This document shows, piece by piece, positions 1 to 64,000 of a stretch of DNA of 64,000 nt. The DNA lies in contig NZ_JAGOPN010000003.1 in assembly GCF_017991995.1 (NCBI RefSeq), positions 124,001 through 188,000 of the forward strand, written 5' to 3'. Numbering within the stretch: position 1 is the stretch's first letter; every line of letters starts with the position of its first letter. Source of the stretch: Pseudacidovorax sp. (GTDB taxonomy: Bacteria > Pseudomonadota > Gammaproteobacteria > Burkholderiales > Burkholderiaceae_C). The notes beneath the pieces were generated by a model. It did not search any database and had not been told where the DNA came from. It was given only the letters and a program-made list of their open reading frames with translations. Both the position numbers and the translations under genes were made by a program.

Positions 1-221
1 ACCGTGATGCCGAAGCCATCGGCGCCGCGTGCGCTTTCCACGCCCAGGAAGCCGGGCTGCGCCGCCGCCAGCTCGACCATGCGGTCGGCGGCCTCGGCGT
101 AGCCGTCGTCGTCATGCCCAGCACTTCGCTGGGAGGAAAAGATGACGGCGTAGCAGGTGCCGTCGGGCAGGTGCGCAAAGGGGCTGGCGTTCGGGGTCGT
201 CATGGAGGGGGTCCGGGACAT
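1..221 (-). CDS. Antibiotic biosynthesis monooxygenase (ABM) family protein, N-terminal part
   Basis: The gene runs off the left edge, so only about 73 N-terminal residues are present. Reading the complement gives a start followed by YAVIFSSQRSAG, then GYAEAADRMVELAAAQPGFL and ESARGADGFGI. This is the pattern of small ABM-fold proteins, ferredoxin-like dimers whose members include cofactor-free monooxygenases. I chose the ATG at 221 because GAGGG lies just upstream of it. A second in-frame ATG at 203 has no ribosome site. The substrate is unknown and many homologues have no demonstrated enzyme activity. It points the same way as the isochorismatase-like gene upstream, so the two may be co-transcribed. 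Confidence 0.75.
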   Translation of the reverse strand, partial: MSRTPSMTTPNASPFAHLPDGTCYAVIFSSQRSAGHDDDGYAEAADRMVELAAAQPGFLGVESARGADGFGIT

Positions 222-299
222 GTGCCCTCGGCGCGCCGTCGCCTGGAGGGCGCAGCGCGGGGCGCCGGGCGTCGAGGTCAGCCTGCGATTCTGTGCGCT

Positions 300-872
300 T
301 CAGGCCGTTTCGAGCGCGGGCAGACGTGCGAGGGCCTGCGCCGCGCTGCACACCTGCGCGAATCGGCCCTGCAACACGGTGGCCGTCCGGGCCTTGATCT
401 GCACGGCCGTCAGCGGCTGGCCATCGGGCTGGACCATGTCGAAGGTGAGCGTGGCGTCCAGCGCATAGTCCACCTGCCAGCCGAGATCGCTGGCGTGGCG
501 TGTCGTCGTCTCGCAGCATTGCTCGGTGCGGATGCCGCTGACGATCAGCCGGCGGACGCCCTGCTGCGTGAGCCAGACGTCGAGCCCGGTGCCCACCAGC
601 GCGCTGTGCCGGTGCTTGACGAAGGTGGCGTCGGCGGCGAAGTCGGCCAGGCCGTCGAAGGGGCGGACGTGGCCGCTCTCCTCGGCGAAAGGGTTGGCGG
701 CATCGTGCGGGCCGTCGACGTGGTAGATCCTGACGATGGGCACGCCGGCCTCGCGGCAGCCTGCGATCAGCGCGTTCTGCGCGGCCAGCCACGCGGAAAC
801 GTCGTCGGGACGGTAGAAGGGGCGGTGGAGAAAGGACGCCTGGGCGTCGATCACGAGCAGGGCGGTGGTCAT
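300..872 (-). CDS. Isochorismatase-family cysteine hydrolase
   Basis: A 190-residue cytoplasmic protein of the isochorismatase-like superfamily, which hydrolyses C-N or vinyl ether bonds through an Asp-Lys-Cys triad. The candidates are D9 in LLVIDAQ, K86 in FVKHRHSAL and C119 in SGIRTEQCCETTTR. I use the ATG at 872, which puts LLVID right at the N-terminus as is usual. An upstream in-frame ATG at 971 would add 33 residues of unusual composition. The real substrate (a nicotinamidase-like amide, a carbamoyl compound or isochorismate) cannot be told from sequence. The neighbouring ABM gene gives no pathway clue. Confidence 0.85.
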   Translation of the reverse strand: MTTALLVIDAQASFLHRPFYRPDDVSAWLAAQNALIAGCREAGVPIVRIYHVDGPHDAANPFAEESGHVRPFDGLADFAADATFVKHRHSALVGTGLDVWLTQQGVRRLIVSGIRTEQCCETTTRHASDLGWQVDYALDATLTFDMVQPDGQPLTAVQIKARTATVLQGRFAQVCSAAQALARLPALETA

Positions 873-996
873 GGCTGCTTCCGGTCTGGGCGTTGAGGAA
901 GCCTGCATTGTTCGGAGCGCCGCGCCCTGCGTCCGCACCGGCTGCGCCCGCTTTCGATCGGAATCGGACATCGGCAGGTCGCGCCCCGTGCCTGCC

Positions 997-2046
997 TCAG
1001 ACCAGCTTCGCCGCCTCCAGCTCCTTCTTGAGGTAGGCGTAGAACAGCGGCGCCGCCACCAGCCCGGCCGGCCCGAAGACGGTTTCGGCCACGAACATCA
1101 CCGACAGCAACTCCCACACCGCCATGTGGGTGCGCTTGCCGACCACCTTGGCGTTGATGACGTACTCGGCCTTGTGGATCAGGATCAGGAAGACCAGACA
1201 GGCCGCCGCCGTGAGCGGCGACACCGACAGCCCCACCAGGGTCAGCACCACGTTGCACAGCAGGTTGCCCACGATGGGCACCAGCCCCGCCACGAAGGTG
1301 AAGGTGATCAGCACGGGCGTGTAGGGCAGCCGCGTGTCCCACAGCGGCAGTACCAGCAACAGGAAGGTGGCCGTGAGGGCGGTGTTGAAGCTGGCGATCC
1401 AGAACTGGGCCGCCACGATCTGCTTGAAGGCCAGGCCGAAAGTGGTGATGCGCTGGTGAAGTGCGGCAGCCAGGGGGCGGCGGTGGAGCGGCGGTAGCGC
1501 GACGGCGGCCAGGCCGCCGACGATCAGGCCCACGTAGCCGTGCAGCACGGCGTTGAGCCAGGCCCGGCCGGCCAGGGCGAGCGTGCCCGCTTCGTTGCGC
1601 AGGTAGTTGGCCACCATGCGCTGGACGTCGTCGGCCGCCGCCGGCAGCGAAGCGGCCAGCTCGGGCGGCAGCTTCTGGCGCAGTTCCAGGATGGTGCGGG
1701 CGATGTAGTCGAGCAGTCCGCGGTACTGCTGCGGCGCCTCCACCACGTATTCGCGCGCCTGCGACACACCCAGCGCCAGCAGCGCCAGCGGGCCCAGCAC
1801 CACCAGCAGGATCGCCACGGCCTTGATGATCGATTCGACCCGCGCCCGCGCGCGGGGCGGCAGCCGCCGATGTGCCCACTGCACCGTGAGGCGCGTGAAC
1901 CAGCGCGTGAACAGAAAGCCCACGCAGGCGCACAGCAGGCCCACCAGCAGATGGCTGAGCAGGATGCCCAACAGGCCCAGCCCCATCAGCAGGTAGCTGG
2001 CGATGACCACCGGCCGGCTTGCGCCGACGGCGACAGGATGCGGCAT
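997..2046 (-). CDS. AI-2E family (PerM-type) inner-membrane permease
   Basis: About 349 residues with hydrophobic segments near the N-terminus (SYLLMGLGLLGILLSHLLVG), a second pair after residue 75, and a C-terminal block of four or five helices. This is the layout of the AI-2E transporter/PerM family. Members have been linked to autoinducer-2 export or sodium/proton exchange, but most have no proven substrate. A central polar region carries the family-typical amphipathic stretch. The start is either the GTG at 2052 or the ATG at 2046, and neither has a clear ribosome site. It lies 25 bp downstream of purM on the same strand, an arrangement common in betaproteobacteria. Confidence 0.85.
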   Translation of the reverse strand: MPHPVAVGASRPVVIASYLLMGLGLLGILLSHLLVGLLCACVGFLFTRWFTRLTVQWAHRRLPPRARARVESIIKAVAILLVVLGPLALLALGVSQAREYVVEAPQQYRGLLDYIARTILELRQKLPPELAASLPAAADDVQRMVANYLRNEAGTLALAGRAWLNAVLHGYVGLIVGGLAAVALPPLHRRPLAAALHQRITTFGLAFKQIVAAQFWIASFNTALTATFLLLVLPLWDTRLPYTPVLITFTFVAGLVPIVGNLLCNVVLTLVGLSVSPLTAAACLVFLILIHKAEYVINAKVVGKRTHMAVWELLSVMFVAETVFGPAGLVAAPLFYAYLKKELEAAKLV

Positions 2047-2071
2047 CGTCACGGCGTGGCCGGGCGCATCC

Positions 2072-3139
2072 TCAGGCCACGACGACTGCGGCGCCGTTGC
2101 CGCGCTCGGCGATCATGCCGATCTGATAGACCGTCTCGCCCTGGGCGCGCAGCGTGGCCGCGCAGGACTCAGCGTCGGCGGCGGCCACTACCACCACCAT
2201 GCCGATGCCGTTGTTGAAGGTGCGGTTCATCTCGATGTCGTCGATGCCCGCCACCTTCTGCAGCCAGGCGAACAGCTCGGTCTGCGGCCAGCTGCCCTTG
2301 GTGAGGTGGGCCGCGGTGCCTTCGGGCAGCACGCGCGGAATGTTCTCCAGCAGGCCGCCGCCGGTGATGTGGGCCAGCGCCTTGATGCCGCCGTCGCCCG
2401 CCTCGCCGCCATGCGGATGCGCGGCCAGGGCCGCCAGCACCGGCTTGACGTACAGGCGCGTGGGCGCCATCACGGCCTCGCGGAAGGGCTGGCCATCGAG
2501 CGTGGAAGGCAGGTCGGCGCCGGCGCGTTCGATCACCTTGCGCACCAGCGAGAAGCCGTTGGAATGCACGCCGTGCGAGGCCAGGCCCAGCACCACGTCG
2601 CCGGGCTTGACGTTCTGGCCGGTGAGGATCTTCGACTTCTCGACCGCGCCGACGGCGAAGCCGGCCAGGTCGTATTCGCCGGCGGGATACATGCCGGGCA
2701 TCTCGGCCGTCTCGCCGCCGATCAGCGCGCAGCCCGACAGCTCGCAACCCTTGGCGATGCCGCCCACGACGCGGGCGGCGGTGTCCACGTCCAGCTTGCC
2801 GCAGGCGAAATAGTCCAGGAAGAACAGCGGCTCGGCGCCTTGCACCAGGACGTCATTGACGCTCATGGCCACCAGGTCGATGCCCACGGTGTCGTGCATC
2901 TGCCATTCGAAGGCCAGCTTGAGCTTGGTGCCGACGCCGTCGGTGCCGGAGACCAGCACCGGCTCCTTGTAGCGCTTGGGCACCTCGAACAGCGCGCCGA
3001 AGCCGCCGATGCCGGCCAGCACGCCTTCGCGCATCGTCTTCTTCGCCAGCGGCTTGATGCGGTCGACCAGCGCGTCCCCCGCGTCGATGTCGACGCCGGC
3101 GTCCTTGTAGCTGAGGGGGGTGGAGGAGGGCGAAGTCAT
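2072..3139 (-). CDS. purM: Phosphoribosylformylglycinamidine cyclo-ligase
   Basis: PurM (AIR synthetase) closes the imidazole ring in step five of purine synthesis, converting FGAM and ATP to AIR. The 355-residue product fits the family's usual 340-350. Visible hallmarks are [14 protein letters not shown], the [17 protein letters not shown] block, [13 protein letters not shown] and the C-terminal [11 protein letters not shown] segment. I start at the ATG at 3139 ([19 protein letters not shown]), since homologues begin near [10 protein letters not shown] longer reading to 3421 adds sequence unlike the family. It is transcribed divergently from hda. Confidence 0.96.
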
Positions 3140-3189
3140 GGTGGCGAGCGGCGCAGGGAAGAGACCAAAAGAAGGCGGCCCGGGCGTCT

Positions 3190-3220
3190 TCGACAGGCGC
3201 GGAGGCGGGCCGCATAGAAT
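3190..3220 (+). promoter_or_regulatory. Possible sigma-70 promoter for hda
   Basis: TCGACA (3190-3195) and TAGAAT (3215-3220) resemble -35 and -10 elements, each matching 5 of 6 consensus bases, with a longish 19-bp spacer. The site lies in the 160-bp gap between divergent purM and hda, about 80 bp before the hda start. A TAAAAT on the opposite strand at 3234-3229 could be the purM -10, but I see no matching -35. Confidence 0.4.
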
Positions 3221-3299
3221 TTCACGCGATTTTAAGGGTCGGCTCCGGCCCGCCCCACCGCATTCCCGCATCCCCTCCGCCGCCATCCATCTCCCTCGC

Positions 3300-3983
3300 A
3301 TGAAGCAGCTCGCGCTCGACATCGGCCTGCAGACAGCGCCGACGCTGGCGAGCTTCCACGTCGGGCCCAATGAAGAGGCGGTGGCCCATCTGCGGGCCTG
3401 GGTGGGTACGGGCCGGGGCACGCTGCACTCGCCGGTACCGATCTACCTGTGGGGCGAATCGGGCACCGGCAAGACGCACCTGCTGGAGTCGGTGGCTTCG
3501 GCCCTGTACGACCAGGGGGCCCGGCTGGGCTGGATGCATCCGGGCCTCTACGATCCGCCACCCTTCGACGAACAGTGGGACGCCGTGCTGATGGACGACG
3601 TGCACCTGTACGACACCGTGCAGCAGCAGGCCGCCTTCAGCTGGTTCGTTCAGGCCCAGTCGCTGCAGTGCGGCGTGGTGGCGGCGGGCGAGCTGCCGCC
3701 GGCCGACCTCAAGCTGCGCGAGGACCTGCGCACGCGGCTGGCCTGGGGCCATGTGTTCCAACTGCAGCTGCTGAGCGAGGCAGAGCGGCGGGCGGTGCTG
3801 CACGAACTGGCCTCGGCGCGCGGCCTCAAGCTGCCGCCGGAGGTGGTCGACTACATGCTGCACCGCTTCAGCCGCGACCTGGGCAGCCTCATCGAGCTGC
3901 TCAAGAAGCTCGACGGTTATGCGCTGCAGACGCAGCGTGCCATCACCATCCCGCTGGTGCGGCACATGCTCGAAAACGAATGA
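3300..3983 (+). CDS. hda: DnaA-homologue Hda, replication initiation regulator
   Basis: A 227-residue AAA+ protein related to the ATPase domain of DnaA. With the sliding clamp, Hda stimulates DnaA-ATP hydrolysis and so prevents re-initiation. The N-terminal QLALDIGL matches the clamp-binding motif at the same place in E. coli Hda. Walker A is GESGTGKT at about residues 52-59, Walker B is the weak [10 protein letters not shown], and RTRLAWG follows in the sensor region. The ATG at 3300 places the clamp motif at residue 3, as expected, and a longer upstream reading overlaps purM. The gene order hda-pcnB-folK is typical of Burkholderiales. Confidence 0.93.
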
Positions 3984-3991
3984 AGACACTC

Positions 3992-4016
3992 CGGGCCGCC
4001 CTGCGGGGGCGGCCCG
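3992..4016 (+). other. GC stem-loop between hda and pcnB
   Basis: CGGGCCGCC and GGCGGCCCG form a perfect 9-bp stem with a 7-nt loop just after the hda stop codon. No T-tract follows, so it is more likely an RNA-stabilising or pausing hairpin than a strong terminator. pcnB starts 14 bp later. Confidence 0.5.
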
Positions 4017-4029
4017 ACACACGGATTCC

Positions 4030-5670
4030 ATGATCAAGCAATTCATCGACAAGATCCTGGCCAAGACGGGCTCGGCCCGCGGCAGCCGTTCGCGCTTCGG
4101 CAAGCGCCAGGAAGTGGATGCCAGCGTGCACCGCATCGACCCCGCGCTGGTGGACGAGCGGGCCAAGAATGTGGTGACCACGCTGCAGCAGGCCGGTTTC
4201 GAGGCCTACATCGTGGGCGGCGCGGTGCGCGACCTGCTGCTGGGCCTCAAGCCCAAGGATTTCGACGTCGCCACCAACGCCACGCCGGAAGAGGTCAAGG
4301 GCCTGTTCCGTCGCGCCTTCATCATCGGCCGGCGCTTCCGTATCGTGCACGTGGTGTACGGCCGCGGGCGCGAGCACGAGGTGATCGAGGTCTCGACCTT
4401 CCGCGCCTACATGGAGGCCGGTGCCGCCGAGCAGGTGGCCGGCAACGAGCGCACCAGCAAGAGCGAACTCTCGGCCATGAAGCATGCCGTGGACGCCAGC
4501 GGCCGTGTGCTGCGCGACAACGTCTGGGGGCCGCAGGACGAGGACGCCGCTCGGCGCGACTTCACCGTCAACGCGATGTACTACGACCCGGCGCGGCAGA
4601 TCGTGGTCGACTATCACAACGGCATCCGCGACGCGCACAAGCTGGTGCTGCGCATGATCGGCGACCCCGCCACCCGCTACCGCGAGGATCCGGTGCGCAT
4701 CGTGCGCGCCATCCGCTTCTCGGCCAAGCTGGCGGCGCTGGGCTTCAAGATGGACGCCAAGACGGCGGCGCCGTTGGTCGAATCGGCCCGGCTGCTGGCC
4801 GACGTGCCGCAGAGCCGCATGTTCGACGAGATGCTCAAGCTGCTGCAGACCGGCCATGCGCTGGCCAGCATCGCGCAGCTGCGCACGCTGGGTCTGGCGC
4901 GCGGCATCTATCCGCTGCTCGACGTGGTGGTGGAACGCGCCGACCTGCCCTTCGTGAAGGCCGCGCTGGCCGACACCGACCGCCGCGTCGGCGAGGGCAA
5001 GCCGGTGGCGGCCAGCTTCCTGCTGGCCTGTGTGCTGTGGAGCGACGTGCGCGAAGGCTGGCAGGCGCGCCTCAAGGAGCGCCCGGGCCAGCGTGCACAG
5101 CCGCCGATCCCCGCGCTGCAGGACGCCATCGACGACGTCTTCAACACCCGCATCGGCGACGTGTCGGGCCGCGGCAAGCTGGCCGCGGACATGCGCGAGA
5201 TCTGGATGATGCAGCCGCGCTTCGACAAGCGTGTCGGCAGCACGCCCTATGGCCTGGTGGAGCAGGCGCGCTTCCGCGCCGGCTTCGACTTCATGCGCCT
5301 GCGCGCCGACATCGGCGAGGTGGATGAGGCCATCGCCGAATGGTGGCAGGAGTTCAGCACCGCCGACGACATCCGCCGCGAGGACCTGATCGAGCAGGTG
5401 CGGGCGGAGCAGCGCAAGGCGCAGTCGGGCAGCCGCGCGCCCCGCGTTCACACGCGCAGCCCTCGTGCCGCGGCGCCTGCGTCGACGGGCGGCGGTGAAC
5501 CGGCCGAGGCCGCCCTGGGCGAACAGACCGGCGATGGCGAGGAGGCCCTGGTGCCCGCAGACGGCGAGGGCGGGGCACCGCGCAAGCGCCGCCGGCGCCG
5601 CAAGCCGCGCAGCGGCGGCGGCGCGGCGGGGGGTGGCGACGCGGGCGGCTCCTCGCCCGACGCGGCGTGA
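4030..5670 (+). CDS. pcnB: Poly(A) polymerase I
   Basis: A 546-residue class II nucleotidyltransferase that adds A-tails to RNA 3' ends and thereby promotes decay. The head domain shows IVGGAVRDLLLG followed by PKDFDVATNATP, which carries the metal-binding D-x-D, then RRDFTVNAMYYDP and REDPVRIVRAIRFSAKL, the RNA-binding signature of the PcnB/CCA family. The long N-terminal extension (MIKQFIDKILAKTG) and the basic C-terminal tail (KRRRRRKPRSGGG) match PcnB rather than CCA-adding enzymes. The ATG at 4030 is the first in-frame start after hda. The stop overlaps the folK start. Confidence 0.95.
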   Translation: MIKQFIDKILAKTGSARGSRSRFGKRQEVDASVHRIDPALVDERAKNVVTTLQQAGFEAYIVGGAVRDLLLGLKPKDFDVATNATPEEVKGLFRRAFIIGRRFRIVHVVYGRGREHEVIEVSTFRAYMEAGAAEQVAGNERTSKSELSAMKHAVDASGRVLRDNVWGPQDEDAARRDFTVNAMYYDPARQIVVDYHNGIRDAHKLVLRMIGDPATRYREDPVRIVRAIRFSAKLAALGFKMDAKTAAPLVESARLLADVPQSRMFDEMLKLLQTGHALASIAQLRTLGLARGIYPLLDVVVERADLPFVKAALADTDRRVGEGKPVAASFLLACVLWSDVREGWQARLKERPGQRAQPPIPALQDAIDDVFNTRIGDVSGRGKLAADMREIWMMQPRFDKRVGSTPYGLVEQARFRAGFDFMRLRADIGEVDEAIAEWWQEFSTADDIRREDLIEQVRAEQRKAQSGSRAPRVHTRSPRAAAPASTGGGEPAEAALGEQTGDGEEALVPADGEGGAPRKRRRRRKPRSGGGAAGGGDAGGSSPDAA

Positions 5671-6218
5671 GCCTCGCGCCGGGCACGCCGACGGGCGCAC
5701 TCATCGCCAGCGACGCTGGAGGTCACCCCGTCCCAGGCAAGCACGCCGCACCCGAAGTGCCCTGCGTGCGCGCCTACGTGGCGCTTGGCGCCAATCTCGG
5801 CGACGCCCAAGCGGCCGTGGTTCGTGCACTCGCCGACCTTGGCGGCCTGCCGCAGACGCGCCTGGTCGCCCGCTCCAGCCTCTACCGCAGCGCGCCCGTC
5901 GATGCCGGTGGCCCGGACTTCATCAATGCGGTCGCCGCCCTCGAGACGCAGCTGTCGCCGCTCGATCTCCTTGACGAGTTGCAGCGCCTGGAGCTCGAGG
6001 CGGGCCGCGAGCGTCCGTATCGCAACGCGCCGCGCACGCTCGATCTGGACCTGCTGCTCCATGGCGATGCCCGCATCGCCGAGCCGCGCCTTGTGGTGCC
6101 CCATCCGCGGATGCATGAGCGGGCCTTCGTGCTGTTGCCGCTGGCGGAAATCGCGCCCGAGCGGGTCGACGCGGCGCAGCTCGCAGCCGTGGCGGGCCAA
6201 GCCATCCAACGCCTCTAA
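5667..6218 (+). CDS. folK: 2-amino-4-hydroxy-6-hydroxymethyldihydropteridine pyrophosphokinase
   Basis: HPPK transfers pyrophosphate from ATP to 6-hydroxymethyl-dihydropterin in folate synthesis. Family motifs are YVALGANLGD, ERPYRNAPRTLDLDLLLHGD and PHPRMHERAFVLLPLAEIAP. The 183-residue product has about 34 residues before the usual start of the fold. The start appears to be a GTG at 5667 overlapping the pcnB stop by 4 nt, which implies translational coupling. No ATG lies between that point and the conserved core, so the extension is probably real or the true start is another non-ATG codon. Confidence 0.92.
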   Translation: MSLAPGTPTGALIASDAGGHPVPGKHAAPEVPCVRAYVALGANLGDAQAAVVRALADLGGLPQTRLVARSSLYRSAPVDAGGPDFINAVAALETQLSPLDLLDELQRLELEAGRERPYRNAPRTLDLDLLLHGDARIAEPRLVVPHPRMHERAFVLLPLAEIAPERVDAAQLAAVAGQAIQRL

Positions 6219-6253
6219 AGCACCCGTTGGGGGCGCCGGCAGGCGCCGCCCTT

Positions 6254-6259
6254 TACACT
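6254..6259 (+). promoter_or_regulatory. Possible -10 element for the DUF47-pit operon
   Basis: TACACT followed by TGCGGG lies 59 bp before the DUF47 start. The same TTACACTTGCGG string occurs before tRNA-Ser at 29721, and similar -10/GGGCT arrangements precede rpsP and rplS. No good -35 is visible. Confidence 0.35.
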
Positions 6260-6317
6260 TGCGGGTTGCTCGGGTGTCATCACCCTGTCGCATCTTTCGT
6301 GTAAGGACGCCAATTTC

Positions 6318-6962
6318 ATGCTCGGCAAGCTGCTGCCCCGCGAGGGCAATTTCTTTGAGATGTTCAACCAGCATGCCGAGCGCATCGTCGAGGCCGCACG
6401 GGCTTTCGAACAGCTGGTTGCCAACTACAACGACGTGCACCTGCGTGAGCAGTACAACCGCGACGTCGACAACGCGGAGCGCGCGGCCGACCGCGTGACC
6501 CACGACGTCAACCTGCTGCTGCACAAGACCTTCATCACGCCCATCGATCGCGAGCAGATCCACAAGCTCATCAACACGATGGACGACGTGGCCGACCTGA
6601 TCCAGGACTGCGCCGAGACCATGGCGCTGTACGACGTGCGGCAGATGACGGACGAGATCTCCCGCCTGACCGCCCTGTCGGTCAAGTGCTGCGGCCGTCT
6701 CAAGGATGCCGTCAAGTACCTGGGCAAGATCGCCGATCCCGCCGTGGCCGAGGCCACGCTCAAGACCTGCGAAGAGATCGACCGCATCGAATCCGACGCC
6801 GACCGCGTCATGCGCAGCGCCATGAGCAAGCTCTTCCGCGAAGAGCCCGACGTGCGCGAAGTGATCAAGCTCAAGGCCATCTACGAGCTGCTGGAAACGG
6901 TCACCGACAAGTGCGAGGACGTGGCCAACGTGATCGAGGGCATCATCCTCGAGAACTCCTGA
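6318..6962 (+). CDS. DUF47 (PhoU-like) phosphate transport regulator
   Basis: A 214-residue all-helical protein of the DUF47/TIGR00153 family, a PhoU relative. It begins with LPREGNFFEMFNQHAERI and carries the acidic IQDCAETMALYD and DRIESDADRVMR helices that resemble the metal-binding motifs of PhoU. Members are almost always encoded next to a Pit transporter and are thought to adjust its activity. That is so here, with pit 19 bp downstream. It is expected to be a soluble, membrane-associated cytoplasmic protein. Confidence 0.9.
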   Translation: MLGKLLPREGNFFEMFNQHAERIVEAARAFEQLVANYNDVHLREQYNRDVDNAERAADRVTHDVNLLLHKTFITPIDREQIHKLINTMDDVADLIQDCAETMALYDVRQMTDEISRLTALSVKCCGRLKDAVKYLGKIADPAVAEATLKTCEEIDRIESDADRVMRSAMSKLFREEPDVREVIKLKAIYELLETVTDKCEDVANVIEGIILENS

Positions 6963-6981
6963 TCCGCCGGGAGCAATCTCC

Positions 6982-7992
6982 ATGGCAACGGTGCAGGTCG
7001 CCCTCTGGGTGGTGGTGGTGCTGGTCGCGCTGGCCATCGCCTTCGACTTCATGAACGGCTTCCACGATGCGGCGAACTCCATCGCCACCGTGGTGTCCAC
7101 CGGCGTGCTCAAGCCGGGCCAGGCGGTGCTGTTCGCCGCCTTCTTCAACTTGATTGCCATCTTCGTCTTCCACCTCAGCGTGGCGGCGACGGTGGGCAAG
7201 GGCATCGCGCATGCCAACGTGATCGACGTGCACGTGGTGTTCGGCGCGCTGATCGGGGCCATCAGCTGGAACCTGGTCACGTGGTACTACGGCATTCCCA
7301 GCAGCTCCTCGCATGCGCTGATCGGCGGCATCGTGGGCGCCGTGATGGCCAAGACCGGCACCTCGGGCCTGGTGGGCGCCGGTATCTGGAAGACGGTGGC
7401 CTTCATCTTCGTTTCGCCGCTGCTGGGCTTCCTTCTGGGTTCGCTGATGATGGTGGCCGTGGCCTGGATCTTCCGCCGGGCCACGCCCTCCCGGGTGGAC
7501 CGGTGGTTCCGGCGGCTGCAACTGGTCTCTGCCGGCGCCTACAGCCTGGGCCACGGCGGCAACGATGCCCAGAAGACCATCGGCATCATCTGGATGCTGC
7601 TGCTGGCCACGGGCTATGCCTCCGCCGCCGACACCTCGCCGCCCACCTGGGTGGTGGTGTGCTGTTACACGGCCATTGCCCTGGGCACCATGTTCGGTGG
7701 CTGGCGCATCGTGCGCACCATGGGCCAGAAGATCACCAAGCTCAAGCCCGTTGGCGGCTTCTGCGCCGAGACGGGCGGGGCGCTGACGCTGTTCCTGGCG
7801 ACGGCGCTGGGCATTCCCGTGTCGACCACGCACACCATCACGGGTGCCATCGTCGGTGTGGGGTCCGTCCAACGCGCCAGCGCGGTGCGCTGGGGCGTGG
7901 CGGGCAACATCGTGTGGGCGTGGATCTTCACCATTCCCGCTGCTGCCTTTGTGGCGGCCATCGCCTACTGGCTGAGCATGCAGCTGTTCTGA
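6982..7992 (+). CDS. pit: Inorganic phosphate transporter, Pit family
   Basis: A 336-residue membrane protein of the PiT family, which imports metal-phosphate with protons or sodium at low affinity. The duplicated signature is clear: FMNGFHDAANSIATVVSTG near residue 25 and LGHGGNDAQKTIGI near residue 190. There are about ten hydrophobic helices. It forms an operon with the DUF47 gene and ends facing the convergent TM2 gene. Confidence 0.95.
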   Translation: MATVQVALWVVVVLVALAIAFDFMNGFHDAANSIATVVSTGVLKPGQAVLFAAFFNLIAIFVFHLSVAATVGKGIAHANVIDVHVVFGALIGAISWNLVTWYYGIPSSSSHALIGGIVGAVMAKTGTSGLVGAGIWKTVAFIFVSPLLGFLLGSLMMVAVAWIFRRATPSRVDRWFRRLQLVSAGAYSLGHGGNDAQKTIGIIWMLLLATGYASAADTSPPTWVVVCCYTAIALGTMFGGWRIVRTMGQKITKLKPVGGFCAETGGALTLFLATALGIPVSTTHTITGAIVGVGSVQRASAVRWGVAGNIVWAWIFTIPAAAFVAAIAYWLSMQLF

Positions 7993-8018
7993 GGCGGCGG
8001 GGCGCCGGCCTGCCGCCT
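7992..8018. terminator. Hairpin between convergent pit and TM2 genes
   Basis: AGGCGGC and GCCGCCT form a 7-bp stem around a 13-nt loop that fills the gap between two converging genes. There is no T-run on either side, so any terminator role is a guess from position. Confidence 0.3.
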
Positions 8019-8020
8019 GC

Positions 8021-8521
8021 TCATTGCGAGATGCGGCGGCCTTCCTCGATCTGGTGCTCGAAGTAGCGCTGGAAGCTGAAGACGATGCTCGACATCAGCA
8101 CCGTCGCGCCGATCAGCAATGCAAGCACGACGGCACCGATGGTGAACCAGTTGGTGCCACCCGGCGCCGCATCGGGCGCGAGCTGGGGGTTGTGCTTGGC
8201 GTTCCAGCGTTCCGGCGTCATCAGGCCGTAGATGATGGCCATCAGCGCGCAGCCCGCGATGGTGAAGCCCAGGAACGGGATGAGTACCCAGCTCCAGCCG
8301 TCGTCCAGCCCGTACATGCGGGCCCGCTCGACGCCGTAGAGGCCCAGAGCGGTCGGGATCGGCAGCAGCCAGCCCAGCATGTCGCCCAGGCCGTGGAGGT
8401 AGAAGCGGTGCAGCCCCAGCGGGCCGCCAACAAAGGCGAGCCACGCTGCGAGGGTCTTGCTGCGAGGGCTGCGCACGGAAACGGCGGCGGGGACGGTCCT
8501 GGCCGGGGTGTCGACGGTCAT
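8021..8521 (-). CDS. TM2-domain membrane protein
   Basis: A 166-residue protein with an N-terminal TM2 domain: KTLAAWLAFVGGPLGLHRFYLHG is the first membrane hairpin with the family's G-x-HRFYLG-like turn, followed by DMLGWLLPIPTALGLYGVERAR. Two more hydrophobic segments follow (VLIPFLGFTIAGCALMAIIYG and WFTIGAVVLALLIGATVLM). TM2 proteins are widespread and mostly uncharacterised. AAGGAA precedes the ATG at 8521. It lies 9 bp downstream of the GNAT gene, so the two are likely one transcript. Confidence 0.85.
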   Translation of the reverse strand: MTVDTPARTVPAAVSVRSPRSKTLAAWLAFVGGPLGLHRFYLHGLGDMLGWLLPIPTALGLYGVERARMYGLDDGWSWVLIPFLGFTIAGCALMAIIYGLMTPERWNAKHNPQLAPDAAPGGTNWFTIGAVVLALLIGATVLMSSIVFSFQRYFEHQIEEGRRISQ

Positions 8522-8530
8522 AGCGGTTCC

Positions 8531-9058
8531 TTATTCGGGTGACGTGCTGCTGCCTTCGCCGAGCACCTTGTCCATCAGCACCACGTCGCGCCACTGGCCG
8601 AACTTCCAGCCGCAGTCCTTGATGACGCCGACGTGGGCGAAGCCCAGCTTGCGATGCACGCCGACCGAGCCGGCATTGGCCGAGTCGCCGATCACGGCGA
8701 TGAGCTTGCGCACACCGGCTGCCTGCGCGGCAGCGACCAGGGCTTCAAGAAGCCGTGCGCCGAGGCCCATGCCGCGTGCGGCGTCGGCGATATAGATCGA
8801 GTCCTCGGCGGAGTAGCGATAAGCGGGCCGCGGCTTGAACCAGTTGCAGTAGGCGAAGCCGAGCACCTCGCCGGCCTCGCTCTCTGCCACCAGATAGGGC
8901 AGGCCCTTGGCCAGAACGTCGGCCCGGCGGTTGGACATGTCGACCTGGGTCGGGGCGTCGGTCTCGAAGGTGCCCGTGCCATTCAGGACGTGATGGGCAT
9001 AGATGGCCGTGATGGCCGCGAGATCTTCGTCGCGGCTGGGTCGAATGGTCAGGTGCAT
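8531..9058 (-). CDS. GNAT N-acetyltransferase, phosphinothricin-acetyltransferase-like
   Basis: A 175-residue acetyl-CoA-dependent N-acetyltransferase. The opening IRPSRDEDLAAITAIYAHHVLNGTGTFE, the DSIYIADAARGMGLGARLLEALV acetyl-CoA loop and the end segment HRKLGFAHVGVIKDCGWKFGQW match the Pat/YncA (MnaT) subgroup, which acetylates phosphinothricin-like or methionine-derived substrates. The true substrate is not predictable. The ATG at 9058 gives the normal family length, and longer readings run through the divergent rpsP leader. It is transcribed away from rpsP. Confidence 0.88.
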   Translation of the reverse strand: MHLTIRPSRDEDLAAITAIYAHHVLNGTGTFETDAPTQVDMSNRRADVLAKGLPYLVAESEAGEVLGFAYCNWFKPRPAYRYSAEDSIYIADAARGMGLGARLLEALVAAAQAAGVRKLIAVIGDSANAGSVGVHRKLGFAHVGVIKDCGWKFGQWRDVVLMDKVLGEGSSTSPE

Positions 9059-9082
9059 GGAAGCGGGGGTGCGGAAGGGCGC

Positions 9083-9088
9083 TATACT
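9083..9088 (+). promoter_or_regulatory. Probable -10 element of the rpsP operon promoter
   Basis: TATACT followed by CGCGGGCTTTTC lies about 126 bp before rpsP, leaving a long leader that could carry autogenous control. A similar TATAAT-CGAGGGCTTTTC precedes rplS. The -35 region is poor. Confidence 0.5.
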
Positions 9089-9214
9089 CGCGGGCTTTTC
9101 AGCGTGTCGCTGGCCGGGTGGCCATGTCGCGTGTCTCAACGCTGGAGAAGAATTCACCGGCCGATCCCAGGCATTCCCAGAAACCTGCGGCTGGCTCCAC
9201 CCCAAGGATAAATC

Positions 9215-9490
9215 ATGGTCGTCATTCGACTCTCCCGCGGCGGCTCCAAGGGCCGTCCGTTCTTCAACATCGTCGTTGCCGACAAGCGCACCCGTCGCGA
9301 CGGCCGCTTCATCGAGCGTCTGGGCTTCTACAACCCCACCGCCCGCGGCGGCGAGGAAAGCATCCGTATCGCCCAGGACCGCCTGGCCTACTGGAAGAGC
9401 GTTGGCGCCCAGGCTTCGCCCACCGTCGTGCGCCTGATCAAGCAGACCGGCGCCGCCGCCCCTGCCGCCACCGAGCAAGCCGCCGCCTGA
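9215..9490 (+). CDS. rpsP: 30S ribosomal protein S16
   Basis: 91 residues beginning [20 protein letters not shown], the conserved S16 start, with [14 protein letters not shown] in the middle and an alanine-rich tail. S16 binds 16S rRNA early in 30S assembly. AAGGA lies 6 nt before the ATG. It is the first gene of the classic rpsP-rimM-trmD-rplS operon. Confidence 0.98.
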
Positions 9491-9507
9491 TCGGCGCGCC
9501 GTCGCCG

Positions 9508-10068
9508 ATGCTGCCCACGCTCGACGCTGCCGAACTGCCGGCGGACGCCATCGAAGTCGGGCGCATCGTCGATGCCTGGGGCATCAAGGGCTGGTTCAAG
9601 GTCCTGCCCCACAGCGCCGAGCCCGAGGCGCTGTTCACTTCCAAGCGCTGGTTCCTCCAGCCGCCTGGCAACGGTCGCCAGGTCTTTCGACTTCCCATCC
9701 GAGAAGCCCGCGAGCACACCGACTGCATCGTGGCGCATTCCGATGAGGTGCCCGACCGCAATGCGGCCGAGGCCCTGCGCGGTGCCCGCATCTTCGTGCC
9801 GCGCTCCCTGTTCCCGACGCCGGGAGACGACGAGTACTACTGGGTCGACCTTGTCGGCCTGTCGGTCGTCAACCGCGAAGGCGTGGCCTTGGGCACGGTG
9901 CGTGAACTGCTGGCGACCGGCCCGCAGACCACCCTGGTCCTCGAGGTGCCGCCGACTGCTGAAGGCGACAAGCCTGGCGAGCGGTTGATTCCCTTCGTCT
10001 CCGCCATCGTCGACAAGGTCGATCTGGCCGGCCGCCTCATCGTGGCCGACTGGCAGCCCGACTACTGA
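9508..10068 (+). CDS. rimM: Ribosome maturation factor RimM
   Basis: A 186-residue 16S rRNA processing factor that binds S19 and helps mature the 30S head. The N-terminal domain has [19 protein letters not shown] and the C-terminal PRC-barrel domain has [13 protein letters not shown] and [13 protein letters not shown]. The ATG at 9508 lies 17 bp after rpsP. The order is the standard one. Confidence 0.95.
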
Positions 10069-10103
10069 GCGGCTGGCCCACTGCCGCCTGCACGCGGACG
10101 CGC

Positions 10104-10862
10104 ATGCGCTTCGACGTCCTGACCCTTTTCCCGGAACTGTTCGCGCCCTTCCTCGCCAACGGCATCAACCGGCGCGCCTTTGCGTCCGGACAGGTGGACG
10201 TGCGCTTCTGGAATCCGCGCGACTTTGCCGAAGGCAATTACCGGCGCGTCGACGACCGGCCTTTCGGCGGCGGGCCCGGCATGGTCATGATGGCCGAGCC
10301 CCTGGCCCGTTGCGTGGAGGCTGCCGTTGCCGACCGGGGTGAGGCCTCGTCCGTGGTCCTTTTCTCACCCGTGGGCCAGCCACTGGGCCACGCAGTGGTG
10401 ACCGAATGGGCGGCGAGTGCCGGGGCGGTGCTGATCTGCGGCCGCTACGAGGGACTGGATCAGCGCTTCATCGATCGCTACGTGACCCATCAGATCAGCC
10501 TGGGCGATTTCGTGCTGTCCGGCGGCGAACTGGCGGCGCTGGCGCTGCTCGATGCCGTGGCACGGCTACAGCCCGGCGTGCTCGGCGACGCCGACAGCCA
10601 TGCGCAGGACAGTTTCAATCCCGAACTGGATGGCCTGCTCGACTGCCCGCACTACACGCGACCCGAGGTCTGGCGCGATATGCCCGTGCCGGCGCCCCTG
10701 ATGTCCGGTCACCATGCCCAGATCGAGCGCTGGCGGCGGGAGCAGCGGCTGGCGCTGACGGCCGAGCGCCGGCCCGACCTGATCGAGGTGGCACGTGCCG
10801 AAGGCCGTCTCCAGCCGCGGGACGAGCAGTACTTGCAGCAACTGCCGCAGCCCACGCTATAA
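10104..10862 (+). CDS. trmD: tRNA (guanine-37-N1)-methyltransferase
   Basis: TrmD methylates G37 of tRNAs read as CNN codons, using SAM bound in a deep trefoil knot. The 252-residue product starts [13 protein letters not shown] and contains [17 protein letters not shown], the knot elements [17 protein letters not shown] and [15 protein letters not shown], and the C-terminal HYTRPEVW region. The end of the gene contains the likely rplS promoter. Confidence 0.97.
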
Positions 10863-10863
10863 T
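10833..10863 (+). promoter_or_regulatory. Internal promoter for rplS overlapping the end of trmD
   Basis: TTGCAG (10833-10838) and a perfect TATAAT (10858-10863) are separated by 19 bp, followed by CGAGGGCTTTT. The -10 overlaps the trmD stop codon. The resulting leader before rplS would be about 140 nt, long enough for L19 autoregulation, though I cannot identify a specific structure. Confidence 0.55.
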
Positions 10864-11010
10864 CGAGGGCTTTTCGATCCTCTGTCCGGCCGCGGCCCTC
10901 GTCCCGAGGCTCGCCCTTGTGGATCCGGCGCCTTCTTCGCAACTCGCGATAGTGCAGGCACCGGCAGCCGCCTTCAGTGCAGCGCGGACACGATCCTTTC
11001 GCAGGAAACC

Positions 11011-11394
11011 ATGAACCTCATCCAGACCCTCGAGCAAGAGGAAATCGCCCGCCTGGGCAAGAAGATCCCCGCGTTCGCTCCTGGCGACACCGTGATCGTC
11101 AGCGTCAACGTGGTCGAAGGCACCCGCAAGCGCGTGCAGGCTTATGAAGGCGTCGTCATCGCCAAGCGCAACCGCGGCCTGAACAGCGCCTTCACCGTGC
11201 GCAAGATCTCCAGCGGCGAAGGCGTCGAGCGTACCTTCCAGACCTACAGCCCGCTGATCGCCGGCATCGAAGTCAAGCGCCGCGGCGACGTGCGCCGCGC
11301 CAAGCTGTACTACCTGCGCGAGCGCAGTGGCCGTTCTGCCCGCATCAAGGAAAAGCTGCCGGGCAAGGCCTCCAACGCGGCCGCTGCGAACTGA
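11011..11394 (+). CDS. rplS: 50S ribosomal protein L19
   Basis: 127 residues starting [20 protein letters not shown], with [27 protein letters not shown] core and [22 protein letters not shown], all diagnostic of L19, which sits at the 30S-50S interface. AGGAAA precedes the ATG. A rho-independent terminator follows 49 bp after the stop. Confidence 0.98.
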
Positions 11395-11442
11395 TTCGCG
11401 ACGTGCAGGCAGGACCGGTCACCGCTCCTGCCGTCCTCACAG

Positions 11443-11465
11443 GGCCGCCTTCGGGCGGCCTTTTT
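11443..11465 (+). terminator. Rho-independent terminator of the rpsP-rplS operon
   Basis: GGCCGCC, TTCG loop, GGCGGCC, then TTTTT: a 7-bp GC stem with a stable tetraloop and a T-tract directly after it. Confidence 0.88.
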
Positions 11466-11482
11466 CATTGCAGTGCACCGCC

Positions 11483-12241
11483 ATGTCCCTGAGTCCTGAA
11501 CCTCCTTCTTCCGGTAGCCCGGGCCATGCACCGCCCGAGGTGGTCAACGCGGTCGGCACGCCGGCTGGGGCGGTGACGGATCCGCGCGCCGTGCCGGTGA
11601 CCCGCATCGACCGCGACCTGCCCGCGGTGCCTGCCGCCCGTCTGACGGCTGCGGCCCTGCGCGAGCGCTTTTCCACGCCCCACAGCGTGACGTGGACCCC
11701 CGAAGTCCGCAGGGAGCCGAGCCTCACGCGCCGCAACCCCGCCCCTGCTGCCGTCCTCGTGCCGATCGTGCAGCGGGATGAGCCCACGGTACTGCTGACC
11801 GAACGCGCCACCCGCATGTCCACGCACTCGGGCCAGATCGCCTTTCCGGGCGGGCGGGTGGATCCCGGCGATTCCAGCATCGCTGCCGCGGCCTTGCGCG
11901 AGGCGTGGGAGGAGGTGGGACTGGAGGCGGGCTTCGTCGAGGTGCTGGGTGAACTGCCCACCTACACCACCATCACCGCCTTTGTCGTGACGCCGGTCGT
12001 CGCGCTGGTGCAGCCCGGCTTTGTGCTGCGACCCAATCCCGCCGAGGTGGCGGATGTGTTCGAAGTGCCGCTGGCCTTCCTGATGAACCCTGCCCACCAT
12101 CGTCGCCATCAGGTGGAAGGCGAGGGCCCCGCGGCGCGGCACTTCTTCTCGATGCCGTACCAGGACGGCAGTCGCGAGCGCTTCGTCTGGGGCGCCACAG
12201 CGGGCATGCTGCGCAATCTCTACCGTTTCCTGGTCGCATGA
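11483..12241 (+). CDS. NUDIX hydrolase, CoA pyrophosphatase (NudL-like)
   Basis: A 252-residue NUDIX protein. LLTERATRMSTHSGQIAFPGG followed by the NUDIX box GRVDPGD...LREAWEEVGL, with one extra residue before REA, is the form seen in the CoA pyrophosphatase (UPF0035/NudL) group. That group hydrolyses CoA to phosphopantetheine and adenosine 3',5'-bisphosphate. The N-terminal 75 residues are a Pro/Ala-rich extension with low complexity. The start at 11483 lies 18 bp after the rplS terminator, so it has its own or read-through transcription. Confidence 0.82.
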   Translation: MSLSPEPPSSGSPGHAPPEVVNAVGTPAGAVTDPRAVPVTRIDRDLPAVPAARLTAAALRERFSTPHSVTWTPEVRREPSLTRRNPAPAAVLVPIVQRDEPTVLLTERATRMSTHSGQIAFPGGRVDPGDSSIAAAALREAWEEVGLEAGFVEVLGELPTYTTITAFVVTPVVALVQPGFVLRPNPAEVADVFEVPLAFLMNPAHHRRHQVEGEGPAARHFFSMPYQDGSRERFVWGATAGMLRNLYRFLVA

Positions 12242-12316
12242 CGGCACTGTGCGTGCCAGCGATGGCTGCGCCGCCGGAGTCCGTGGCGGGCTTCAGGGCC
12301 GTCTTATGATTCCTCG

Positions 12317-13312
12317 ATGAGCTTCTTTGCCATCCTGTGCGCGCTGCTGATCGAGCAGGTCCGGCCGCTGGCATCCGACAACCCGGCAGCTCGCGCGGCG
12401 CTGGCCTGGACACGCTGGACGAGCCGCAACTTCGATGCCGGCAAGCCGCACCACGGATGGGTCGCATGGTCGCTGGCCGTGGGGGTGCCCAGCCTGCTGG
12501 CACTGGGGCTGCACTGGCTGCTGATGCTCACGCTGGGCGCGCCCTTTGCGCTGGTCTGGGGCGTGGGCGTGCTCTACGTCACGCTGGGCTTCCGACAGTT
12601 CAGCCATCACTTCACGGAGATTCGCGACGCGCTGGATGTGGGCGACGAGGCGCTCGCGCGCAGCCTGCTCGCACGCTGGCAGCGGGTCGACGCGGCCGAG
12701 TTGCCGCGCAGCGAGATCGTGCGACACGTGATCGAGTACTCGGTCATTGCGGCGCACCGCCATGTGCTGGGCGTGCTTGCCTGGTTCTCGCTGGGTGCGC
12801 TGCTGGGCCTGGGGCCGGCCGGGGCGGTGTTCTATCGCATGAGCGAGTTCGTCGGCCGCTATTGGGCCTACAAGCACAACGCCATGAGTCAGCCGGCAAG
12901 CGTCTGGGTGCAGCAGGCCGCGGACCGCGCATGGACGGTGATCGACTGGCTCCCCGCCCGCATCACGGCCCTGGGCTTCGCGGTGGTCGGTAGCTTCGAG
13001 GAAGCCATCGACTGCTGGCGCAACGACGCGCGTCATTTCGCGGGAGTGAACGATGGCGTGATCCTGGCTGCCACCTCGGGGGCGCTGAATGTGCGCCTGG
13101 GTGGCGAGCAGTTGCGGCCCAGCCGGCCGCTGGCCGACGCGCTGGTGGATGCTGCCGACCAGCCCGGTCCTGCCATGTCGGCCGGTGGCGGCACGGCGGG
13201 GCGAGAGCCCGAGCCGGCCCATCTGCGCAGCGTCGTGGGCCTGGTGTGGCGCTCGGTGGTGCTGTGGATGCTGCTGCTGGCGCTCTTGACGCTGGCGCGC
13301 CTGCTGGGCTGA
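12317..13312 (+). CDS. CobD/CbiB-related membrane protein
   Basis: 331 residues with about five hydrophobic segments. Stretches such as MSFFAILCALLIEQVRP and FYRMSEFVGRYWAYKHNAM match the CobD/CbiB family, whose founding members attach aminopropanol in cobalamin synthesis. This subgroup is found in Burkholderiales away from any cobalamin genes and its role is not established. No other corrin gene lies in the window, so I would not assign the cobalamin reaction. Confidence 0.7.
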   Translation: MSFFAILCALLIEQVRPLASDNPAARAALAWTRWTSRNFDAGKPHHGWVAWSLAVGVPSLLALGLHWLLMLTLGAPFALVWGVGVLYVTLGFRQFSHHFTEIRDALDVGDEALARSLLARWQRVDAAELPRSEIVRHVIEYSVIAAHRHVLGVLAWFSLGALLGLGPAGAVFYRMSEFVGRYWAYKHNAMSQPASVWVQQAADRAWTVIDWLPARITALGFAVVGSFEEAIDCWRNDARHFAGVNDGVILAATSGALNVRLGGEQLRPSRPLADALVDAADQPGPAMSAGGGTAGREPEPAHLRSVVGLVWRSVVLWMLLLALLTLARLLG

Positions 13313-13374
13313 AGGCCCGCGTCGTCTTCTCTCTTTCATCTTCCTCAGCGGTCTTGTACCGCATGGTGAGCGAC

Positions 13375-14460
13375 ATGTCCCCTCCCTATCCTGTCTTCTG
13401 GAGCCCGCGTGTCGTGGGGCTCGAGCCCTATGTGCCCGGCGAGCAGCCGCGCATCGCCAACCTGGTCAAGCTCAACACCAACGAGCATCCGAGTCCGCCG
13501 TCGCCGCGGGTGATTGCCGCCATCGCCGAGGCCGCGCGTGAAGGGCTGCAGCGTTATCCCGATCCTGAGTCCACGTCGCTGCGCGAGGCCATCGCCCGCC
13601 GTCATGGCTTGCAGCCCGCGCAGGTGTTCGTCGGCAACGGCTCCGACGAGGTGCTGAGCCACGCCTTCCTGGCTTTCTTCCAGCGCGGCGAGCCCCTGCT
13701 CTTTCCCGATGTCACCTACAGCTTCTACCGGGTCTGGACCCAGCTGCACGGCATCGAGGCGGAGGCGGTGCCGGTGGACGAGGCCTTGCGCATCGACATC
13801 GACGCCCTGGCCCGGCGGGCGGAGCAGGGCTGCGCGGGCGTGGTGATCGCCAATCCGAATGCGCCGACGGGGCAGGGGCTGCCCCTGGACGCCATCGAAC
13901 AGTTGCTGCGCGCCTGCCCCATGCGGGTGGTGTTGGTCGACGAGGCTTATGTGGACTTTGGCGCCAGCAGCGCCGCGGCACTGGTCGAGGCGCACCCTAA
14001 CCTGTTGGTGGTGCAGACCCTCTCCAAGTCGCGCGCGCTGGCCGGCCTGCGCGTGGGCTTTGCGCTGGGGCAGGCGCCGCTCATCGAAGCCCTGGCCCGC
14101 ATCAAGAACAGCTTCAACTCCTACCCGCTCGACCGGCTGGCCCAGGCCGGCGCACAGGCGGCCATCGAGGACGACGAGTGGTTCAGCGCGCAATGCCGCG
14201 CGGTGATCGACACGCGCGAAGGGCTGACGCTGCAGCTGGAGGACCTCGGCTTCGAAGTGTTGCCTTCGCAGGCCAATTTCGTGTTCGCGCGCCATCCGCA
14301 GCGCGACGCGGCCACCCTGGCGGCAGCGCTGCGCGAGCGGGCCGTGCTGGTGCGGCATTTCCGGCAGCCGCGCATCGACCAGTGGCTGCGCATCAGCATC
14401 GGCACGCGGGCGCAGTGCGGGGTGTTGGTGGAGGCGCTGCAGGCGATCCTGGAGGGCTGA
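13375..14460 (+). CDS. hisC: Histidinol-phosphate aminotransferase
   Basis: A PLP-dependent fold-type I aminotransferase of 361 residues. It converts imidazole-acetol phosphate to histidinol phosphate. SPRVVGLEPYVPGEQP and LVKLNTNEHPSPPSP form the N-terminal signature, FVGNGSDEVL and NPNAPTGQ are cofactor-proximal, and the PLP lysine lies in QTLSKSRALAGLRVGFALG. In-frame ATGs at 13363 and 13375 are both possible. I prefer 13375 because GGTGAG precedes it and homologues start there. Burkholderiales often carry a second hisC copy in the his operon, so this may be the paralogue with broader aromatic specificity. Confidence 0.88.
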   Translation: MSPPYPVFWSPRVVGLEPYVPGEQPRIANLVKLNTNEHPSPPSPRVIAAIAEAAREGLQRYPDPESTSLREAIARRHGLQPAQVFVGNGSDEVLSHAFLAFFQRGEPLLFPDVTYSFYRVWTQLHGIEAEAVPVDEALRIDIDALARRAEQGCAGVVIANPNAPTGQGLPLDAIEQLLRACPMRVVLVDEAYVDFGASSAAALVEAHPNLLVVQTLSKSRALAGLRVGFALGQAPLIEALARIKNSFNSYPLDRLAQAGAQAAIEDDEWFSAQCRAVIDTREGLTLQLEDLGFEVLPSQANFVFARHPQRDAATLAAALRERAVLVRHFRQPRIDQWLRISIGTRAQCGVLVEALQAILEG

Positions 14461-14478
14461 GGCTGAGGTTCGGCGCGG

Positions 14479-14509
14479 CAGTCGCGCCGGCATGCCCGGC
14501 TTGCGACTG
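14479..14509. other. Compound hairpin between convergent hisC and rsgA
   Basis: CAGTCGC-GCCGG-CATGC-CCGGC-TT-GCGACTG folds into a 12-bp stem with a small bulge. It lies in the tail-to-tail gap, so a role in 3'-end formation for both genes is plausible, but neither side has a T-tract. Confidence 0.45.
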
Positions 14510-14535
14510 GGAGGCGGGGCGCAGCCCGTGGCCCT

Positions 14536-15504
14536 TCAGTACGCCGGCCGGCTCAGCTCGTCGAAGAGTTCGTTGTAGATGCGGTAGCGCATCGCGCTGA
14601 TGTCCGCGTCGCTGTTGCCGTTGCGCTCGTCACCTTCCACATGGGCGATCACGCCGCACCCAGGCTCGTGCCGGTGCGTGCAGTTGTAGAAGCGGCATTC
14701 GCCCGTGTGGGCCGCGATGTCGGGCATCAGCGCCGGCAATTGCGTGGGCTCGATGTGGTGAAGGCCGAATTCCTGGAATCCGGGCGAGTCGATCAAGGCC
14801 GTCCCGGCTGGCTTGTCCATCCAGTACCAAGTGGTCGTCGTGGTGGTGTGGCGGCCCGAATTGAGTGCCTGCGAGATCTCGCCCGTCTGCGCCAGCGCCG
14901 AAGGCACCAGCCGGTTGACCAGCGTGCTCTTGCCCACACCCGAGGGGCCGAGGATGAGCGTGGTGCGGCCTGCCAGTTCGGCCTGCACCTCGGCCAGGCC
15001 CGAGGCGCCGGTGTCCTTCAACGAAAGGGGCAGCACCCCGTAGCCCATGCGGCGGTAGGGCGCGAGCCGCTCCCAGGCCGGCGAGAAGAGACCGGGCAGG
15101 TCGCTCTTGTTGAGCACGATCAGCGCGCGGATGTGCTCCGCCTCGGCGGCGATCAGCGCCCGCGCCAGCTGATGCTCCGAAAAGTCGGGTTCCGCCGCGA
15201 CCAGCATCAGGATCTGGTCCAGGTTCGCCGCGAAGGACTTGGTGCGGATCTCGTCCTGGCGGTAGAACAGATTGCGGCGCGTGTCCACCCGTTCGATGGT
15301 GCCCTCGTCGGTGCTTGGCAGCCATTGCACCCGGTCGCCCACCACGGCCTGGCTCTTCTTGCCGCGCGGGTGGCAGATGCGGCGCTCGCCGTCGGGCGAC
15401 TCCACCAGGCAGTGGCGGCCATGGCTGCCGACCACCAGCCCCGCCTGCATCGTTGCCGTGGCGGGTGCGGTGCCGGCGGGCGTACTGTGCTTGCTGCGGC
15501 CCAC
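14536..15504 (-). CDS. rsgA: Small ribosomal subunit biogenesis GTPase RsgA
   Basis: A circularly permuted GTPase that checks late 30S assembly. Motifs occur in permuted order: [11 protein letters not shown] (G4), then [14 protein letters not shown] (G1), then [13 protein letters not shown] (G3). These follow an N-terminal OB fold and precede a C-terminal zinc segment [16 protein letters not shown] favour a GTG start at 15504 because GAGG sits 5 nt upstream, right at the stop of the M48 gene, giving 322 residues. The ATG at 15450 is an alternative that removes 18 residues. Confidence 0.93.
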
Positions 15505-15511
15505 GGCTGCC

Positions 15512-16780
15512 TCAGGCCACCGCGGCCGGCTGCAGCCGCGCCAGGCGCTGCGCCGCCGGCGGGTGCGAGTAATAGAAGCCGACATAGACCGGATCCGGCG
15601 TCAACGTGGACGCGTTGTCCTGGTGCAGTTTGAGCAGGGCGCGGGACAGGTCGGCACCGTCGGCATGCGTGGCCGCGAAGGCATCAGCTTCGAATTCGTC
15701 CCGACGCGACATGCGCGCCATGACCGGCGAGACGAAGAAGCTGAACACCGGCACCACCAGCATGAACAGCAGCAGCGCCAGCGCGTCGTTGGGCGCCGCC
15801 ATGTGCGGCTGCACGCCCAGCCCGGTGTAGAACCAGGCCTGGGCCGACAGCCAGCCCAGAAGTGCGAAGGCCGCCAGGCTCAGCACCAGCATCAGGCCCA
15901 TGCGGCGAGTGATGTGGCGGTGCTTGAAGTGGCCCAGCTCGTGGGCGAGCACGGCCTCCACCTCGCCCGGTGTGAGCTGCCGCAGCAGCGTGTCGAAGAA
16001 CACCACGCGCTTGGACCGGCCGAAGCCAGTGAAGTAGGCATTGGCGTGGGCGCTGCGGCGGCTGCCGTCCATCACGAACAGGCCCTTCGCCGCGAAACCG
16101 CAGCGGGTCATCAGCGTCTGCACGCGCTGCTTGAGCGATTCGTCCTCCAGCGGCGAGAACTTGTTGAACAGCGGGGCGATCCAGGTCGGGACGATGAACT
16201 GCAGCAGCAGCGTCCAGCCCGCGAGTGCCACCCAGGCCCACAGCCACCAGAGCGGCCCGGCCGCACCCATCAACCAGAGCACCAGCGCGGCCAGCGGCAG
16301 GCCCAGCGCCACGCCCAGTGCCGTTCCCTTGAGCAGGTCGGCCAGCCAGAGCCTGGGCGTCATCTTGTTGAAGCCGAAGCGCTCTTCGAGCCGGAAGGTC
16401 TGCCACCACGTGAAGGGCAGGTCGATCAGCCCGCCGATCAGGCTGAAGGCGCCAAGCAGCGCGAGCTGTTGCCACATGCCGGCGCCGAGCCAGGTGGCCA
16501 GCGTCTTGTCCAGCAGGTCCAGGCCGCCCAGCAAGGTCCAGGCGATCAGGGTGGCCGCGCCCCAGGCGGCTTCGATCAGGCCGAAGCGCATGCGCGCGAC
16601 CGTGTAGTCGGCGGCCTTGCGGTGTGCTGCCAGATCGACGGCGCCGGCAAAAGGCGCGGGCACGGCATCGCGGTGCCGGGCCACATGGCGGATCTGACGT
16701 GCCGCCAGCCAGAAGCGCAGCAGCAATCCGGCACTCAGCGCGACGGCGAAAAGAAGGGTGAAGGCAAGGGAGGCGGACAT
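15512..16780 (-). CDS. M48 family zinc metallopeptidase (Ste24/HtpX-like)
   Basis: A 422-residue inner-membrane protease. The zinc site is [13 protein letters not shown] around residue 290, with the third ligand likely in [11 protein letters not shown]. There are multiple hydrophobic helices on both sides. Length and the N-terminal layout match the CAAX-protease-like M48 group (Ste24 type), which in bacteria is inferred to act in membrane-protein quality control. It is probably co-transcribed with rsgA, whose start overlaps its end region. It is divergent from orn with 69 bp between the starts. Confidence 0.9.
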
Positions 16781-16849
16781 GCGTGGCGCAGTGTAGTGGC
16801 GCCCCACCGGCCACACGGGGCGCGGGTGACTGTGGGCGAGAATGCCCCG

Positions 16850-17434
16850 ATGTCCGCATCCCAAGCCTCTTCTGCCCCGGCCCTCCCCAAGAGCGATCAG
16901 AACCTCGTCTGGCTCGACTGCGAGATGAGCGGCCTCGATCCCGAGAAGGAGCGCCTGCTCGAGATCGCCGTCGTCGTCACCAGCCCCGACCTGTCGGTGC
17001 GTATCGACGGCCCCGTGCTCGTCGTCCACCAGAGCGACGCCGTGCTCGACGCCATGGACGCGTGGAACAAGGGCACGCATGGCCGCAGCGGCCTGATCGA
17101 CAAGGTGCGCACCTCCACCCTCGACGAAGCCGCTGCCGAGCAGCAGCTCATCGACTTCCTCATGCGCTACGTGCCGCGCAGCGGCTCGCCGATGTGCGGC
17201 AACACCATCGGGCAGGACCGGCGCTTCCTGGTCAAGTACATGCCGCGGCTGGAGGCTTACTTCCATTACCGCAACCTCGACGTCAGCACGCTCAAGGAAT
17301 TGGCCAAGCGCTGGAAGCCCGCCGCCTATGCCGCCTTCAAGAAGCAACAGGCCCACACGGCGCTGGCCGACGTGCACGAGTCCATCGACGAGTTGCTGCA
17401 CTACCGCGACACCTTCCTGCGCCTGCACGATTGA
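16850..17434 (+). CDS. orn: Oligoribonuclease
   Basis: A 194-residue DEDDh 3'-5' exonuclease that degrades 2-5-nt RNAs, including pGpG from c-di-GMP breakdown. That role links it to the c-di-GMP-type glycosyltransferase later in the window. Exo motifs are [34 protein letters not shown] and [14 protein letters not shown]. The ATG at 16850 gives a short N-terminal tail before the fold. Confidence 0.96.
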
Positions 17435-17453
17435 ACATTTGCTCAAAGCGGGA

Positions 17454-17483
17454 TTAGGCAAAACCCTGAACTCCTGCCATAAT
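17454..17483 (+). promoter_or_regulatory. Possible promoter for the DEAD-box helicase, with long leader
   Basis: CATAAT (17478-17483) followed by CGTGGGCTCG resembles the -10 arrangement seen at rpsP and rplS, and a weak TTAGGC lies 18 bp upstream. The transcript would have a leader of about 220 nt before the ATG at 17710, which is common for cold-regulated RNA helicase genes. Confidence 0.4.
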
Positions 17484-17709
17484 CGTGGGCTCGCTGCAAA
17501 ACCATGACCGCAGCGAGTTTGCGCATCTCCCTTCTTGCACATTGGTCGGCGGCTCCCGCACACAGCGGAACAGCTCGATGAACCCGACCACGGCGCCTGA
17601 TCCTCTTACACGGATCGCCTGCGCGCCGATCGTCGTTGGATGGTTGATGTTTTTCTGAACCTCCAACGTGCCTGCCCCTGCGGGGCGGCGTGCGTTCACG
17701 ATCAGTTTT

Positions 17710-19632
17710 ATGACCGACTCCCTGCATGAGCAGGGCGCTGCTGCGCCTGTGCTCGACCCTTCCTTTTCCACTGAAATCGTGGCTGATGGCCGCGCCGACG
17801 CGCCCGAAGCCGTCCTGGCCCACGACGTCGTCGCCGAGCCTGCTGCGCCCGAGGGCCCGCATCCTTTTGCCAAACTCGGCTTGGCGCCCGAACTCGTCGC
17901 CGCCGTGCGCGACCTGGGCTACACCGAACCCACCGCCGTCCAGACGAAGGCCATCCCGATGGCCATGCCCGGCAACGAAGAGCAGGACGCCAGCGCGGCC
18001 GGCTTCGTCGACCTGATGGTCTCCAGCCAGACCGGCAGCGGCAAGACCGCCGCCTTCCTGCTGCCCGTGCTGCACACGCTGCTGTTGCAACAGCAGCGCG
18101 AAGAAGAAGAGGCCAAGGCCGAGCATGCCCGCCTGGTGGCCGAAGCCGCCGCCCGCGGCGAAGCGCCGCCCAAGAAGCCCCGCCGCGTCAATCCGACGCA
18201 GTCGCGCAACTTCAAGGCGGCCGTCCCCGGCGCGCTGGTGCTGTGCCCCACGCGCGAACTGGCTCAGCAGGTGGCCCACGACGCCATCGAACTGGTGCGC
18301 CACTGCCGCGGCCTGCGCATCGCCAACGTGGTGGGCGGCATGCCCTACCAGTTGCAGATCGCCCGCCTGCAGAACGCCAACCTCGTGGTGGCCACGCCCG
18401 GCCGGCTGCTGGACCTGCAGCGTTCGATGCAGATCAAGCTGGATCAGGTGCGCTTCCTCGTCGTCGACGAGGCCGACCGCATGCTCGACCTGGGCTTCGC
18501 CGACGACCTCGCCGAGATCAACCAGCTGACCATCCAGCGCCAGCAGACCATGATGTTCAGCGCCACCTTTGCGCCGCGCATCCAGCAACTGGCCGCCCGC
18601 GTGATGCGCGAGCCGCGCAAGGTGCAGATCGACAGCCCGCAGCAGAAGCACGCCAACATCCGTCAGGTGCTGCACTGGGCCGACCACGCCAGCCACAAGC
18701 GTGCGCTGCTCGATCATTGGCTGCGTGACACGGCCATCCAGCAGGCCGTGGTCTTCGCCAGCACGCAGATCGAATGCGACGGCCTGGCCAATGACCTGCA
18801 GCAGGCCGGCTTCTCCGCCGTGGCGCTGCACGGGGCGCTGAGCCAGGGCTTGCGCAACCGTCGACTCATGGCGCTGCGCAACGGCCAAGTGCAGATCCTC
18901 GTGGCCACCGACGTCGCTGCCCGCGGCATCGACGTGCCGACGATCAGTCACGTTTTCAACTTCGGCCTGCCGATGAAGGCGGAGGACTACACCCACCGCA
19001 TCGGCCGTACCGGGCGGGCGGGCCGCGATGGTATCGCCGTGACCTTCGCCGAGTTCCGCGACCAACGCCGCATCTTCGACATCGAAGCCTTCACCAAGCA
19101 GCAGTTCCAGCCCGAAGTGATCGAAGGCATGGAGCCGACCCGCCGTGCGCCGACGGCCCAGCCGCCGCGTGGCGGCGCGGGCCGGGGCCGTGGTGGTCCG
19201 GCCGGTCGCCAAGGAGACGACCGCCGTCGCTCGCCTGGCTTTGCCGGCGGTGGCCGTGCGCAGGGCTGGGGTGAGTCCTCGGGCGGCGCGCGTCATGGCG
19301 GCCAGCGCTCGCAGGGTTTCGACGGTGGCGCTCGCGCAGGGGGTGGCTTTGGCCGGCCTCAGGGCGACGACGGTTTCGGTGGCGGCCATCGCGGCCGTCA
19401 AGAGGGCTTCGGCGGCGGCCAACGTTCTGGCGAAGGCTTCGCAGGTCATCGTGGACACAACGAAGGCTTTGGCGGCCGTGGGCATGGCGAGGGCTTTGGC
19501 GGTCCCCGCTCGCACGGCGACAGCCGCCGGCCCGCGCCTGCTGCGCGCGACGGTCGTCCTTCGGGCGCCGGTCGTGGCCCCGGCGGCAAATCTTTTTCGG
19601 GTCGTGCCTTCGTTCCGCGTGACAGAGGCTAA
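17710..19632 (+). CDS. DEAD-box ATP-dependent RNA helicase (RhlE-like)
   Basis: 640 residues. All helicase motifs are present in order: Q motif around GYTEPTAVQTKAIP, motif I SSQTGSGKTAAF, PTRELAQQ, TPGRLLDL, VVDEADRML, FSATF, ALHGALSQ, VATDVAARGIDVP and HRIGRTGRAG. A charged insert of about 60 residues (QQQREEEEAKAEHARL and following) separates motifs I and Ia. The C-terminal 140 residues are Gly/Arg/Phe-rich repeats of an RGG-like RNA-binding tail. These proteins remodel RNA in ribosome assembly or decay. The ATG at 17710 is preferred over 17668. Confidence 0.93.
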   Translation: MTDSLHEQGAAAPVLDPSFSTEIVADGRADAPEAVLAHDVVAEPAAPEGPHPFAKLGLAPELVAAVRDLGYTEPTAVQTKAIPMAMPGNEEQDASAAGFVDLMVSSQTGSGKTAAFLLPVLHTLLLQQQREEEEAKAEHARLVAEAAARGEAPPKKPRRVNPTQSRNFKAAVPGALVLCPTRELAQQVAHDAIELVRHCRGLRIANVVGGMPYQLQIARLQNANLVVATPGRLLDLQRSMQIKLDQVRFLVVDEADRMLDLGFADDLAEINQLTIQRQQTMMFSATFAPRIQQLAARVMREPRKVQIDSPQQKHANIRQVLHWADHASHKRALLDHWLRDTAIQQAVVFASTQIECDGLANDLQQAGFSAVALHGALSQGLRNRRLMALRNGQVQILVATDVAARGIDVPTISHVFNFGLPMKAEDYTHRIGRTGRAGRDGIAVTFAEFRDQRRIFDIEAFTKQQFQPEVIEGMEPTRRAPTAQPPRGGAGRGRGGPAGRQGDDRRRSPGFAGGGRAQGWGESSGGARHGGQRSQGFDGGARAGGGFGRPQGDDGFGGGHRGRQEGFGGGQRSGEGFAGHRGHNEGFGGRGHGEGFGGPRSHGDSRRPAPAARDGRPSGAGRGPGGKSFSGRAFVPRDRG

Positions 19633-19648
19633 AAAATCGTGTCATAAT
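19619..19648 (+). promoter_or_regulatory. Promoter of the split tRNA-Ile gene
   Basis: GTGACA (5/6 of TTGACA) at 19619-19624 and CATAAT (5/6) at 19643-19648, spaced 18 bp. The -10 ends 11 bp before the mature tRNA 5' end. It overlaps the last codons of the helicase gene. Confidence 0.65.
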
Positions 19649-19659
19649 CTCACCTCTTC

Positions 19660-19987
19660 GGGCCGTTAGCTCAGTTGGTTAGAGCAGAGGACTTGAAGGG
19701 CATCAGCCTAAAGGTGCCTCGGCGCCAACGGATGAAGCCCGACGGGTTGCTCAAGGTAAGTTCACTCTGCCTTGAAGTAGAACTTCTCAAATTCGGCGAA
19801 CGCTAACGTGCTCTTCCGAGCGCCAGGCCAACGCCGAGCGAAGCCCCGAAAGGGGAACGTGTAGAGACTCGACGGGAAGGCCGAAAGGCAAGACAGAGTC
19901 CAGACCACGAACCGGAAACGGGCAGCGAAAGCTGAAGTGGTAGGCATAATCCTTTGGTCGCTGGTTCAAGCCCAGCACGGCCTACCA
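19660..19987 (+). tRNA. tRNA-Ile(CAU) interrupted by a group I intron
   Basis: Exon 1 is 19660-19693 and exon 2 is 19945-19987, including an encoded CCA. Joined, they give a normal cloverleaf: acceptor GGGCCGT against ACGGCCT, D-arm GCTC/GAGC, anticodon stem GAGGA/TCCTT with loop CTCATAA, and T-stem GCTGG/CCAGC. The loop has a CAU anticodon. The TTGGTCGCTGGTTCAAG stretch matches the minor isoleucine tRNA whose C34 becomes lysidine to read AUA, rather than elongator or initiator tRNA-Met. The interruption falls between U33 and C34. The acceptor starts with a G-U pair. The gene is functional only if the intron splices. Confidence 0.9.
19694..19944 (+). ncRNA. Self-splicing group I intron in tRNA-Ile(CAU)
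   Basis: 251 nt with no open reading frame of its own. P, Q, R and S elements are recognisable: P AAATTCGGCGAA (19789-19800), Q AACGCCGAGCGAAGC (19830-19844), R GTAGAGACTCGACGG (from 19861) and S AGACAGAGTCCA (19891-19902). P4 pairs TCGGCG with CGCCGA. P7 pairs GACTC (19866-19870) with GAGTC (19896-19900). P6, P8 and two P9 hairpins close with GAAA tetraloops, and P9 is CCAC/GTGG. P1 can form between exon ACT plus the first intron T and AGGT at 19713-19716, giving a U-G pair exactly at the 5' splice site. The intron ends in G. These elements closely resemble those I recall for the Azoarcus IC3 intron. Confidence 0.9.
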
Positions 19988-20021
19988 GGACGGAAGAAAC
20001 GAAGAAAGTTTTGCTTGATAG

Positions 20022-20050
20022 TTGGCGCCACGAAAATGTCGTGCTATACT
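20022..20050 (+). promoter_or_regulatory. Promoter of tRNA-Arg(ACG)
   Basis: TTGGCG (20022-20027) and TATACT (20045-20050) with a 17-bp spacer, 10 bp before the tRNA 5' end. Confidence 0.7.
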
Positions 20051-20060
20051 AGAAAGCTCA

Positions 20061-20137
20061 GCGGCTGTAGCTCAGCTGGATAGAGTACTTGGCTACGAAC
20101 CAAGGGGTCGTGGGTTCGATTCCTGCCAGCCGCACCA
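20061..20137 (+). tRNA. tRNA-Arg(ACG)
   Basis: A 77-nt cloverleaf with encoded CCA. The acceptor GCGGCTG pairs with CAGCCGC, the anticodon stem CTTGG/CCAAG encloses CTACGAA, giving anticodon ACG (A34 becomes inosine by TadA), and the T-loop has TTCGATT. It reads CGU, CGC and CGA codons. Confidence 0.97.
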
Positions 20138-20156
20138 TATTTCCCTATGGGGAACA

Positions 20157-20190
20157 ACGGGTTAGCGCCACAAGCGCTAGCCCGTTTTTC
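20157..20190 (+). terminator. Rho-independent terminator after tRNA-Arg
   Basis: ACGGGTTAGCGC and GCGCTAGCCCGT form a 12-bp stem with one G-U pair and a CACAA loop, followed by TTTTTC. It separates the tRNA transcript from greB, which starts 30 bp later. Confidence 0.92.
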
Positions 20191-20220
20191 TTTGTCCGAA
20201 ACTTTTGAGGGAGTTCGCGC

Positions 20221-20787
20221 ATGAGCAAAGCCTTCACCAAGGAACGCGACAACGGTGATGAGGACGACGAGGCGGGCGGCCTCCCGCCCTTACCCCCAGG
20301 TGGCAAGAACTACATCACGCCGGCAGGTTATGAGCGCCTGCGTGCCGAACTACTGTCATTGATGGATGTGGAGCGTCCCAAGGTGGTCGAGGCCGTCCAC
20401 TGGGCCGCCAAGAATGGTGACCGATCGGAAAACGGCGACTACCTGTACGGCAAGAAGCGGCTTCGAGAAATCGACCGGCGGATCCGCTTTCTCACCAAAC
20501 GCCTGGAGATCGCCGAAGTGACCGATCCGTCGGCCCATTACGGCAGCGACCAGGTGTTCTTTGGCGCTACCGTGACCTACGCGGACGAATCCGGCGAGGA
20601 GCACACGGTCACCATCCTGGGGATCGACGAGGCGGAGAGCGCACAACGCCAGGTAAGCTGGATCGCGCCCATCTCGCGGACCTTGCTCAAGGCCCGCGTG
20701 GGCGATGCGCTCAAGCTGGTGACACCCGGCGGTACGCAGGAGATCGAGGTGGTCGAGGTCGTGTACCCGGCGCCGGCTTCCCTCTGA
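20221..20787 (+). CDS. greB: Transcription elongation factor GreB
   Basis: 188 residues. GreB inserts its coiled coil into the RNA polymerase secondary channel and stimulates cleavage of backtracked RNA. After a 25-residue acidic/Pro-rich N-terminal extension comes NYITPAGYERLRAELLSL, then the coiled-coil tip GDRSENGDYLYGKKRLREIDRRIRFL with the catalytic acidic pair (D/E in the tip), and the C-terminal FKBP-like domain with ISRTLLKARVGD. The YGKKRLREID segment is characteristic of GreB rather than GreA. GAGGGAG precedes the ATG. Confidence 0.95.
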   Translation: MSKAFTKERDNGDEDDEAGGLPPLPPGGKNYITPAGYERLRAELLSLMDVERPKVVEAVHWAAKNGDRSENGDYLYGKKRLREIDRRIRFLTKRLEIAEVTDPSAHYGSDQVFFGATVTYADESGEEHTVTILGIDEAESAQRQVSWIAPISRTLLKARVGDALKLVTPGGTQEIEVVEVVYPAPASL

Positions 20788-20824
20788 TCGGACCACAGCG
20801 CGGGCGGGCGACGGCGGGGGGCGC

Positions 20825-23080
20825 TCAGGGCGCGGGCACGATCCGCCGTGCCGACAGCACGGACGGTGTACGCCGCGCGGCGCGCAGCACGGATTCGACA
20901 TGGGCTGCGTCGCGCACAGCGATGACGAAGCGCAGGTCGGTCGAATCCTGCTGGCTTTCGTCTGGCATCTCGACGTGGGTGATGTCCGCCTCGGCCCGGG
21001 CGAGGGTGGAGGCGACGCGCGCCAGCACGCCCTTGTCGTTGCGAACCGTCACGAGGATGCCCGTCTCGAAGCTGCGCACGGGCTCGTCGGCCCATTCCAC
21101 TGCGAAGAAGCGCTCGGCGTCCTTGTGGCGCAGCCGCTGGCCGACCCCGCAGGCGTCGGTGTGGACCACCAGACCTTCGCCATGGCCCAGATAGCCCACG
21201 ATCGGATCGCCGGGCACGGGGCGGCAGCACAGCGCAAAGCGCACGGATGAGTTTTCGCTGCCGTCCAGCGTGACCGCGCCTTGCGAGACGTTCTCATGCG
21301 CCGTGAAGCGCTCGCGGCTCATCAGCAGCGCATCGGGCTTCTCGCCACGCTCGGCCAGCAGCGTCATCAACCGCTTGGCCACGATGCTGGCCACCCGCTT
21401 GCCGAGGCCGATGTCGGTCATCAGGTCTTCGCGGTTGCGGTTGCCGGTGAAGCGCAGCAGCTTGTCCCAGATCGCCTGATAGTCCGCTTCGATTCCCGGC
21501 AGCTTGCGCACGCCCTCGGCACGCAGCGCCTGGGACAGCAGCTTTTCGCCCAGGCGCTCCGACTCGGCCTGGGCGAGGGTCTTGAGGTAATTGCGGATCT
21601 TCGAGCGGGCCCGCCCGGTACGCACAAAACCCAGCCATGCCGGGTTGGGCGTGGAGACCGGCGCGGTGATCACCTCGACCACGTCGCCGTTCTTGAGTTC
21701 GGTGCGCAGCGGCACCTGCTCTCCGTTGATGCGGGCTGCCGAGGCGTGGTGGCCCACGTTGGTGTGGATTGCATAGGCAAAGTCCACCACCGTGGCGCCG
21801 CGCGGCAGCGCCAGGATCTCGCTGCGAGGCGTGAAGACATAGACCGCGTCCGGGAACAGATCCACCTTGACGTGTTCCCAGAACTCACGCGCGTCGCGCG
21901 TCTCGTCCTGGATGTCGACCAGCGACTGCAGCCACTTGGCGCTGAGCCGCTCGCCCTGGTCTGCATCGCCGACGGCCTTGTAAAGCCAGTGTGCCGCCAC
22001 GCCGGACTCGGCGACCACATGCATCGCTTCGGTACGGAGCTGGAACTCCACGTTCACGCCCGAAGGGCCCACCAGCGTCGTGTGCAGCGACTGGTAGCCG
22101 TTGATCTTGGGGATCGCGATGTGATCCTTGAACTTGCCCGGGTGCGGCTTGTACAGCTGGTGCAGCACGCCCAGGCCCGTGTAACAGGCGATCGTGCTGG
22201 GCACGATCAGGCGAAAGCCGTAGATGTCGGTGACCTGTGCAAAGCTCAGGTGCTTGTCGTCCATCTTGCGGTAGATGGAATACAGCGTCTTCTCGCGGCC
22301 GGCGATACGCACTTGGAGGCCGGCGGCAGCAAACGCCGTCTCCACGTCGCGCTGCACTTTCTGGATGAGATCGCGCCGGCGGCTGCGGGCCTTGGCCACG
22401 GCCTTGGTCAGGATCGCGTGGCGCCAGGGCTTGAGATGCCGGAACGACAACTCCTGCAACTCGCGGTAGGTCTGGTTGAGCCCCAGGCGGTAGGCGATGG
22501 GGGCGTAGATGTCCAGCGTCTCGCGCGCGATGCGGCCCCATTTGGCCCGCGGCGCATCGCTCAGGGTGCGCATGTTGTGCGTGCGGTCGGCCAGCTTGAT
22601 GAGGATGACGCGCACGTCGCGCGCCATGGCGAGCAGCATCTTGCGGAAGGACTCGGCCTGGTTCTCCTCGCGCGTGTCGAACTGAAGCTTGTCGAGCTTG
22701 GTGAGGCCGTCCACCAGTTCCGCCACCGCCGAACCGAAACGCTCGACCAATTCAGGCTTGGTGACGCCGCAGTCTTCGATGGCGTCGTGCAGCAGCGCGG
22801 CCATGAGGGCCTGGGCATCGAGCTTCCACTCGGCACACTGGGCGGCGACGGCGATGGGATGCGTGATGTAGGGCTCGCCGCTGTTGCGCAACTGGCCGAG
22901 ATGGGCTTCGTCGGCAAATCGGTAGGCGCGGCGCACCAGGTCCACATCCTCCGCCGCCAGATAGTCCAGTCGCGCAGTCAGCGCGGCGAAGCTGGCCGCA
23001 GCCGCATTCAGCGCGGCGGTCGGCGCCTTGCCGGGCGCCGGCGCCGCGCCGGATGCGGAAGAGGGAAGGACCACACTCAT
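20825..23080 (-). CDS. spoT: Bifunctional (p)ppGpp synthetase/hydrolase, SpoT/Rel type
   Basis: 751 residues. An N-terminal HD hydrolase domain (ITHPIAVA, ALLHDAIEDCGV, LADRTHNMRTL) is followed by a synthetase domain (REKTLYSIYRKM, IYGFRLIV, NGYQSLHTTL, VEFQLRTEAMH), a TGS domain (DAVYVFTPRSEILALPRGATVVDFAYAIH) and a C-terminal ACT domain. The motif that separates SpoT/Rel (RFKD) from RelA (EFDD) reads KFKD here, a conservative change that still points to the bifunctional type. The intact HD residues support hydrolase activity. It lies downstream of gmk-rpoZ, but a terminator intervenes. Confidence 0.95.
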   Translation of the reverse strand: MSVVLPSSASGAAPAPGKAPTAALNAAAASFAALTARLDYLAAEDVDLVRRAYRFADEAHLGQLRNSGEPYITHPIAVAAQCAEWKLDAQALMAALLHDAIEDCGVTKPELVERFGSAVAELVDGLTKLDKLQFDTREENQAESFRKMLLAMARDVRVILIKLADRTHNMRTLSDAPRAKWGRIARETLDIYAPIAYRLGLNQTYRELQELSFRHLKPWRHAILTKAVAKARSRRRDLIQKVQRDVETAFAAAGLQVRIAGREKTLYSIYRKMDDKHLSFAQVTDIYGFRLIVPSTIACYTGLGVLHQLYKPHPGKFKDHIAIPKINGYQSLHTTLVGPSGVNVEFQLRTEAMHVVAESGVAAHWLYKAVGDADQGERLSAKWLQSLVDIQDETRDAREFWEHVKVDLFPDAVYVFTPRSEILALPRGATVVDFAYAIHTNVGHHASAARINGEQVPLRTELKNGDVVEVITAPVSTPNPAWLGFVRTGRARSKIRNYLKTLAQAESERLGEKLLSQALRAEGVRKLPGIEADYQAIWDKLLRFTGNRNREDLMTDIGLGKRVASIVAKRLMTLLAERGEKPDALLMSRERFTAHENVSQGAVTLDGSENSSVRFALCCRPVPGDPIVGYLGHGEGLVVHTDACGVGQRLRHKDAERFFAVEWADEPVRSFETGILVTVRNDKGVLARVASTLARAEADITHVEMPDESQQDSTDLRFVIAVRDAAHVESVLRAARRTPSVLSARRIVPAP

Positions 23081-23123
23081 GCTTCGACTTTAGCCGCTGA
23101 AGCGTCCCGCGGTCTCCGGGCGC

Positions 23124-23148
23124 AAAAAAAGCACCTCGAAAGGTGCTT
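23124..23148 (-). terminator. Rho-independent terminator between rpoZ and spoT
   Basis: On the minus strand AAGCACCT, TTCG loop, AGGTGCTT, then a run of T residues. The 8-bp stem with a T-tract should end or attenuate the yicC-gmk-rpoZ transcript before spoT. Confidence 0.88.
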
Positions 23149-23181
23149 GTTCTTCGCCGGAGTTGCGAGAGGTGGCGGCAA

Positions 23182-23385
23182 TCAGCCCGGAACCTTCTTG
23201 AGCATCTCGAGGCCGACCTTGCCATCGGCGATCTCGCGCAGGGCGGTGACCGCGGGCTTGTTCTTGCTCTCGATCTTGGGCGCATGGCCCTGGCTCAGCA
23301 TGCGGGCGCGATAGGTGGCCGCCAGGACGAGCTGGAAGCGGTTGGGGATCTGCTGCAGGCAGTCTTCGACGGTGATGCGGGCCAT
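23182..23385 (-). CDS. rpoZ: RNA polymerase omega subunit
   Basis: 67 residues starting [28 protein letters not shown], the conserved omega N-terminus, which folds on the beta-prime C-terminus and contributes to ppGpp site 1. [18 protein letters not shown] matches the second conserved block. It is 22 bp downstream of gmk. Confidence 0.97.
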
Positions 23386-23407
23386 GACGGTATGCCTTGA
23401 TGAAGTG

Positions 23408-24037
23408 TCAGGGAATGTTCAGTGCCGCGAAGGTGTCGGCACGGGCGCGGCGCTGGGCAGAGTAGCGAAGCCGCTGCGCGTGAACGATCGCTTTGAGGTC
23501 GAAAAGCGCGCGTTCAAATAACTCGTTGATTATAACGTAGTCGAATTCACGGGTTTGCGTCATCTCCTCGGCCGCATTCTGCAGGCGCAGCTCAATGACC
23601 TCGGGGGCGTCCTCGCCGCGGCGCTCCAGGCGGGAGCGCAACTCTTCCCAACTCGGCGGCAGGATGAAGATCAGCACCGCGTTGGCGAACACCTTGCGCA
23701 CCTGCAGCGCGCCCTGGAAGTCGATTTCCAGGATCACGTCGGCACCCGAGGCGATGCGCTCTTCCACCGCGCGCTTGGACGTGCCGTATCGGTGGCCATG
23801 CACATTGGCCCACTCGAGGAAGGCCTCGGCCTGCACCATGGCGTCGAATTCGGCGGGCGAGACGAAGAAGTACTCGCGGCCGTGCTTTTCCTGCCCGCGC
23901 GGCGCACGGGTGGTGTGCGAGACCGACGGGTTGACCGCCGAATCCAGCTCGCGCAAGGCCTTGACCAGGCTGGACTTGCCGGCGCCGCTCGGCGCCGCGA
24001 CGACAAACAGGTTTCCGGGATATTCCATGGCGCTCAT
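23408..24037 (-). CDS. gmk: Guanylate kinase
   Basis: A 209-residue enzyme converting GMP to GDP. The P-loop [14 protein letters not shown] is near residue 14. [21 protein letters not shown] is the GMP-binding region and [13 protein letters not shown] the Walker B-like segment. The start ATG at 24037 overlaps the yicC stop (ATGA). A second in-frame ATG sits three codons later. Adjacent gmk, rpoZ and spoT make this a guanine nucleotide/ppGpp neighbourhood. Confidence 0.97.
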
Positions 24038-24951
24038 TCGATGTTCTGGACCTGCTCGCGCATCTGCTCGATCAGCACCTTCATGTCGACGCCGATGCGG
24101 GTGAGTTCGAGTGCCGCCGACTTCGAGCCGAGTGTGTTGGCCTCGCGGTGCAGTTCCTGGATCAGGAAGTCGAGCCGCTTGCCGACTTCGCCGCCCTTGG
24201 TGAGCAGCCGGTCGATCTCGTCGAGGTGGGCGCGCAGACGGCCCAGTTCCTCGGCGACGTCGATGCGGATCGCAAAGGCGGTGGCCTCGGAGAGCGCGCG
24301 GTCCTGCGCGGTCTCGGGCGTCGCACTGCCCGCGGTCAGGCCCATGGCTTCCTGCCAGCGCTCCAGAAAGCGGGTGCGTTGCTGCTCCACGAGCCGGGGC
24401 ACGAGCGGTTCCGCCTGCTCGGCCAGGGCGCGCAGGCCCTGCAGCCGCTCCTGCAGCAAGGCCACGAGCCGGCCGCCTTCGCGCTGGCGCGCGGCGATCA
24501 GGTCGTCCACCACGGAGGTGGCGAGAGCGACGACATCGAACTGTTCGGCGGGCAGCGTGCGGCCGCCGTCGCTGCCGGCCAGCCGCAGCACATCGGCCAC
24601 GCTCAGCTCGCGGGCCGTCGGCAGCCAGGCACGCACCGCGTCCTGGACGCCGTTGAGCCGCTGCAGCAGGCGCACGGAGGGCTCGGCCACCGCCGCGTCC
24701 GTGCCGGTCTCGACCGAGCCACGCATCTCGACCTTGCCGCGCTTGAGGCGGCGGGTGAGAAGTTCGCGAAGGGCCGGCTCGTGCTGGCGCAGCTCTTCGG
24801 GCAGCTTGAAGCTCAGGTCCAGGAAGCGGCTGTTGACGGCGCGCAGCTCCAGGCCGAGGCGAGGGCCCGGGCGTTCCTCGCCCGCGGGCGCGTCCGCGCT
24901 CGACGCGCGGCTCTGGCCGCTGGCGTAACCGGTCATGCTGTAAACTGCCAT
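24034..24951 (-). CDS. yicC: YicC family endoribonuclease
   Basis: 305 residues. [13 protein letters not shown] is the hallmark N-terminus. [21 protein letters not shown] and the C-terminal [22 protein letters not shown] with [17 protein letters not shown] complete the YicC signature. E. coli YicC is an RNase linked to sRNA turnover. It overlaps gmk by 4 nt and is divergent from the protein kinase gene. Confidence 0.93.
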
Positions 24952-25070
24952 TGCACCTCGCTCTCGGCTCGTGTTCGTCTGACAAGCCCCGCAGAAGCGA
25001 CGGGCCGGCACCCTCTCTCATGTGGATCGACGGGCTTGCCGCCTCACCTCTTCGGGCGAAGCCTCCGATT

Positions 25071-26084
25071 ATGTCAAAGGTCAAACCGTCGCCCCTGATG
25101 CCGGACACGGTGATCGGTGGCTACCGAGTCGTTCGACGCATTTCCTCCGGCGGTTTCGGCGTGGTCTACCTGGCGGTGGACAAGGCGGGCCAGCAGGTCG
25201 CCATCAAGGAATACCTCCCTTCGTCGCTCGTGACGCGCGAGGACGGCAGCCTCATTCCGCAGGTGGCGCCCGAAAAGCTGTCGCTCTACCGACTCGGACT
25301 CAAGAGCTTCTTCGAGGAGGGCCGGGCCCTGGCGCAGATCGCCCATGCCTCGGTGGTGAGCGTGCTCAACTTCTTCCGCGAGAACGAGACCGTCTACATG
25401 GTGATGAACTACCTGGAAGGCGCCACGCTCCAGGACTTCATCGTCACCGCCCGCGAACTCAAGCGCGCCAAGGTGTTGCGCGAGTCGACCATCCGCTCGC
25501 TGTTCGACGAGATCCTCCGCGGTCTGCGTGTGGTGCACCAGCACAAGATGCTGCACCTGGACATCAAGCCCGCCAACATCTTCATCACCGACGACGACCG
25601 CGCGGTGATGATCGACTTCGGCGCCGCCCGCGAGGTGCTCTCCAAAGAGGGCAACTTCGTGCGGCCCATGTACACGCCCGGCTTTGCTGCGCCCGAGATG
25701 TATCGGCGCGACTCTTCCATGGGCCCGTGGACCGACATCTATGCCGTGGGCGCCTGCATGTACGCCTGCATGCACGGCTATCCGCCGCTGGACGCCCCCC
25801 AGCGGCTCGACAAGGACCGCCTGGGCCTGTCGCTCACGCGCATGCGCGGCGTGTACTCGGACGACCTGATCGAGGTGGTCGAGTGGTGCATGGCCCTCGA
25901 CCCGCTGTCGCGGCCCCAGTCCGTCTTCGCGCTGCAGAAGGAGCTGGGCCGCGAGGGCGAGCGCCGCTACACCAAGCTGTCGGTGGCCGAGCGCATGCGC
26001 CTGTCGATCGACAACATGCGTGCCACGGAGCGCAAGCCGCTGGCCAAGGCCGGCACGCCCACCACCCGTCCGGCGGCGTCATGA
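25071..26084 (+). CDS. Serine/threonine protein kinase (Hanks type)
   Basis: 337 residues. The glycine loop is [28 protein letters not shown] carries the ATP-binding lysine, and the catalytic loop is [11 protein letters not shown], with Leu in place of the usual Arg before Asp. The magnesium motif is IDFGAA. APEM is the APE motif and [17 protein letters not shown] the F-helix region. There is no transmembrane segment or sensor domain, so it is cytoplasmic. I use the ATG at 25071, which places the kinase fold near residue 15. It overlaps the phosphatase gene by 4 nt, so the two form a reversible phosphorylation pair. Targets are unknown. Confidence 0.92.
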
Positions 26085-26983
26085 AGTTCTCCGTCTTCCA
26101 GGTCAGCCGCAAGGGCGGGCGCCTCAAGAACGAGGACCGCATGGGCTACTGCTACACCCGCGAGTCGGCGCTGTTCGTGCTGGCCGACGGCATGGGCGGC
26201 CATCCGGAAGGCGAGGTGGCGGCGCAGATCGCGCTGCAGGCGGTGGCGGCGCTGTTCCAGCGCGAGGCGCGGCCCGTGCTCAAGGACGTGCGCGCCTTCC
26301 TCGCGGCGGCGGTCATGGCGGCCCACCAGCAGATCATGCGTTACGCCAGCGGCAAGGCCATGCTCGACACGCCGCGCACCACCATCGTGGTGGCGGTGCT
26401 GCAGCAGGGTTGCGCCACCTGGGTCCACTGTGGCGATTCGCGCCTGTATGCGGTGCGGGGCAACCGGCTGATGGTGCGCACGCGAGACCACTCCAATGCC
26501 GAGCGGCCTCGTGCCGAGGGGGGCGCCATGCCGGTGAACCGCAACCTGCTGCAGACCTGCCTGGGCTCGCCGGTGCCGCCGCTGTTCGATCTGTCCGAGC
26601 CGCTGTCCCTGCAGCAGGGCGACCGCCTGATGCTCTGTTCCGACGGGCTCTGGAGCGTGGTCGAGGACGCGCTGCTGGTCCGCACCCTCGGCGCCCGCCC
26701 GGTGGCCGATGCGGCGCCCGAACTCGTCGAGATGGCCCTGCGCCGCGGCGGCAGTCACTCCGACAATGTCACGCTGATCGCGGTGGAGTGGGAGACGCCC
26801 GATGCGCCCGGCTCCGAGCCGGGCGTTTCCACCGACAGCATCGGGCCGGACGTCTTTGCCTCCAGCATCCAGGCCGGGCTGCCGGGCGAGGAAGACCACG
26901 ACGAGCTCGACGAGGCCGCCATCGAGCGCTCCATCGCCGAGATCAACGAGGCGATACGGCGCTCCGCCGCCCGAAAGAACTGA
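26081..26983 (+). CDS. PP2C-family serine/threonine phosphatase
   Basis: 300 residues. PP2C motifs with metal-binding aspartates are [39 protein letters not shown] and [13 protein letters not shown]. The last 50 residues are acidic and probably disordered ([15 protein letters not shown]). The ATG at 26081 overlaps the kinase stop, so this enzyme probably reverses that kinase's action. Confidence 0.93.
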
Positions 26984-27065
26984 TCCGCGCAAGGTGCTGC
27001 ACGGCGAGCCTTCCGGGCCCGCGGCCATCGCCTTGCTTTTCCACGTTTCCGATCCAGAGATTCAC

Positions 27066-27797
27066 ATGAGCCCTTTCATCCGCAGCAGCGGCCGCACCGC
27101 CGACCAGCTCCGCCCCGTGCGCATCACCCGCGGCTTCACCATCCATGCCGAAGGCTCCGTCCTGATCGAGTTCGGCCAGACCCGTGTGCTGTGCACCGCC
27201 TCCGTCGAAGAAAAGGTGCCGCCGCACAAGCGCGGCAGCGGCGAGGGCTGGGTCACCGCCGAGTACGGCATGCTGCCCCGCGCCACCCACACCCGCGGCG
27301 ATCGCGAGGCCGCACGCGGCAAGCAGAGCGGCCGCACGCAGGAGATCCAGCGCCTCATCGGCCGCTCCATGCGCGCCGTGTTCGACCTGGCCGCGCTGGG
27401 CGAACGCACGATCTATCTCGACTGCGACGTGCTGCAGGCCGATGGCGGCACGCGCACGGCCGCCATCACCGGCGCCTTCGTGGCGGCGCACGATGCGGTC
27501 GCCAAGCTCATTGCCGCCGGCACGCTGGCCGCGTCGCCGATCCGCAGCCATGTGGCCGCCATCTCGGTCGGCATCGTGCAGGGCACGCCGCTGCTGGACC
27601 TGGAATACGTCGAAGACTCCGCCTGCGACACCGACATGAACGTCGTCATGACCGGCGCCGGCCACTTCGTGGAAGTGCAGGGTACGGCCGAGGGCGCCGC
27701 CTTCAGCCGCGACGAGATGAACCAGCTGCTGGCGCTGGCCGACAAGGGCATCGCCGAGCTGGTGCAGCTGCAGAAGCAGGCGCTGCAGATCGCCTGA
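27066..27797 (+). CDS. rph: Ribonuclease PH
   Basis: A 243-residue phosphorolytic 3' exoribonuclease that trims tRNA precursors. Visible motifs include [71 protein letters not shown] and [20 protein letters not shown], all diagnostic. The full length fits the active enzyme rather than the frameshifted E. coli K-12 form. Confidence 0.97.
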
Positions 27798-27820
27798 GCA
27801 CGCGCGCGTACGAGACATCC

Positions 27821-28429
27821 ATGAAACTGGTTCTCGCATCCAACAACGCGGGCAAGCTGGCCGAGCTGCAGCAGCTCTTCGGTACGCTGGGGCTCACGCT
27901 CGTGCGGCAGTCCGAGCTGGGCGTGGGCGAAGCGGAGGAGCCCTTCCGCACCTTCGTCGAGAACGCGCTGGCCAAGGCCCGCCACGCCAGCGCGGCCACC
28001 GGCCTGCCCGCCATTGCCGACGATGCCGGCCTGTGCGTCGACGCCTTCGGCGGCCTGCCTGGCGTGGACACGGCCTACTACGCCACGCAGTTCGGCTACG
28101 AGAAGGGCGACGCCAACAACGTCAAGGCACTGCTGGCGCAGCTGCGCGGCGAATCCAACCGCCGCGCCGCGCTGGTCAGCACGCTGGTCGCGCTGCGCCA
28201 CGTCGAGGACCCCGAGCCGCTGGTCGCCGTGGGCCGCGCCGTCGGCGAGATCACCACCGAGCCGGTGGGCGAGCACGGCTTCGGCTTCGATCCGGTGATG
28301 TTCCTGCCCCAGTTCGGCAAGACCTTCGCGCAACTGCCGCCCGAGGTGAAGAACGCCCACAGCCACCGCGGCCAGGCCGCGCGCGCCATGCTGGCCCTGA
28401 TGCGCGAGCGCTGGGCCCTGGGCGGATGA
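27821..28429 (+). CDS. rdgB: XTP/dITP diphosphatase (RdgB/HAM1)
   Basis: A 202-residue house-cleaning enzyme that hydrolyses dITP and XTP to monophosphates. It starts MKLVLASNNAGKLAELQQLF and contains FVENALAKARHAS, AIADDAGLCVDAFGGLPGV, GFGFDPVMFLP and FAQLPPEVKNAHSHRGQA. The stop overlaps the hemW start by 4 nt. Confidence 0.96.
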   Translation: MKLVLASNNAGKLAELQQLFGTLGLTLVRQSELGVGEAEEPFRTFVENALAKARHASAATGLPAIADDAGLCVDAFGGLPGVDTAYYATQFGYEKGDANNVKALLAQLRGESNRRAALVSTLVALRHVEDPEPLVAVGRAVGEITTEPVGEHGFGFDPVMFLPQFGKTFAQLPPEVKNAHSHRGQAARAMLALMRERWALGG

Positions 28430-29685
28430 GCAGCATCCCGATCCAGCCCGTCGTGGCCGTGGCGCCGCAGGCCAACGACGTGCTGCACATGATGCGGCCC
28501 GGCCCGCTGCAACTGGCCGCATCGCCGCCGCTGTCGCTATACATCCACCTGCCCTGGTGCCTGCGCAAGTGCCCCTACTGCGACTTCAACTCGCACGAGT
28601 GGCGCGGTGAGGGCGATGCGGCGGCCGTGCCCGAGCAGCGCTACATCGACGCCCTGATCGCCGATCTGGATGCCGCGCTGCCCCTGGTGTGGGGCCGCAC
28701 CGTGCACACCATCTTCCTGGGTGGCGGCACGCCCAGCCTGTTCGCGCCCGAAAGCATCGACCGGCTGCTCGGCGCCGTGCGCGCCCGCCTGCGGCTGGAG
28801 CCCGGCTGCGAGATCACGCTGGAGGCCAACCCCGGCACCTTCGAGCGCGACCGCTTCCGCGCCTACCGCGCCGCGGGCGTCACGCGGCTGTCGGTCGGCG
28901 TGCAGAGCTTCGACGACGCGCACCTGAAGGCGCTCGGCCGCGTGCACGACCGCCGCCAAGCCATCGCCGCCGTCGAAGAAGCCGCCCAGGCCTTCGAGAC
29001 CTTCAATCTCGACCTGATGTACGCGCTGCCCGGGCAGACGCCGCAGGGCCTGGAGGCCGAGCTGGACCAGGCCCTGGCCCTTGCGCCCCCGCACCTGTCG
29101 ATCTACCACCTGACCATCGAGCCCAACACCTTCTTCGCCAAGCACCCGCCCGTGCTGCCCGAGGACGACATCGCCTACGCCATGCTCGACCGCATCACCG
29201 AGCGCACGGCGGCCGCGGGCCTGGCGCGCTACGAGGTGTCGGCCTATGCAAGGCAGGGCCACAGCTGTACGCACAACCTCAACTACTGGCAGTTCGGCGA
29301 CTACCTGGGCCTGGGCGCGGGTGCGCACGGCAAGCTGAGCTTTGCCCACCGCATCGTGCGGCAGGTGCGCGTGCGCGACCCGCAGCGCTACATGGCGCAG
29401 GCCCTGGCCGGCCAGGCCGTGGCCCAGAGCGACGACGTGGCACTGGCCGACCTGCCCTTCGAGTTCATGCTGAATGCGCTGCGGCTGAAGGAAGGCTTCA
29501 CGCTGGCCCAGTTTGGCGAGCGCACCGGCCTGGCCATCAGCGCCATCCGCCGCCCGCTGGAAGAGGCCGAAGCCCGCGGCCTGCTGGCGCGCGACCTGCA
29601 CCGCGTGTGGCCCACCGAGCGGGGCATGGATTTTCTGAGCGACCTGCAGGCGATGTTCCTGCCGGAGGGCGGCGAGGCGGACTGA
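28426..29685 (+). CDS. hemW: Radical SAM protein HemW
   Basis: 419 residues. The radical SAM cluster motif is YIHLPWCLRKCPYCDFNSH, the CxxxCxxC form with the HemW-specific aromatic and Asn context. GGGTPSL, LEANPGTFE, RLSVGVQSF and NYWQFGDYLGLGAGAHGK follow. HemW was long annotated as coproporphyrinogen oxidase but acts as a heme chaperone. The N-terminal 35 residues before the cluster are longer than in E. coli. The order rph-rdgB-hemW with overlaps is typical. Confidence 0.93.
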   Translation: MSSIPIQPVVAVAPQANDVLHMMRPGPLQLAASPPLSLYIHLPWCLRKCPYCDFNSHEWRGEGDAAAVPEQRYIDALIADLDAALPLVWGRTVHTIFLGGGTPSLFAPESIDRLLGAVRARLRLEPGCEITLEANPGTFERDRFRAYRAAGVTRLSVGVQSFDDAHLKALGRVHDRRQAIAAVEEAAQAFETFNLDLMYALPGQTPQGLEAELDQALALAPPHLSIYHLTIEPNTFFAKHPPVLPEDDIAYAMLDRITERTAAAGLARYEVSAYARQGHSCTHNLNYWQFGDYLGLGAGAHGKLSFAHRIVRQVRVRDPQRYMAQALAGQAVAQSDDVALADLPFEFMLNALRLKEGFTLAQFGERTGLAISAIRRPLEEAEARGLLARDLHRVWPTERGMDFLSDLQAMFLPEGGEAD

Positions 29686-29721
29686 CGCCGACCCACCCGC
29701 GGAAGGGCGCGGCGGTGCCCT

Positions 29722-29727
29722 TACACT
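29722..29727 (+). promoter_or_regulatory. Possible -10 element for tRNA-Ser
   Basis: TACACT followed by TGCGG, 56 bp before the tRNA. It is the same string as upstream of the DUF47-pit operon. No clear -35 is present, and read-through from hemW is an alternative. Confidence 0.35.
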
Positions 29728-29783
29728 TGCGGCCTCTTTTCGCCTTCGGGCGCCATCCGGCGCCGCCGCAGAAGGCCGACCCA

Positions 29784-29871
29784 GGAAGCGTGGCAGAGTG
29801 GTCGATTGCACCGGTCTTGAAAACCGGCGACGGGCAACCGTCCGTGAGTTCGAATCTCACCGCTTCCGCCA
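29784..29871 (+). tRNA. tRNA-Ser(UGA)
   Basis: An 88-nt class II tRNA with encoded CCA. The acceptor GGAAGCG pairs with CGCTTCC. The anticodon stem CCGGT/ACCGG encloses CTTGAAA, giving anticodon UGA. A long variable arm follows, and the T-arm is GTGAG TTCGAAT CTCAC. It reads UCA and other UCN codons. Confidence 0.97.
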
Positions 29872-29953
29872 ATCTTGGCTTCCCTCCGCATTAACGGACT
29901 ATCCGGCCCGCTGACTCCGCCAAGCGTCGCTGCATGAAAATCGCGGCCCGCTC

Positions 29954-32131
29954 ATGCCGCCTTCCGCTTCGCTCACCAGTGATGTCGCCGCTCTCCGGGC
30001 TTCGCCCCGCTGGCGCCGTCTTGCCGCCTGGAGCGCCCTTCTCGCCGCAGCCGTCCTCATCATCGCCCTCGCCGGCCAATGGGCCGCCGACCGCGCCGCC
30101 CGCAACCAGGCCGACGAAATCCGCCGCGCGGCAGAGGTCCAGCTCTCGGGCCTGCGCGATGCCACCGGCCGCTACCGGCACCTGCCCTTCACCGCGGCCC
30201 TGCACCCTGTGGTGCTCGCGCTGCTGAACGCGCCCGGGCAGGCCGCGCTCGGCCAGAGCGCCAACCGCTACCTCGAAGAACTCAACCGGCTGGCCGGCTC
30301 CGACGTGCTCTATCTCATCGACGCGCACGGCGTCACGCTGGCCGCCAGCAACTGGGCCGCGCCACAGAGCTTCGTCGGCCATTCCTATGCCAACCGCCCG
30401 TACTTCACCGAGGCGCTGGCGGGCCGCAGCGGGCGCTTCTACGGTGTGGGGCAGACCACCGGCGAGCCCGGACTGTTCATCTCGGCGCCGGTACGGGGCG
30501 ACGGTGACCAGGTGCTGGGCGTCGTCACCGTCAAGGTCAGCCTGCGGCAGCTGCAGGAGTCCTGGCGCATCGCCAAGGATCCGATCCTGCTCACCGATGC
30601 GCGGGGCATCGTCTTCCTCAGCTCCGTGCCGCAGTGGCTCTACCACGCCACGCGGCCGGTCGATGCCGAGGGGCTGGCGCAGGTGCGGCGCGACCAGCAG
30701 TACGGTCCGCGTGCCAGCTTTCCGCAACTGCCCTGGAAGGTGGCGCGGGACGGCGACCGGCCCGGCGCCTTGATCCGCACGCAGATCGACGGTCAGGCCC
30801 GCCACTTCCTGGCGGTGAGCGAGCCGGTGGAAGACCTGCCGTGGACGCTGACGGTGATGGCCGACCACGACCAGGTGCTGCGCACGCGCGAGAGCGCGTG
30901 GATGGTCGCCGTGCTGTGCCTGAGCCTGCTGTTGCTGGGCGGGCTCTACTGGCGCCTGCGCGAGCGGCGCTTTGCCGAGCAGCGCGACGCCCGCCGCGAG
31001 TTGGAGCTGCGCGTCGAGGAGCGCACCCACGCCCTGGGCGAGGCGCATGCCTTCCGCAAGGCCATGGAAGACGCGCTGCCCGTGGGCATGCGGGCGCGCG
31101 ACATGGAGGGGCGCATCACCTACGTCAATCCCGCCTTCTGCCAGATGACGGGCTTCGAGGCCGGTGAACTGCTGGGCCGGCTGCCGCCCTATCCCTACTG
31201 GCATCCCGACGAGGTCACGCGCCACTGGCACCACTACGACGCCATGATGAGTGGCCGCAGCGCGCCCGATGGCCACGAGTCGCGACTGCGGCACAAGGAC
31301 GGGCACGAGGTCATCACCATGGTCTACACCGCGCCGCTGATCGACGCCGAGGGCCGGCATGCGGGCTGGATGAGTTCGGTGGTCGACGTGACCGAGCAGC
31401 GGCGCGCCGAGCTGCAGCAGCGCCAGAACGAAGCGCAGCTGCAGCATGCCCAGCGCCTGGCCAGCCTGGGCGAGATGGCCTCGACGCTGGCCCACGAGCT
31501 GAACCAGCCGCTGATGGCGTTGAGCAGCTTTGCGAGTGCGGCCAAGGCCTTCGCGCAACGCGGCGAGGGCGCACTGCTGACCCAGAGCCTGGACGACACC
31601 ATCGCGCAGGCCCAGCGCAGCGCCGAGATCGTGCGGCGCATCCGCGGCTTCGTGCGCCAGCGCACCGCGGGCGCGGAGGACTGCGCGCTCGCCACGCTGG
31701 TGGCGCAGGCGCTGGCCCTGCTGCGCGGCGAACTGCGGGAGTCCCAGGTGACGCCCGAGGTGCGCATTCCCGACGACCTGCCGCTGCTGCGCGGCGACCG
31801 CGTGCTGCTGGAGCAGGTGCTGCTCAACCTGGTCTCCAACAGCCTGCATGCGATGCGCGCGGTGCCGGCCGCGGAGCGCCGGCTCGAGATCGAGGCGCAT
31901 CCGCGCGAGGGCTGCATCCAGCTGCAGCTGGCCGACCGCGGCACGGGCATCGATCCGGCCATCGCCGACCAGGTGTTCGAGCCCTTCTTCACCACGCGCC
32001 CGGGCGGGCTCGGCCTGGGCCTGAACATCTGCCGCACCATCGTCGAGGCCCACCGCGGCCGCCTGTTCTTTGCCGGACGCGAAGGCGGCGGCACGATCTT
32101 CACGCTCGAACTGCCCATCGCCTGCCCATGA
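29954..32131 (+). CDS. Membrane sensor histidine kinase with periplasmic CACHE and PAS domains (DctB-like)
   Basis: 725 residues. One membrane helix near residues 22-45, an extracytoplasmic double-CACHE-like region of about 265 residues (FVGHSYANRPYFTEALAG, TGEPGLFISAPV), a second helix near 315-335 (WMVAVLCLSLLLLGGLYW), a coiled linker, a PAS domain (AMEDALPVGMRARDMEGRITYVNPAF), then the dimerisation box LGEMASTLAHELNQPLMALSSF with the phospho-His and an HATPase with NLVSNSLHAM and GLGLGLNICRTIVEAH. The C4-dicarboxylate sensor DctB has the same layout. It overlaps the response regulator gene by 4 nt. Confidence 0.92.
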   Translation: MPPSASLTSDVAALRASPRWRRLAAWSALLAAAVLIIALAGQWAADRAARNQADEIRRAAEVQLSGLRDATGRYRHLPFTAALHPVVLALLNAPGQAALGQSANRYLEELNRLAGSDVLYLIDAHGVTLAASNWAAPQSFVGHSYANRPYFTEALAGRSGRFYGVGQTTGEPGLFISAPVRGDGDQVLGVVTVKVSLRQLQESWRIAKDPILLTDARGIVFLSSVPQWLYHATRPVDAEGLAQVRRDQQYGPRASFPQLPWKVARDGDRPGALIRTQIDGQARHFLAVSEPVEDLPWTLTVMADHDQVLRTRESAWMVAVLCLSLLLLGGLYWRLRERRFAEQRDARRELELRVEERTHALGEAHAFRKAMEDALPVGMRARDMEGRITYVNPAFCQMTGFEAGELLGRLPPYPYWHPDEVTRHWHHYDAMMSGRSAPDGHESRLRHKDGHEVITMVYTAPLIDAEGRHAGWMSSVVDVTEQRRAELQQRQNEAQLQHAQRLASLGEMASTLAHELNQPLMALSSFASAAKAFAQRGEGALLTQSLDDTIAQAQRSAEIVRRIRGFVRQRTAGAEDCALATLVAQALALLRGELRESQVTPEVRIPDDLPLLRGDRVLLEQVLLNLVSNSLHAMRAVPAAERRLEIEAHPREGCIQLQLADRGTGIDPAIADQVFEPFFTTRPGGLGLGLNICRTIVEAHRGRLFFAGREGGGTIFTLELPIACP

Positions 32132-32742
32132 CCCTGCCCGCCAACAACCTGTGTGTCGTCGACGACGACGAGGCCGTGCGCCGCTCGCTGGGCCTGCTGC
32201 TGCTGTCACGCGGCTATGCGGTGCGCACCTTCGAAAGCGGCGAGGACTTCCTGGCCGGCGTGGACCTGCAGCATCCCGGCTGCGTCATCCTCGACCTGCG
32301 CCTGGGCGGCATGAGCGGGCTGCAGGTCTTCGATGCATTGCGGCAGCGGGACAGCGCGCTGGAGGTGCTCTTCCTCTCCGGCCATGGCGACATTCCCATG
32401 GCCGTGGAGGCGGTGCAGAACGGTGCGCTCGGCTGGCTCGAAAAGCCCTGCAACGACGAGCGCCTGCTGGCCGCCGTCGCCAAGGCGCTGGAGAAGGCCC
32501 AGGCCGGCGCCGAGCGCCGCCAGGCGCTGCAGGCCGCCCAGGCGCTGTGGCAGAAGCTCACGCCGCGCGAGATGCAGGTGGCGCGGCTGGTGGCCGAGGG
32601 CAAGCCCAACAAGGAGATCGCGCAGGAGCTGGCCCCGGTGGAGCTGCGCACCATCGAGACGCACCGCGCCCATGTCTTCGCCAAGCTGGGCGTGGCCAAC
32701 AGCCACGGGCTGTACCGCTTCCTGCGCGAGCACGGCCTTTAG
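32128..32742 (+). CDS. Two-component response regulator, FixJ/NarL-type with LuxR HTH
   Basis: 204 residues. The receiver domain has the acidic pocket VVDDDEAVRRS, phospho-acceptor D56 in CVILDLRLGG, and K at LEKPCNDERLL. The C-terminal LuxR helix-turn-helix is KLTPREMQVARLVAEGKPNKEIAQEL with VELRTIETHRAHVFAKLG. Coupled to the kinase by ATGA overlap. A GGGGATAACCCC palindrome just downstream, before the receptor gene, is a candidate target. Confidence 0.93.
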   Translation: MTLPANNLCVVDDDEAVRRSLGLLLLSRGYAVRTFESGEDFLAGVDLQHPGCVILDLRLGGMSGLQVFDALRQRDSALEVLFLSGHGDIPMAVEAVQNGALGWLEKPCNDERLLAAVAKALEKAQAGAERRQALQAAQALWQKLTPREMQVARLVAEGKPNKEIAQELAPVELRTIETHRAHVFAKLGVANSHGLYRFLREHGL

Positions 32743-32761
32743 AACTGCACGTGCCGGGATT

Positions 32762-32773
32762 GGGGATAACCCC
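32762..32773. promoter_or_regulatory. Palindromic operator candidate upstream of the Bug receptor gene
   Basis: GGGG-ATAA-CCCC in the 150-bp gap between the response regulator and the solute receptor. It could be a binding site for the LuxR-type regulator encoded immediately upstream or a small hairpin. No terminator T-run follows. Confidence 0.35.
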
Positions 32774-32892
32774 TGCGTAGCGCCACGGAGGCCGCCGGCC
32801 CGCGGCTACGGACGACGCCGCCCCGCCGCCGCGCCACACTGCCGGCCGGCCCGCAACGAGGCCGCTCCCGATCACGACAGAAGGAAACAACC

Positions 32893-33876
32893 ATGCAACG
32901 CAGTCACTGGAAGGCATTGGCGGGTGGCGCCGTGCTCGCCGCCCTCGTTGCGGCGCCCGCCGCATTCGCGCAAGGCTATCCCGAGCGGCCGATCGAGCTG
33001 CAGGTGCCCTTCGCACCCGGCGGCACCACCGACATCGTGGGCCGCGTCATTGCCGATCCGCTGGGCAAGATCCTGGGTCAGCCGGTGGTGGTGGTCAACA
33101 AGGCCGGCGGCGGTGGCGCCGTGGGCGCGCTGGAAACCGCACGCGCCACGCCGGACGGCTACAAGCTGGGCGTGGCCACCGTGTCCAGCACGGCCGCCAA
33201 TCCGGCGATCAACCCCAAGACGCCGTACAACCCGCTGACGGACTTCACGCCCATCATCAACATCGCGGCCACGCCCAACGTGATCGCCGTGAACCCCAGC
33301 TTTCCGGCCAAGGACTACGCGGGCTTCATTGCCGAGCTGAAGAAGAACCCGGGCAAGTACTCGTACGGCACCTCCGGCACCGGCGGCATCGGCCACCTGC
33401 TGATGGAGCTCTACAAGAGCGTGACCGGCACCTTCATCACGCACATTCCCTATCGCGGCGCCGGTCCGGCCCTCAACGATGTGGTGGCGGGCCAGGTGCC
33501 CATGATCTTCGACAACCTGCCCTCGGCGCTGCCCTTCATCAAGGCCGGCAAGCTGGTGCCCATCGTGGTGGCCGCGCCGCAGCGCCTGAAGGAGCTGCCC
33601 AATGTGCCCACCTTCAAGGAAGTGGGCCTGGAGCCGGTGAACCGCATGGCCTACTACGGCATCCTGGGGCCCAAGGGCCTGCCGAAGGAGGTGGTCGACA
33701 AGATCAGCATGGGCACCAAGAAGGCCCTCGAAGACCCGGCCGTGCGCAAGCGCATCGAAGACACCGGCTCGATCATCGTGGCCAACACGCCCGAGCAGTT
33801 TGCTGAACAGATCAAGGCCGAGTACGCGGTCTACAAGGACGTGGTGCAGAAGCAGAAGCTGACGCTCGACAACTGA
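32893..33876 (+). CDS. Tripartite tricarboxylate transporter (Bug family) substrate-binding protein
   Basis: 327 residues with a Sec signal peptide (basic start, hydrophobic core to AAPAAFAQ). The mature protein has the Bug pattern [64 protein letters not shown] and [21 protein letters not shown]. Bug receptors bind small carboxylates in the periplasm, and Burkholderiales carry dozens of them, often without linked membrane components, as here. Location after the two-component system suggests it is regulated by or sensing for that system. AGAAGGA precedes the ATG. Confidence 0.92.
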
Positions 33877-34022
33877 TGCGCCCGCGGCTGGCCGGCGCTC
33901 CGTGACGCCAGCCGGCCTGCACCACCAAGCCCGCCTGCTCGGCCTGTCCGCGCGGGCGTTGTCGTTTCAGCTCTCCGTTGTGCTGCGCGACAGCCGCGGC
34001 GCGCGGAGCTGGATGCTCGCCT

Positions 34023-35339
34023 TCAGCGTTGCATGACTTCGCGCAGCGTGACTTCTGCCCCCGTATTGCCCCAGCTGCTTCGCACATAACTCAGCACCGC
34101 GGCAATGTCCTCATCGCTCAGCACATGGCCGAAGGGAGGCATGCCGTAGGGGCGCGGATTGCCCTCGGTGGCCGGCGGGTAGCCGCCGCGTCGCACCACC
34201 TGCACCAGGTTGACCGGGTTGGCCAGGTTGACTGCCCGGTTGCCCGCGAGCGGCGGGAAGGCGCCCGGCTCCCCCTGGCCCTGGTCGCCGTGGCACCAGG
34301 CGCATTGCTGGGCATAGATCTTCTCGCCGCGGGCCAGCAGCGACACGTTGCGGTGCGGTGGCTGGGTGGGGGCAGGCGGCGCGGGCTGCTGCGGCAGCTC
34401 CTTCAGGTACAGCGCCATCGCCTGCAGGTCCGCGTCGCTCATGTGCTGCGTGCTGCGGTACACCACCTCGGCCATGGGGCCCAGCACCGAGCCATGCTCG
34501 GTGCGGCCGGTCTTGAGCAGCGCCACGATGTCCTGCAGCGGCCAGCCGGCCACGCCCGCCTCGTGCGGCGCGTCGAGTGCGGGTGCATACCAGTTCTCGC
34601 CGGGCAGCATGCCGCCGGCCAGGCCGCGGCTCACATCGGTTGCGCCCAGCGTGTTGCGGCTGCCGTGGCAGGCGATGCAGTGGCCCAGGCCCTGCACCAG
34701 GTAGGCGCCGCGGTTGTGCTCGGCCGAGCGACCGGGCTCGGGCACGAACTCGGCCGGCCGGAAGAACAGCGCCCGCCACACGGCCAGCGCGACCTGCGTG
34801 TCGTAGGGAAAGCGCAGCGTGTGCGGCCGGTTGGCCTGCGTCACCGGCGGCAGGCTCTGCAGCCAGGCGAAGAGCGCGTCCGAATCCTCGCGCGTGACCT
34901 GCGTGAAGCTGGTGTACGGAAAGGCCGGATACAGCAGCCGCCCGTTGCGCGAGCGGCCATGGTGCAGGGCGCGCCAGAAATGGTCGGCGTTCCACTGGCC
35001 GAGGCCGGTGAGCGGGTCGGGTGTGAGGTTGCCGGCATACAGCGTGCCGAAGGGCGTCTCGATGCCGCGCCCGCCTGCATAGGCGGCGCCGCCTCGGGCG
35101 GTGTGGCAGCCGGCGCAGTTGCCGGCAATGGCCAGGTAGCGGCCGCGGTCGAGCTGCGCGGCCGAGGCCGCGGGCGGCGGCAGGTCCCCGCGGATCGGGG
35201 CTTCGCCGCGCAGGTTGAGCAGCACCACGGTGGTCGCCAGTGCGGCGAGCAAGGCGGCGAGGGCCAATCCGCTCCACAGGGCAACGCGTCGGAATCCGAA
35301 CAGGCGGGCTTCGGTCCCGGCAGCACGGGGCGCGCTCAT
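34023..35339 (-). CDS. Membrane-anchored tri-heme c-type cytochrome
   Basis: 438 residues with one N-terminal membrane anchor (WSGLALAALLAALATTVVLL). Three heme c attachment sites occur: CAGCH, CIACH and CAWCH. The order and spacing, plus YLAIAGNCAGCHTARGG and GRGIETPFGTLYAGNLTPD, resemble the cytochrome subunit of membrane alcohol, aldehyde and gluconate dehydrogenases. No dehydrogenase subunit lies beside it. The start at 35339 overlaps the stop of the upstream cytochrome gene by 4 nt. Confidence 0.88.
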   Translation of the reverse strand: MSAPRAAGTEARLFGFRRVALWSGLALAALLAALATTVVLLNLRGEAPIRGDLPPPAASAAQLDRGRYLAIAGNCAGCHTARGGAAYAGGRGIETPFGTLYAGNLTPDPLTGLGQWNADHFWRALHHGRSRNGRLLYPAFPYTSFTQVTREDSDALFAWLQSLPPVTQANRPHTLRFPYDTQVALAVWRALFFRPAEFVPEPGRSAEHNRGAYLVQGLGHCIACHGSRNTLGATDVSRGLAGGMLPGENWYAPALDAPHEAGVAGWPLQDIVALLKTGRTEHGSVLGPMAEVVYRSTQHMSDADLQAMALYLKELPQQPAPPAPTQPPHRNVSLLARGEKIYAQQCAWCHGDQGQGEPGAFPPLAGNRAVNLANPVNLVQVVRRGGYPPATEGNPRPYGMPPFGHVLSDEDIAAVLSYVRSSWGNTGAEVTLREVMQR

Positions 35340-36109
35340 TGGTGCGCCTCCATCGCGCTGCACGCCACCGGCAGGCCCGCGGGCAGGGCCGACGGGGGCA
35401 CGGCCTTGTAGTTCGCCGGCACCGGCTGCGCGGCCAGCCAACCGGCGACGGCGCGGATGTCCTCGCTCTTGAGCCGCCTTCCGACCTCTGCCATGCAGTC
35501 GGGTGCCAGTGCGCGCCGGTCGCCCGTGACCCAGGCGCCCAACTGCGAGGCGATGTACAGGCGCGGCAGCCCCAGCAGCCCCGGAATGCCCGGCTGCACG
35601 CCGGTGAGCGCCGGTCCGTGGCAGCGCACGCAGGCCGGAATGCCGCGCGTTGCATCGCCTTCGAACACCAGCGCCCGGCCGCGTGCCAGCTCGGCGGCCG
35701 GCAGGTCGGAGGGCGTGGGCGCGGGATAGGGCAGGTCCAGCCCGGCGAAGTACTCGGCCATCTCGCGCAGGTAGGCATCCGAGAGCTGGGCCAGCAGGTG
35801 GTTCATGTCGGCCTGCTGGCGCCGGCCGTCGCGGAAGCTGCGAAGCTGGTCATAGAGGTAGCCGGCCGGCTTGCCCGCCAGCCGCGGGAAGTAGCCGGAA
35901 TTGGTCGCCAGCCCCTCGCGGCCGTGGCAGGTGGTGCAGGCGGCCATGCGGCGCTGCATCTCGTCGGCGGCCTGGGCGCTGCTCAGCGTGCCGGCCAGAA
36001 GTGCCAGGGCCAGCACGACCCCGCGTGCAAGGCGTGGGCGCACGCCGGGTCCCTGCCGCGCGCGAGCCGCCTCCGGCCCGCCTTGTCGTCTCGTCACCGT
36101 TTTCTTCAT
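35336..36109 (-). CDS. Di-heme c-type cytochrome (c4-like)
   Basis: 257 residues with a basic N-terminus and hydrophobic segment ending near SSAQAA, consistent with periplasmic export. Two heme sites, CTTCH and CVRCH, lie in two similar halves (ACTTCHGREGLAT...YFPRLAGKPAGYL and ACVRCHGPALTG...IPGLLGLPRLYI), typical of duplicated class I or c4 cytochromes. Translationally coupled to the tri-heme protein, so they probably form one electron-transfer unit. Confidence 0.88.
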   Translation of the reverse strand: MKKTVTRRQGGPEAARARQGPGVRPRLARGVVLALALLAGTLSSAQAADEMQRRMAACTTCHGREGLATNSGYFPRLAGKPAGYLYDQLRSFRDGRRQQADMNHLLAQLSDAYLREMAEYFAGLDLPYPAPTPSDLPAAELARGRALVFEGDATRGIPACVRCHGPALTGVQPGIPGLLGLPRLYIASQLGAWVTGDRRALAPDCMAEVGRRLKSEDIRAVAGWLAAQPVPANYKAVPPSALPAGLPVACSAMEAHQ

Positions 36110-36136
36110 GGTCGACTCCGTGGCTCCGTTGCGTCC

Positions 36137-37276
36137 TCAACCCGCGGGGCGGGTGGCCCGGTGAAGCGCGCGCACCACGTCCGACTGCGTGATGATGCCC
36201 ACCAGCCGCTTGTCGGCATCGATCACCGGCAGGTGGTGATGCCCCGCCTCGGCGAACAGCGGCACCAGCTCGGCGATGCGGCGGTGGCCGCTCACCACGC
36301 GCACCTCGCGGGTCATGATCTGGCCGACGGTCTCGGGCTTGTCGGAATGGGTGAGGCCGTCGCGCCGCAGCAGTGTGCGCAGGCGCTCGCCCACGCCTTC
36401 GCGCTGCTCCCAGCCGGCATGGCGCAGGAAGTCGGCCCGCGTCAGGATGCCCACCACGCGCTGCGAGCGGTCCACCACCGGCAGGGCCTTCACGCCCCGC
36501 GTGCGCATCAGCGCCCAGGCTTCGTCCAGCGGTGTGCCGAACTGCACCGACGCCGGTTCGGGCGACATCACCTCGGCGCATTGCAGGTGGCCGAAGTTGC
36601 GCTCGTAGGCGGCCGATTCGGCGTACTGCAGGATGTCCTGCAGGTCGTCGCGGCTCACGTCCAGCACCTGGTTGTAATGGGCCAGTGCCGCGTCCAGGTC
36701 GGTGGCAGAAAAGCGGTCGGCCGCCGACGCGGGGGCCGGGGCCTGCGGCGCATGCGGATAGCGCCGGCCGGTCAGGCCGTTGTAGAGCATGCCCGCCAGC
36801 ACCAGCAGCAGCGAGTCGACCAGCATCGGAAAGAGCGCGAAGCCGAAACCCACGCCGCCCAGCGCCGCCAGCAGGGCCGAGGCGCCGCCCGGCGGATGCA
36901 GGCAGCGCAGCGCGAACATCACGGCGATGGCCGCCAGCACCGCCACCGCGCCCGCCCAGGCCGGGTCGGGAATCAGCAGGGCGCAGGCGCTGCCCACCAG
37001 CGCCGAGACGGTGTTGCCGCCCACCACGGCCCAGGGCTGGGCCAGCGGGCTGGCCGGCACCGCGAACACCAGCACCGCGCTGGCGCCCAGCGGGGCCACC
37101 AGCCAGGGGGTGCTCATGCCGGTGCGCAGGGCCCACCAGCGGGCGATCAGGGCCGTGAGCAGGATGCCCAGCCCGGCACCGGCGAAGGCCCGCAGCCGTT
37201 CGCGGGCGTCCACCCGGGCGGCGGCGGGACGGAAGCGGGCCGCCAGATCGGCCCAGGAGAGAGATGGCATGGTCAC
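36137..37276 (-). CDS. HPP-family membrane protein with C-terminal CBS pair
   Basis: 379 residues. The N-terminal half has four or five hydrophobic helices with the HPP motif (MFALRCLHPPGGASALLAAL) and GASAVLVFAVPASPLAQPWAVVGGN. Plant HPP proteins carry nitrite, but bacterial roles are unsettled. The C-terminal half holds two CBS domains (VMSPEPASVQFGTPLDEAW, LPVVDRSQRVVGILTRADF, QIMTREVRVVSG, HLPVIDADKRLVGIITQSDV) that usually bind adenine nucleotides. It lies 27 bp upstream of the cytochromes on the same strand. Confidence 0.88.
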   Translation of the reverse strand: MTMPSLSWADLAARFRPAAARVDARERLRAFAGAGLGILLTALIARWWALRTGMSTPWLVAPLGASAVLVFAVPASPLAQPWAVVGGNTVSALVGSACALLIPDPAWAGAVAVLAAIAVMFALRCLHPPGGASALLAALGGVGFGFALFPMLVDSLLLVLAGMLYNGLTGRRYPHAPQAPAPASAADRFSATDLDAALAHYNQVLDVSRDDLQDILQYAESAAYERNFGHLQCAEVMSPEPASVQFGTPLDEAWALMRTRGVKALPVVDRSQRVVGILTRADFLRHAGWEQREGVGERLRTLLRRDGLTHSDKPETVGQIMTREVRVVSGHRRIAELVPLFAEAGHHHLPVIDADKRLVGIITQSDVVRALHRATRPAG

Positions 37277-37438
37277 GCAGGCAATGCCGGCGCGCGGCTG
37301 CCGGCGGGAAGAGGCTGGCCGGCTCGGGGCGGCCGGTACGGGGCGGTCGTGGCCGCCGCCCGCATCCTACGTGGCGCACGGCTTTGGTGCATCTGCCCGG
37401 GCGCTCGCGGGCGACATCGGCCGGCCCTCGGCATGCGA

Positions 37439-38854
37439 TCAGCTGCAACCATAGGGAATGAATTCGGTGCGCTGCTCGTCCACCTTGAGCGGCTGGCCGA
37501 CGAAGGGAAAGGCGCGTTGGGCGCAGTCGCGCCGCTCGCACACCTTGCAGCCCATGCCGATGGGCGTGGCGCGGGCCGGGTCCTGCAGGTCCAGTCCATA
37601 GGCATAGACCAGGCGAGGCGCATGCCGGATGTCGCAGCCCAGGCCGATGGCGAAGGTCTGGCGCGGGGCGCCCCAGCCGCGGCTGCCGCCAGCCACCGTG
37701 CGCGCCACCCACAGGCTGGTGCGGCCGTCGGGCATGCGGGCCAGCTGCGGCAGGATGCGCCCCGGCTGGCTGAAGGCTTCGTACACTGCCCACAGCGGGC
37801 AGGTGCCGCCCGTGCGGCTGAAGTGGAAGTGCGTGGCCGACTGCCGTTTGGAGATGTTGCCCGCCCGGTCCACCCGCACGAAGAAGAAGGGCACGCCCGG
37901 CGCACTCGGGCGCTGCAGCGTGCTCAGGCGGTGGCAGGCCGTCTCAAAGCCCACGCCGAAGCGCAGCGCCAGCAGGTCGATGTCGTGCCGCAGCCGGTCG
38001 GCGGCCTCCAGATACTCGCCATAGGGCAGCAGCAGCGCGCCCGCGAAGTAGTTGGCCAGGCCGATGCGCGCCAGCCGGCGGGCCGGCGCGTCGGCGTCGA
38101 AGGGCGCGTCGCCGGTCAGCGCCGAGAGCGTGTCGGCCATCTCCAGGAAGGCGAGTTGCGTGGCCATCTGGAAGGCCTGCTGCGCCGGTGCCAGCAGCGG
38201 CGAGAGGGTCAGCGTGCGGCTGGCCGCGTCGTACTGCCGCTTGCCGCCGATGCCGGTTGCATCGGCCTGCGTGACCCGCACGTCGTGCCGCTCGCGCAGG
38301 CGCTCCGCCAGCCAGGGTGCCATGGCGCCGCCGCGTGCGCGGGTCTGCGCCGCCAGCGACTCGGCCGCGCGGTCCAGTGGATCGAAGTGGTTCCGCTGGG
38401 CAAAGAAGAAATCGCGCACCGCCTCGAAGGGCGTGGCGCGCGGCAACCCGAGTTCGGACGACCGGTCGTCGCCCAGGCGCAGCGCCATGGTCTCCAGCTG
38501 GGCCTGCAGGTCGAGTTGACGGCGGTGCAGCGCGACCAGCGCGCGGCCCAGCGCGGGCATCTGGGCGGCCACCTCCTGCATCTCGGGCAGGCTGACCGGC
38601 TCGGCGGCATCGGCCAGGGCCTCGCGCAGGCCGGCCACCAGGCGTGCCTCGTCGTCTTCGGAGAAGGCCTGGATGTCGACGCCCAGCGTCCGGTTCAGCC
38701 GCAGCAGCACCGCCACCGTGAGCGGGCGCTGGTTCTGCTCCAGCTGGTTGAGGTAGCTGGGCGACAGGCCCAGCGCCTGCGCCATGGCGATCTGCGAGAG
38801 GCCGCGCTCGGCCCGCAGCTTGCGCAGGCGCACGCCCATGAAGCTCTTCTTCAT
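37439..38854 (-). CDS. Short-chain fatty acyl transcriptional regulator (XRE HTH plus ScfR/RamB C-terminal domain)
   Basis: 471 residues. The N-terminal XRE helix-turn-helix is RLRKLRAERGLSQIAMAQALGLSPSYLNQLEQNQRPL. A middle IrrE-like domain, without the HExxH zinc motif I can see, is followed by a cysteine-bearing C-terminal domain (GGTCPLWAVYEAF, GCDIRHA, GCKVCERRDCAQRAFP). RamB, PrpR and MccR-type regulators with this layout sense short-chain acyl-CoA and control acetate, glyoxylate and methylcitrate genes. The gene is divergent from prpC, over an array of repeated ATTCGC boxes. I use the ATG at 38854 (GGAG upstream). A TTG two codons earlier is possible. Confidence 0.9.
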   Translation of the reverse strand: MKKSFMGVRLRKLRAERGLSQIAMAQALGLSPSYLNQLEQNQRPLTVAVLLRLNRTLGVDIQAFSEDDEARLVAGLREALADAAEPVSLPEMQEVAAQMPALGRALVALHRRQLDLQAQLETMALRLGDDRSSELGLPRATPFEAVRDFFFAQRNHFDPLDRAAESLAAQTRARGGAMAPWLAERLRERHDVRVTQADATGIGGKRQYDAASRTLTLSPLLAPAQQAFQMATQLAFLEMADTLSALTGDAPFDADAPARRLARIGLANYFAGALLLPYGEYLEAADRLRHDIDLLALRFGVGFETACHRLSTLQRPSAPGVPFFFVRVDRAGNISKRQSATHFHFSRTGGTCPLWAVYEAFSQPGRILPQLARMPDGRTSLWVARTVAGGSRGWGAPRQTFAIGLGCDIRHAPRLVYAYGLDLQDPARATPIGMGCKVCERRDCAQRAFPFVGQPLKVDEQRTEFIPYGCS

Positions 38855-38874
38855 GCGCAACTCCGTGGCCCAGT

Positions 38875-38976
38875 GATTCGCAGGATTCGCAGATTCGCCG
38901 ATTTCGTTCGCACCGATTCGCCTTTTCAGTCCTGGTGGGAGGGCGCCATTCTGCGTAGATTGCGAAGCCTTGCAAG
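38875..38976. promoter_or_regulatory. Operator array in the regulator-prpC gap
   Basis: GATTCGC occurs at 38875, 38884, 38892 and 38915, with degenerate copies at 38900 and 38906, so boxes recur every 8-9 bp. Then TTGCGAAG (38960) and CTTGCAAG (38969) appear in the opposite sense. These resemble the TTTGCAAA/TTGCGAA sites known for RamB/PrpR-type regulators, so I assign them to the adjacent ScfR-like protein. They lie over both divergent promoters. Confidence 0.65.
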
Positions 38977-39017
38977 CCGGCTGTTCCGCCGCTGCACACC
39001 GTCAGGAGACCTGCCCC

Positions 39018-40196
39018 ATGAGCCTTGCCACCGCACTCGCCCCTGCGCCCGACGCCGCGCCCGCCTTCAAGCCCAAGAAGTCCGTCGCGCTTTCCGGCGT
39101 GGCCGCCGGCACCACGGCCTTGTGCACGGTGGGCCGCAGCGGCAACGACCTGCACTACCGCGGCTACGACATCCTGGACATCGCCGAAGTCTGCGACTTC
39201 GAGGAGATCGCGCACCTGCTGGTGCACGGCACGCTGCCCAATCGCGCCGAACTCGCGGCCTACAAGGCGCGGCTGCGGGCCCTGCGCGGCCTGCCCGCCA
39301 GCGTGAAGGCCGCCCTGGAGCGGCTGCCCGCCGCCGCCCATCCCATGGACGTGATGCGCACCGGCGTCTCGGCCCTGGGCTGTGTGCTGCCCGAGAAGGA
39401 CGGCCACGGCGCCGCCGGCGCCCGCAACATCGCCGACCGCCTGCTGGCCTGCCTGGGCTCGATGCTGCTGTACTGGCACCACTGGAGCACCAACGGCCGG
39501 CGCATCGAGGTCGAGACCGACGACGACGCCATCGCCGGCCACTTCCTGCACCTGCTGCACGGCCGGCGGCCCGGCGAGGATTGGGTGCGCGCCATGCACA
39601 CCTCGCTCAACCTCTATGCCGAGCACGAGTTCAACGCCAGCACCTTCGCCGCGCGGGTCATCGCGGGCACGGGCAGCGACATGTATTCGTGCATCGCCGG
39701 CGCCATCGGCGCGCTGCGCGGCCCCAGGCATGGCGGTGCCAACGAAGTCGCCTTCGAGGTGCAGCAGCGCTATGCCACGCCGGACGAGGCCGAGGCCGAC
39801 ATCCGCCGGCGGGTGGACGCGAAGGAGGTCGTGATCGGCTTCGGCCACCCGGTCTACACGGTGGCCGATCCGCGCAATGCCGTCATCAAGGGCGTCGCCC
39901 GGCGCCTGTCGCAGCAGGCGGGCGACCCGCGGCTGTTCGACATCGCCGAGCGGCTGGAGTCGGTCATGTGGCAGGCCAAGCGCATGTTCCCCAACCTTGA
40001 CTGGTTCAGCGCCGTGAGCTACCACCGCATGGGCGTGCCCACGGCCATGTTCACGCCGCTGTTCGTCATTGCCCGCACCAGCGGCTGGGCGGCCCATGTG
40101 ATCGAGCAGCGGCAGGACAACAAGATCATCCGGCCCAGCGCGGTCTACACCGGCCCCGAGGACCGCGCCTTCGTGCCGCTGGACCAGCGCGGCTGA
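39018..40196 (+). CDS. prpC: 2-methylcitrate synthase
   Basis: 392 residues of the citrate synthase fold. PrpC condenses propionyl-CoA with oxaloacetate. [92 protein letters not shown] and RPSAVYTGP match PrpC rather than housekeeping GltA. AGGAG lies upstream of the ATG at 39018. First gene of the methylcitrate operon. Confidence 0.95.
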
Positions 40197-40306
40197 GCGA
40201 TGGCCCTCCTTCGCGCGATCCGCGCAGGTTCCCGTCAGGTTGAGACACCGACCATCCCGCGCCCGGCCGGCCGCATGGTGCGGCCCGCCCATCTGGAGAC
40301 ATCTTC

Positions 40307-41284
40307 GTGACCCTCAATCGCCGCCTCTTCAACACCGGCCTCGCCAGCCTGGCCCTGCCGCTCGGCTTCGACGCCGCCGCGCAGGACGGCTACCCCAACA
40401 AGCCGATCCGCATCGTGTGCCCTTTCGCGCCGGGTGGCGGCTCGGACTTCATCGCCCGCGTGGGCTCCAACCTGCTGGCCAAGGGCGTGGGCCAGTCGGT
40501 GATCGTCGACAACCGGCCCGGCGCCGGCGGCACGCTGGGGACGGACTATGCGCTGCACCAGCCCGCGGACGGCTACACGCTGCTGCTGGTGGCGGGCAGC
40601 TACACCGTCAACCCGGCGCTGTACAAGCTCAAGTTCGATCCCGTGGCCGACATCACGCCCGTGATCCAGCTGTCCAAGGGCGCCTACGTGCTGTGCATCA
40701 ACCCCAACAAGGTGCCGGCCAAGAACATGGCCGAACTGCTGGACTACATGCGCAAGAACCCCGGCAAGGTCGCCTTCGCCTCGGCCGGCAACGGCAGCCA
40801 CCTGCACATCACGACCGAATACCTGTTCGGCATGGCCAAGGTCAAGGGCACGCACATTCCCTACAAGGGCACCGGCCCGGCCGTGACCGACCTGGTGGCC
40901 GGCAACGTGGACCTGCTGGTGGCCGGCACCGAGGCGCTGATGCCGCATGTGAAGGCCGGCAAGCTGCGCGCCCTGGGCGTGACCACGGCCCAGCGCCTGG
41001 CGGCCTACCCGGACCTGCCCGCCATCGCCGAAGCCGGCCTGCCCGACTACGACGTGGTGGCCTGGCACGGCCTGATCGCGCCCAAGAACCTCCCGCCCGC
41101 GGTGCTGGCCAAGATCAACGGCGCCATCAACACCGGCCTGAAGGCGCCCGAGCTGGTCGCGCAGCTGGAGCCCACGGGCGTGTCGCCCGCGGGTGGCACG
41201 CCAGAGCAGTTCGGCGCGCTGATCAAGGCCGAGATCCCGCGCTACGCCAAGGTGGCGCGCGACAACAACATCCAGGCCCAGTAA
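40307..41284 (+). CDS. Bug-family solute-binding protein inside the methylcitrate operon
   Basis: 325 residues. The signal region is short and Tat/Sec-like (NRRLFNTGLASLALPLGFDAAAQ). The mature part is a Bug protein: GYPNKPIRIVCPFAPGGGSDFIARV, VIVDNRPGAGGTLGTDYALHQ, AGNGSHLHITTEYLFG and HIPYKGTGPAVTDLVAGNVDL. The start is a GTG at 40307 after GGAGA. Its place between prpC and acnD suggests it captures a substrate feeding the pathway, such as a propionate-yielding carboxylate or a tricarboxylate. That is an inference from position only. Confidence 0.9.
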   Translation: MTLNRRLFNTGLASLALPLGFDAAAQDGYPNKPIRIVCPFAPGGGSDFIARVGSNLLAKGVGQSVIVDNRPGAGGTLGTDYALHQPADGYTLLLVAGSYTVNPALYKLKFDPVADITPVIQLSKGAYVLCINPNKVPAKNMAELLDYMRKNPGKVAFASAGNGSHLHITTEYLFGMAKVKGTHIPYKGTGPAVTDLVAGNVDLLVAGTEALMPHVKAGKLRALGVTTAQRLAAYPDLPAIAEAGLPDYDVVAWHGLIAPKNLPPAVLAKINGAINTGLKAPELVAQLEPTGVSPAGGTPEQFGALIKAEIPRYAKVARDNNIQAQ

Positions 41285-41365
41285 AAACGGGCCGGCCGGC
41301 GCGGGCCGCCGGCCGTCTTCCCGCAACGCGGCGGCGCACCGAGGCGCCGCCCGCTCCACGATCCC

Positions 41366-44014
41366 ATGAACAGTCTTCACCGCCAGCCGCTTGCCGGTAC
41401 CGATCTGCATTTCTACGACGCCCGCGCCGCCATCGAGGCGCTGCAGCCCGGCGCCTGGGCCCGGCTGCCCTACACCGCGCGGGTGCATGCTGAGAACCTG
41501 GTACGCCGCGCCGACCCGGCCCGCCTCGACGACTACCTGCGCCAGCTGATCGAGCGCCGCCGCGACCTGGACTTTCCCTGGTACCCGGCACGGGTGGTGT
41601 GCCACGACATCCTGGGCCAGACCGCGCTGGTGGACCTGGCGGGCCTGCGCGATGCCATCGCGGCCGAAGGCGGCGATCCGGCCGCGGTGAACCCGGTGGT
41701 GCCGGTGCAACTGATCGTGGACCATTCGCTGGCGGTGGAATGCGGTGGTTTCGATCCCGACGCCTTCGCCAGGAACCGCGCCATCGAGGACCGCCGCAAC
41801 GAGGACCGCTTCCACTTCATCGAGTGGACCAAGCGGGCCTTCGACAACGTGCAGGTGATCCCGGCGGGCAACGGGATCATGCACCAGATCAACCTGGAGA
41901 AGATGTCCCCGGTGGTGGCCGTGCAGGACGGCGTGGCCTATGCCGACACCTGCGTAGGCACCGACAGCCACACGCCGCATGTCGATGCGCTAGGCGTGAT
42001 CGCCGTGGGCGTGGGCGGCCTGGAGGCCGAGAACGTGATGCTGGGGCGTGCGTCGTGGATGCGGCTGCCCGACATCGTGGGCATCGAGCTGATCGGCGAG
42101 CGCGCGCCCGGCATCACGGCCACCGACATCGTGCTGGCGCTGACCGAGTTCCTGCGGCAGCAGAAGGTCGTCGGCGCCTATGTCGAGTTCTTCGGCGAGG
42201 GGGCGGCGAAGCTGTCCATCGGCGACCGCGCCACCATCTCCAACATGTGCCCCGAGTACGGCGCCACCGCCGCGCTCTTCGCCATCGACGAGCAGACGCT
42301 GGACTACCTTCGCCTGACCGGCCGCGAGCCGGCGCAGGTGCAACTGGTGGAGGCCTATGCCAGGGCCGCCGGCCTGTGGGCCGACACGCTGGCGGAGGTC
42401 GAGTACGAGCGCGTGCTGCGCTTTGACATCGCGACGGTGGAGCGCAACCTGGCCGGCCCCTCCAACCCGCACCGCCGCCTGCCGGCGCGTGCCCTGGCCG
42501 AGCGCGGCATCGCCGATGCAGCCAAGCTGGCCGAAGGCCGCGCCGACGAGGCGGCGGGTCGGCTGCCCGATGGCGCTGTCGTCATCGCCGCCATCACCAG
42601 CTGCACCAACACCAGCAATCCGCGCAACGTCATCGCCGCCGCGCTGCTGGCGCGCAATGCCAATGCCCATGGCCTGGTGCGCAAGCCCTGGGTCAAGACC
42701 TCGCTGGCGCCCGGCTCCAAGGCCGTGGAGCTGTACCTGCAGGAGGCCGGCCTGCTCGGCGAACTGGAGCGCCTGGGCTTCGGCATCGTGGCCTTCGCCT
42801 GCACCACCTGTAACGGCATGAGCGGCGCGCTGGACCCGGCCATCCAGCAGGAGATCGTGGCGCGCGACCTGTACGCCACCGCGGTGCTGTCGGGCAACCG
42901 CAATTTCGACGGCCGCATCCACCCGTACGCCAAGCAGGCCTTCCTGGCCTCGCCGCCGCTGGTGGTGGCGTACGCCATTGCCGGCACCATCCGCTTCGAC
43001 ATCGAGCGCGACGTGCTCGGCACCGATGCCCAGGGCCGCGAACTGCGCCTGGCCGACCTGTGGCCCAGCGACGCGGAGATCGACGCCGTGGTCGCGTCCA
43101 GCGTCAAGCCCGAGCAGTTCCGCCGCGTGTACGAACCCATGTTCGCGATCCGCGCCGAGGGCGAATCACGCGCCAGCCCGCAGTACGACTGGCGCCCGCA
43201 GTCCACCTACATCCGCCGCCCGCCCTACTGGGACACCGAGGGCATGGGCGCGCTGGCCGCCCAGCCGCGGACGCTGCGCGGCATGCGGCCCCTGGCCCTG
43301 CTGCCGGACAACATCACCACCGATCACCTCTCGCCCTCCAACGCCATCCTGGCTGACAGCGCGGCCGGCGAGTACCTGGCCCGCATGGGGCTGCCGGAGG
43401 AGGACTTCAACTCCTACGCCACGCACCGCGGCGACCACCTGACGGCCATGCGTGCCACCTTCGCCAATCCGCAGCTGGTCAACGAGATGGCCGTGGTCGA
43501 TGGCGTGGTGAAGAAGGGCTCGCTCGCCCGCATCGAACCCGAGGGCCGCGTGGTGCGCATGTGGGAGGCCATCGAGACCTACCTGCAGCGCCGCCAGCCG
43601 CTGGTGGTCATCGCCGGCGCCGACTACGGCCAGGGCTCCAGCCGCGACTGGGCGGCCAAGGGCGTGCGCCTGGCGGGCGTGGAGGCGGTGGTGGCCGAAG
43701 GCTTCGAGCGCATCCACCGCACCAACCTGATCGGCATGGGCGTGCTGCCGCTGGAGTTCCTGCCCGGCACCACGCGACACACGCTGGGGCTGGATGGCAC
43801 CGAGACCTACGACGTGGAGGGCGAACGCATGCCCGGTGCGCAGTTGGATCTCATCGTTCATCGCCGCGGCGGCGAGCCGCTGCGCGTGCCGGTGCGATGC
43901 CGGCTGGACACGGCGGAGGAGGTGTCGGTCTACGAGGCCGGCGGCGTGCTGCAGCGCTTTGCGCAGGACTTCCTGGCGGGGCAGACTGCCCCTCTTCAAC
44001 CGGCCACGCACTGA
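41366..44014 (+). CDS. acnD: Fe/S-dependent 2-methylcitrate dehydratase
   Basis: 882 residues of the aconitase superfamily, monomeric type. AcnD dehydrates 2-methylcitrate to 2-methyl-trans-aconitate. Cluster cysteines occur in AITSCTNTSNPRNV and AFACTTCNGMSG, with the remaining aconitase signatures CVGTDSHTPHVDALG, DYGQGSSRDWAAKG and LPDNITTDHLSPSNAI. Its partner PrpF follows 3 bp later, the usual AcnD-PrpF pairing that replaces PrpD. Confidence 0.95.
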   Translation: MNSLHRQPLAGTDLHFYDARAAIEALQPGAWARLPYTARVHAENLVRRADPARLDDYLRQLIERRRDLDFPWYPARVVCHDILGQTALVDLAGLRDAIAAEGGDPAAVNPVVPVQLIVDHSLAVECGGFDPDAFARNRAIEDRRNEDRFHFIEWTKRAFDNVQVIPAGNGIMHQINLEKMSPVVAVQDGVAYADTCVGTDSHTPHVDALGVIAVGVGGLEAENVMLGRASWMRLPDIVGIELIGERAPGITATDIVLALTEFLRQQKVVGAYVEFFGEGAAKLSIGDRATISNMCPEYGATAALFAIDEQTLDYLRLTGREPAQVQLVEAYARAAGLWADTLAEVEYERVLRFDIATVERNLAGPSNPHRRLPARALAERGIADAAKLAEGRADEAAGRLPDGAVVIAAITSCTNTSNPRNVIAAALLARNANAHGLVRKPWVKTSLAPGSKAVELYLQEAGLLGELERLGFGIVAFACTTCNGMSGALDPAIQQEIVARDLYATAVLSGNRNFDGRIHPYAKQAFLASPPLVVAYAIAGTIRFDIERDVLGTDAQGRELRLADLWPSDAEIDAVVASSVKPEQFRRVYEPMFAIRAEGESRASPQYDWRPQSTYIRRPPYWDTEGMGALAAQPRTLRGMRPLALLPDNITTDHLSPSNAILADSAAGEYLARMGLPEEDFNSYATHRGDHLTAMRATFANPQLVNEMAVVDGVVKKGSLARIEPEGRVVRMWEAIETYLQRRQPLVVIAGADYGQGSSRDWAAKGVRLAGVEAVVAEGFERIHRTNLIGMGVLPLEFLPGTTRHTLGLDGTETYDVEGERMPGAQLDLIVHRRGGEPLRVPVRCRLDTAEEVSVYEAGGVLQRFAQDFLAGQTAPLQPATH

Positions 44015-44017
44015 ACC

Positions 44018-45211
44018 ATGCCCGCGCCTCAAATCAAGATCCCCGCCACCTACATGCGCGGCGGCACCAGCAAGGGCGTGTTCTTCCGCCTGCAGGACCT
44101 GCCCGAGCGCGCCCGCGAGCCGGGCCCCGCGCGCGATGCGCTGCTGATGCGCGTGATCGGCAGCCCCGACCCCTACGGCAAGCAGACCGACGGCATGGGC
44201 GGCGCCACCTCCAGCACCAGCAAGGTGGTCATCCTGTCGAAGAGCAGCCGCCCCGGCCATGACGTGGACTACCTCTTCGGCCAGGTCGCCATCGACAGCG
44301 CCTTCGTCGACTGGTCGGGCAACTGCGGCAACCTGTCGGCCGCCGTGGGGCCCTTCGCCATCGCGGCGGGCCTGGTCGATGCGGACCGCGTGCCTGCGGA
44401 AGGCGCGTGCACCGTGCGCATCTGGCAGGCCAACATCGGCAAGACCATCGTGGCCCATGTGCCCATGGCGGATGGCCAGGTGCAGGAGACGGGCGACTTC
44501 GAACTCGACGGCGTGACCTTCCCGGCGGCCGAGGTGCCGCTCGAATTCCTGGACCCGGCGGAGGAGGGCGAGGGCGGCGCGATGTTCCCGACCGGCCGGG
44601 TGGTCGACCAGCTCGACGTGCCCGGTGTCGGCACCTTCGCGGCCACGCTGATCAATGCCGGCATCCCCACCATCTTCCTCAACGCGGCCGAGCTGGGCTA
44701 CACCGGCACCGAGCTGCAGCCGGTCATCAATGGCGACGCCGCCGCGCTGGCGCGCTTCGAGACGATCCGCGCCTGGGGCGCCGTGCGCATGGGGCTGATC
44801 CGCGACGTGGCCGAGGCCGCCACGCGGCAGCACACGCCCAAGGTGGCCTTCGTCGCGCCGCCGCAGGAGTACGTGGCCTCCAGCGGCAAGCCCGTGCGCG
44901 CGGCCGACATCGACCTGCTGGTGCGTGCGCTCTCCATGGGCAAGCTGCACCACGCCATGATGGGCACCGCGGCCGTGGCCATCGGCACCGCGGCGGCCAT
45001 TCCGGGCACGCTGGTCAACATGGCCGCAGGGGGTGGCGAGCGCAGCGCCGTGCGCTTCGGCCATCCCTCTGGTCTACTGCGGGTCGGCGCCGAGGCGCGG
45101 CAGGTCGATGGGCCGGCCGGGCCGCAATGGCAGGTCACCAAGGCCCTCATGAGCCGCAGTGCCCGTGTGCTCATGGAAGGCTGGGTGCGCGTGCCCGGCG
45201 ACTCCTTCTGA
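44018..45211 (+). CDS. prpF: 2-methylaconitate cis-trans isomerase PrpF
   Basis: 397 residues with the diaminopimelate-epimerase-like fold. PrpF isomerises 2-methyl-trans-aconitate to the cis form so an aconitase can hydrate it. TYMRGGTSKGVFFRLQDLP, GSPDPYGKQTDGMGGATSSTSKV, DWSGNCGNLSAAVGPFA and RALSMGKLHHAMMGTAAVAIG are diagnostic. No other function fits. Confidence 0.95.
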   Translation: MPAPQIKIPATYMRGGTSKGVFFRLQDLPERAREPGPARDALLMRVIGSPDPYGKQTDGMGGATSSTSKVVILSKSSRPGHDVDYLFGQVAIDSAFVDWSGNCGNLSAAVGPFAIAAGLVDADRVPAEGACTVRIWQANIGKTIVAHVPMADGQVQETGDFELDGVTFPAAEVPLEFLDPAEEGEGGAMFPTGRVVDQLDVPGVGTFAATLINAGIPTIFLNAAELGYTGTELQPVINGDAAALARFETIRAWGAVRMGLIRDVAEAATRQHTPKVAFVAPPQEYVASSGKPVRAADIDLLVRALSMGKLHHAMMGTAAVAIGTAAAIPGTLVNMAAGGGERSAVRFGHPSGLLRVGAEARQVDGPAGPQWQVTKALMSRSARVLMEGWVRVPGDSF

Positions 45212-45275
45212 ACCGGACCGTCAGCGCGTGCCAGGCAATGCCCGGTGCGCTTGGCGGTCGAATCCTCTTGCCTGC

Positions 45276-46136
45276 ATGTCCACTCGCAAACAACTCAAGT
45301 CCCTGGTCGAGGCCCGCCGCGGCGTGCTGGTGCCAGGCGCCTTCAATGCCCTCTCGGCCCGGGTGATCGAAGACCTCGGCTTCGAGGCGCTCTACGTCAC
45401 CGGTGCCGGTGTCACCAACATGTGGTTCGGCATGCCCGACCAGGGCTTCATGGGCCTGGCCGAGATCGCCGACCACACGGCCCGCATCCGCGACGCCGTC
45501 GAACTGCCGCTGATCGTCGATGCCGACACCGGCTTCGGCAATGCGCTCAACGTCCATCACACGGTGCGCACGCTGGAGCGGGCCGGCGCCGACTGCATCC
45601 AGCTGGAAGACCAGGTCGCGCCCAAGCGCTGCGGTCACTTCTCGGGCAAGGAGGTCATCAGCACCGAAGAGGCCGTGAGCAAGATCAAGGCCGCCGTCGA
45701 TGCGCGCCGCGATGCCGACCTGATGATCCTGGCCCGCACCGACGCCGCCGCCACGCACGGCTTCGAGGCCGCCATCGAGCGCGCACAGCAGTTCGCCGAG
45801 GCCGGGGCGGACATCCTCTTCGTCGAGGCGGTGACGAAGGCCGACGAGGTGCGCGCACTGCCGCAGCGCCTGGCCAAGCCCCAGCTGATGAACATGGTCA
45901 TCGGCGGCAAGACGCCCATCTTCAACGCCGACCAGCTGGGCGAGTTGGGCTACGGCATCGTGCTCTACGCCAATGCCGCGCTGCAAGGGGCGGTGATGGG
46001 CATGCAGAAGGCCCTGACCGTGCTGCGCGACCAGAAGGAAGTGCAGGAGTCCAGCGGCCTGGTGGCGCCCTTCGCCGAGCGCCAGCGCCTGGTGGGCAAG
46101 CCCGGTTGGGACGCGCTCGAAAAGCGCTACACCTGA
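45276..46136 (+). CDS. Isocitrate lyase/PEP mutase family lyase, candidate 2-methylisocitrate lyase
   Basis: 286 residues, a TIM-barrel lyase. The catalytic cysteine is C119 in QVAPKRCGHFSGKEV, the metal aspartates lie in LIVDADTGFG, and LEDQ follows. True PrpB has KRCGHRPNK. The FSGK version is also found in 2,3-dimethylmalate lyase and oxaloacetate decarboxylase-type relatives. As the last pathway gene in the operon and with no other prpB visible here, it may supply the final cleavage to pyruvate and succinate. This remains uncertain. I use the ATG at 45276; an earlier reading would overlap prpF. Confidence 0.85.
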   Translation: MSTRKQLKSLVEARRGVLVPGAFNALSARVIEDLGFEALYVTGAGVTNMWFGMPDQGFMGLAEIADHTARIRDAVELPLIVDADTGFGNALNVHHTVRTLERAGADCIQLEDQVAPKRCGHFSGKEVISTEEAVSKIKAAVDARRDADLMILARTDAAATHGFEAAIERAQQFAEAGADILFVEAVTKADEVRALPQRLAKPQLMNMVIGGKTPIFNADQLGELGYGIVLYANAALQGAVMGMQKALTVLRDQKEVQESSGLVAPFAERQRLVGKPGWDALEKRYT

Positions 46137-46148
46137 ACGGGCGACACG

Positions 46149-47117
46149 ATGCCCACCCGACGTTCCTGGCTCGGCGCCGCGGGCGCTGTGGCAGCCCTGC
46201 TGGCGGCCGGCTGCGCGCCCGCGCCGATGCGCCTGGACGGCACCTTCCTGCAGCCCTGGCGCAGCCACGAGGCGCTGTCGCTCGAGGAGTGGCAGCGCCG
46301 CCTGCGCGTGACGCGCGAGCTGGGCTGCCGCGAGGTGGTGGTGCAGTGGATGGGCCTGTACGGCGGCGCCAACGACTGGATGCTGACGCCCGCGCTGCTG
46401 CAGATGCTGTTCGACGAGGCCGCGCGCCAGGGCATGGGCGTGCGCCTGGGTCTGCCCTACGACGAGCGCTGGTGGACCACGCTCGGTGCCAAGCAGCCCG
46501 AGGCGTTGCCGGCCTTCCTGGACCAGACGCGCGATCGCAGCCTGGCCGCCATGCGCAGCGAGCCCTGGCCGGCCCATGCCGCCTTCCGCGGCTGGTACCT
46601 GCCCTACGAGATCGACCAGTACAACTGGGCCACGCCCGAGCGCCGGCGCCTGCTCACCGCCTGGCTGCGCGAGCTGGCGGCCGAGCCCCTCAAGCGCAGC
46701 CAGCCGCGCCTGGCCGTCTCCACCTTCTACAGCCGCCTGCCCACGCCGGGCTCGCTGGATGGCCTGTGGGCCGAGATCCTCGACGCCGCGCCGCTGCGGC
46801 CCATGCTGCAGGATGGCGTGGGCGTCGCCGGCATGGGCAACTACGCGGGGCTGGAGCCGCTGCGCCGCCTGCTGCGCCAGCGCGGCGTCGCCTTCGACCT
46901 GATCGTGGAGTTGTTCGAGCAGTTGCCCAACCCGCCCGGCCAGCCCGACGGCTTCCGCGCCCGGGCGGCTACGCTGGAACGCGTGCGCGCCCAGCTGGAG
47001 GTGGCGCGCACCTACGGCGCCGAGCATGTGCTCGCCTTCGCCATCGACCCCTGGCTGCTCGGCGACACGCCCGAGGCCAAGAAGCTGCTGCGCGACTGGC
47101 GCGGCGGCGACGCCTGA
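46149..47117 (+). CDS. DUF4434-type lipoprotein, possible glycan-processing protein
   Basis: 322 residues. The N-terminus is a lipoprotein signal (RRSWLGAAGAVAALLAAGCAP, with Cys at the lipobox). The body starts LDGTFLQPWRSHEALSLEEWQRRLRV and looks like a glycosidase-type barrel: MGLYGGANDW, VRLGLPYDERWW and FRGWYLPYEIDQYNW carry acidic residues placed as in DUF4434 proteins. I recall E. coli YbcH, next to nfrA/nfrB, belonging here, which would tie it to the polysaccharide locus downstream, but this must be verified. It begins 12 bp after the lyase gene, so it is probably transcribed with the methylcitrate operon. Confidence 0.7.
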   Translation: MPTRRSWLGAAGAVAALLAAGCAPAPMRLDGTFLQPWRSHEALSLEEWQRRLRVTRELGCREVVVQWMGLYGGANDWMLTPALLQMLFDEAARQGMGVRLGLPYDERWWTTLGAKQPEALPAFLDQTRDRSLAAMRSEPWPAHAAFRGWYLPYEIDQYNWATPERRRLLTAWLRELAAEPLKRSQPRLAVSTFYSRLPTPGSLDGLWAEILDAAPLRPMLQDGVGVAGMGNYAGLEPLRRLLRQRGVAFDLIVELFEQLPNPPGQPDGFRARAATLERVRAQLEVARTYGAEHVLAFAIDPWLLGDTPEAKKLLRDWRGGDA

Positions 47118-47192
47118 AAAAAGCGTCCGCGCGTGGTCGATGTCACACCGGGCGCGCTCGCGTCAGGTGCTGGTCACGCCTGCTCCGCAAAG

Positions 47193-47238
47193 CTTGCGAA
47201 AAGTGAACATATACTAAAAATGTATCAACATTCGCAAG
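47193..47238. promoter_or_regulatory. Promoter and operator candidate of the ligase-carrier operon
   Basis: A perfect inverted repeat CTTGCGAA (47193-47200) and TTCGCAAG (47231-47238), separated by 30 bp, surrounds TATACT (47210-47215), a good -10. The AT-rich interior stands out from the surrounding GC-rich DNA. TTGCGAA also occurs in the prpC control region, so the ScfR-like regulator may act here. Confidence 0.55.
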
Positions 47239-47250
47239 TTGTGGACGGGC

Positions 47251-48423
47251 ATGAAGGCCGCTGAATCGTTGTCTGCAGCGGCCTCCGTGGAGGACGCCAC
47301 ATCCCGTGCGGCCGAGGTGGCCGCCGCCCATGCCGATGCCGTCGACCGCGAAGGCCGGCTGCCCACCGAGGTGCTCGACGCCCTCCGGGCGGAAGGGCTC
47401 ATGGGCCTGCTGGTGCCCGCCCGCCACGGCGGCCCCGGGCTGCCGCTGCGCACCGTGGTCAACGTCTGCCGGCGCCTGTCCGAGGCCTGCGCCTCGACCG
47501 GCCTGATCTACGCCATGCACCAGTCGCAGTCGGCCGTGGCCATCCAGCATGCGCAGAACAGCGACTGGCTGCAGGGCCTGCTGGCGCGCATGGCGTCCGG
47601 GCAGTTGCTGGTGGCCTCGGCCACCACCGAAGGCGCCACCGGCGGTGCCATCCGCTCCAGCGCCTGCTTCCTCGACCCGCAGACGGATGGCCGTCTGCAG
47701 CTGCGCAAGAACGGCGCCGTCATCTCCTATGCGCCTGCGGCCGACGTCTTCCTGGTCAGCGCCCGCCGCGCCGAGGATGCCGCGCCCACCGACCAGCGGT
47801 TGGTGGCCGTGCTGAAGGACCAGATCCAGCTGCACGCCCACGCGCCCTGGAACCCCATGGGCATGCGCGGTGCCCGCACCGACCGTTACGACCTGGTGGC
47901 CGACTGCGGGCCGGCGCAGGTCTATGCCGAGCCGTTCTCGGTGCACATGTCGCAGACCATGCTGCCCACCTCGCACCTGCTGCTGGGCGCCGTGTGGCTG
48001 GGCATCGCCGTGTCGGCGCTGGGCCGGGCGCGCGCCTTTCTGCGGCACCGCAACCGTGGCGGTGCGCCGCTCAATCCCATCGCCAACCTGCGGCTGGCCG
48101 AGGGCGAGACGCTGGTGCAGCAGTTCCGCGGCACGCTCGCCGCCTGCATGGCGCTCTACGAGGACGCCGACGGCCCGCAGACGGCCACCGAACGCATGGT
48201 CAGCTACAACGCGCTGAAGGTCGGCGCTTCGGAGCTGGTGGTGCGCGTCACCGACATCGCGCTGCGCATCTGCGGCATCCAGGGCTACATGGAGCCGGGC
48301 GAGTTCTACCTGAGCCGCCACATCCGCGATGCCCATGCCGCAGCCGTGATGGTCAACGACGACCGCATCCTCGGCAGCCTTTCCACCGTGGTGCTGGGCG
48401 TGCCGCTCAACCGCGACCTTTGA
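47251..48423 (+). CDS. Acyl-CoA-dehydrogenase-like flavoprotein, candidate acyl/aminoacyl-carrier dehydrogenase
   Basis: 390 residues of the acyl-CoA dehydrogenase fold: an N-terminal helical domain (LPTEVLDALRAEGLMGLLVPARHGGPGLPLRTVV), a middle domain with substrate-lid region LVASATTEGATGG and an FAD/beta region, then a C-terminal helical domain ending in RICGIQGYMEPGEFYLSRHIRDAHAAA. At the place where medium-chain dehydrogenases have the catalytic Glu (IYEGT), this protein has AAAVMVNDDR, so the base must come from elsewhere or be lost. The linked carrier and ligase suggest it oxidises a carrier-bound acyl group, as prolyl-carrier dehydrogenases do. The ATG at 47251 is preferred to a TTG at 47239. 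Confidence 0.82.
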   Translation: MKAAESLSAAASVEDATSRAAEVAAAHADAVDREGRLPTEVLDALRAEGLMGLLVPARHGGPGLPLRTVVNVCRRLSEACASTGLIYAMHQSQSAVAIQHAQNSDWLQGLLARMASGQLLVASATTEGATGGAIRSSACFLDPQTDGRLQLRKNGAVISYAPAADVFLVSARRAEDAAPTDQRLVAVLKDQIQLHAHAPWNPMGMRGARTDRYDLVADCGPAQVYAEPFSVHMSQTMLPTSHLLLGAVWLGIAVSALGRARAFLRHRNRGGAPLNPIANLRLAEGETLVQQFRGTLAACMALYEDADGPQTATERMVSYNALKVGASELVVRVTDIALRICGIQGYMEPGEFYLSRHIRDAHAAAVMVNDDRILGSLSTVVLGVPLNRDL

Positions 48424-48457
48424 ACATCGAGGCCCCGCGCCTCCGCCTTTTCCATCC

Positions 48458-48697
48458 ATGACCACGCCTGCCGAGATCGAACAACAACTCATCGCCCTGA
48501 TCCAGTCCGCCATCCTCAAGAAGGTGGACCCGGAGGTGCCCCTGCTCGAATCCGGCCTGCTCGATTCCGTGGCCGCCGTCGAGTTGATGCTGGCCATCGA
48601 GAGCCGCTTCGGCTGCACGGTGCCCATCACCGAGGCGCAGGAGCATCTTTACTCGGTGCGCACGCTGACCGACTTCGTGGTCGCCAACGCAGCCTGA
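48458..48697 (+). CDS. Acyl/peptidyl carrier protein (DltC-like)
   Basis: 79 residues. The phosphopantetheine attachment serine is S37 in LLESGLLDSVAAVELMLAIESRFG, the GLLDS form of DltC and NRPS-type carriers. The following PITEAQEHLYSVRTLTDFV fits helix III. It needs a phosphopantetheinyl transferase encoded elsewhere. Located between the dehydrogenase-like protein and the adenylating ligase, it is the likely shared carrier. Confidence 0.92.
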   Translation: MTTPAEIEQQLIALIQSAILKKVDPEVPLLESGLLDSVAAVELMLAIESRFGCTVPITEAQEHLYSVRTLTDFVVANAA

Positions 48698-48714
48698 GGC
48701 CTGCCCCGCCCGCC

Positions 48715-50154
48715 ATGCATTTCGACTACGACAGCGGCCGCTTCGTCCAGACCGAGTCCGGCGGTGAGCGGCCCGCCATCGTGGCCCGCGACCGCCACCT
48801 GGACTGGGCCCAACTGCAGCGCGAGGCCGAAGCCTGGTGCGACGAGGCCCGTCGCCTGGGCCTGGACGCGGACATGCCCATCGTCATCCGCGGCCACAAG
48901 GAAGCGGCCTTCATGGTGGCGCTGACGGGCGCGCTGATGCTGCGCGCGCCCTTCGTGCCGGTCGATGCCGTGTACCCGGCCGAGCGCCTGGCCAGCATCT
49001 GCCAGATCCTCGATGCCCATCTGCTCTACGACGCGGCCCAGGGCCGCTTCGAGGTGCTGCGCGACGGCGCCGGCACGCCGCTGGCCGAGAAGCAGCTCTG
49101 CTACGTGATGTTCACCTCGGGCACCACCGGCCAGCCCAAGGGCGTGCAGATCGGCCGCGAGAGCGTGCAGGGCCTGATCGACTGGATGCGTCTGGACTTC
49201 GGCCTCGGCGAGCGCCCGGTCTTCCTCGACCAGACGGTGTTCAGCTTCGATGTGTCGCTCTACGACGTGTTCGGCATGCTGGCGCTGGGCGGCACCATCC
49301 TTATGCTCGACCGGCAGGACGCCGCCTCGCCGCTGAAGGTGGCGGCATTGATGGCCGAGCATGGCGTGACGACCTGGGTGTCCACGCCGTCCTTCGCGCA
49401 GCAGCAGTTGGTCAACCCGGGCTTCACGCAGGCCGCGCTGCCGCAGTTGCGCGCCTTCGTCTTCTGCGGCGAGCCGCTGCCGGTGCCGCTGTGCCGGCAG
49501 CTGCGCAAACGCTTTCCCGATGTGCCGCTGCTCAACACCTATGGCCCCACCGAAGCCACGGTGGCGACCACGCTCCTGGTGGTGGAAGACGCCATGCTCG
49601 CCACCGACACGCCGCTGCCCATCGGCCGCGCCAAGCGCGACAGCGCCGTGTACTGCGACGAGGGCGAGCTGTGCATCGCCGGCCCGCATGTGATGCGCGG
49701 CTACCTCAACCGGCCCGACCTCAACGCCACGCGCATGTTCGTCCGCGACGGTCAGCGCGGCTTTCGCACAGGCGACCTCGGCACCGAGACCGAGGACGGC
49801 CTGCTCTTCTGCCATGGCCGCATCGACGACCAGATCAAGCTCAATGGCTACCGGCTGGAGCTGATGGAGGTGGACGCCGCCCTGGCCACGCTGCCGGGCA
49901 ACCGCGGCGCCTCGGCGGTGGCCCTGCGCCGGCCCAACGGCGCCGTGGCCCGGCTGGTGGCCTTCGTCGAGACCGGGAGCGACGACCCGGCGCTGCCGGC
50001 CGAGCTGGCCGACTGGAAGGCGCTGCTGGCCGCGCGCCTGCCGCACTACATGATCCCGTCGGAGCTGCTGCCCTGCGCGCAGTTGCCGGTCTCGGTCAAC
50101 TACAAGACCGACCGCGCCAGGCTGGCGCGGCTGTACGAGACGCTCAACGCTTGA
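48715..50154 (+). CDS. DltA-like amino-acid adenylation enzyme (carrier ligase)
   Basis: 479 residues, an ANL-family enzyme that activates a carboxylate as AMP ester and loads it on the carrier. Motifs are VMFTSGTTGQPKGV (about residue 131), VSTPSF, CGEPLP, NTYGPTEATVATT (about 274), the GDLG hinge region and the catalytic lysine in VNYKTDRAR. D179 in FSFDVSLYD is where amino-acid-specific enzymes bind the alpha-amino group. C251 in FVFCGEPLP corresponds to the cysteine I recall as favouring D-alanine in DltA. A D-Ala-like or other amino acid substrate is therefore more likely than a simple fatty acid. Its 3' end overlaps the convergent AlgF-like gene by 11 nt. Confidence 0.88.
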   Translation: MHFDYDSGRFVQTESGGERPAIVARDRHLDWAQLQREAEAWCDEARRLGLDADMPIVIRGHKEAAFMVALTGALMLRAPFVPVDAVYPAERLASICQILDAHLLYDAAQGRFEVLRDGAGTPLAEKQLCYVMFTSGTTGQPKGVQIGRESVQGLIDWMRLDFGLGERPVFLDQTVFSFDVSLYDVFGMLALGGTILMLDRQDAASPLKVAALMAEHGVTTWVSTPSFAQQQLVNPGFTQAALPQLRAFVFCGEPLPVPLCRQLRKRFPDVPLLNTYGPTEATVATTLLVVEDAMLATDTPLPIGRAKRDSAVYCDEGELCIAGPHVMRGYLNRPDLNATRMFVRDGQRGFRTGDLGTETEDGLLFCHGRIDDQIKLNGYRLELMEVDAALATLPGNRGASAVALRRPNGAVARLVAFVETGSDDPALPAELADWKALLAARLPHYMIPSELLPCAQLPVSVNYKTDRARLARLYETLNA

Positions 50155-50830
50155 AGGTGTCGGTGCGGGCCGGCTGCATCGTCAGCACCGGCTTGTCGGC
50201 CGTGCCGGTCATGAACAGGCTCAGATGGTCGCCGGCCTGCAGCGCGGGCAGGGCCTGCGCCGCGCTCGTGGCACCGCCGCAGGCCGCAGCCAGCTGGGCC
50301 TGCACCGGGTTCACCGAGCGTGCACCGGCCGCCATCGGCGCCACGTCGCGAACGACCGGCGTGCCGGCGGGTGCGATCTGCAACTGGGCCTTGGCACAGC
50401 CGGGCACCAGGTTGTAGAAGCGCAGCTCGGCCTTCAGCGCATCGGGCACGTCGCCCGTGTCGTCGATGGCGGTGAAGGCATAGGCGCTGCCCTCGCGCCG
50501 CAGCACCCAGGTGCCGAAGCGGTCGGGCTGCACCTCCAGCGTCGCGCTTTTCTTTCCCCCCACCTGAACGGCGAAGGGCCGGCCGCCGGCCACGATGGCA
50601 TAGCTGGTGGCGGGCGTCTGCGGCCCGATGCGCTGGGCCGGGCCGTCGGCCACTTGTACCAGCAGCGTCTCGGTCGTGGGGTTGACCACGCGCACGAAGG
50701 ACGAGCCGGCCGGTGGCCGCGCGGCATACAGCTGCGACAGGGCGCCGTCCTGGGCCTGGGCGGGCAGTGTCACGAAGGCGGAGACGGCGGGCAGCACCAG
50801 CGCGCGAAGGAGGAAGGCGAGAGGCTTCAT
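50144..50830 (-). CDS. AlgF-like periplasmic O-acylation protein
   Basis: 228 residues with a Sec signal (RALVLPAVSAFVTLPAQA). The mature protein begins QDGALSQLYAARPPAGSSFVRVVNP and has two beta-rich halves with KAELRFYNLVPGCAKAQLQI. This is the AlgF pattern, the periplasmic partner of alginate O-acetylation that passes acyl groups between AlgJ and AlgX. The start ATG overlaps the MBOAT stop (TGATG). Last gene of the minus-strand polysaccharide operon. Confidence 0.82.
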   Translation of the reverse strand: MKPLAFLLRALVLPAVSAFVTLPAQAQDGALSQLYAARPPAGSSFVRVVNPTTETLLVQVADGPAQRIGPQTPATSYAIVAGGRPFAVQVGGKKSATLEVQPDRFGTWVLRREGSAYAFTAIDDTGDVPDALKAELRFYNLVPGCAKAQLQIAPAGTPVVRDVAPMAAGARSVNPVQAQLAAACGGATSAAQALPALQAGDHLSLFMTGTADKPVLTMQPARTDTFKR

Positions 50831-52413
50831 CAGAATTGAAAGTAGAGGAACCGCGCTTCGCGATGCAGGTTCATGACGCTGACCAGCAGCAGGATCAGCA
50901 CCACGACCAGCCAGCCTGTGCTCGGCTGCCAGCGCAGCCACGTGGGCCGGCCTTCCTGCACGCGCCCCAGGGCAGGCGAGAAGCGGCCGAGGATCTGGTA
51001 GGCGTTCGGCGCGCCCCAGGCGATGGCCAGCAGCCCCACGATCAGCAGCGCCTGCATGTGGCGGCCGATCAGCGCCTGCCAGCCCGCCCAGCCCTGCGCC
51101 AGCAGGCCGGCCGTCTGCGCGCCGCCCAGCGACTCCACGCCGCGCAGCCCGGCCATGCCTTCGAGCAGTGCCAGGGCGCCCTGCACGTCATGGGCGCGGA
51201 AGAACACATGCGCCACCGTCACCGAGGCAAAGGTCAGGCCCACGCAGGCGATGAGCCACAGCCGCTTGCCGCGCGCACCCTGCGGCGCGATGCGTGGCGC
51301 CAGGCCGATGCGCCAGGCGTGGTTGAGGCACAGGTAGCTGCCATGCAGCAGCCCGTAGATGAAGAACTGCAGCCCTGCGCCATGCCACACGCCCGCCAGG
51401 CCCATGGTGTAGAGCGTGGGCCAGCCGATCATCAGCGCGAAGCCCAGCGGCGTGCGGCTGCCGGCGGCACCCACCGGCAGGCCGCGGCGGCTGCGCCAGC
51501 GCGACACCTTCATGGCCATCGGGTAGTAGAGGTAGGTGGTGAGGTAGCGCGTCAGCGTCATGTGCCAGCGCGCCCAGTAGTCGATGATGCTGGCCGCCTT
51601 GAAGGGCGAGTTGAAGTTCAGCGGAAAGCGCACGCCGAACATCTTGGCCAGGCCCAGCGCCATGTCCGAATAGCCCGAGAAGTCGAAGTACAGCTGCAGC
51701 GTGTAGGCCAGCGCGGCGCCCCAGGCGCCCCAGAACTGAGGGTCGCCCGGCGCCGCGAAGCCGGCGTCGGCATAGGGTGCGATGCTGTCGGCCAGCAGCA
51801 CCTTCTTGGCCAGCCCGATGACGAACAGCGTGCCGCCCACCGACAGGTTCTCGGCGCGGAAGCGGTAGGTCTCGGCCTGGTCGAACTGCGGCATCATTTC
51901 CTTGTGATGCAACACCGGCCCCGCGATCAGGTGCGGGAAGAAGGTGACGAACAGCGTGTGGTTGAGCAGGCTCGCCTTCTTCACCGCGCCGGCCTGGCAG
52001 TCCAGCAGGTAGCCGATCTGCGTGAAGGTGAAGAAGGAGATGCCCAGCGGCAGCAGGATGTCCTGCACCGGCCCCGCGCGCAGCCCCAGGTCGGCCAGCG
52101 CAGCCAGTAGCGTGGTGAAGTACTTGTAGTGGAACAGCAGCGCCAGGTTGCAGCCCACGCCCACCGCGGTGATCCACCACTGCCGGCGCTTGTCGGCAGC
52201 ACTGCCGATGATGAGCCGGCTGAACACATGGTTGACCAGGATCGAGCCGGCCAGCAGCGCGACGAAGCGCGGGTTCCACCAGCCGTAGAAGACGAAGGAG
52301 GTCAGGCACAGCCACAGCGCCGCCCAGCGCCGGCCGGCCGCGGCCAGGGCGTAGTAGCCACCCAGCGCCACTGGCAGGAAGAGGAACAGGAAGAGGTACG
52401 AGTTGAACAGCAT
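50830..52413 (-). CDS. MBOAT membrane O-acyltransferase (AlgI/DltB-like)
   Basis: 527 residues with about a dozen hydrophobic helices starting MLFNSYLFLFLFLPV. FYGWWNPRFVALL, LLPLGISFFTFTQIGYLLDC, FFPHLIAGPVLHHKEMMPQF, LQLYFDFSGYSDMALGLAKMFG and INDYW-type SIIDYWARWHMTLTRYL are typical of AlgI. The catalytic histidine is in MGLAGVWHGAGLQFFIYG. MBOAT proteins move acyl groups from a cytoplasmic donor across the inner membrane. The donor may be acetyl-CoA, as in alginate, or a carrier thioester, as for DltB. The ligase/carrier pair converging on this operon favours the second. Confidence 0.93.
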   Translation of the reverse strand: MLFNSYLFLFLFLPVALGGYYALAAAGRRWAALWLCLTSFVFYGWWNPRFVALLAGSILVNHVFSRLIIGSAADKRRQWWITAVGVGCNLALLFHYKYFTTLLAALADLGLRAGPVQDILLPLGISFFTFTQIGYLLDCQAGAVKKASLLNHTLFVTFFPHLIAGPVLHHKEMMPQFDQAETYRFRAENLSVGGTLFVIGLAKKVLLADSIAPYADAGFAAPGDPQFWGAWGAALAYTLQLYFDFSGYSDMALGLAKMFGVRFPLNFNSPFKAASIIDYWARWHMTLTRYLTTYLYYPMAMKVSRWRSRRGLPVGAAGSRTPLGFALMIGWPTLYTMGLAGVWHGAGLQFFIYGLLHGSYLCLNHAWRIGLAPRIAPQGARGKRLWLIACVGLTFASVTVAHVFFRAHDVQGALALLEGMAGLRGVESLGGAQTAGLLAQGWAGWQALIGRHMQALLIVGLLAIAWGAPNAYQILGRFSPALGRVQEGRPTWLRWQPSTGWLVVVLILLLVSVMNLHREARFLYFQF

Positions 52414-52418
52414 GCGCG

Positions 52419-53525
52419 TCAGGGCAGGGCGGCGGCGGCACGCGCCTCGTCGGCGCTCAGGGGCAGCGAGAGCGAGAGCTCGGAGAAGGTCCACACCACG
52501 AGCTTGAGGCTGGCGGGCCAACGGTCCTGCTGGGCCAGGGCGGCCAGCATGGCGCCGGAGAAGTAGCCGCCGTCGTGGCTGATGGTCCAGACCTCGCGTC
52601 CGAGCTGGCGGCCCAGGCGGCCGGGGAATTCGCTGCGAAGGCCGTTGGAGTCGCCCACCAGCAGCACCTCGGCCGACGGTCCCGCATCCAGCAGACCGCC
52701 AGTGGCCACGGGCACGATGCGCTCGGGCGTGAATTGCTCCAGCGTCGGGCGCCAACCTTCGGGCATTCGATCCAGGCCGGCCAGCACGATCAGGTCGCCC
52801 ATGCGCGGCTCGGGCGCTGCGCCGCGCTGCTCGTCGAAGCGCTGGCTGCCCGGGCCGCCGAGCATCGGCAAGGCGGCGCGGGCGATGGCGTCGGCCGCCG
52901 CCTCGGCGCCCGCCGGGGCCATGTGCACGTCGGTGCGGTAGTAGGCCTGGGGCAGGGCCGCCAGCGCAGGGCGCAGGTCCACCTGCGTCACGCCGGCCTC
53001 GGCCAGGCGCTGCTGCCAGTCGTCCAGCCGGGCCTGCATGACGGTCGACACCGGCAGGCCGCACAGGTGCGCGGCCTCGATGCGCGACTTGTCCGGCACC
53101 GTGGCCACCACCAGTTGCACGCCGCGCGCGCGCAGCACCTGCGCCCAGTGCCGCATCAGGGCCAGGCGGCGCGCATAGGCCGCGGCCGCGACGGCCTCGC
53201 CGGCCGGTGGCCGCAGCCCGTCGCGGTAGAAGAGCCAGCCCGGGCAGCCCGGGGCCACCTGCGGACCCAGGTCGCCCAGCAGGCGCCAGCGCAGGCCGGC
53301 ACCCCAGCGCGTCCAGTCGGACTGGCCGGGCAAGGCGCCCAGCGTGCGGTTCATGGCGGCCTCGGCGCCGGTCTGCTGCCAGGCGGTGCGATCCGTCGTT
53401 CCCAGCCGCCACGCGCCCCAGGCGAGGCCGGCGACCAGCAGCAGGCCGATGACGATGGCGAAGGGGACGTGCCGGCGGTCGGGGGGGGCGGAGGCGGAGG
53501 GCGGGGGCGCCGGCGGTGCGGCCAT
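52419..53525 (-). CDS. AlgX/AlgJ-like SGNH acyltransferase, membrane anchored
   Basis: 368 residues. A Pro-rich N-terminus is followed by one membrane helix (PFAIVIGLLLVAGLAWGAW). The catalytic domain has the DxH motif at D199/H201 (AYYRTDVHMAPAG) and the nucleophile S293 in VLLVGDSNGLRSEF, the arrangement that gives AlgX and AlgJ an Asp-His-Ser triad. It should act on the periplasmic side, receiving acyl groups from the MBOAT. It ends 5 bp before the MBOAT start. Confidence 0.85.
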   Translation of the reverse strand: MAAPPAPPPSASAPPDRRHVPFAIVIGLLLVAGLAWGAWRLGTTDRTAWQQTGAEAAMNRTLGALPGQSDWTRWGAGLRWRLLGDLGPQVAPGCPGWLFYRDGLRPPAGEAVAAAAYARRLALMRHWAQVLRARGVQLVVATVPDKSRIEAAHLCGLPVSTVMQARLDDWQQRLAEAGVTQVDLRPALAALPQAYYRTDVHMAPAGAEAAADAIARAALPMLGGPGSQRFDEQRGAAPEPRMGDLIVLAGLDRMPEGWRPTLEQFTPERIVPVATGGLLDAGPSAEVLLVGDSNGLRSEFPGRLGRQLGREVWTISHDGGYFSGAMLAALAQQDRWPASLKLVVWTFSELSLSLPLSADEARAAAALP

Positions 53526-53527
53526 GC

Positions 53528-54517
53528 TCACGCGAGCGCGGCCTGGATGCGGCGCTGCCACTCCTCGGCCGACACCACCGACGCGCTGTCCCACAGCCCG
53601 CGCGCGTCCGGTCCCAGGTGGAAGTTGGGCTCGAACAGCTGCCACACCAGCGCCTGCGGCTTCTGCTGGCGGAAGGCATTCGATTCCACGTACTCGAGCA
53701 GCACCCGCCAGAAGCCCACGTCGCCCGGCTTCCAGTTGACCGACACCGGCCGGTCCAGCACGTTCGACAGCTTCTGCGGAAAGCCGAAGTAGGGCTGCAC
53801 CATGCTGTTGCCGGTGACGTGCACCGGCGAGGGCGCGTCGGCCAGCAGGCTTTCTCCGTCGCCGGCGCGGCGCACCGAGTAGATCTCGCGGCCCACGGCG
53901 CGGCGCTGCTCGGGCGACAGGAAGCGGTCCGCCAGATCGCCGTAGCGGCGCTCGTTGATCAGCGGCCCCAGCGCCATGCCGGTGCCGGGCTGGCCGGCCA
54001 GGTTGGGCACCTTCTGGCGGATCAGGTCGGCCGTGGCCTGGGCCGTGGCGTCGGCCGCGGGCTGCGCCCAATGCTGGTCGGTGCGGTAGTAGACCGCCTG
54101 GCCGGCGGCCTTGAGGGCCATCAGCAGCTTGTCGTCGTCGAAGGTGGCCACGCCCGCCGTCTGCAGGCGCGAGAGGATGCCGGCGTAGCGCTGGCGCATC
54201 TCGGGCGACATGGGCTTGTCCGCGGGCAGCTTCTCCTCGTAGATGCGCATCTTGTCGGGCAGCACCGGCACCACCAGGGCCACGCCCTTGGCCGCCAGCA
54301 ACTGGCTCACCTGCACCACGCGCGCCACGGTGGCGTCGATGCCCTTCCAGTCGGGCGTGGTCAGGCTGTCCCAGGCCGCGAAGATGTAGTTGTCCTGGCC
54401 CACGAAGGCCAGGTTGTCGGCGGGCTGGGCCCGTGCCAGGCCGGCCAGGGCCAGGCCCATGGGCAGGCCCAGCAGGTGGCGGCGTCGCAGGCCGCTGGCG
54501 GTGCGGTCGTCGGTCAT
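53528..54517 (-). CDS. Second AlgX/AlgJ-like SGNH protein, exported
   Basis: 329 residues with a twin-arginine-like or Sec signal (GLRRRHLLGLPMGLALAGLARAQ). D147/H149 in YYRTDQHWAQPA form the DxH motif. The serine motif is VTGNSMVQ (S238) where relatives have GDS or GTS. It probably pairs with the membrane-anchored copy as AlgJ does with AlgX: one relays and the other acylates the polymer. Only 2 bp separate it from the next gene. Confidence 0.83.
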   Translation of the reverse strand: MTDDRTASGLRRRHLLGLPMGLALAGLARAQPADNLAFVGQDNYIFAAWDSLTTPDWKGIDATVARVVQVSQLLAAKGVALVVPVLPDKMRIYEEKLPADKPMSPEMRQRYAGILSRLQTAGVATFDDDKLLMALKAAGQAVYYRTDQHWAQPAADATAQATADLIRQKVPNLAGQPGTGMALGPLINERRYGDLADRFLSPEQRRAVGREIYSVRRAGDGESLLADAPSPVHVTGNSMVQPYFGFPQKLSNVLDRPVSVNWKPGDVGFWRVLLEYVESNAFRQQKPQALVWQLFEPNFHLGPDARGLWDSASVVSAEEWQRRIQAALA

Positions 54518-54578
54518 GGATGCAAACCCCTCGTCGTGTCGTCTCGGTGCGCGCGGTTGGGCCGCGCGTCGGCAGGAA

Positions 54579-57500
54579 TCAGTAGGAATAGGACAGCGTC
54601 ATGAACAGGCCCTTGGCCCGGTCGGCATCGCCGCCCAGGCGGGCGCGGTACTGCAGGCTCAGGTCGGCATGCGAGCGCTGGGCGTTGTAGCGGTCCTCGT
54701 TGAGCCAGTAGCGCAGGTTGACGCCGATGCCGGCGCCGGCGGACCAGCTGCTGCCGTTGCCCGCCAGCGCGAAGCTGCTGGCGCCGGCCAGCGGCACGCC
54801 GCTGACGCGCGCCTGCGTCGAGTACCAGTCGGCCGCCAGCGTGACGTGCGGGAACACCACCAGCCGGTCGCTGTACGAGGTCAGGAAGCTGCGGCCCACG
54901 CGCACTTCACCGGCCGCGAAGCCCTGGCCGCGGCGCAGGCGCCCGTTGCCGGTGGCGAGCGTGTTGCCCGAGGCATCGCGCTCGGTGTAGTCCACGCCAT
55001 GGTCCAGCAGCGTGTAGCCGGCCTGCACGTAGCCTTCCATCGTGTACCAGCTGGGCTTGTCCAGCCGCAGCGCGGTGCCCTCGTAGAAGCCGTAGAGCAT
55101 GTAGGCCTGCCACCCGCCCGAGGCCTTGCCGCCCTGGTAGTCGATGGTGGCGGCCTGGCTGTTGAGTGCGCAGCGCACCGAGGCCGGCCCGGCGTTGATG
55201 GCGCCCGAGCGCGTGGCCGTGCCCAGCAGGAACTGACGCTCGATGCCGAAGGTGAGGTTGGTGCCCGCATCGGGCGTGAAGCGCGCGCCGATGGCGCCCG
55301 TGGTCGACGGCCAGCCCGAGGCGCTGTTGAAGGTGCCCTGGCTCACGGTGGTCGTGCCGCCGCAGGGGTTGTCCACCACCTGCGCGCCGGTCACCGTGTT
55401 GCCGCTGTGCAGCGTGTTGGACAGCCGGCCGTAGACCTCGAAGGTGCGGTTGCTGCTGTTGAGGAACTCCGGCGGGCGCCAGTAGGCCTCCACGGTGCTG
55501 AAGGTGGAATTGCCCGGCACCGAGATCGGCTGGCCGGCCAGCGCGTTCGAGGGCGAGCGCGCGCCGCGGTAGCCCACCGAGGCGTTGACGCCCCATTCGC
55601 GCGAGAAGTTGGCGACGGCGCTGCGGGTGTCGAAGCGCTGCTGCCTGTCGAGCGTGAGCTTGCCCGCGTCGGCATCGTCGATGGCCTGCCGCAGCATGGC
55701 GGCGGCGGCGGGGCGGTTGCCGACGGCGGCGGTGGCATAGGCCTCGTCCAGCACGTTGGTCTCGGGCGCCTCGCCGGTGCTGCGCGCCGCCACGAAGTCC
55801 TGCAGCGACAGGTCGTACTGCTTGCGCGCGCCATAGAGGTAGGCGCGCTGGCGCAGCAGGCCGGCGTCGGTGGGCTTGGCCGCCAGGGCGGTGTTCAGGC
55901 GGTCCATGGCCTCCTGCTGCTCCTGCGCATTGCCGGAGGCCAGCGTGGTGGTCAGCAGGTTCTGGTTGGCCTCGCTGTCGGGCTGCTCGGCCACGGCGCG
56001 GCGGGCCAGGGCGATGGCCTTGGGGTATTCCTGCCGGCCATAGGCCGCATAGGCACGGCTGGCGGGGCTGTCGGTGCCCGGGTCGTCCCAGGGCGCCAGT
56101 TCGCAGACGGTGCCGTAGGGCGTGTCGCGGCACAGCTGCAGCGGCGCATGGGTCTCCAGGCTGTTGTCGGCGTCGGTGCCCCAGCCGGCGAAGCGGCTTG
56201 CACGCTTGAGCCTTGCCTGCGCCTGGGCATCGTCCGCCGGCAGCGGGGCCAGCAGCGCCTTGGCGCGATCGGGCTGGTCGGCGGCCAGCGCCAGGTCGGC
56301 GCCGATCAGCCGGGCATTGCGGCGCTGGTCGTCGGTGATCCAGTCCAGCGCCAGCACCTCGTCGATGTCCTGCTGCGCGGCGGCGGTCTCGCCCAGCGAC
56401 TGGCGCAGGTAGGCGCGCAGCAGCTGCACGCCGGTGTTCTCGTCGTCGGCCGACAGGGCTTCGGTGGCGGCCTTCTCGGCTGCGGCGTCGTCGCGCATGG
56501 CCTGCAGCACACCGATGAGCAGCATGCGGTGGCTGGCCACGTCGGGCGCGATGCGCACCGCATCGCGGGCCTCGGCCAGCGCCTCGCGGTTGCGGCCCTT
56601 GTTGAGGGCGGCGTAGGCGGCCTGGGCGTGCAGGTTGGCGATCTGCTGCCGCGCCAGTCGCATGCGGGCCATGATCGCGTCCTTGTTGGGCGCGCCCAGG
56701 GCCATGGCCACGTTGCCGTACTGCACCACGTCGTCGTAGCGCTGCTGGTTCTCCAGCGCGTTGAGCCACAGCAGGGTCCAGGGCCCTTGGCTGGGATCGA
56801 TGCGCACCGCCTGCTCGGCCAGCTTTGCGGCCTCGGCGTACTTGCCGTCGTTGTAGAGGGTGTAGGCCTCGGTGGCGATGGGAAAGCCGCGGCGATAGGC
56901 CTCGGTGGTGGGGGCGGCGCCGGTGCCGGCGGGCGCCGGACGCAGGTTGACCAGCGCGGCCTGCAGCTCGGGGCTGCCGTGGCCCTGCGCGATGGCCTGC
57001 GCGGCGCTGCGTTCGGCCTCGTCCAGGCGGCCGAGCTTCTGCAGCGTGTAGACGCGCAGCAGCTGCAGGCGCGGCACGTCCGGCCGCAGCTTGAGGGCCG
57101 CGTCGGCGCGCTCCAGGGCCAGGGCATAGCGGCCCTGGTTGTAGGCGCGGTAGCCCTGCGCGGCCAGGCGCCAGGCGGTGCCGCGCAGGCGGTTGCCGCC
57201 GCGGCTCGCGCGGCCGGCGCGGGGCCCGGGCGCACGCGCGGCGGGGGCCGCGCGGCGCTCGCCGGGCCGCACGAACTGCGCGGGCGCGTCGGGCGAGGGC
57301 GACTCCTGCAACTGCGCCAGGTCCAGCCGAGTGGGGATCGTCGGCAGGCGGCGGGCGCCGGCGCCCAGCACCACGTCCGGCCCGCCGGGCGGGAAGGGGC
57401 CCTGCGGCGGCGCCGGCGGCGGCGCACCGCCGATCTGCATGAGCGGGTCGGCGTCGGCGGAAGAGGGCAGGCCCCGCGGCTCGATGCGGGCCATGCGCAC

Positions 57501-57782
57501 CATGGCCAGGCTGTCGCCCGACAGGCGCCGGCGCCAGCCGGGCAGTTCGGCCATCTGCAGGGCGTCCTGCGGTGTCTCGGGCACGGGCGTGGGCGCCGGC
57601 TGTCCGCCGGCCGTGGCCGTCTCGGGCAGCGCCAAACGGTAGGCGACACGCAGCTGGACGCCGGTGTCCTGCCCGGCGGGTGCCTCGGCGGCGAGGGGCG
57701 CGACCGAGGCCAGGGCCGGCATCACCGGCCAGGCCGCGGCCAGGGCCATCGCCAGCGTGGCTTTGCGGTGCAGCGGTTTCAT
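54579..57782 (-). CDS. nfrA: NfrA-like TPR and outer-membrane polysaccharide secretin
   Basis: 1067 residues, close to E. coli NfrA (about 990). A signal peptide ends near PALAS. Residues 75-200 are Pro/Ala/Arg-rich and probably disordered. Then come multiple TPR-like helical repeats (YRAYNQGRYALALERADAAL, YTLYNDGKYAEAAKLAEQAV, AYAALNKGRNREALAEARDAV), with a C-terminal beta-rich barrel from about 790 ending in the aromatic GLFMTLSYSY. NfrA is the phage N4 outer-membrane receptor and the exporter of the N4 glycan. It overlaps the glycosyltransferase gene by 4 nt. Confidence 0.85.
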   Translation of the reverse strand: MKPLHRKATLAMALAAAWPVMPALASVAPLAAEAPAGQDTGVQLRVAYRLALPETATAGGQPAPTPVPETPQDALQMAELPGWRRRLSGDSLAMVRMARIEPRGLPSSADADPLMQIGGAPPPAPPQGPFPPGGPDVVLGAGARRLPTIPTRLDLAQLQESPSPDAPAQFVRPGERRAAPAARAPGPRAGRASRGGNRLRGTAWRLAAQGYRAYNQGRYALALERADAALKLRPDVPRLQLLRVYTLQKLGRLDEAERSAAQAIAQGHGSPELQAALVNLRPAPAGTGAAPTTEAYRRGFPIATEAYTLYNDGKYAEAAKLAEQAVRIDPSQGPWTLLWLNALENQQRYDDVVQYGNVAMALGAPNKDAIMARMRLARQQIANLHAQAAYAALNKGRNREALAEARDAVRIAPDVASHRMLLIGVLQAMRDDAAAEKAATEALSADDENTGVQLLRAYLRQSLGETAAAQQDIDEVLALDWITDDQRRNARLIGADLALAADQPDRAKALLAPLPADDAQAQARLKRASRFAGWGTDADNSLETHAPLQLCRDTPYGTVCELAPWDDPGTDSPASRAYAAYGRQEYPKAIALARRAVAEQPDSEANQNLLTTTLASGNAQEQQEAMDRLNTALAAKPTDAGLLRQRAYLYGARKQYDLSLQDFVAARSTGEAPETNVLDEAYATAAVGNRPAAAAMLRQAIDDADAGKLTLDRQQRFDTRSAVANFSREWGVNASVGYRGARSPSNALAGQPISVPGNSTFSTVEAYWRPPEFLNSSNRTFEVYGRLSNTLHSGNTVTGAQVVDNPCGGTTTVSQGTFNSASGWPSTTGAIGARFTPDAGTNLTFGIERQFLLGTATRSGAINAGPASVRCALNSQAATIDYQGGKASGGWQAYMLYGFYEGTALRLDKPSWYTMEGYVQAGYTLLDHGVDYTERDASGNTLATGNGRLRRGQGFAAGEVRVGRSFLTSYSDRLVVFPHVTLAADWYSTQARVSGVPLAGASSFALAGNGSSWSAGAGIGVNLRYWLNEDRYNAQRSHADLSLQYRARLGGDADRAKGLFMTLSYSY

Positions 57783-59476
57783 GCGGGAGCCTGTTGTTGG
57801 GTGTGGGTTTCGAGGCCGACGAACTGCGAGTCGTTCTCCTGGAAGGCGATGGCCTCGTCGAGGGTGGCGTCGTCCAGCCAGCCGTTGTCCACCAGGATGG
57901 CGCCCAGCGGCCGGCGCGACTGCGCCTGCTGGCGCAGCGCGGCCTCCAGGTGCTCGGGGTCGATGGCCCGCCATGACAGCAGCAGCTCGCCCAGGCGCTG
58001 GCGCGTCTGCACCAGGTGGTCGTCGGAGGGGAAGTCGTGCATGGTCTTGTCCCACACCAGCCGCGTGCCGAAGAGCTTGTGCGACAGGAACAGGCGCCAG
58101 GCCCGGGCCGCGGCGGCGGCATTGATGAAGTTGCCCACCACCATTCGCGGCACCGACAGCAGGCCGTGCTCCCAGCCGTACATGCGGGTCACGAACCAGG
58201 CGCGCTGCAGCACGCGCCAGACCAGCAGCACGCCGTTGATGGCCATCACCGTCACCACCCAGCTGCCCGGATGCAGCAGCGGCGGGTAGTGCACGGTGAA
58301 CCAGCCGAACTGGTAGGCCAGGAAGAACAGCATGAAGTTCAGCACCAGCAGGTAGCCCAGCATGGCGACGAAGGAGGTCACCAGGCCCTTGCGGTCACGG
58401 TAGAGCAGGTACTTGGCCGCGAGCGAGCCGCGCCAGCCCACCTGCTCCCAGCCCTGGAAGCCGATGCCCAGCGTCCAGCGGGCCTTCTGCCGGTAGGCGG
58501 TGCGGAAGGTGTCGGGGAAGAACTCCCGCACGCCCAGCGGCATGCGCAGGGCATGCACCTTCTCGCGCCCCAGGCCGAACCACGAGCTGCGCCGCGTCAC
58601 GTAGTCCACCTCGAAGCGGCCGAAGATCTGCTTCATGCCGAGCTGGCCCAGGCGGTTGCCGATGTCGTAGTCCTCGGTCAGGCTGTCCACGTTGAAGGGC
58701 TGGTTCTGCGTGGCCTCGGCCAGGGTGTGCAGGGCGCGCAGCGAGAAGCAGGTGCCCACGCCGGCCGACGGCACGGTGCCCGCCAGGCTCTCGCGCACCA
58801 CCAGGTCCTTGCTGTGCCATTCGGCGAACTCGTCCATGTAGGTGCCGGCCACCAGTTCGAACCAGTGGCGCTCCAGCGAGGTCACCGGCAGCTGGATGAA
58901 GTCCATCCGCGGCAGCAGGTAGTTGTAGTACTTGAGCTCCAGCGGGTGGAGCACGTCCTCGCTGTCGTGCAGCACCACGCCCGCGAAGCGCTGGCCGGTG
59001 GACTTCTCGTACTTGAACACGGCCTGCACGACCCAGTTGAGGCAGTCGGCCTTGCAGGTGGGGCCGTCGTGCGGCACCTCCACGCGCACCAGGTGGCGGT
59101 AGCGCCGGCGCATGCGCTCCACCTCCTCGATGGTGCGCGCGTCGTTGCGGTAGGTGCCCACGAAGATCGCGTAGTCGCGGTACTCCAGCGTGGAGACCAT
59201 GTTGGCCAGCATGGGCGCGATCACGTCGTACTCGTGCCACGCCGGGATCATGATGGCCATGGGCTGCTCTGCGCGTTCGCGCAGCTGCGCCACCGACAGC
59301 GGCGCATAGCGCCGCCGCACGGTGAGCGCGCGCCAGGCCTCGCGCACCCAGTACCAGAGGTCGATGAACAGGTCGTCCAGCCCCGAGATCAGCACCAGCA
59401 CCGCCACGGTCGCCGTCAGCACCTCCAGCAGGTGGTAGTAGTCGGCCGCCAGGTACGGCCAGTAGAGCGAGTCCAT
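57779..59476 (-). CDS. nfrB: NfrB-like processive glycosyltransferase with C-terminal MshEN domain
   Basis: 565 residues. Two N-terminal helices (MDSLYWPYLA through LVLISGLDDLFIDLWYWV) lead into a GT2 domain with LHDSEDV (170-174), SLTEDYDIG (TED 267-269) and RQKARWTLG (QxxRW 330-334), the processive synthase signature. Further helices follow. The C-terminal region, from about 490, has RLGELLLSWRAIDPEHLEAALRQQ-type and PLGAILVDNGWLDDATLDEA repeats, the two halves of one MshEN domain, a c-di-GMP receptor module. E. coli NfrB has a longer tail with more repeats. The start at 59476 matches E. coli NfrB; an upstream ATG at 59536 is possible. Confidence 0.9.
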   Translation of the reverse strand: MDSLYWPYLAADYYHLLEVLTATVAVLVLISGLDDLFIDLWYWVREAWRALTVRRRYAPLSVAQLRERAEQPMAIMIPAWHEYDVIAPMLANMVSTLEYRDYAIFVGTYRNDARTIEEVERMRRRYRHLVRVEVPHDGPTCKADCLNWVVQAVFKYEKSTGQRFAGVVLHDSEDVLHPLELKYYNYLLPRMDFIQLPVTSLERHWFELVAGTYMDEFAEWHSKDLVVRESLAGTVPSAGVGTCFSLRALHTLAEATQNQPFNVDSLTEDYDIGNRLGQLGMKQIFGRFEVDYVTRRSSWFGLGREKVHALRMPLGVREFFPDTFRTAYRQKARWTLGIGFQGWEQVGWRGSLAAKYLLYRDRKGLVTSFVAMLGYLLVLNFMLFFLAYQFGWFTVHYPPLLHPGSWVVTVMAINGVLLVWRVLQRAWFVTRMYGWEHGLLSVPRMVVGNFINAAAAARAWRLFLSHKLFGTRLVWDKTMHDFPSDDHLVQTRQRLGELLLSWRAIDPEHLEAALRQQAQSRRPLGAILVDNGWLDDATLDEAIAFQENDSQFVGLETHTQQQAPA

Positions 59477-59625
59477 GCGGGAAAAGAGCCTCAGCGCCGC
59501 ATGCCGGCCGATGGCGGCGCCATCCTCTGCCGGCATCGGCAGGACCGGGCACTTGCGCGAAACAAGAGGCCGCGGAGCAGGCCACGCGCGTGCACCCGCG
59601 GAACTGGCTTTGCCAGGCCGCCGGG

Positions 59626-59673
59626 TGCGCCCCCTTCAGGGGGGGGGCGTAGCGCGCAGCGCGCAGCCTGGGG
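59626..59673. repeat. GC hairpin repeat between bcsB-like and nfrB
   Basis: GCGCCCCCTTC followed by a run of nine G and GCGTAGCGCGCAGCGCGCAGCC, then TGGGGG. This resembles a short intergenic palindromic repeat I associate with Comamonadaceae genomes. It lies right after the BcsB-like stop and breaks an otherwise overlapping operon. A hairpin there may stabilise or attenuate the transcript. The rest of the 138-bp gap shows no gene. Confidence 0.45.
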
Positions 59674-59674
59674 G

Positions 59675-61870
59675 TCACTTGTTCCGGTCATGGCGACGCT
59701 TCAGGCGATGGGCGATCACGAAGAGCAGCAGCAGTGCCAGCAGCGCGAAGGCGATCACCGGCACGCCCCACGACAGGTGGCGGCGCCATTCGGCCAGGAA
59801 GCCGGAGCCTTCGGGCGCGGCGTCGCTGTTGGCCGCGGCGCTGCCATCGGACCAGGCCACCGGGCCTTCATCGCCCAGCACGGCCAGGTCGCCACGGTTG
59901 AGCACGAAGGGCTTGCCCAGCGCCGGCTGCGTGCCCAGCACCTGGTAGACGAGGCCGTACTGGCCGTGGCTGCTGGCCACCTCGATGGCGCTGGCCTGGG
60001 CCAGCCCACCGACGTCCAGCCAGGGCGACTGCTTGCCGTTGATGCGCAGGTGGCCGTCCTTGACGGACACGCGGGCGTTGGCACCGTCGACCGGCACCTG
60101 CAGCGCCAGGAAGGGGCGGGCGGGGCTGAAGGCACCCTGGCCCTGCACCACCAGCTCGGCCCGCACGGGGCTCACGCCCGATGCGGCGGCGATGCGCACC
60201 AGTCGCGGCAGCGTGGCGATGGCGTCGGCCAGGTAAGACTCGGGCACGGCCACCTGCGGGTGGTAGGCCATCAGCGGCAGCAGGCCGACGAAGGTGCCGT
60301 CGGGCGCGGCGTCGCCCGTGCGCAGGGCGGTGGTGCGCAGCACCTGCACGGGGTAGGCCTGGGGCGCCTCGTTGCAGCCGTCGTAGTAGGGCTGGCGCTG
60401 GATGGCCACGCGCAGCACGTTGTTCAGGCCCAGCACGTAGCTGGGCACGCGGGCGTCGATGCGCTCGGGATGGCCGTCGGCGTTGAGCTGGCGGGCGCCG
60501 AGGAGGGTGTCGTTCCAGTACACCGTGGCCACCGGGCGCGAGCGGCCCGCGCTGGGCGAGACGGCCAGGTCGACGCCGATGTCGGTGGGCAGGCGGCCGT
60601 CGGCCGACAGCGCGGCCAGCGGCATGGTGACTGTCCAGTCGCCCTTGGCGAGCACGTCGAAGTTGGGGTTGGTGCCGCCCCATTGCGTCGGATGGATGAC
60701 CGTGCGGCTGCCGGCCTCGGCCTGGTCGGCCTTGTCGATCACGGCATTGCGGCCGATGAGCACGTTGCGCCAGGCGTCGGCGAAGGCACCGGCGGCCTGC
60801 GCGCCGGCATCTTCGGCCAGCACGATCACGGGCCGCGCACCCAGCGTGGCCAGGCGCACCATGTGCGAGGGCATGCCGTCGGCGGCCAGGGCGGTCTGCC
60901 GGCCGCGCCAGTCCGACAGCGCGCGGGCGGCGTCGGCATCGGCATTGAGTTGCGTGGCCAGCGCGTCGAGCGCGGCATTCATCTGCTGGCGCAGGGTGGC
61001 GTCCATGACGAGCAGGTCGCCCGTGGCGGCACCGGAGCCCAGCACCATCAGCGCGCCCACCTCGGCGGCATCGCGGATCTGGTGGCGGGCGTCGCCGGCG
61101 GCCAGGCCCGAGAAGGCGGGCAGGCCGGCCAGCGCGGGCGGGATCTGCCAGCCCTGGGTGTCGACGCTGTCGCCCACCGCGGGGAAGCTGCGCACGTTGA
61201 TCTGGCGGCCGGCCTGTTCCATGGCCAGGCCGATGCGCCAGGCGCTGTCGTAGGCGCCCTTGGACAGGCGCTTGCCGGCCACGATCATCGTCGGCCTGGC
61301 GGGCAGCGCCACCCAGGCGTCGGCCAGGTTGGTCAGGGCGCCGCTGGTGAAGCGGTAGGTGAAGCGGGTGTCGGGCTCGACGGCCAGCACGTTGCCCGAG
61401 GGACGCTCATAGGCGCAGATGCGCTCGGGCGAGTTGTTGATCCAGCTGACGCCCAGGCGCAGGAAGCCGTCGACGATGGTGCGGGTGTCCACCTTCAGCA
61501 CCTGGCTGGCGTCGCCCTCGGCCGTGTCCACCCGGGTGGCATAGCTGGGCCGGCCGTTGACGGCCAGCGTCATCGAGGTGCGGGCCTCCTCGGGCTTGTA
61601 GTAGCGGCCGCGGAAGTCGATGCCCGCATCGGCAATGGCCACGTTGCGCGGCACCGGCAGGTAGAACTCCTGCTTGGCGTCGAAGCCGGTGAGCAGCACG
61701 GTGCGGGTGATCCCCAGGTCGGCCAGCGTGAAGCTGCGCGTGACCCAGGTCTCGCCCTGCAGTCGCTGCAGGGCGTCGCCCGCAGGACTGGCCAGGGCGG
61801 CGACGGGGGCCAGCAGGCCGATCCCGAGGACCAGTGGAAGAGGATGAAGCAGGCGGTGGGGCAGTCTCAT
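59675..61870 (-). CDS. BcsB-like periplasmic polysaccharide synthase subunit
   Basis: 731 residues. A signal peptide (PLPLVLGIGLLAPVAALAS) is followed by repeated carbohydrate-binding-like and flavodoxin-like domains and a C-terminal membrane helix (LSWGVPVIAFALLALLLLFVIAH) with a basic tail. FTLADLGITRTVLLTGFDAKQEFYLPVPRNV and SVSWINNSPERICAYERPSG-type segments match the cellulose synthase regulatory subunit family. No BcsA or other bcs genes accompany it, so it likely escorts the NfrB product instead. The start overlaps the wecB stop by 4 nt. Confidence 0.85.
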   Translation of the reverse strand: MRLPHRLLHPLPLVLGIGLLAPVAALASPAGDALQRLQGETWVTRSFTLADLGITRTVLLTGFDAKQEFYLPVPRNVAIADAGIDFRGRYYKPEEARTSMTLAVNGRPSYATRVDTAEGDASQVLKVDTRTIVDGFLRLGVSWINNSPERICAYERPSGNVLAVEPDTRFTYRFTSGALTNLADAWVALPARPTMIVAGKRLSKGAYDSAWRIGLAMEQAGRQINVRSFPAVGDSVDTQGWQIPPALAGLPAFSGLAAGDARHQIRDAAEVGALMVLGSGAATGDLLVMDATLRQQMNAALDALATQLNADADAARALSDWRGRQTALAADGMPSHMVRLATLGARPVIVLAEDAGAQAAGAFADAWRNVLIGRNAVIDKADQAEAGSRTVIHPTQWGGTNPNFDVLAKGDWTVTMPLAALSADGRLPTDIGVDLAVSPSAGRSRPVATVYWNDTLLGARQLNADGHPERIDARVPSYVLGLNNVLRVAIQRQPYYDGCNEAPQAYPVQVLRTTALRTGDAAPDGTFVGLLPLMAYHPQVAVPESYLADAIATLPRLVRIAAASGVSPVRAELVVQGQGAFSPARPFLALQVPVDGANARVSVKDGHLRINGKQSPWLDVGGLAQASAIEVASSHGQYGLVYQVLGTQPALGKPFVLNRGDLAVLGDEGPVAWSDGSAAANSDAAPEGSGFLAEWRRHLSWGVPVIAFALLALLLLFVIAHRLKRRHDRNK

Positions 61871-63042
61871 GCGAAGTCCAGGCTCGGAACGGAAGCGGGT
61901 TGGAGGGGCGGGGGCGCGAACTCGGCCACGGGGCGGCCGCACAGCGCATCGACGATGCGGCGGCAGGCATGGCCGTCGCCGTAGGGGTTGCCGCGGCGGG
62001 CGATCTCGGCATGGGCGTGCGGGTCGTCCAGCAGGCGCCGGGCGGCGCGCAGGATGCGCTCGGGCGCCGTGCCCACCAGGTGGGCGGTGCCGGCGGCCAC
62101 GGCCTCGGGGCGTTCGGTCACGTCGCGCATCACCAGCACGGGTTTGCCGAGGTGGGGCGCCTCTTCCTGCACGCCGCCGGAGTCGGTCAGGATCAGGTGG
62201 GCGCGGCGCATCAGCCAGATGAAGTCCAGGTAGCCCACCGGCTCGATCAGGTGGACATTGGGCAGGCCGTGCAGCAGCTGCATCACGACGCCGCGCACGT
62301 TGGGATTCATGTGCACCGGATAGACCACCTCGACGTCGTCGCGCAGGGCCAGCTCGCGCAGGGCGGCGCAGATCTGCCGGAAGCCGTCGCCGAAGTTCTC
62401 GCGCCGGTGGCCGGTGACCAGCACCAGCCGGCGGCCGGGCGCGAGCCAGCCGTAGCGGCCGGAGACGGTGGCCGACAGCGCGGGATCGGCGTCCAGCCGG
62501 GCCAGCGCGGCGGCCAGCGCGTCGATGACGGTGTTGCCCGTCACCCAGGCGCGGCCGCCCAGGTTCTCGCGTCGCAGCGCATCGCGCGCGGCGGGCGTGG
62601 GGGCGAACATCCACTCGCTCATCACATCGACGACGCGGCGGTTCATCTCCTCGGGGAAGGGCGCCTTCATGTCGCCGCTGCGCAGGCCTGCCTCCACATG
62701 GCCCACCGGGATGCGCAGGTGGAAGGCGGCCAGGGCGCAGGCGGCGGCGGTGGTGGTGTCGCCATGCACCAGCACGCAGTCGGGGCGCAGTTCGCGCAGC
62801 ACCTCGTCCATGCGCGTCGTGAGGCGGGCGCTGAGTTGGTTGAGCGTCTGGTCCGGCTGCATCACGTCCAGGTCGTGATCGGCCTTCAGGCCGAACAGCC
62901 CCATGGCCTGCGCCAGCATCTCGCGGTGCTGGCCGGTGATGCACAGGGTGCTGCGCAGCTGGGGCTCCGCGGCCAGCGCGGACACCAGGGGCGCCATCTT
63001 GATGGCTTCGGGGCGGGTTCCAAAAATCGAGAGGACGTGCAT
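61867..63042 (-). CDS. wecB: UDP-N-acetylglucosamine 2-epimerase, non-hydrolysing
   Basis: 391 residues, GT-B fold. It converts UDP-GlcNAc to UDP-ManNAc. MHVLSIFGTRPEAIKMAPLV, VLVHGDTTTAAACALAAFH, PVGHVEAGLRSGDM, FPEEMNRR, VTGHRRENFG, DSGGVQEEAPHLGKPVLVMRDVTERPE and the catalytic region are all conserved. As the first gene of the operon, it fixes UDP-ManNAc as the probable precursor for the adjacent glycosyltransferase. No wecC-like dehydrogenase is present, so the sugar probably stays as ManNAc. Confidence 0.96.
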   Translation of the reverse strand: MHVLSIFGTRPEAIKMAPLVSALAAEPQLRSTLCITGQHREMLAQAMGLFGLKADHDLDVMQPDQTLNQLSARLTTRMDEVLRELRPDCVLVHGDTTTAAACALAAFHLRIPVGHVEAGLRSGDMKAPFPEEMNRRVVDVMSEWMFAPTPAARDALRRENLGGRAWVTGNTVIDALAAALARLDADPALSATVSGRYGWLAPGRRLVLVTGHRRENFGDGFRQICAALRELALRDDVEVVYPVHMNPNVRGVVMQLLHGLPNVHLIEPVGYLDFIWLMRRAHLILTDSGGVQEEAPHLGKPVLVMRDVTERPEAVAAGTAHLVGTAPERILRAARRLLDDPHAHAEIARRGNPYGDGHACRRIVDALCGRPVAEFAPPPLQPASVPSLDFA

Positions 63043-63130
63043 CGGAAGGCGGAAAGCGTGCCGCGGCCAGAGCGCCCGGACGGCGGACTCCGCCGCGTCC
63101 CCGGGACTCTTGGCTTCAACGGTACGGACT

Positions 63131-63221
63131 GTTAACTTTAGTTAACTATGGTATCGAGCGTGCCGGACAAGACGCCGAACTGCACGCTGAAAAGGGACTG
63201 AAATGTGAACTATTGTTAACT
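63131..63221. promoter_or_regulatory. Two tandem GTTAACT operator sites upstream of wecB
   Basis: Site 1 is GTTAACT-TTA-GTTAACT (63131-63147). Site 2 is GTGAACT-ATT-GTTAACT (63205-63221). Each has two heptamers 10 bp apart, and the sites start 74 bp apart, about seven helical turns, so a DNA-bending or cooperative regulator is likely. They lie 90-180 bp before wecB. Confidence 0.6.
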
Positions 63222-63302
63222 AACGGCGAGCGTCGCCGGGCTTTCCCAGCGGAGCCTGACTCCGTGCGCCCAGGCCATGTGGCCGATGACCCGGTCCAAT
63301 GC

Positions 63303-63338
63303 AAAAGGTCCCCCTGCCGGTGAAGGCAGGGGGACCTT
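63303..63338 (-). terminator. Rho-independent terminator of the CsbD gene
   Basis: On the minus strand a perfect 14-bp stem, AAGGTCCCCCTGCC with its complement, and a 6-nt loop, followed by TTTTGC. It lies 116 bp after the CsbD stop. Confidence 0.8.
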
Positions 63339-63453
63339 GAAAAGGGGGGCGGCGGGGATCGCCGCCGACCGCGGGGGCCCCGGCGCCCAGCATCTTCGGC
63401 CGCGCCCCGACGGGCGGGCGGAAAACAGGGGCCGGCTCCGCGGCGGTGGACGC

Positions 63454-63645
63454 TCAGTGGCGCAGCTTGTCGGCGGCGTCCTTGGCCGCTTCCTTGGTGT
63501 CGCCGTAGGCTTCCTGGGCCTTGCCGGCGGCCTTGTCGGCCATGCCTTCGGCCTGCATCTTTTCGCTGCCGAAGGCCTTGCCCACGGTCTCCTTGACCGA
63601 ACCCTTGGCCTGCTTCAGGTTGCCCTGCACGGAATCCTTGTTCAT
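63454..63645 (-). CDS. CsbD-like stress response protein
   Basis: 63 residues: MNKDSVQGNLKQAKGSVKETVGKAFG, then KMQAEGMADKAAGKAQEAYGDTKEAAKD. CsbD proteins are small hydrophilic helical proteins induced by stress and of unknown mechanism. A perfect AGGAGG lies 5 nt before the ATG at 63645. A longer reading from 63870 is rejected because it lacks this site. It has its own terminator. Confidence 0.93.
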   Translation of the reverse strand: MNKDSVQGNLKQAKGSVKETVGKAFGSEKMQAEGMADKAAGKAQEAYGDTKEAAKDAADKLRH

Positions 63646-63687
63646 GAATACCTCCTGGTCGAAGCGCCTGCGGCGGGATTGCCCCAG

Positions 63688-63709
63688 GCATTCGCGATGC
63701 GGCGAATGC
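63688..63709. repeat. Inverted repeat upstream of csbD
   Basis: GCATTCGC and GCGAATGC form a perfect 8-bp arm pair around a 6-nt loop, 43 bp before the CsbD start codon. It could be an operator or a 5'-UTR hairpin. Confidence 0.5.
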
Positions 63710-63951
63710 ATCCATGCTAGGCAGACGAGGCGTGCAGAACAGGGCGGACCACCCCATGCCGGCGTAGTGCGGAAAGCCTGCCGCCTGTAGGCGCCGGATG
63801 GCGTGGGCCGTCGCTTTTGCATGCCTCCCCACGAAGCGACTTCCTGCCTGGCTGGCGCGGGTACGTCCATCCACCATAAGGCGCACGTTGCGGCCTAGCC
63901 ACTAGCACGTCGATGGCCCGCGCGGCAAGCAGCCGTTCGATTGACGTTCTC

Positions 63952-63978
63952 GTTACCGCAGTTAACAATTCATTAACA
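63952..63978. promoter_or_regulatory. Third GTTAAC-type cluster at the right edge
   Basis: GTTACCG (63952), GTTAACA (63961) and ATTAACA (63972) recur 9-11 bp apart, similar to the sites before wecB. May serve a gene outside the window or the CsbD gene. Confidence 0.4.
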
Positions 63979-64000
63979 TTCGGCCAAGAGTCTCCTTTTT

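Follow-up and report, generated by a model that had tools for sequence, protein, structure and literature searches.

Among the closest described systems to the locus analyzed here is the NfrBA-YbcH or N4 glycan receptor (NGR) pathway of Escherichia coli K-12, with which it has in common NfrB with a c-di-GMP motif, NfrA, a YbcH-like DUF4434 protein, and WecB. According to the main texts of two mBio papers from 2021, catalytic and c-di-GMP residues of E. coli NfrB had been tested there (PMC8669472, PMC8669469), WecB K15A is catalytically inactive, and NfrA might be the terminal receptor of N4 (PMC8669472). The same Nfr and alginate-type acylation genes as ours are paired in Achromobacter xylosoxidans, which also has BcsB (PMC8669472), and in Simplicispira suum (PMC8669469). 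Two further systems are related in part. The Gram-positive Dlt pathway (DltABCD) and Gram-negative dlt-like operons resemble it in having an adenylating ligase, a small carrier, and a DltB-type MBOAT. Alginate O-acetylation (AlgI, AlgJ, AlgX, and AlgF) shares an MBOAT, two AlgX-domain proteins, and AlgF.

The window is a 64,000-nucleotide stretch of a Pseudacidovorax sp. genome (contig NZ_JAGOPN010000003.1). Twelve cluster genes occupy positions 46149 to 63042:

61867..63042, minus strand: WecB, UDP-GlcNAc 2-epimerase, predicted to supply UDP-ManNAc (PF02350, 395 bits)
59675..61870, minus strand: BcsB-like periplasmic subunit (PF03170, 29.5 bits, cut-off 21)
57779..59476, minus strand: NfrB-type processive glycosyltransferase with a C-terminal MshE-related c-di-GMP motif (NF012033, 942 bits; NF053729, 56.5 bits)
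54579..57782, minus strand: NfrA-type TPR and outer membrane exporter (PF13283 NfrA_C, 80 bits, cut-off 25; TPR)
53528..54517, minus strand: AlgX2, AlgJ-like SGNH acyltransferase (PF16822, 200 bits)
52419..53525, minus strand: AlgX1, second AlgJ-like SGNH acyltransferase (PF16822, 220 bits)
50830..52413, minus strand: MBOAT acyl exporter/transferase, DltB/AlgI type (PF03062)
50144..50830, minus strand: AlgF-like periplasmic protein (PF11182, 67 bits)
48715..50154, plus strand: DltA-like amino acid adenylating ligase, pocket DVYSVCTVAK (DltA models, 353 bits)
48458..48697, plus strand: DltC-like carrier protein (PF00550; DltC model, 41 bits)
47239..48423, plus strand: ACAD1, acyl-CoA-dehydrogenase-fold flavoenzyme (PF02771/PF00441)
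46149..47117, plus strand: YbcH-like DUF4434 protein with a lipoprotein-like N-terminus, LLAAGC (PF14488, 177 bits)

The original prediction had described a minus-strand run from wecB to algF and a DltC-like carrier and DltA-like ligase converging on it. Pfam and NCBIfam matches bore out both, and every gene that it named was found. Two genes within the cluster had not been named: those for ACAD1 and the YbcH-like protein. The 3' end of the ligase gene overlaps the convergent algF by 11 bases. All reading frames of the cluster are open.

Window NfrB and its E. coli counterpart share 45% identity across 539 amino acids. It passed NF012033 (NCBIfam cut-off, 537 bits) but did not reach NF008411, the equivalog model for E. 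coli NfrB (590 bits, cut-off 1170). The D, TED, and QxxRW motifs of NfrB-type glycosyltransferases are all present together with the c-di-GMP motif, and D169, D267, W330, L490, G491, and G519 (E. coli numbering) are kept; L537 is replaced by Ile. The NfrB tail had been described as an MshEN domain. The NCBIfam model for the MshE-related c-di-GMP motif matched residues 494 to 546 (cut-off, 38 bits), and it matched the equivalent place in E. coli NfrB, residues 489 to 540. However, the Pfam MshEN model had no match in window NfrB. In E. coli NfrB it matches residues 542 to 628, inside a C-terminal part that is missing from the window protein (565 amino acids, versus 745 in E. coli).

Between window NfrA and the E. 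coli exporter, identity is 23% across 448 amino acids (E value, 1e-6). The YbcH-like protein and E. coli YbcH both match PF14488 and are 27% identical over 205 amino acids; the former scores under the NF007404 equivalog cut-off. In the YbcH-like protein, Glu154 and Glu254 are invariant across the 14 rows aligned. Unlike the E. coli NGR genes, the window cluster contains wecB and adds BcsB and an acylation module. The cluster copy of wecB is the only match in its genome and has the GTRPEAIK motif, including Lys15. A synthase pathway of Nfr type that includes a c-di-GMP motif and a dedicated WecB is therefore supported. The polymer sugar would be ManNAc, and a role in biofilm or as a phage receptor, as originally suggested, may apply.

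The MBOAT, two AlgX/AlgJ SGNH proteins, and AlgF make up the alginate-acetylation set, which supports the O-acylation module predicted beside the Nfr genes. The nearest solved relative of both AlgX1 and AlgX2 is AlgJ (4o8v). Their DxH and Ser motifs are present in 35/35 AlgX2 rows and in 35 of the 36 AlgX1 rows, the remaining row being truncated. At 368 and 329 amino acids, the two ALGX-domain proteins are short compared with the AlgX chains in the PDB (456 and 487). DltB is the nearest solved relative of the MBOAT, whose profile retrieves DltB structures at about 1e-27, and the WHG His is kept in all 36 rows. The cluster has no alginate (mannuronate) synthase; its synthase is NfrB, and unlike alginate acetylation it has its own carrier-protein donor. 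A Pfam search of all 12 cluster proteins and an NCBIfam search of 10 of them (BcsB and WecB were searched with Pfam only) turned up no DltD. In comparison with Dlt, the window has AlgJ-like enzymes and AlgF in place of DltD, an exopolysaccharide synthase and exporter, and the extra ACAD1. We do not file the cluster as either a Dlt system or alginate acetylation.

We then considered what the donor module might load. The best single-domain structure match of the ligase was DltA (289 bits), followed at a distance by linear gramicidin synthase and the best prolyl ligase (169 bits each). Pocket residues were read off at what we take to be the positions known from PheA. The window pocket differs at three positions from that of DltA (3fcc/3dhv, DLM-S-LC-TVA) and keeps the Cys; ligases of two Gram-negative dlt-like operons (L127 and L128) have DLY-S-LC-TVA. 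The comparison that includes these operons covers 18 of 31 ligases. The DS motif of the carrier, its phosphopantetheine site, is present in 32/32 rows. Some points count against a Dlt-like donor. The ligase (DltA cut-offs, 476 and 560 bits), the carrier (DltC cut-off, 52 bits), and the MBOAT (164 bits, DltB cut-off 375) are all under the equivalog cut-offs, and the window donor genes lie on the strand opposite the acyltransferase operon. The dedicated carrier-based donor of the original prediction is supported, but it is better read as an aminoacyl donor than as a general acyl donor. The amino acid loaded is probably D-alanine or another small one, such as glycine.

A pyrrole-2-carboxylate donor (prolyl ligase, carrier, and prolyl-carrier dehydrogenase) was also considered. 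It was rejected for the window, where prolyl ligases are much poorer matches to the ligase than DltA is and where ACAD1 reaches just 50 bits against RedW (cut-off, 650) and is without the catalytic base. Such a donor may still apply to the loci called class II below. The L022 reference of that class has the ligase pocket DFFSVGSCSK, and its dehydrogenase, ACAD2, scores 207 bits against RedW (same cut-off), with acryloyl-CoA reductase and long-chain dehydrogenase structures scoring higher.

We consider it fairly likely that the locus encodes an exopolysaccharide pathway of Nfr type in which a carrier protein feeds a branch for O-aminoacylation. Our best reading is that a ManNAc polymer of Nfr type is aminoacylated in a Dlt-like manner, perhaps with D-alanine, and not acetylated. 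WecB would supply UDP-ManNAc, and c-di-GMP would switch on NfrB, which with BcsB would polymerize it across the inner membrane for export by NfrA. In the cytoplasm, the ligase would activate D-alanine, or perhaps some other small amino acid, and load it onto the carrier, where ACAD1 probably oxidizes the bound aminoacyl group. By analogy with DltB, the MBOAT would take the acyl group off the carrier and across the membrane. In the periplasm, the two AlgJ-like enzymes and AlgF would pass it to the polymer, by analogy with alginate acetylation. The locus probably makes a c-di-GMP-controlled surface sugar polymer with amino-acid-derived groups from a dedicated carrier.

The combination had been put forward as new. 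That was only partly so: the pairing of Nfr with alginate-type acylation is already in PMC8669472 and PMC8669469. The element for which we found no printed description is the donor module, in which an adenylating ligase and a carrier protein lie next to the MBOAT. The main texts of those two papers have no "carrier protein," "AMP-binding," "acyl-CoA," or adenylation wording, and no description of a carrier-protein donor for an Nfr polymer was found among the literature matches listed, as judged by title and the start of the abstract.

To see how widely the gene set occurs, we examined other genomes. Of 15 genomes sampled from the genus, 6 had NfrB, and ACAD1 was in the same 6. Four of the five NfrB genomes besides the window carry the whole set at 87 to 100% identity. 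In the fifth (L020), the contig ends inside nfrB and there is no DUF4434 match beside ACAD1. This patchiness might suggest that the entire cluster is cryptic or nonfunctional in the window strain, but the open frames, the intact state of all motifs checked, and the full sets in four congeners make that very unlikely.

A wider set consisted of the best 80 of at least 551 loci found through the MBOAT, and the locus counts that follow apply to these 80. NfrB and the same gene set, in a few arrangements, were found at 34 of them, in Burkholderiales, Pseudomonas, and Stenotrophomonas, and 46 were without; misses of NfrA and DUF4434 at distant loci may reflect the limits of tblastn. Among the 80, MBOAT identity was at least 56% at 36 loci, 34 of which have NfrB; the other two are on contigs of 3.3 kb (L047) and 7.6 kb (L082). 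Therefore, the gene set is conserved, not accidental. The co-occurrence that the original prediction required holds from the MBOAT side but not from the NfrB side, where the acyl module was present in 3/15 NfrB neighborhoods of an order sample and 0/3 of a class sample. Because most NfrB loci are without it, the acyl module is an add-on to Nfr.

We compared donors in a group of 35 of these 80 loci, defined after NfrB had been seen. A carrier-type donor is present at every assessable locus: ligase and carrier at 31, FkbH and carrier at 3, and a contig that ends first at 1. Class I, to which the window belongs, has the DltA-like pocket and ACAD1 (6/6 loci). Class II (23 loci) has a different pocket, usually with the canonical dehydrogenase ACAD2, and class III (L067 and L069) has the DltA-like pocket alone. 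At the three FkbH loci of this set, FkbH scores 305 to 311 bits against TIGR01686 (cut-off, 147), each carrier has a DSL motif, and the group delivered is probably glyceryl. Outside Nfr, 45 of the 80 loci were counted as without NfrB, only 28 of them longer than 20 kb. Their related MBOATs lie with FkbH at 21/45 and with a similar carrier at 22/45; FkbH had no match at 24/45, where some contigs are short.

These donors bear on a simpler explanation, suggested by the 2021 papers for the acetylation itself, in which a cytoplasmic acetyl donor would serve the MBOAT and AlgJ-like proteins for O-acetylation of the Nfr polymer, as happens with alginate, and the ligase, carrier, and ACAD1 belong to an unrelated neighboring pathway. 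AlgX1 and AlgX2 do match AlgJ best, AlgF is present, the genes are termed acetyltransferase-like in the main texts of PMC8669469 and PMC8669472, and in class I the strand of the donor genes is opposite. However, among the 80 loci the carrier and ligase genes lie downstream of the MBOAT gene and in its orientation in 23/23 class II and 2/2 class III loci, no assessable locus is without a carrier donor of some form (FkbH counted among them), and the MBOAT profile retrieves DltB, a carrier-dependent enzyme. We consider plain O-acetylation unlikely. If aminoacylation is right, the Nfr-linked "acetyltransferase" genes of 2021 would instead attach carrier-delivered amino-acid or glyceryl groups, and a Gram-negative exopolysaccharide would be charged or tailored much like teichoic acids.

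Gram-negative dlt operons may modify another envelope component. Similarly, the donor module might make a separate small molecule or act elsewhere in the envelope, sharing only its location with the MBOAT branch; dlt-like operons with related ligases do exist away from Nfr (L126, L127, and L128). However, a dlt-like operon (L127) and an Nfr-linked set (L022) coexist in a single genome (G161), the L127 MBOAT is closer to a Klebsiella DltB-like query than to the window MBOAT, and the NfrA exporter changes together with the acylation genes. A separate product or target is quite unlikely.

In ACAD1, Glu is missing from both usual catalytic positions, the YEGT one and the one in helix G, whereas ACAD2 has the LCAD-type catalytic Glu in 20/20 rows (19 loci and the L022 reference). 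Because a joint alignment placed ACAD2 badly, these Glu positions rest on pair alignments, those of ACAD1 read by eye. All seven ACAD1 rows have Ser-His and MVNDDRI motifs in place of the Glu (placed by eye), and eight relatives from other loci share [SA]H and NDRI-type forms. These relatives adjoin a homologue of amino acid:[carrier protein] ligases in 8/8 loci examined, with a carrier on the same strand in 7/8. ACAD1 therefore probably acts on an aminoacyl-carrier protein. Clusters of this Bll0957 type have an ACAD1-type flavoenzyme adjoining a carrier but use a tRNA-synthetase-like ligase and DUF1839, whereas the window uses a DltA-like ligase, MBOAT, and Nfr genes. Bll0957 itself prefers glycine. 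The nitrososynthase 3mxl was among the ACAD1 matches and is likewise without Glu at the aligned helix-G place, so that a nitrososynthase acting on a sugar nucleotide is a possibility; a carrier-bound substrate is favored because of the carrier-protein neighbors of the relatives. Oxidation would be dispensable at some loci because class III is without ACAD1 and three class II loci are without ACAD2. If this reading is right, ACAD1 points to an oxidation of carrier-bound amino acids that is not known to have been described and that gene clusters of another type would share.

Donors differ between loci, and so does the block around them. In one Pandoraea pair, the synthases are 93% identical but the exporter and acylation genes only 30 to 58%; the decoration step appears to be swapped like a cassette among related bacteria. 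(Near-duplicates and a fragment, seven of the 35 loci in all, were left out of the trees: L046, L047, L050, L054, L059, L061, and L062; the outgroup rows are long branches.) One hypothesis is that phages drive this swapping of NfrA with the acyl block. Tentatively, and with considerable doubt, we extend this to exporter, acylation, and donor blocks (aminoacyl I, II, or III, or glyceryl) exchanged on a constant NfrB as a serotype-like switch that N4-type phages would meet, combined with an oxidized small amino acid ester made via ACAD1 (an imino, N-oxygenated, or dehydro form of D-alanyl- or glycyl-carrier before transfer). Against a phage role, the receptor of Achromobacter phage phiAxp-3 is given as lipopolysaccharide in the abstract of PMC5862860. 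If the reading is right, block exchange would offer a testable explanation of why an exopolysaccharide used by phage as its receptor in E. coli varies.

The locus at 46149-63042 comprises 12 genes in two convergent groups, as assigned by Pfam and NCBIfam matches, in a genome of 6.24 Mb:

minus strand: wecB, bcsB-like gene, nfrB, nfrA, two ALGX-domain genes, MBOAT gene, algF
46149-47117, plus strand: DUF4434 lipoprotein-like gene
47239-48423, plus strand: ACAD1, an acyl-CoA-dehydrogenase-fold flavoenzyme
plus strand: carrier protein; DltA-like ligase

The original prediction had described wecB to algF on the minus strand and the ligase and carrier on the plus strand correctly, leaving ACAD1 and the DUF4434 gene unnamed. 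E. coli YbcH, encoded by the third gene of the nfrBA-ybcH operon, matches DUF4434, as the window protein does. Therefore, each of the three genes of the E. coli Nfr operon is represented at this locus. Glu154 and Glu254 of the DUF4434/YbcH-like protein are invariant in 14 aligned rows and could be a glycoside hydrolase pair.

We compared NfrB with the E. coli protein at residues mutated in PMC8669469 and PMC8669472. Among those checked, D169, D267, W330, L490, G491, and G519 are kept, and L537 is replaced by Ile543. An MshEN domain had also been assigned to this protein. Pfam MshEN did not match it, and the E. coli tail with that match (542-628) is missing. However, an NCBIfam c-di-GMP motif matches both proteins at the same place.

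The original prediction knew of no described pathway that combines Nfr genes and alginate-type acylation with its own carrier-based donor. The pairing of the first two is not new: two mBio papers (PMC8669469, PMC8669472) had already described nfr clusters that contain acetyltransferase-like genes, in one case together with BcsB. The main texts of these papers do not contain "carrier protein," "AMP-binding," "acyl-CoA," or an adenylation term, and titles and abstract starts from a literature search gave no pointer to a carrier donor for the Nfr polymer. Therefore, the locus is best classed as an Nfr pathway to which a donor branch resembling Dlt has been added. We do not count it as a Dlt system, because no DltD was found there, or as alginate acetylation, because it has a different synthase and its own carrier.

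In the genus sample, 6 of 15 genomes had NfrB, and the same 6 had ACAD1. NfrB was present in 16/399 genomes of the order sample and 7/369 of the class sample (window genome counted in each). Among the 15 other order-sample neighborhoods, three had the acyl module (L021, L022, and L023), three had BcsB without it (L024-L026), one was truncated where its contig stops (L027), and eight had only NfrB, WecB, and DUF4434 matches (L028-L035; L035 is also short). The module was absent from all three neighborhoods fetched of the six others in the class sample. Therefore, the module supplements the Nfr genes at some loci. We also scanned with an MBOAT alignment, keeping the best 80 of 551 loci. NfrB was present in 34 of the 36 with an MBOAT identity of at least 56% (the exceptions were L047, whose contig is 3.3 kb long, and L082, without NfrB in its 7.6 kb) and was not found in the 44 below 56%. 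The predicted co-occurrence of the gene set is thus borne out from the MBOAT side, where the link is tight, unlike that from NfrB to the acyl module. The layout wecB-bcsB-nfrB-nfrA-algX2-algX1-MBOAT-carrier-ligase-algF-dehydrogenase recurs in Achromobacter, Delftia, Pandoraea, Bordetella, Cupriavidus, Pseudomonas, and Stenotrophomonas. The BcsB match at L131:2723-4757 is split into two overlapping pieces, perhaps by a frameshift or assembly error.

The 34 NfrB loci and L047 make up a group of 35, drawn from the best 80 of 551. As predicted for the window, a carrier-based donor was present in every assessable locus: a ligase and carrier in 31 and an FkbH-domain protein with a DSL-motif carrier in 3 (L040 ends too early to judge). 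All three FkbH loci scored above the TIGR01686 cut-off; FkbH proteins make glyceryl-carrier. Among MBOAT relatives outside Nfr in the same 80, 21/45 loci had an FkbH match and 22/45 a similar carrier. The ubiquity of a donor in assessable loci, together with FkbH and carriers beside non-Nfr MBOATs, argues that carrier proteins supply this MBOAT family with acyl groups. DltB, the nearest solved relative of the family, is supplied in this way.

FkbH and a carrier adjoin a related non-Nfr MBOAT in L078, L084, L088, L090, L111, L113, and others; non-Nfr FkbH loci include Stutzerimonas, Ensifer, Rhizorhapis, and Paraburkholderia. These loci are candidates for esterifying exopolysaccharides with glyceryl groups, such as the glyceryl of gellan. 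Stand-alone Gram-negative dlt-like operons (DltD-like protein, MBOAT, ligase, and carrier) occur at L127:8736-13108, L128:9427-13526, and L126:5537-9589; one of the three is carried by a plasmid of Klebsiella electrica.

Ligase pockets, at positions we take to follow PheA numbering, fell into three classes: class I, DVYS(V/L)CTVAK (the window and six loci); class II, DFFS(V/L/M)GSCSK (23 loci, with fragment L047 lacking the last residue); and class III, DLYSLCTVAK (two loci). Each class formed one clade in the ligase trees, one of which covers 18 of the 31 ligases. The DltA pocket (3fcc/3dhv) is DLM-S-LC-TVA in a printed alignment, and that of the order-sample operons L127 and L128 is DLY-S-LC-TVA. 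The DltA cysteine controls D-Ala choice. Likeness to these pockets thus points to a D-alanine-type pocket in classes I and III, with the cysteine kept. DltA was the best single-domain structure match of the window ligase (289 bits); linear gramicidin synthase A topped the table only because two domains (125 and 169 bits) add up. The score of 353 bits with DltA equivalog models, below cut-offs of 476 and 560, counts against a DltA-type reading. Class II ligases presumably take some other substrate.

ACAD1 was present in 6/6 class I loci. ACAD2, of a different subfamily, was present in 19/23 class II loci (L047 is cut off, and the fetched stretches of L049, L050, and L063 had none). Neither was found in the two class III loci. 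The catalytic glutamate of long-chain dehydrogenases is conserved in 20/20 ACAD2 rows, and alignments placed no glutamate at either known catalytic position of ACAD1. ACAD1-like genes (E of 1e-35 or better) occurred in 11/399 order-sample genomes, including the window genome and G194, which carries L021; we fetched eight of the other nine neighborhoods. In all eight, the gene lies next to a homologue of amino acid--[acyl-carrier-protein] ligases (that of L147 and seven others 40-72% identical to it), and the two tested passed the NCBIfam cut-off of 357 with 498 and 445 bits. A same-strand carrier precedes in seven; the L146 match covers only 41 residues on the opposite strand. These ACAD1 proteins also have the motifs that stand in place of the glutamate. 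So, two unlike routes for loading amino acids onto a carrier are each paired with an ACAD1-type flavoenzyme. From this pairing we infer that ACAD1 acts on the aminoacyl-carrier, and because the catalytic glutamate is absent, it may catalyze N-oxidation or form an imine instead of carrying out an ordinary desaturation. Our interpretation is weakest at this step.

A cluster of carrier, ACAD1-like flavoenzyme, and amino acid--[ACP] ligase (8/8) recurs in other Burkholderiales (L144-L151; about 9-15 kb in L144), with DUF1839 in 7/8, a GH2-like protein, and exopolysaccharide sugar transferase homologues in 4/8.

The best reading of the locus is a WecB/NfrB polymer with carrier-fed aminoacyl esters. 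By analogy with E. coli (PMC8669469 and PMC8669472), WecB and NfrB would make a c-di-GMP-controlled ManNAc polymer. The ligase and carrier would prepare an aminoacyl donor, ACAD1 would modify it on the carrier, the MBOAT would move the acyl group to the periplasm, where AlgF and the two AlgJ-like proteins would attach it to the polymer as an ester.

Two Pandoraea loci, L044 of P. horticolens (with a class II ligase) and L066 of P. communis (with FkbH), are sisters in the NfrB tree (98/90), on which the FkbH state needs three changes. Identity between them is 93% for NfrB and, across a 264-residue piece, 94% for BcsB, versus 56% for DUF4434, 30% for NfrA, 44% for AlgX2, 52% for AlgX1, 58% for MBOAT, and 42% for AlgF. 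Stenotrophomonas daejeonensis and a congener (L063 and L064) share 83% in NfrB and 80% in MBOAT, versus 30% in NfrA, 48% in AlgX2, and 47% in AlgF. In both pairs, the synthase is retained, whereas the exporter differs, as do some or all of the genes for decoration.

Directly upstream of the window DUF4434 gene are 2-methylcitrate pathway genes: prpF, prpB, and an aconitase-like gene, the last recognized by eye (44018-46136 and 41366-44014). prpB adjoins the cluster in four of five fetched congener stretches. A CsbD-family stress protein gene (63454-63870) adjoins wecB, with matches at 70-81% identity in three of the five.
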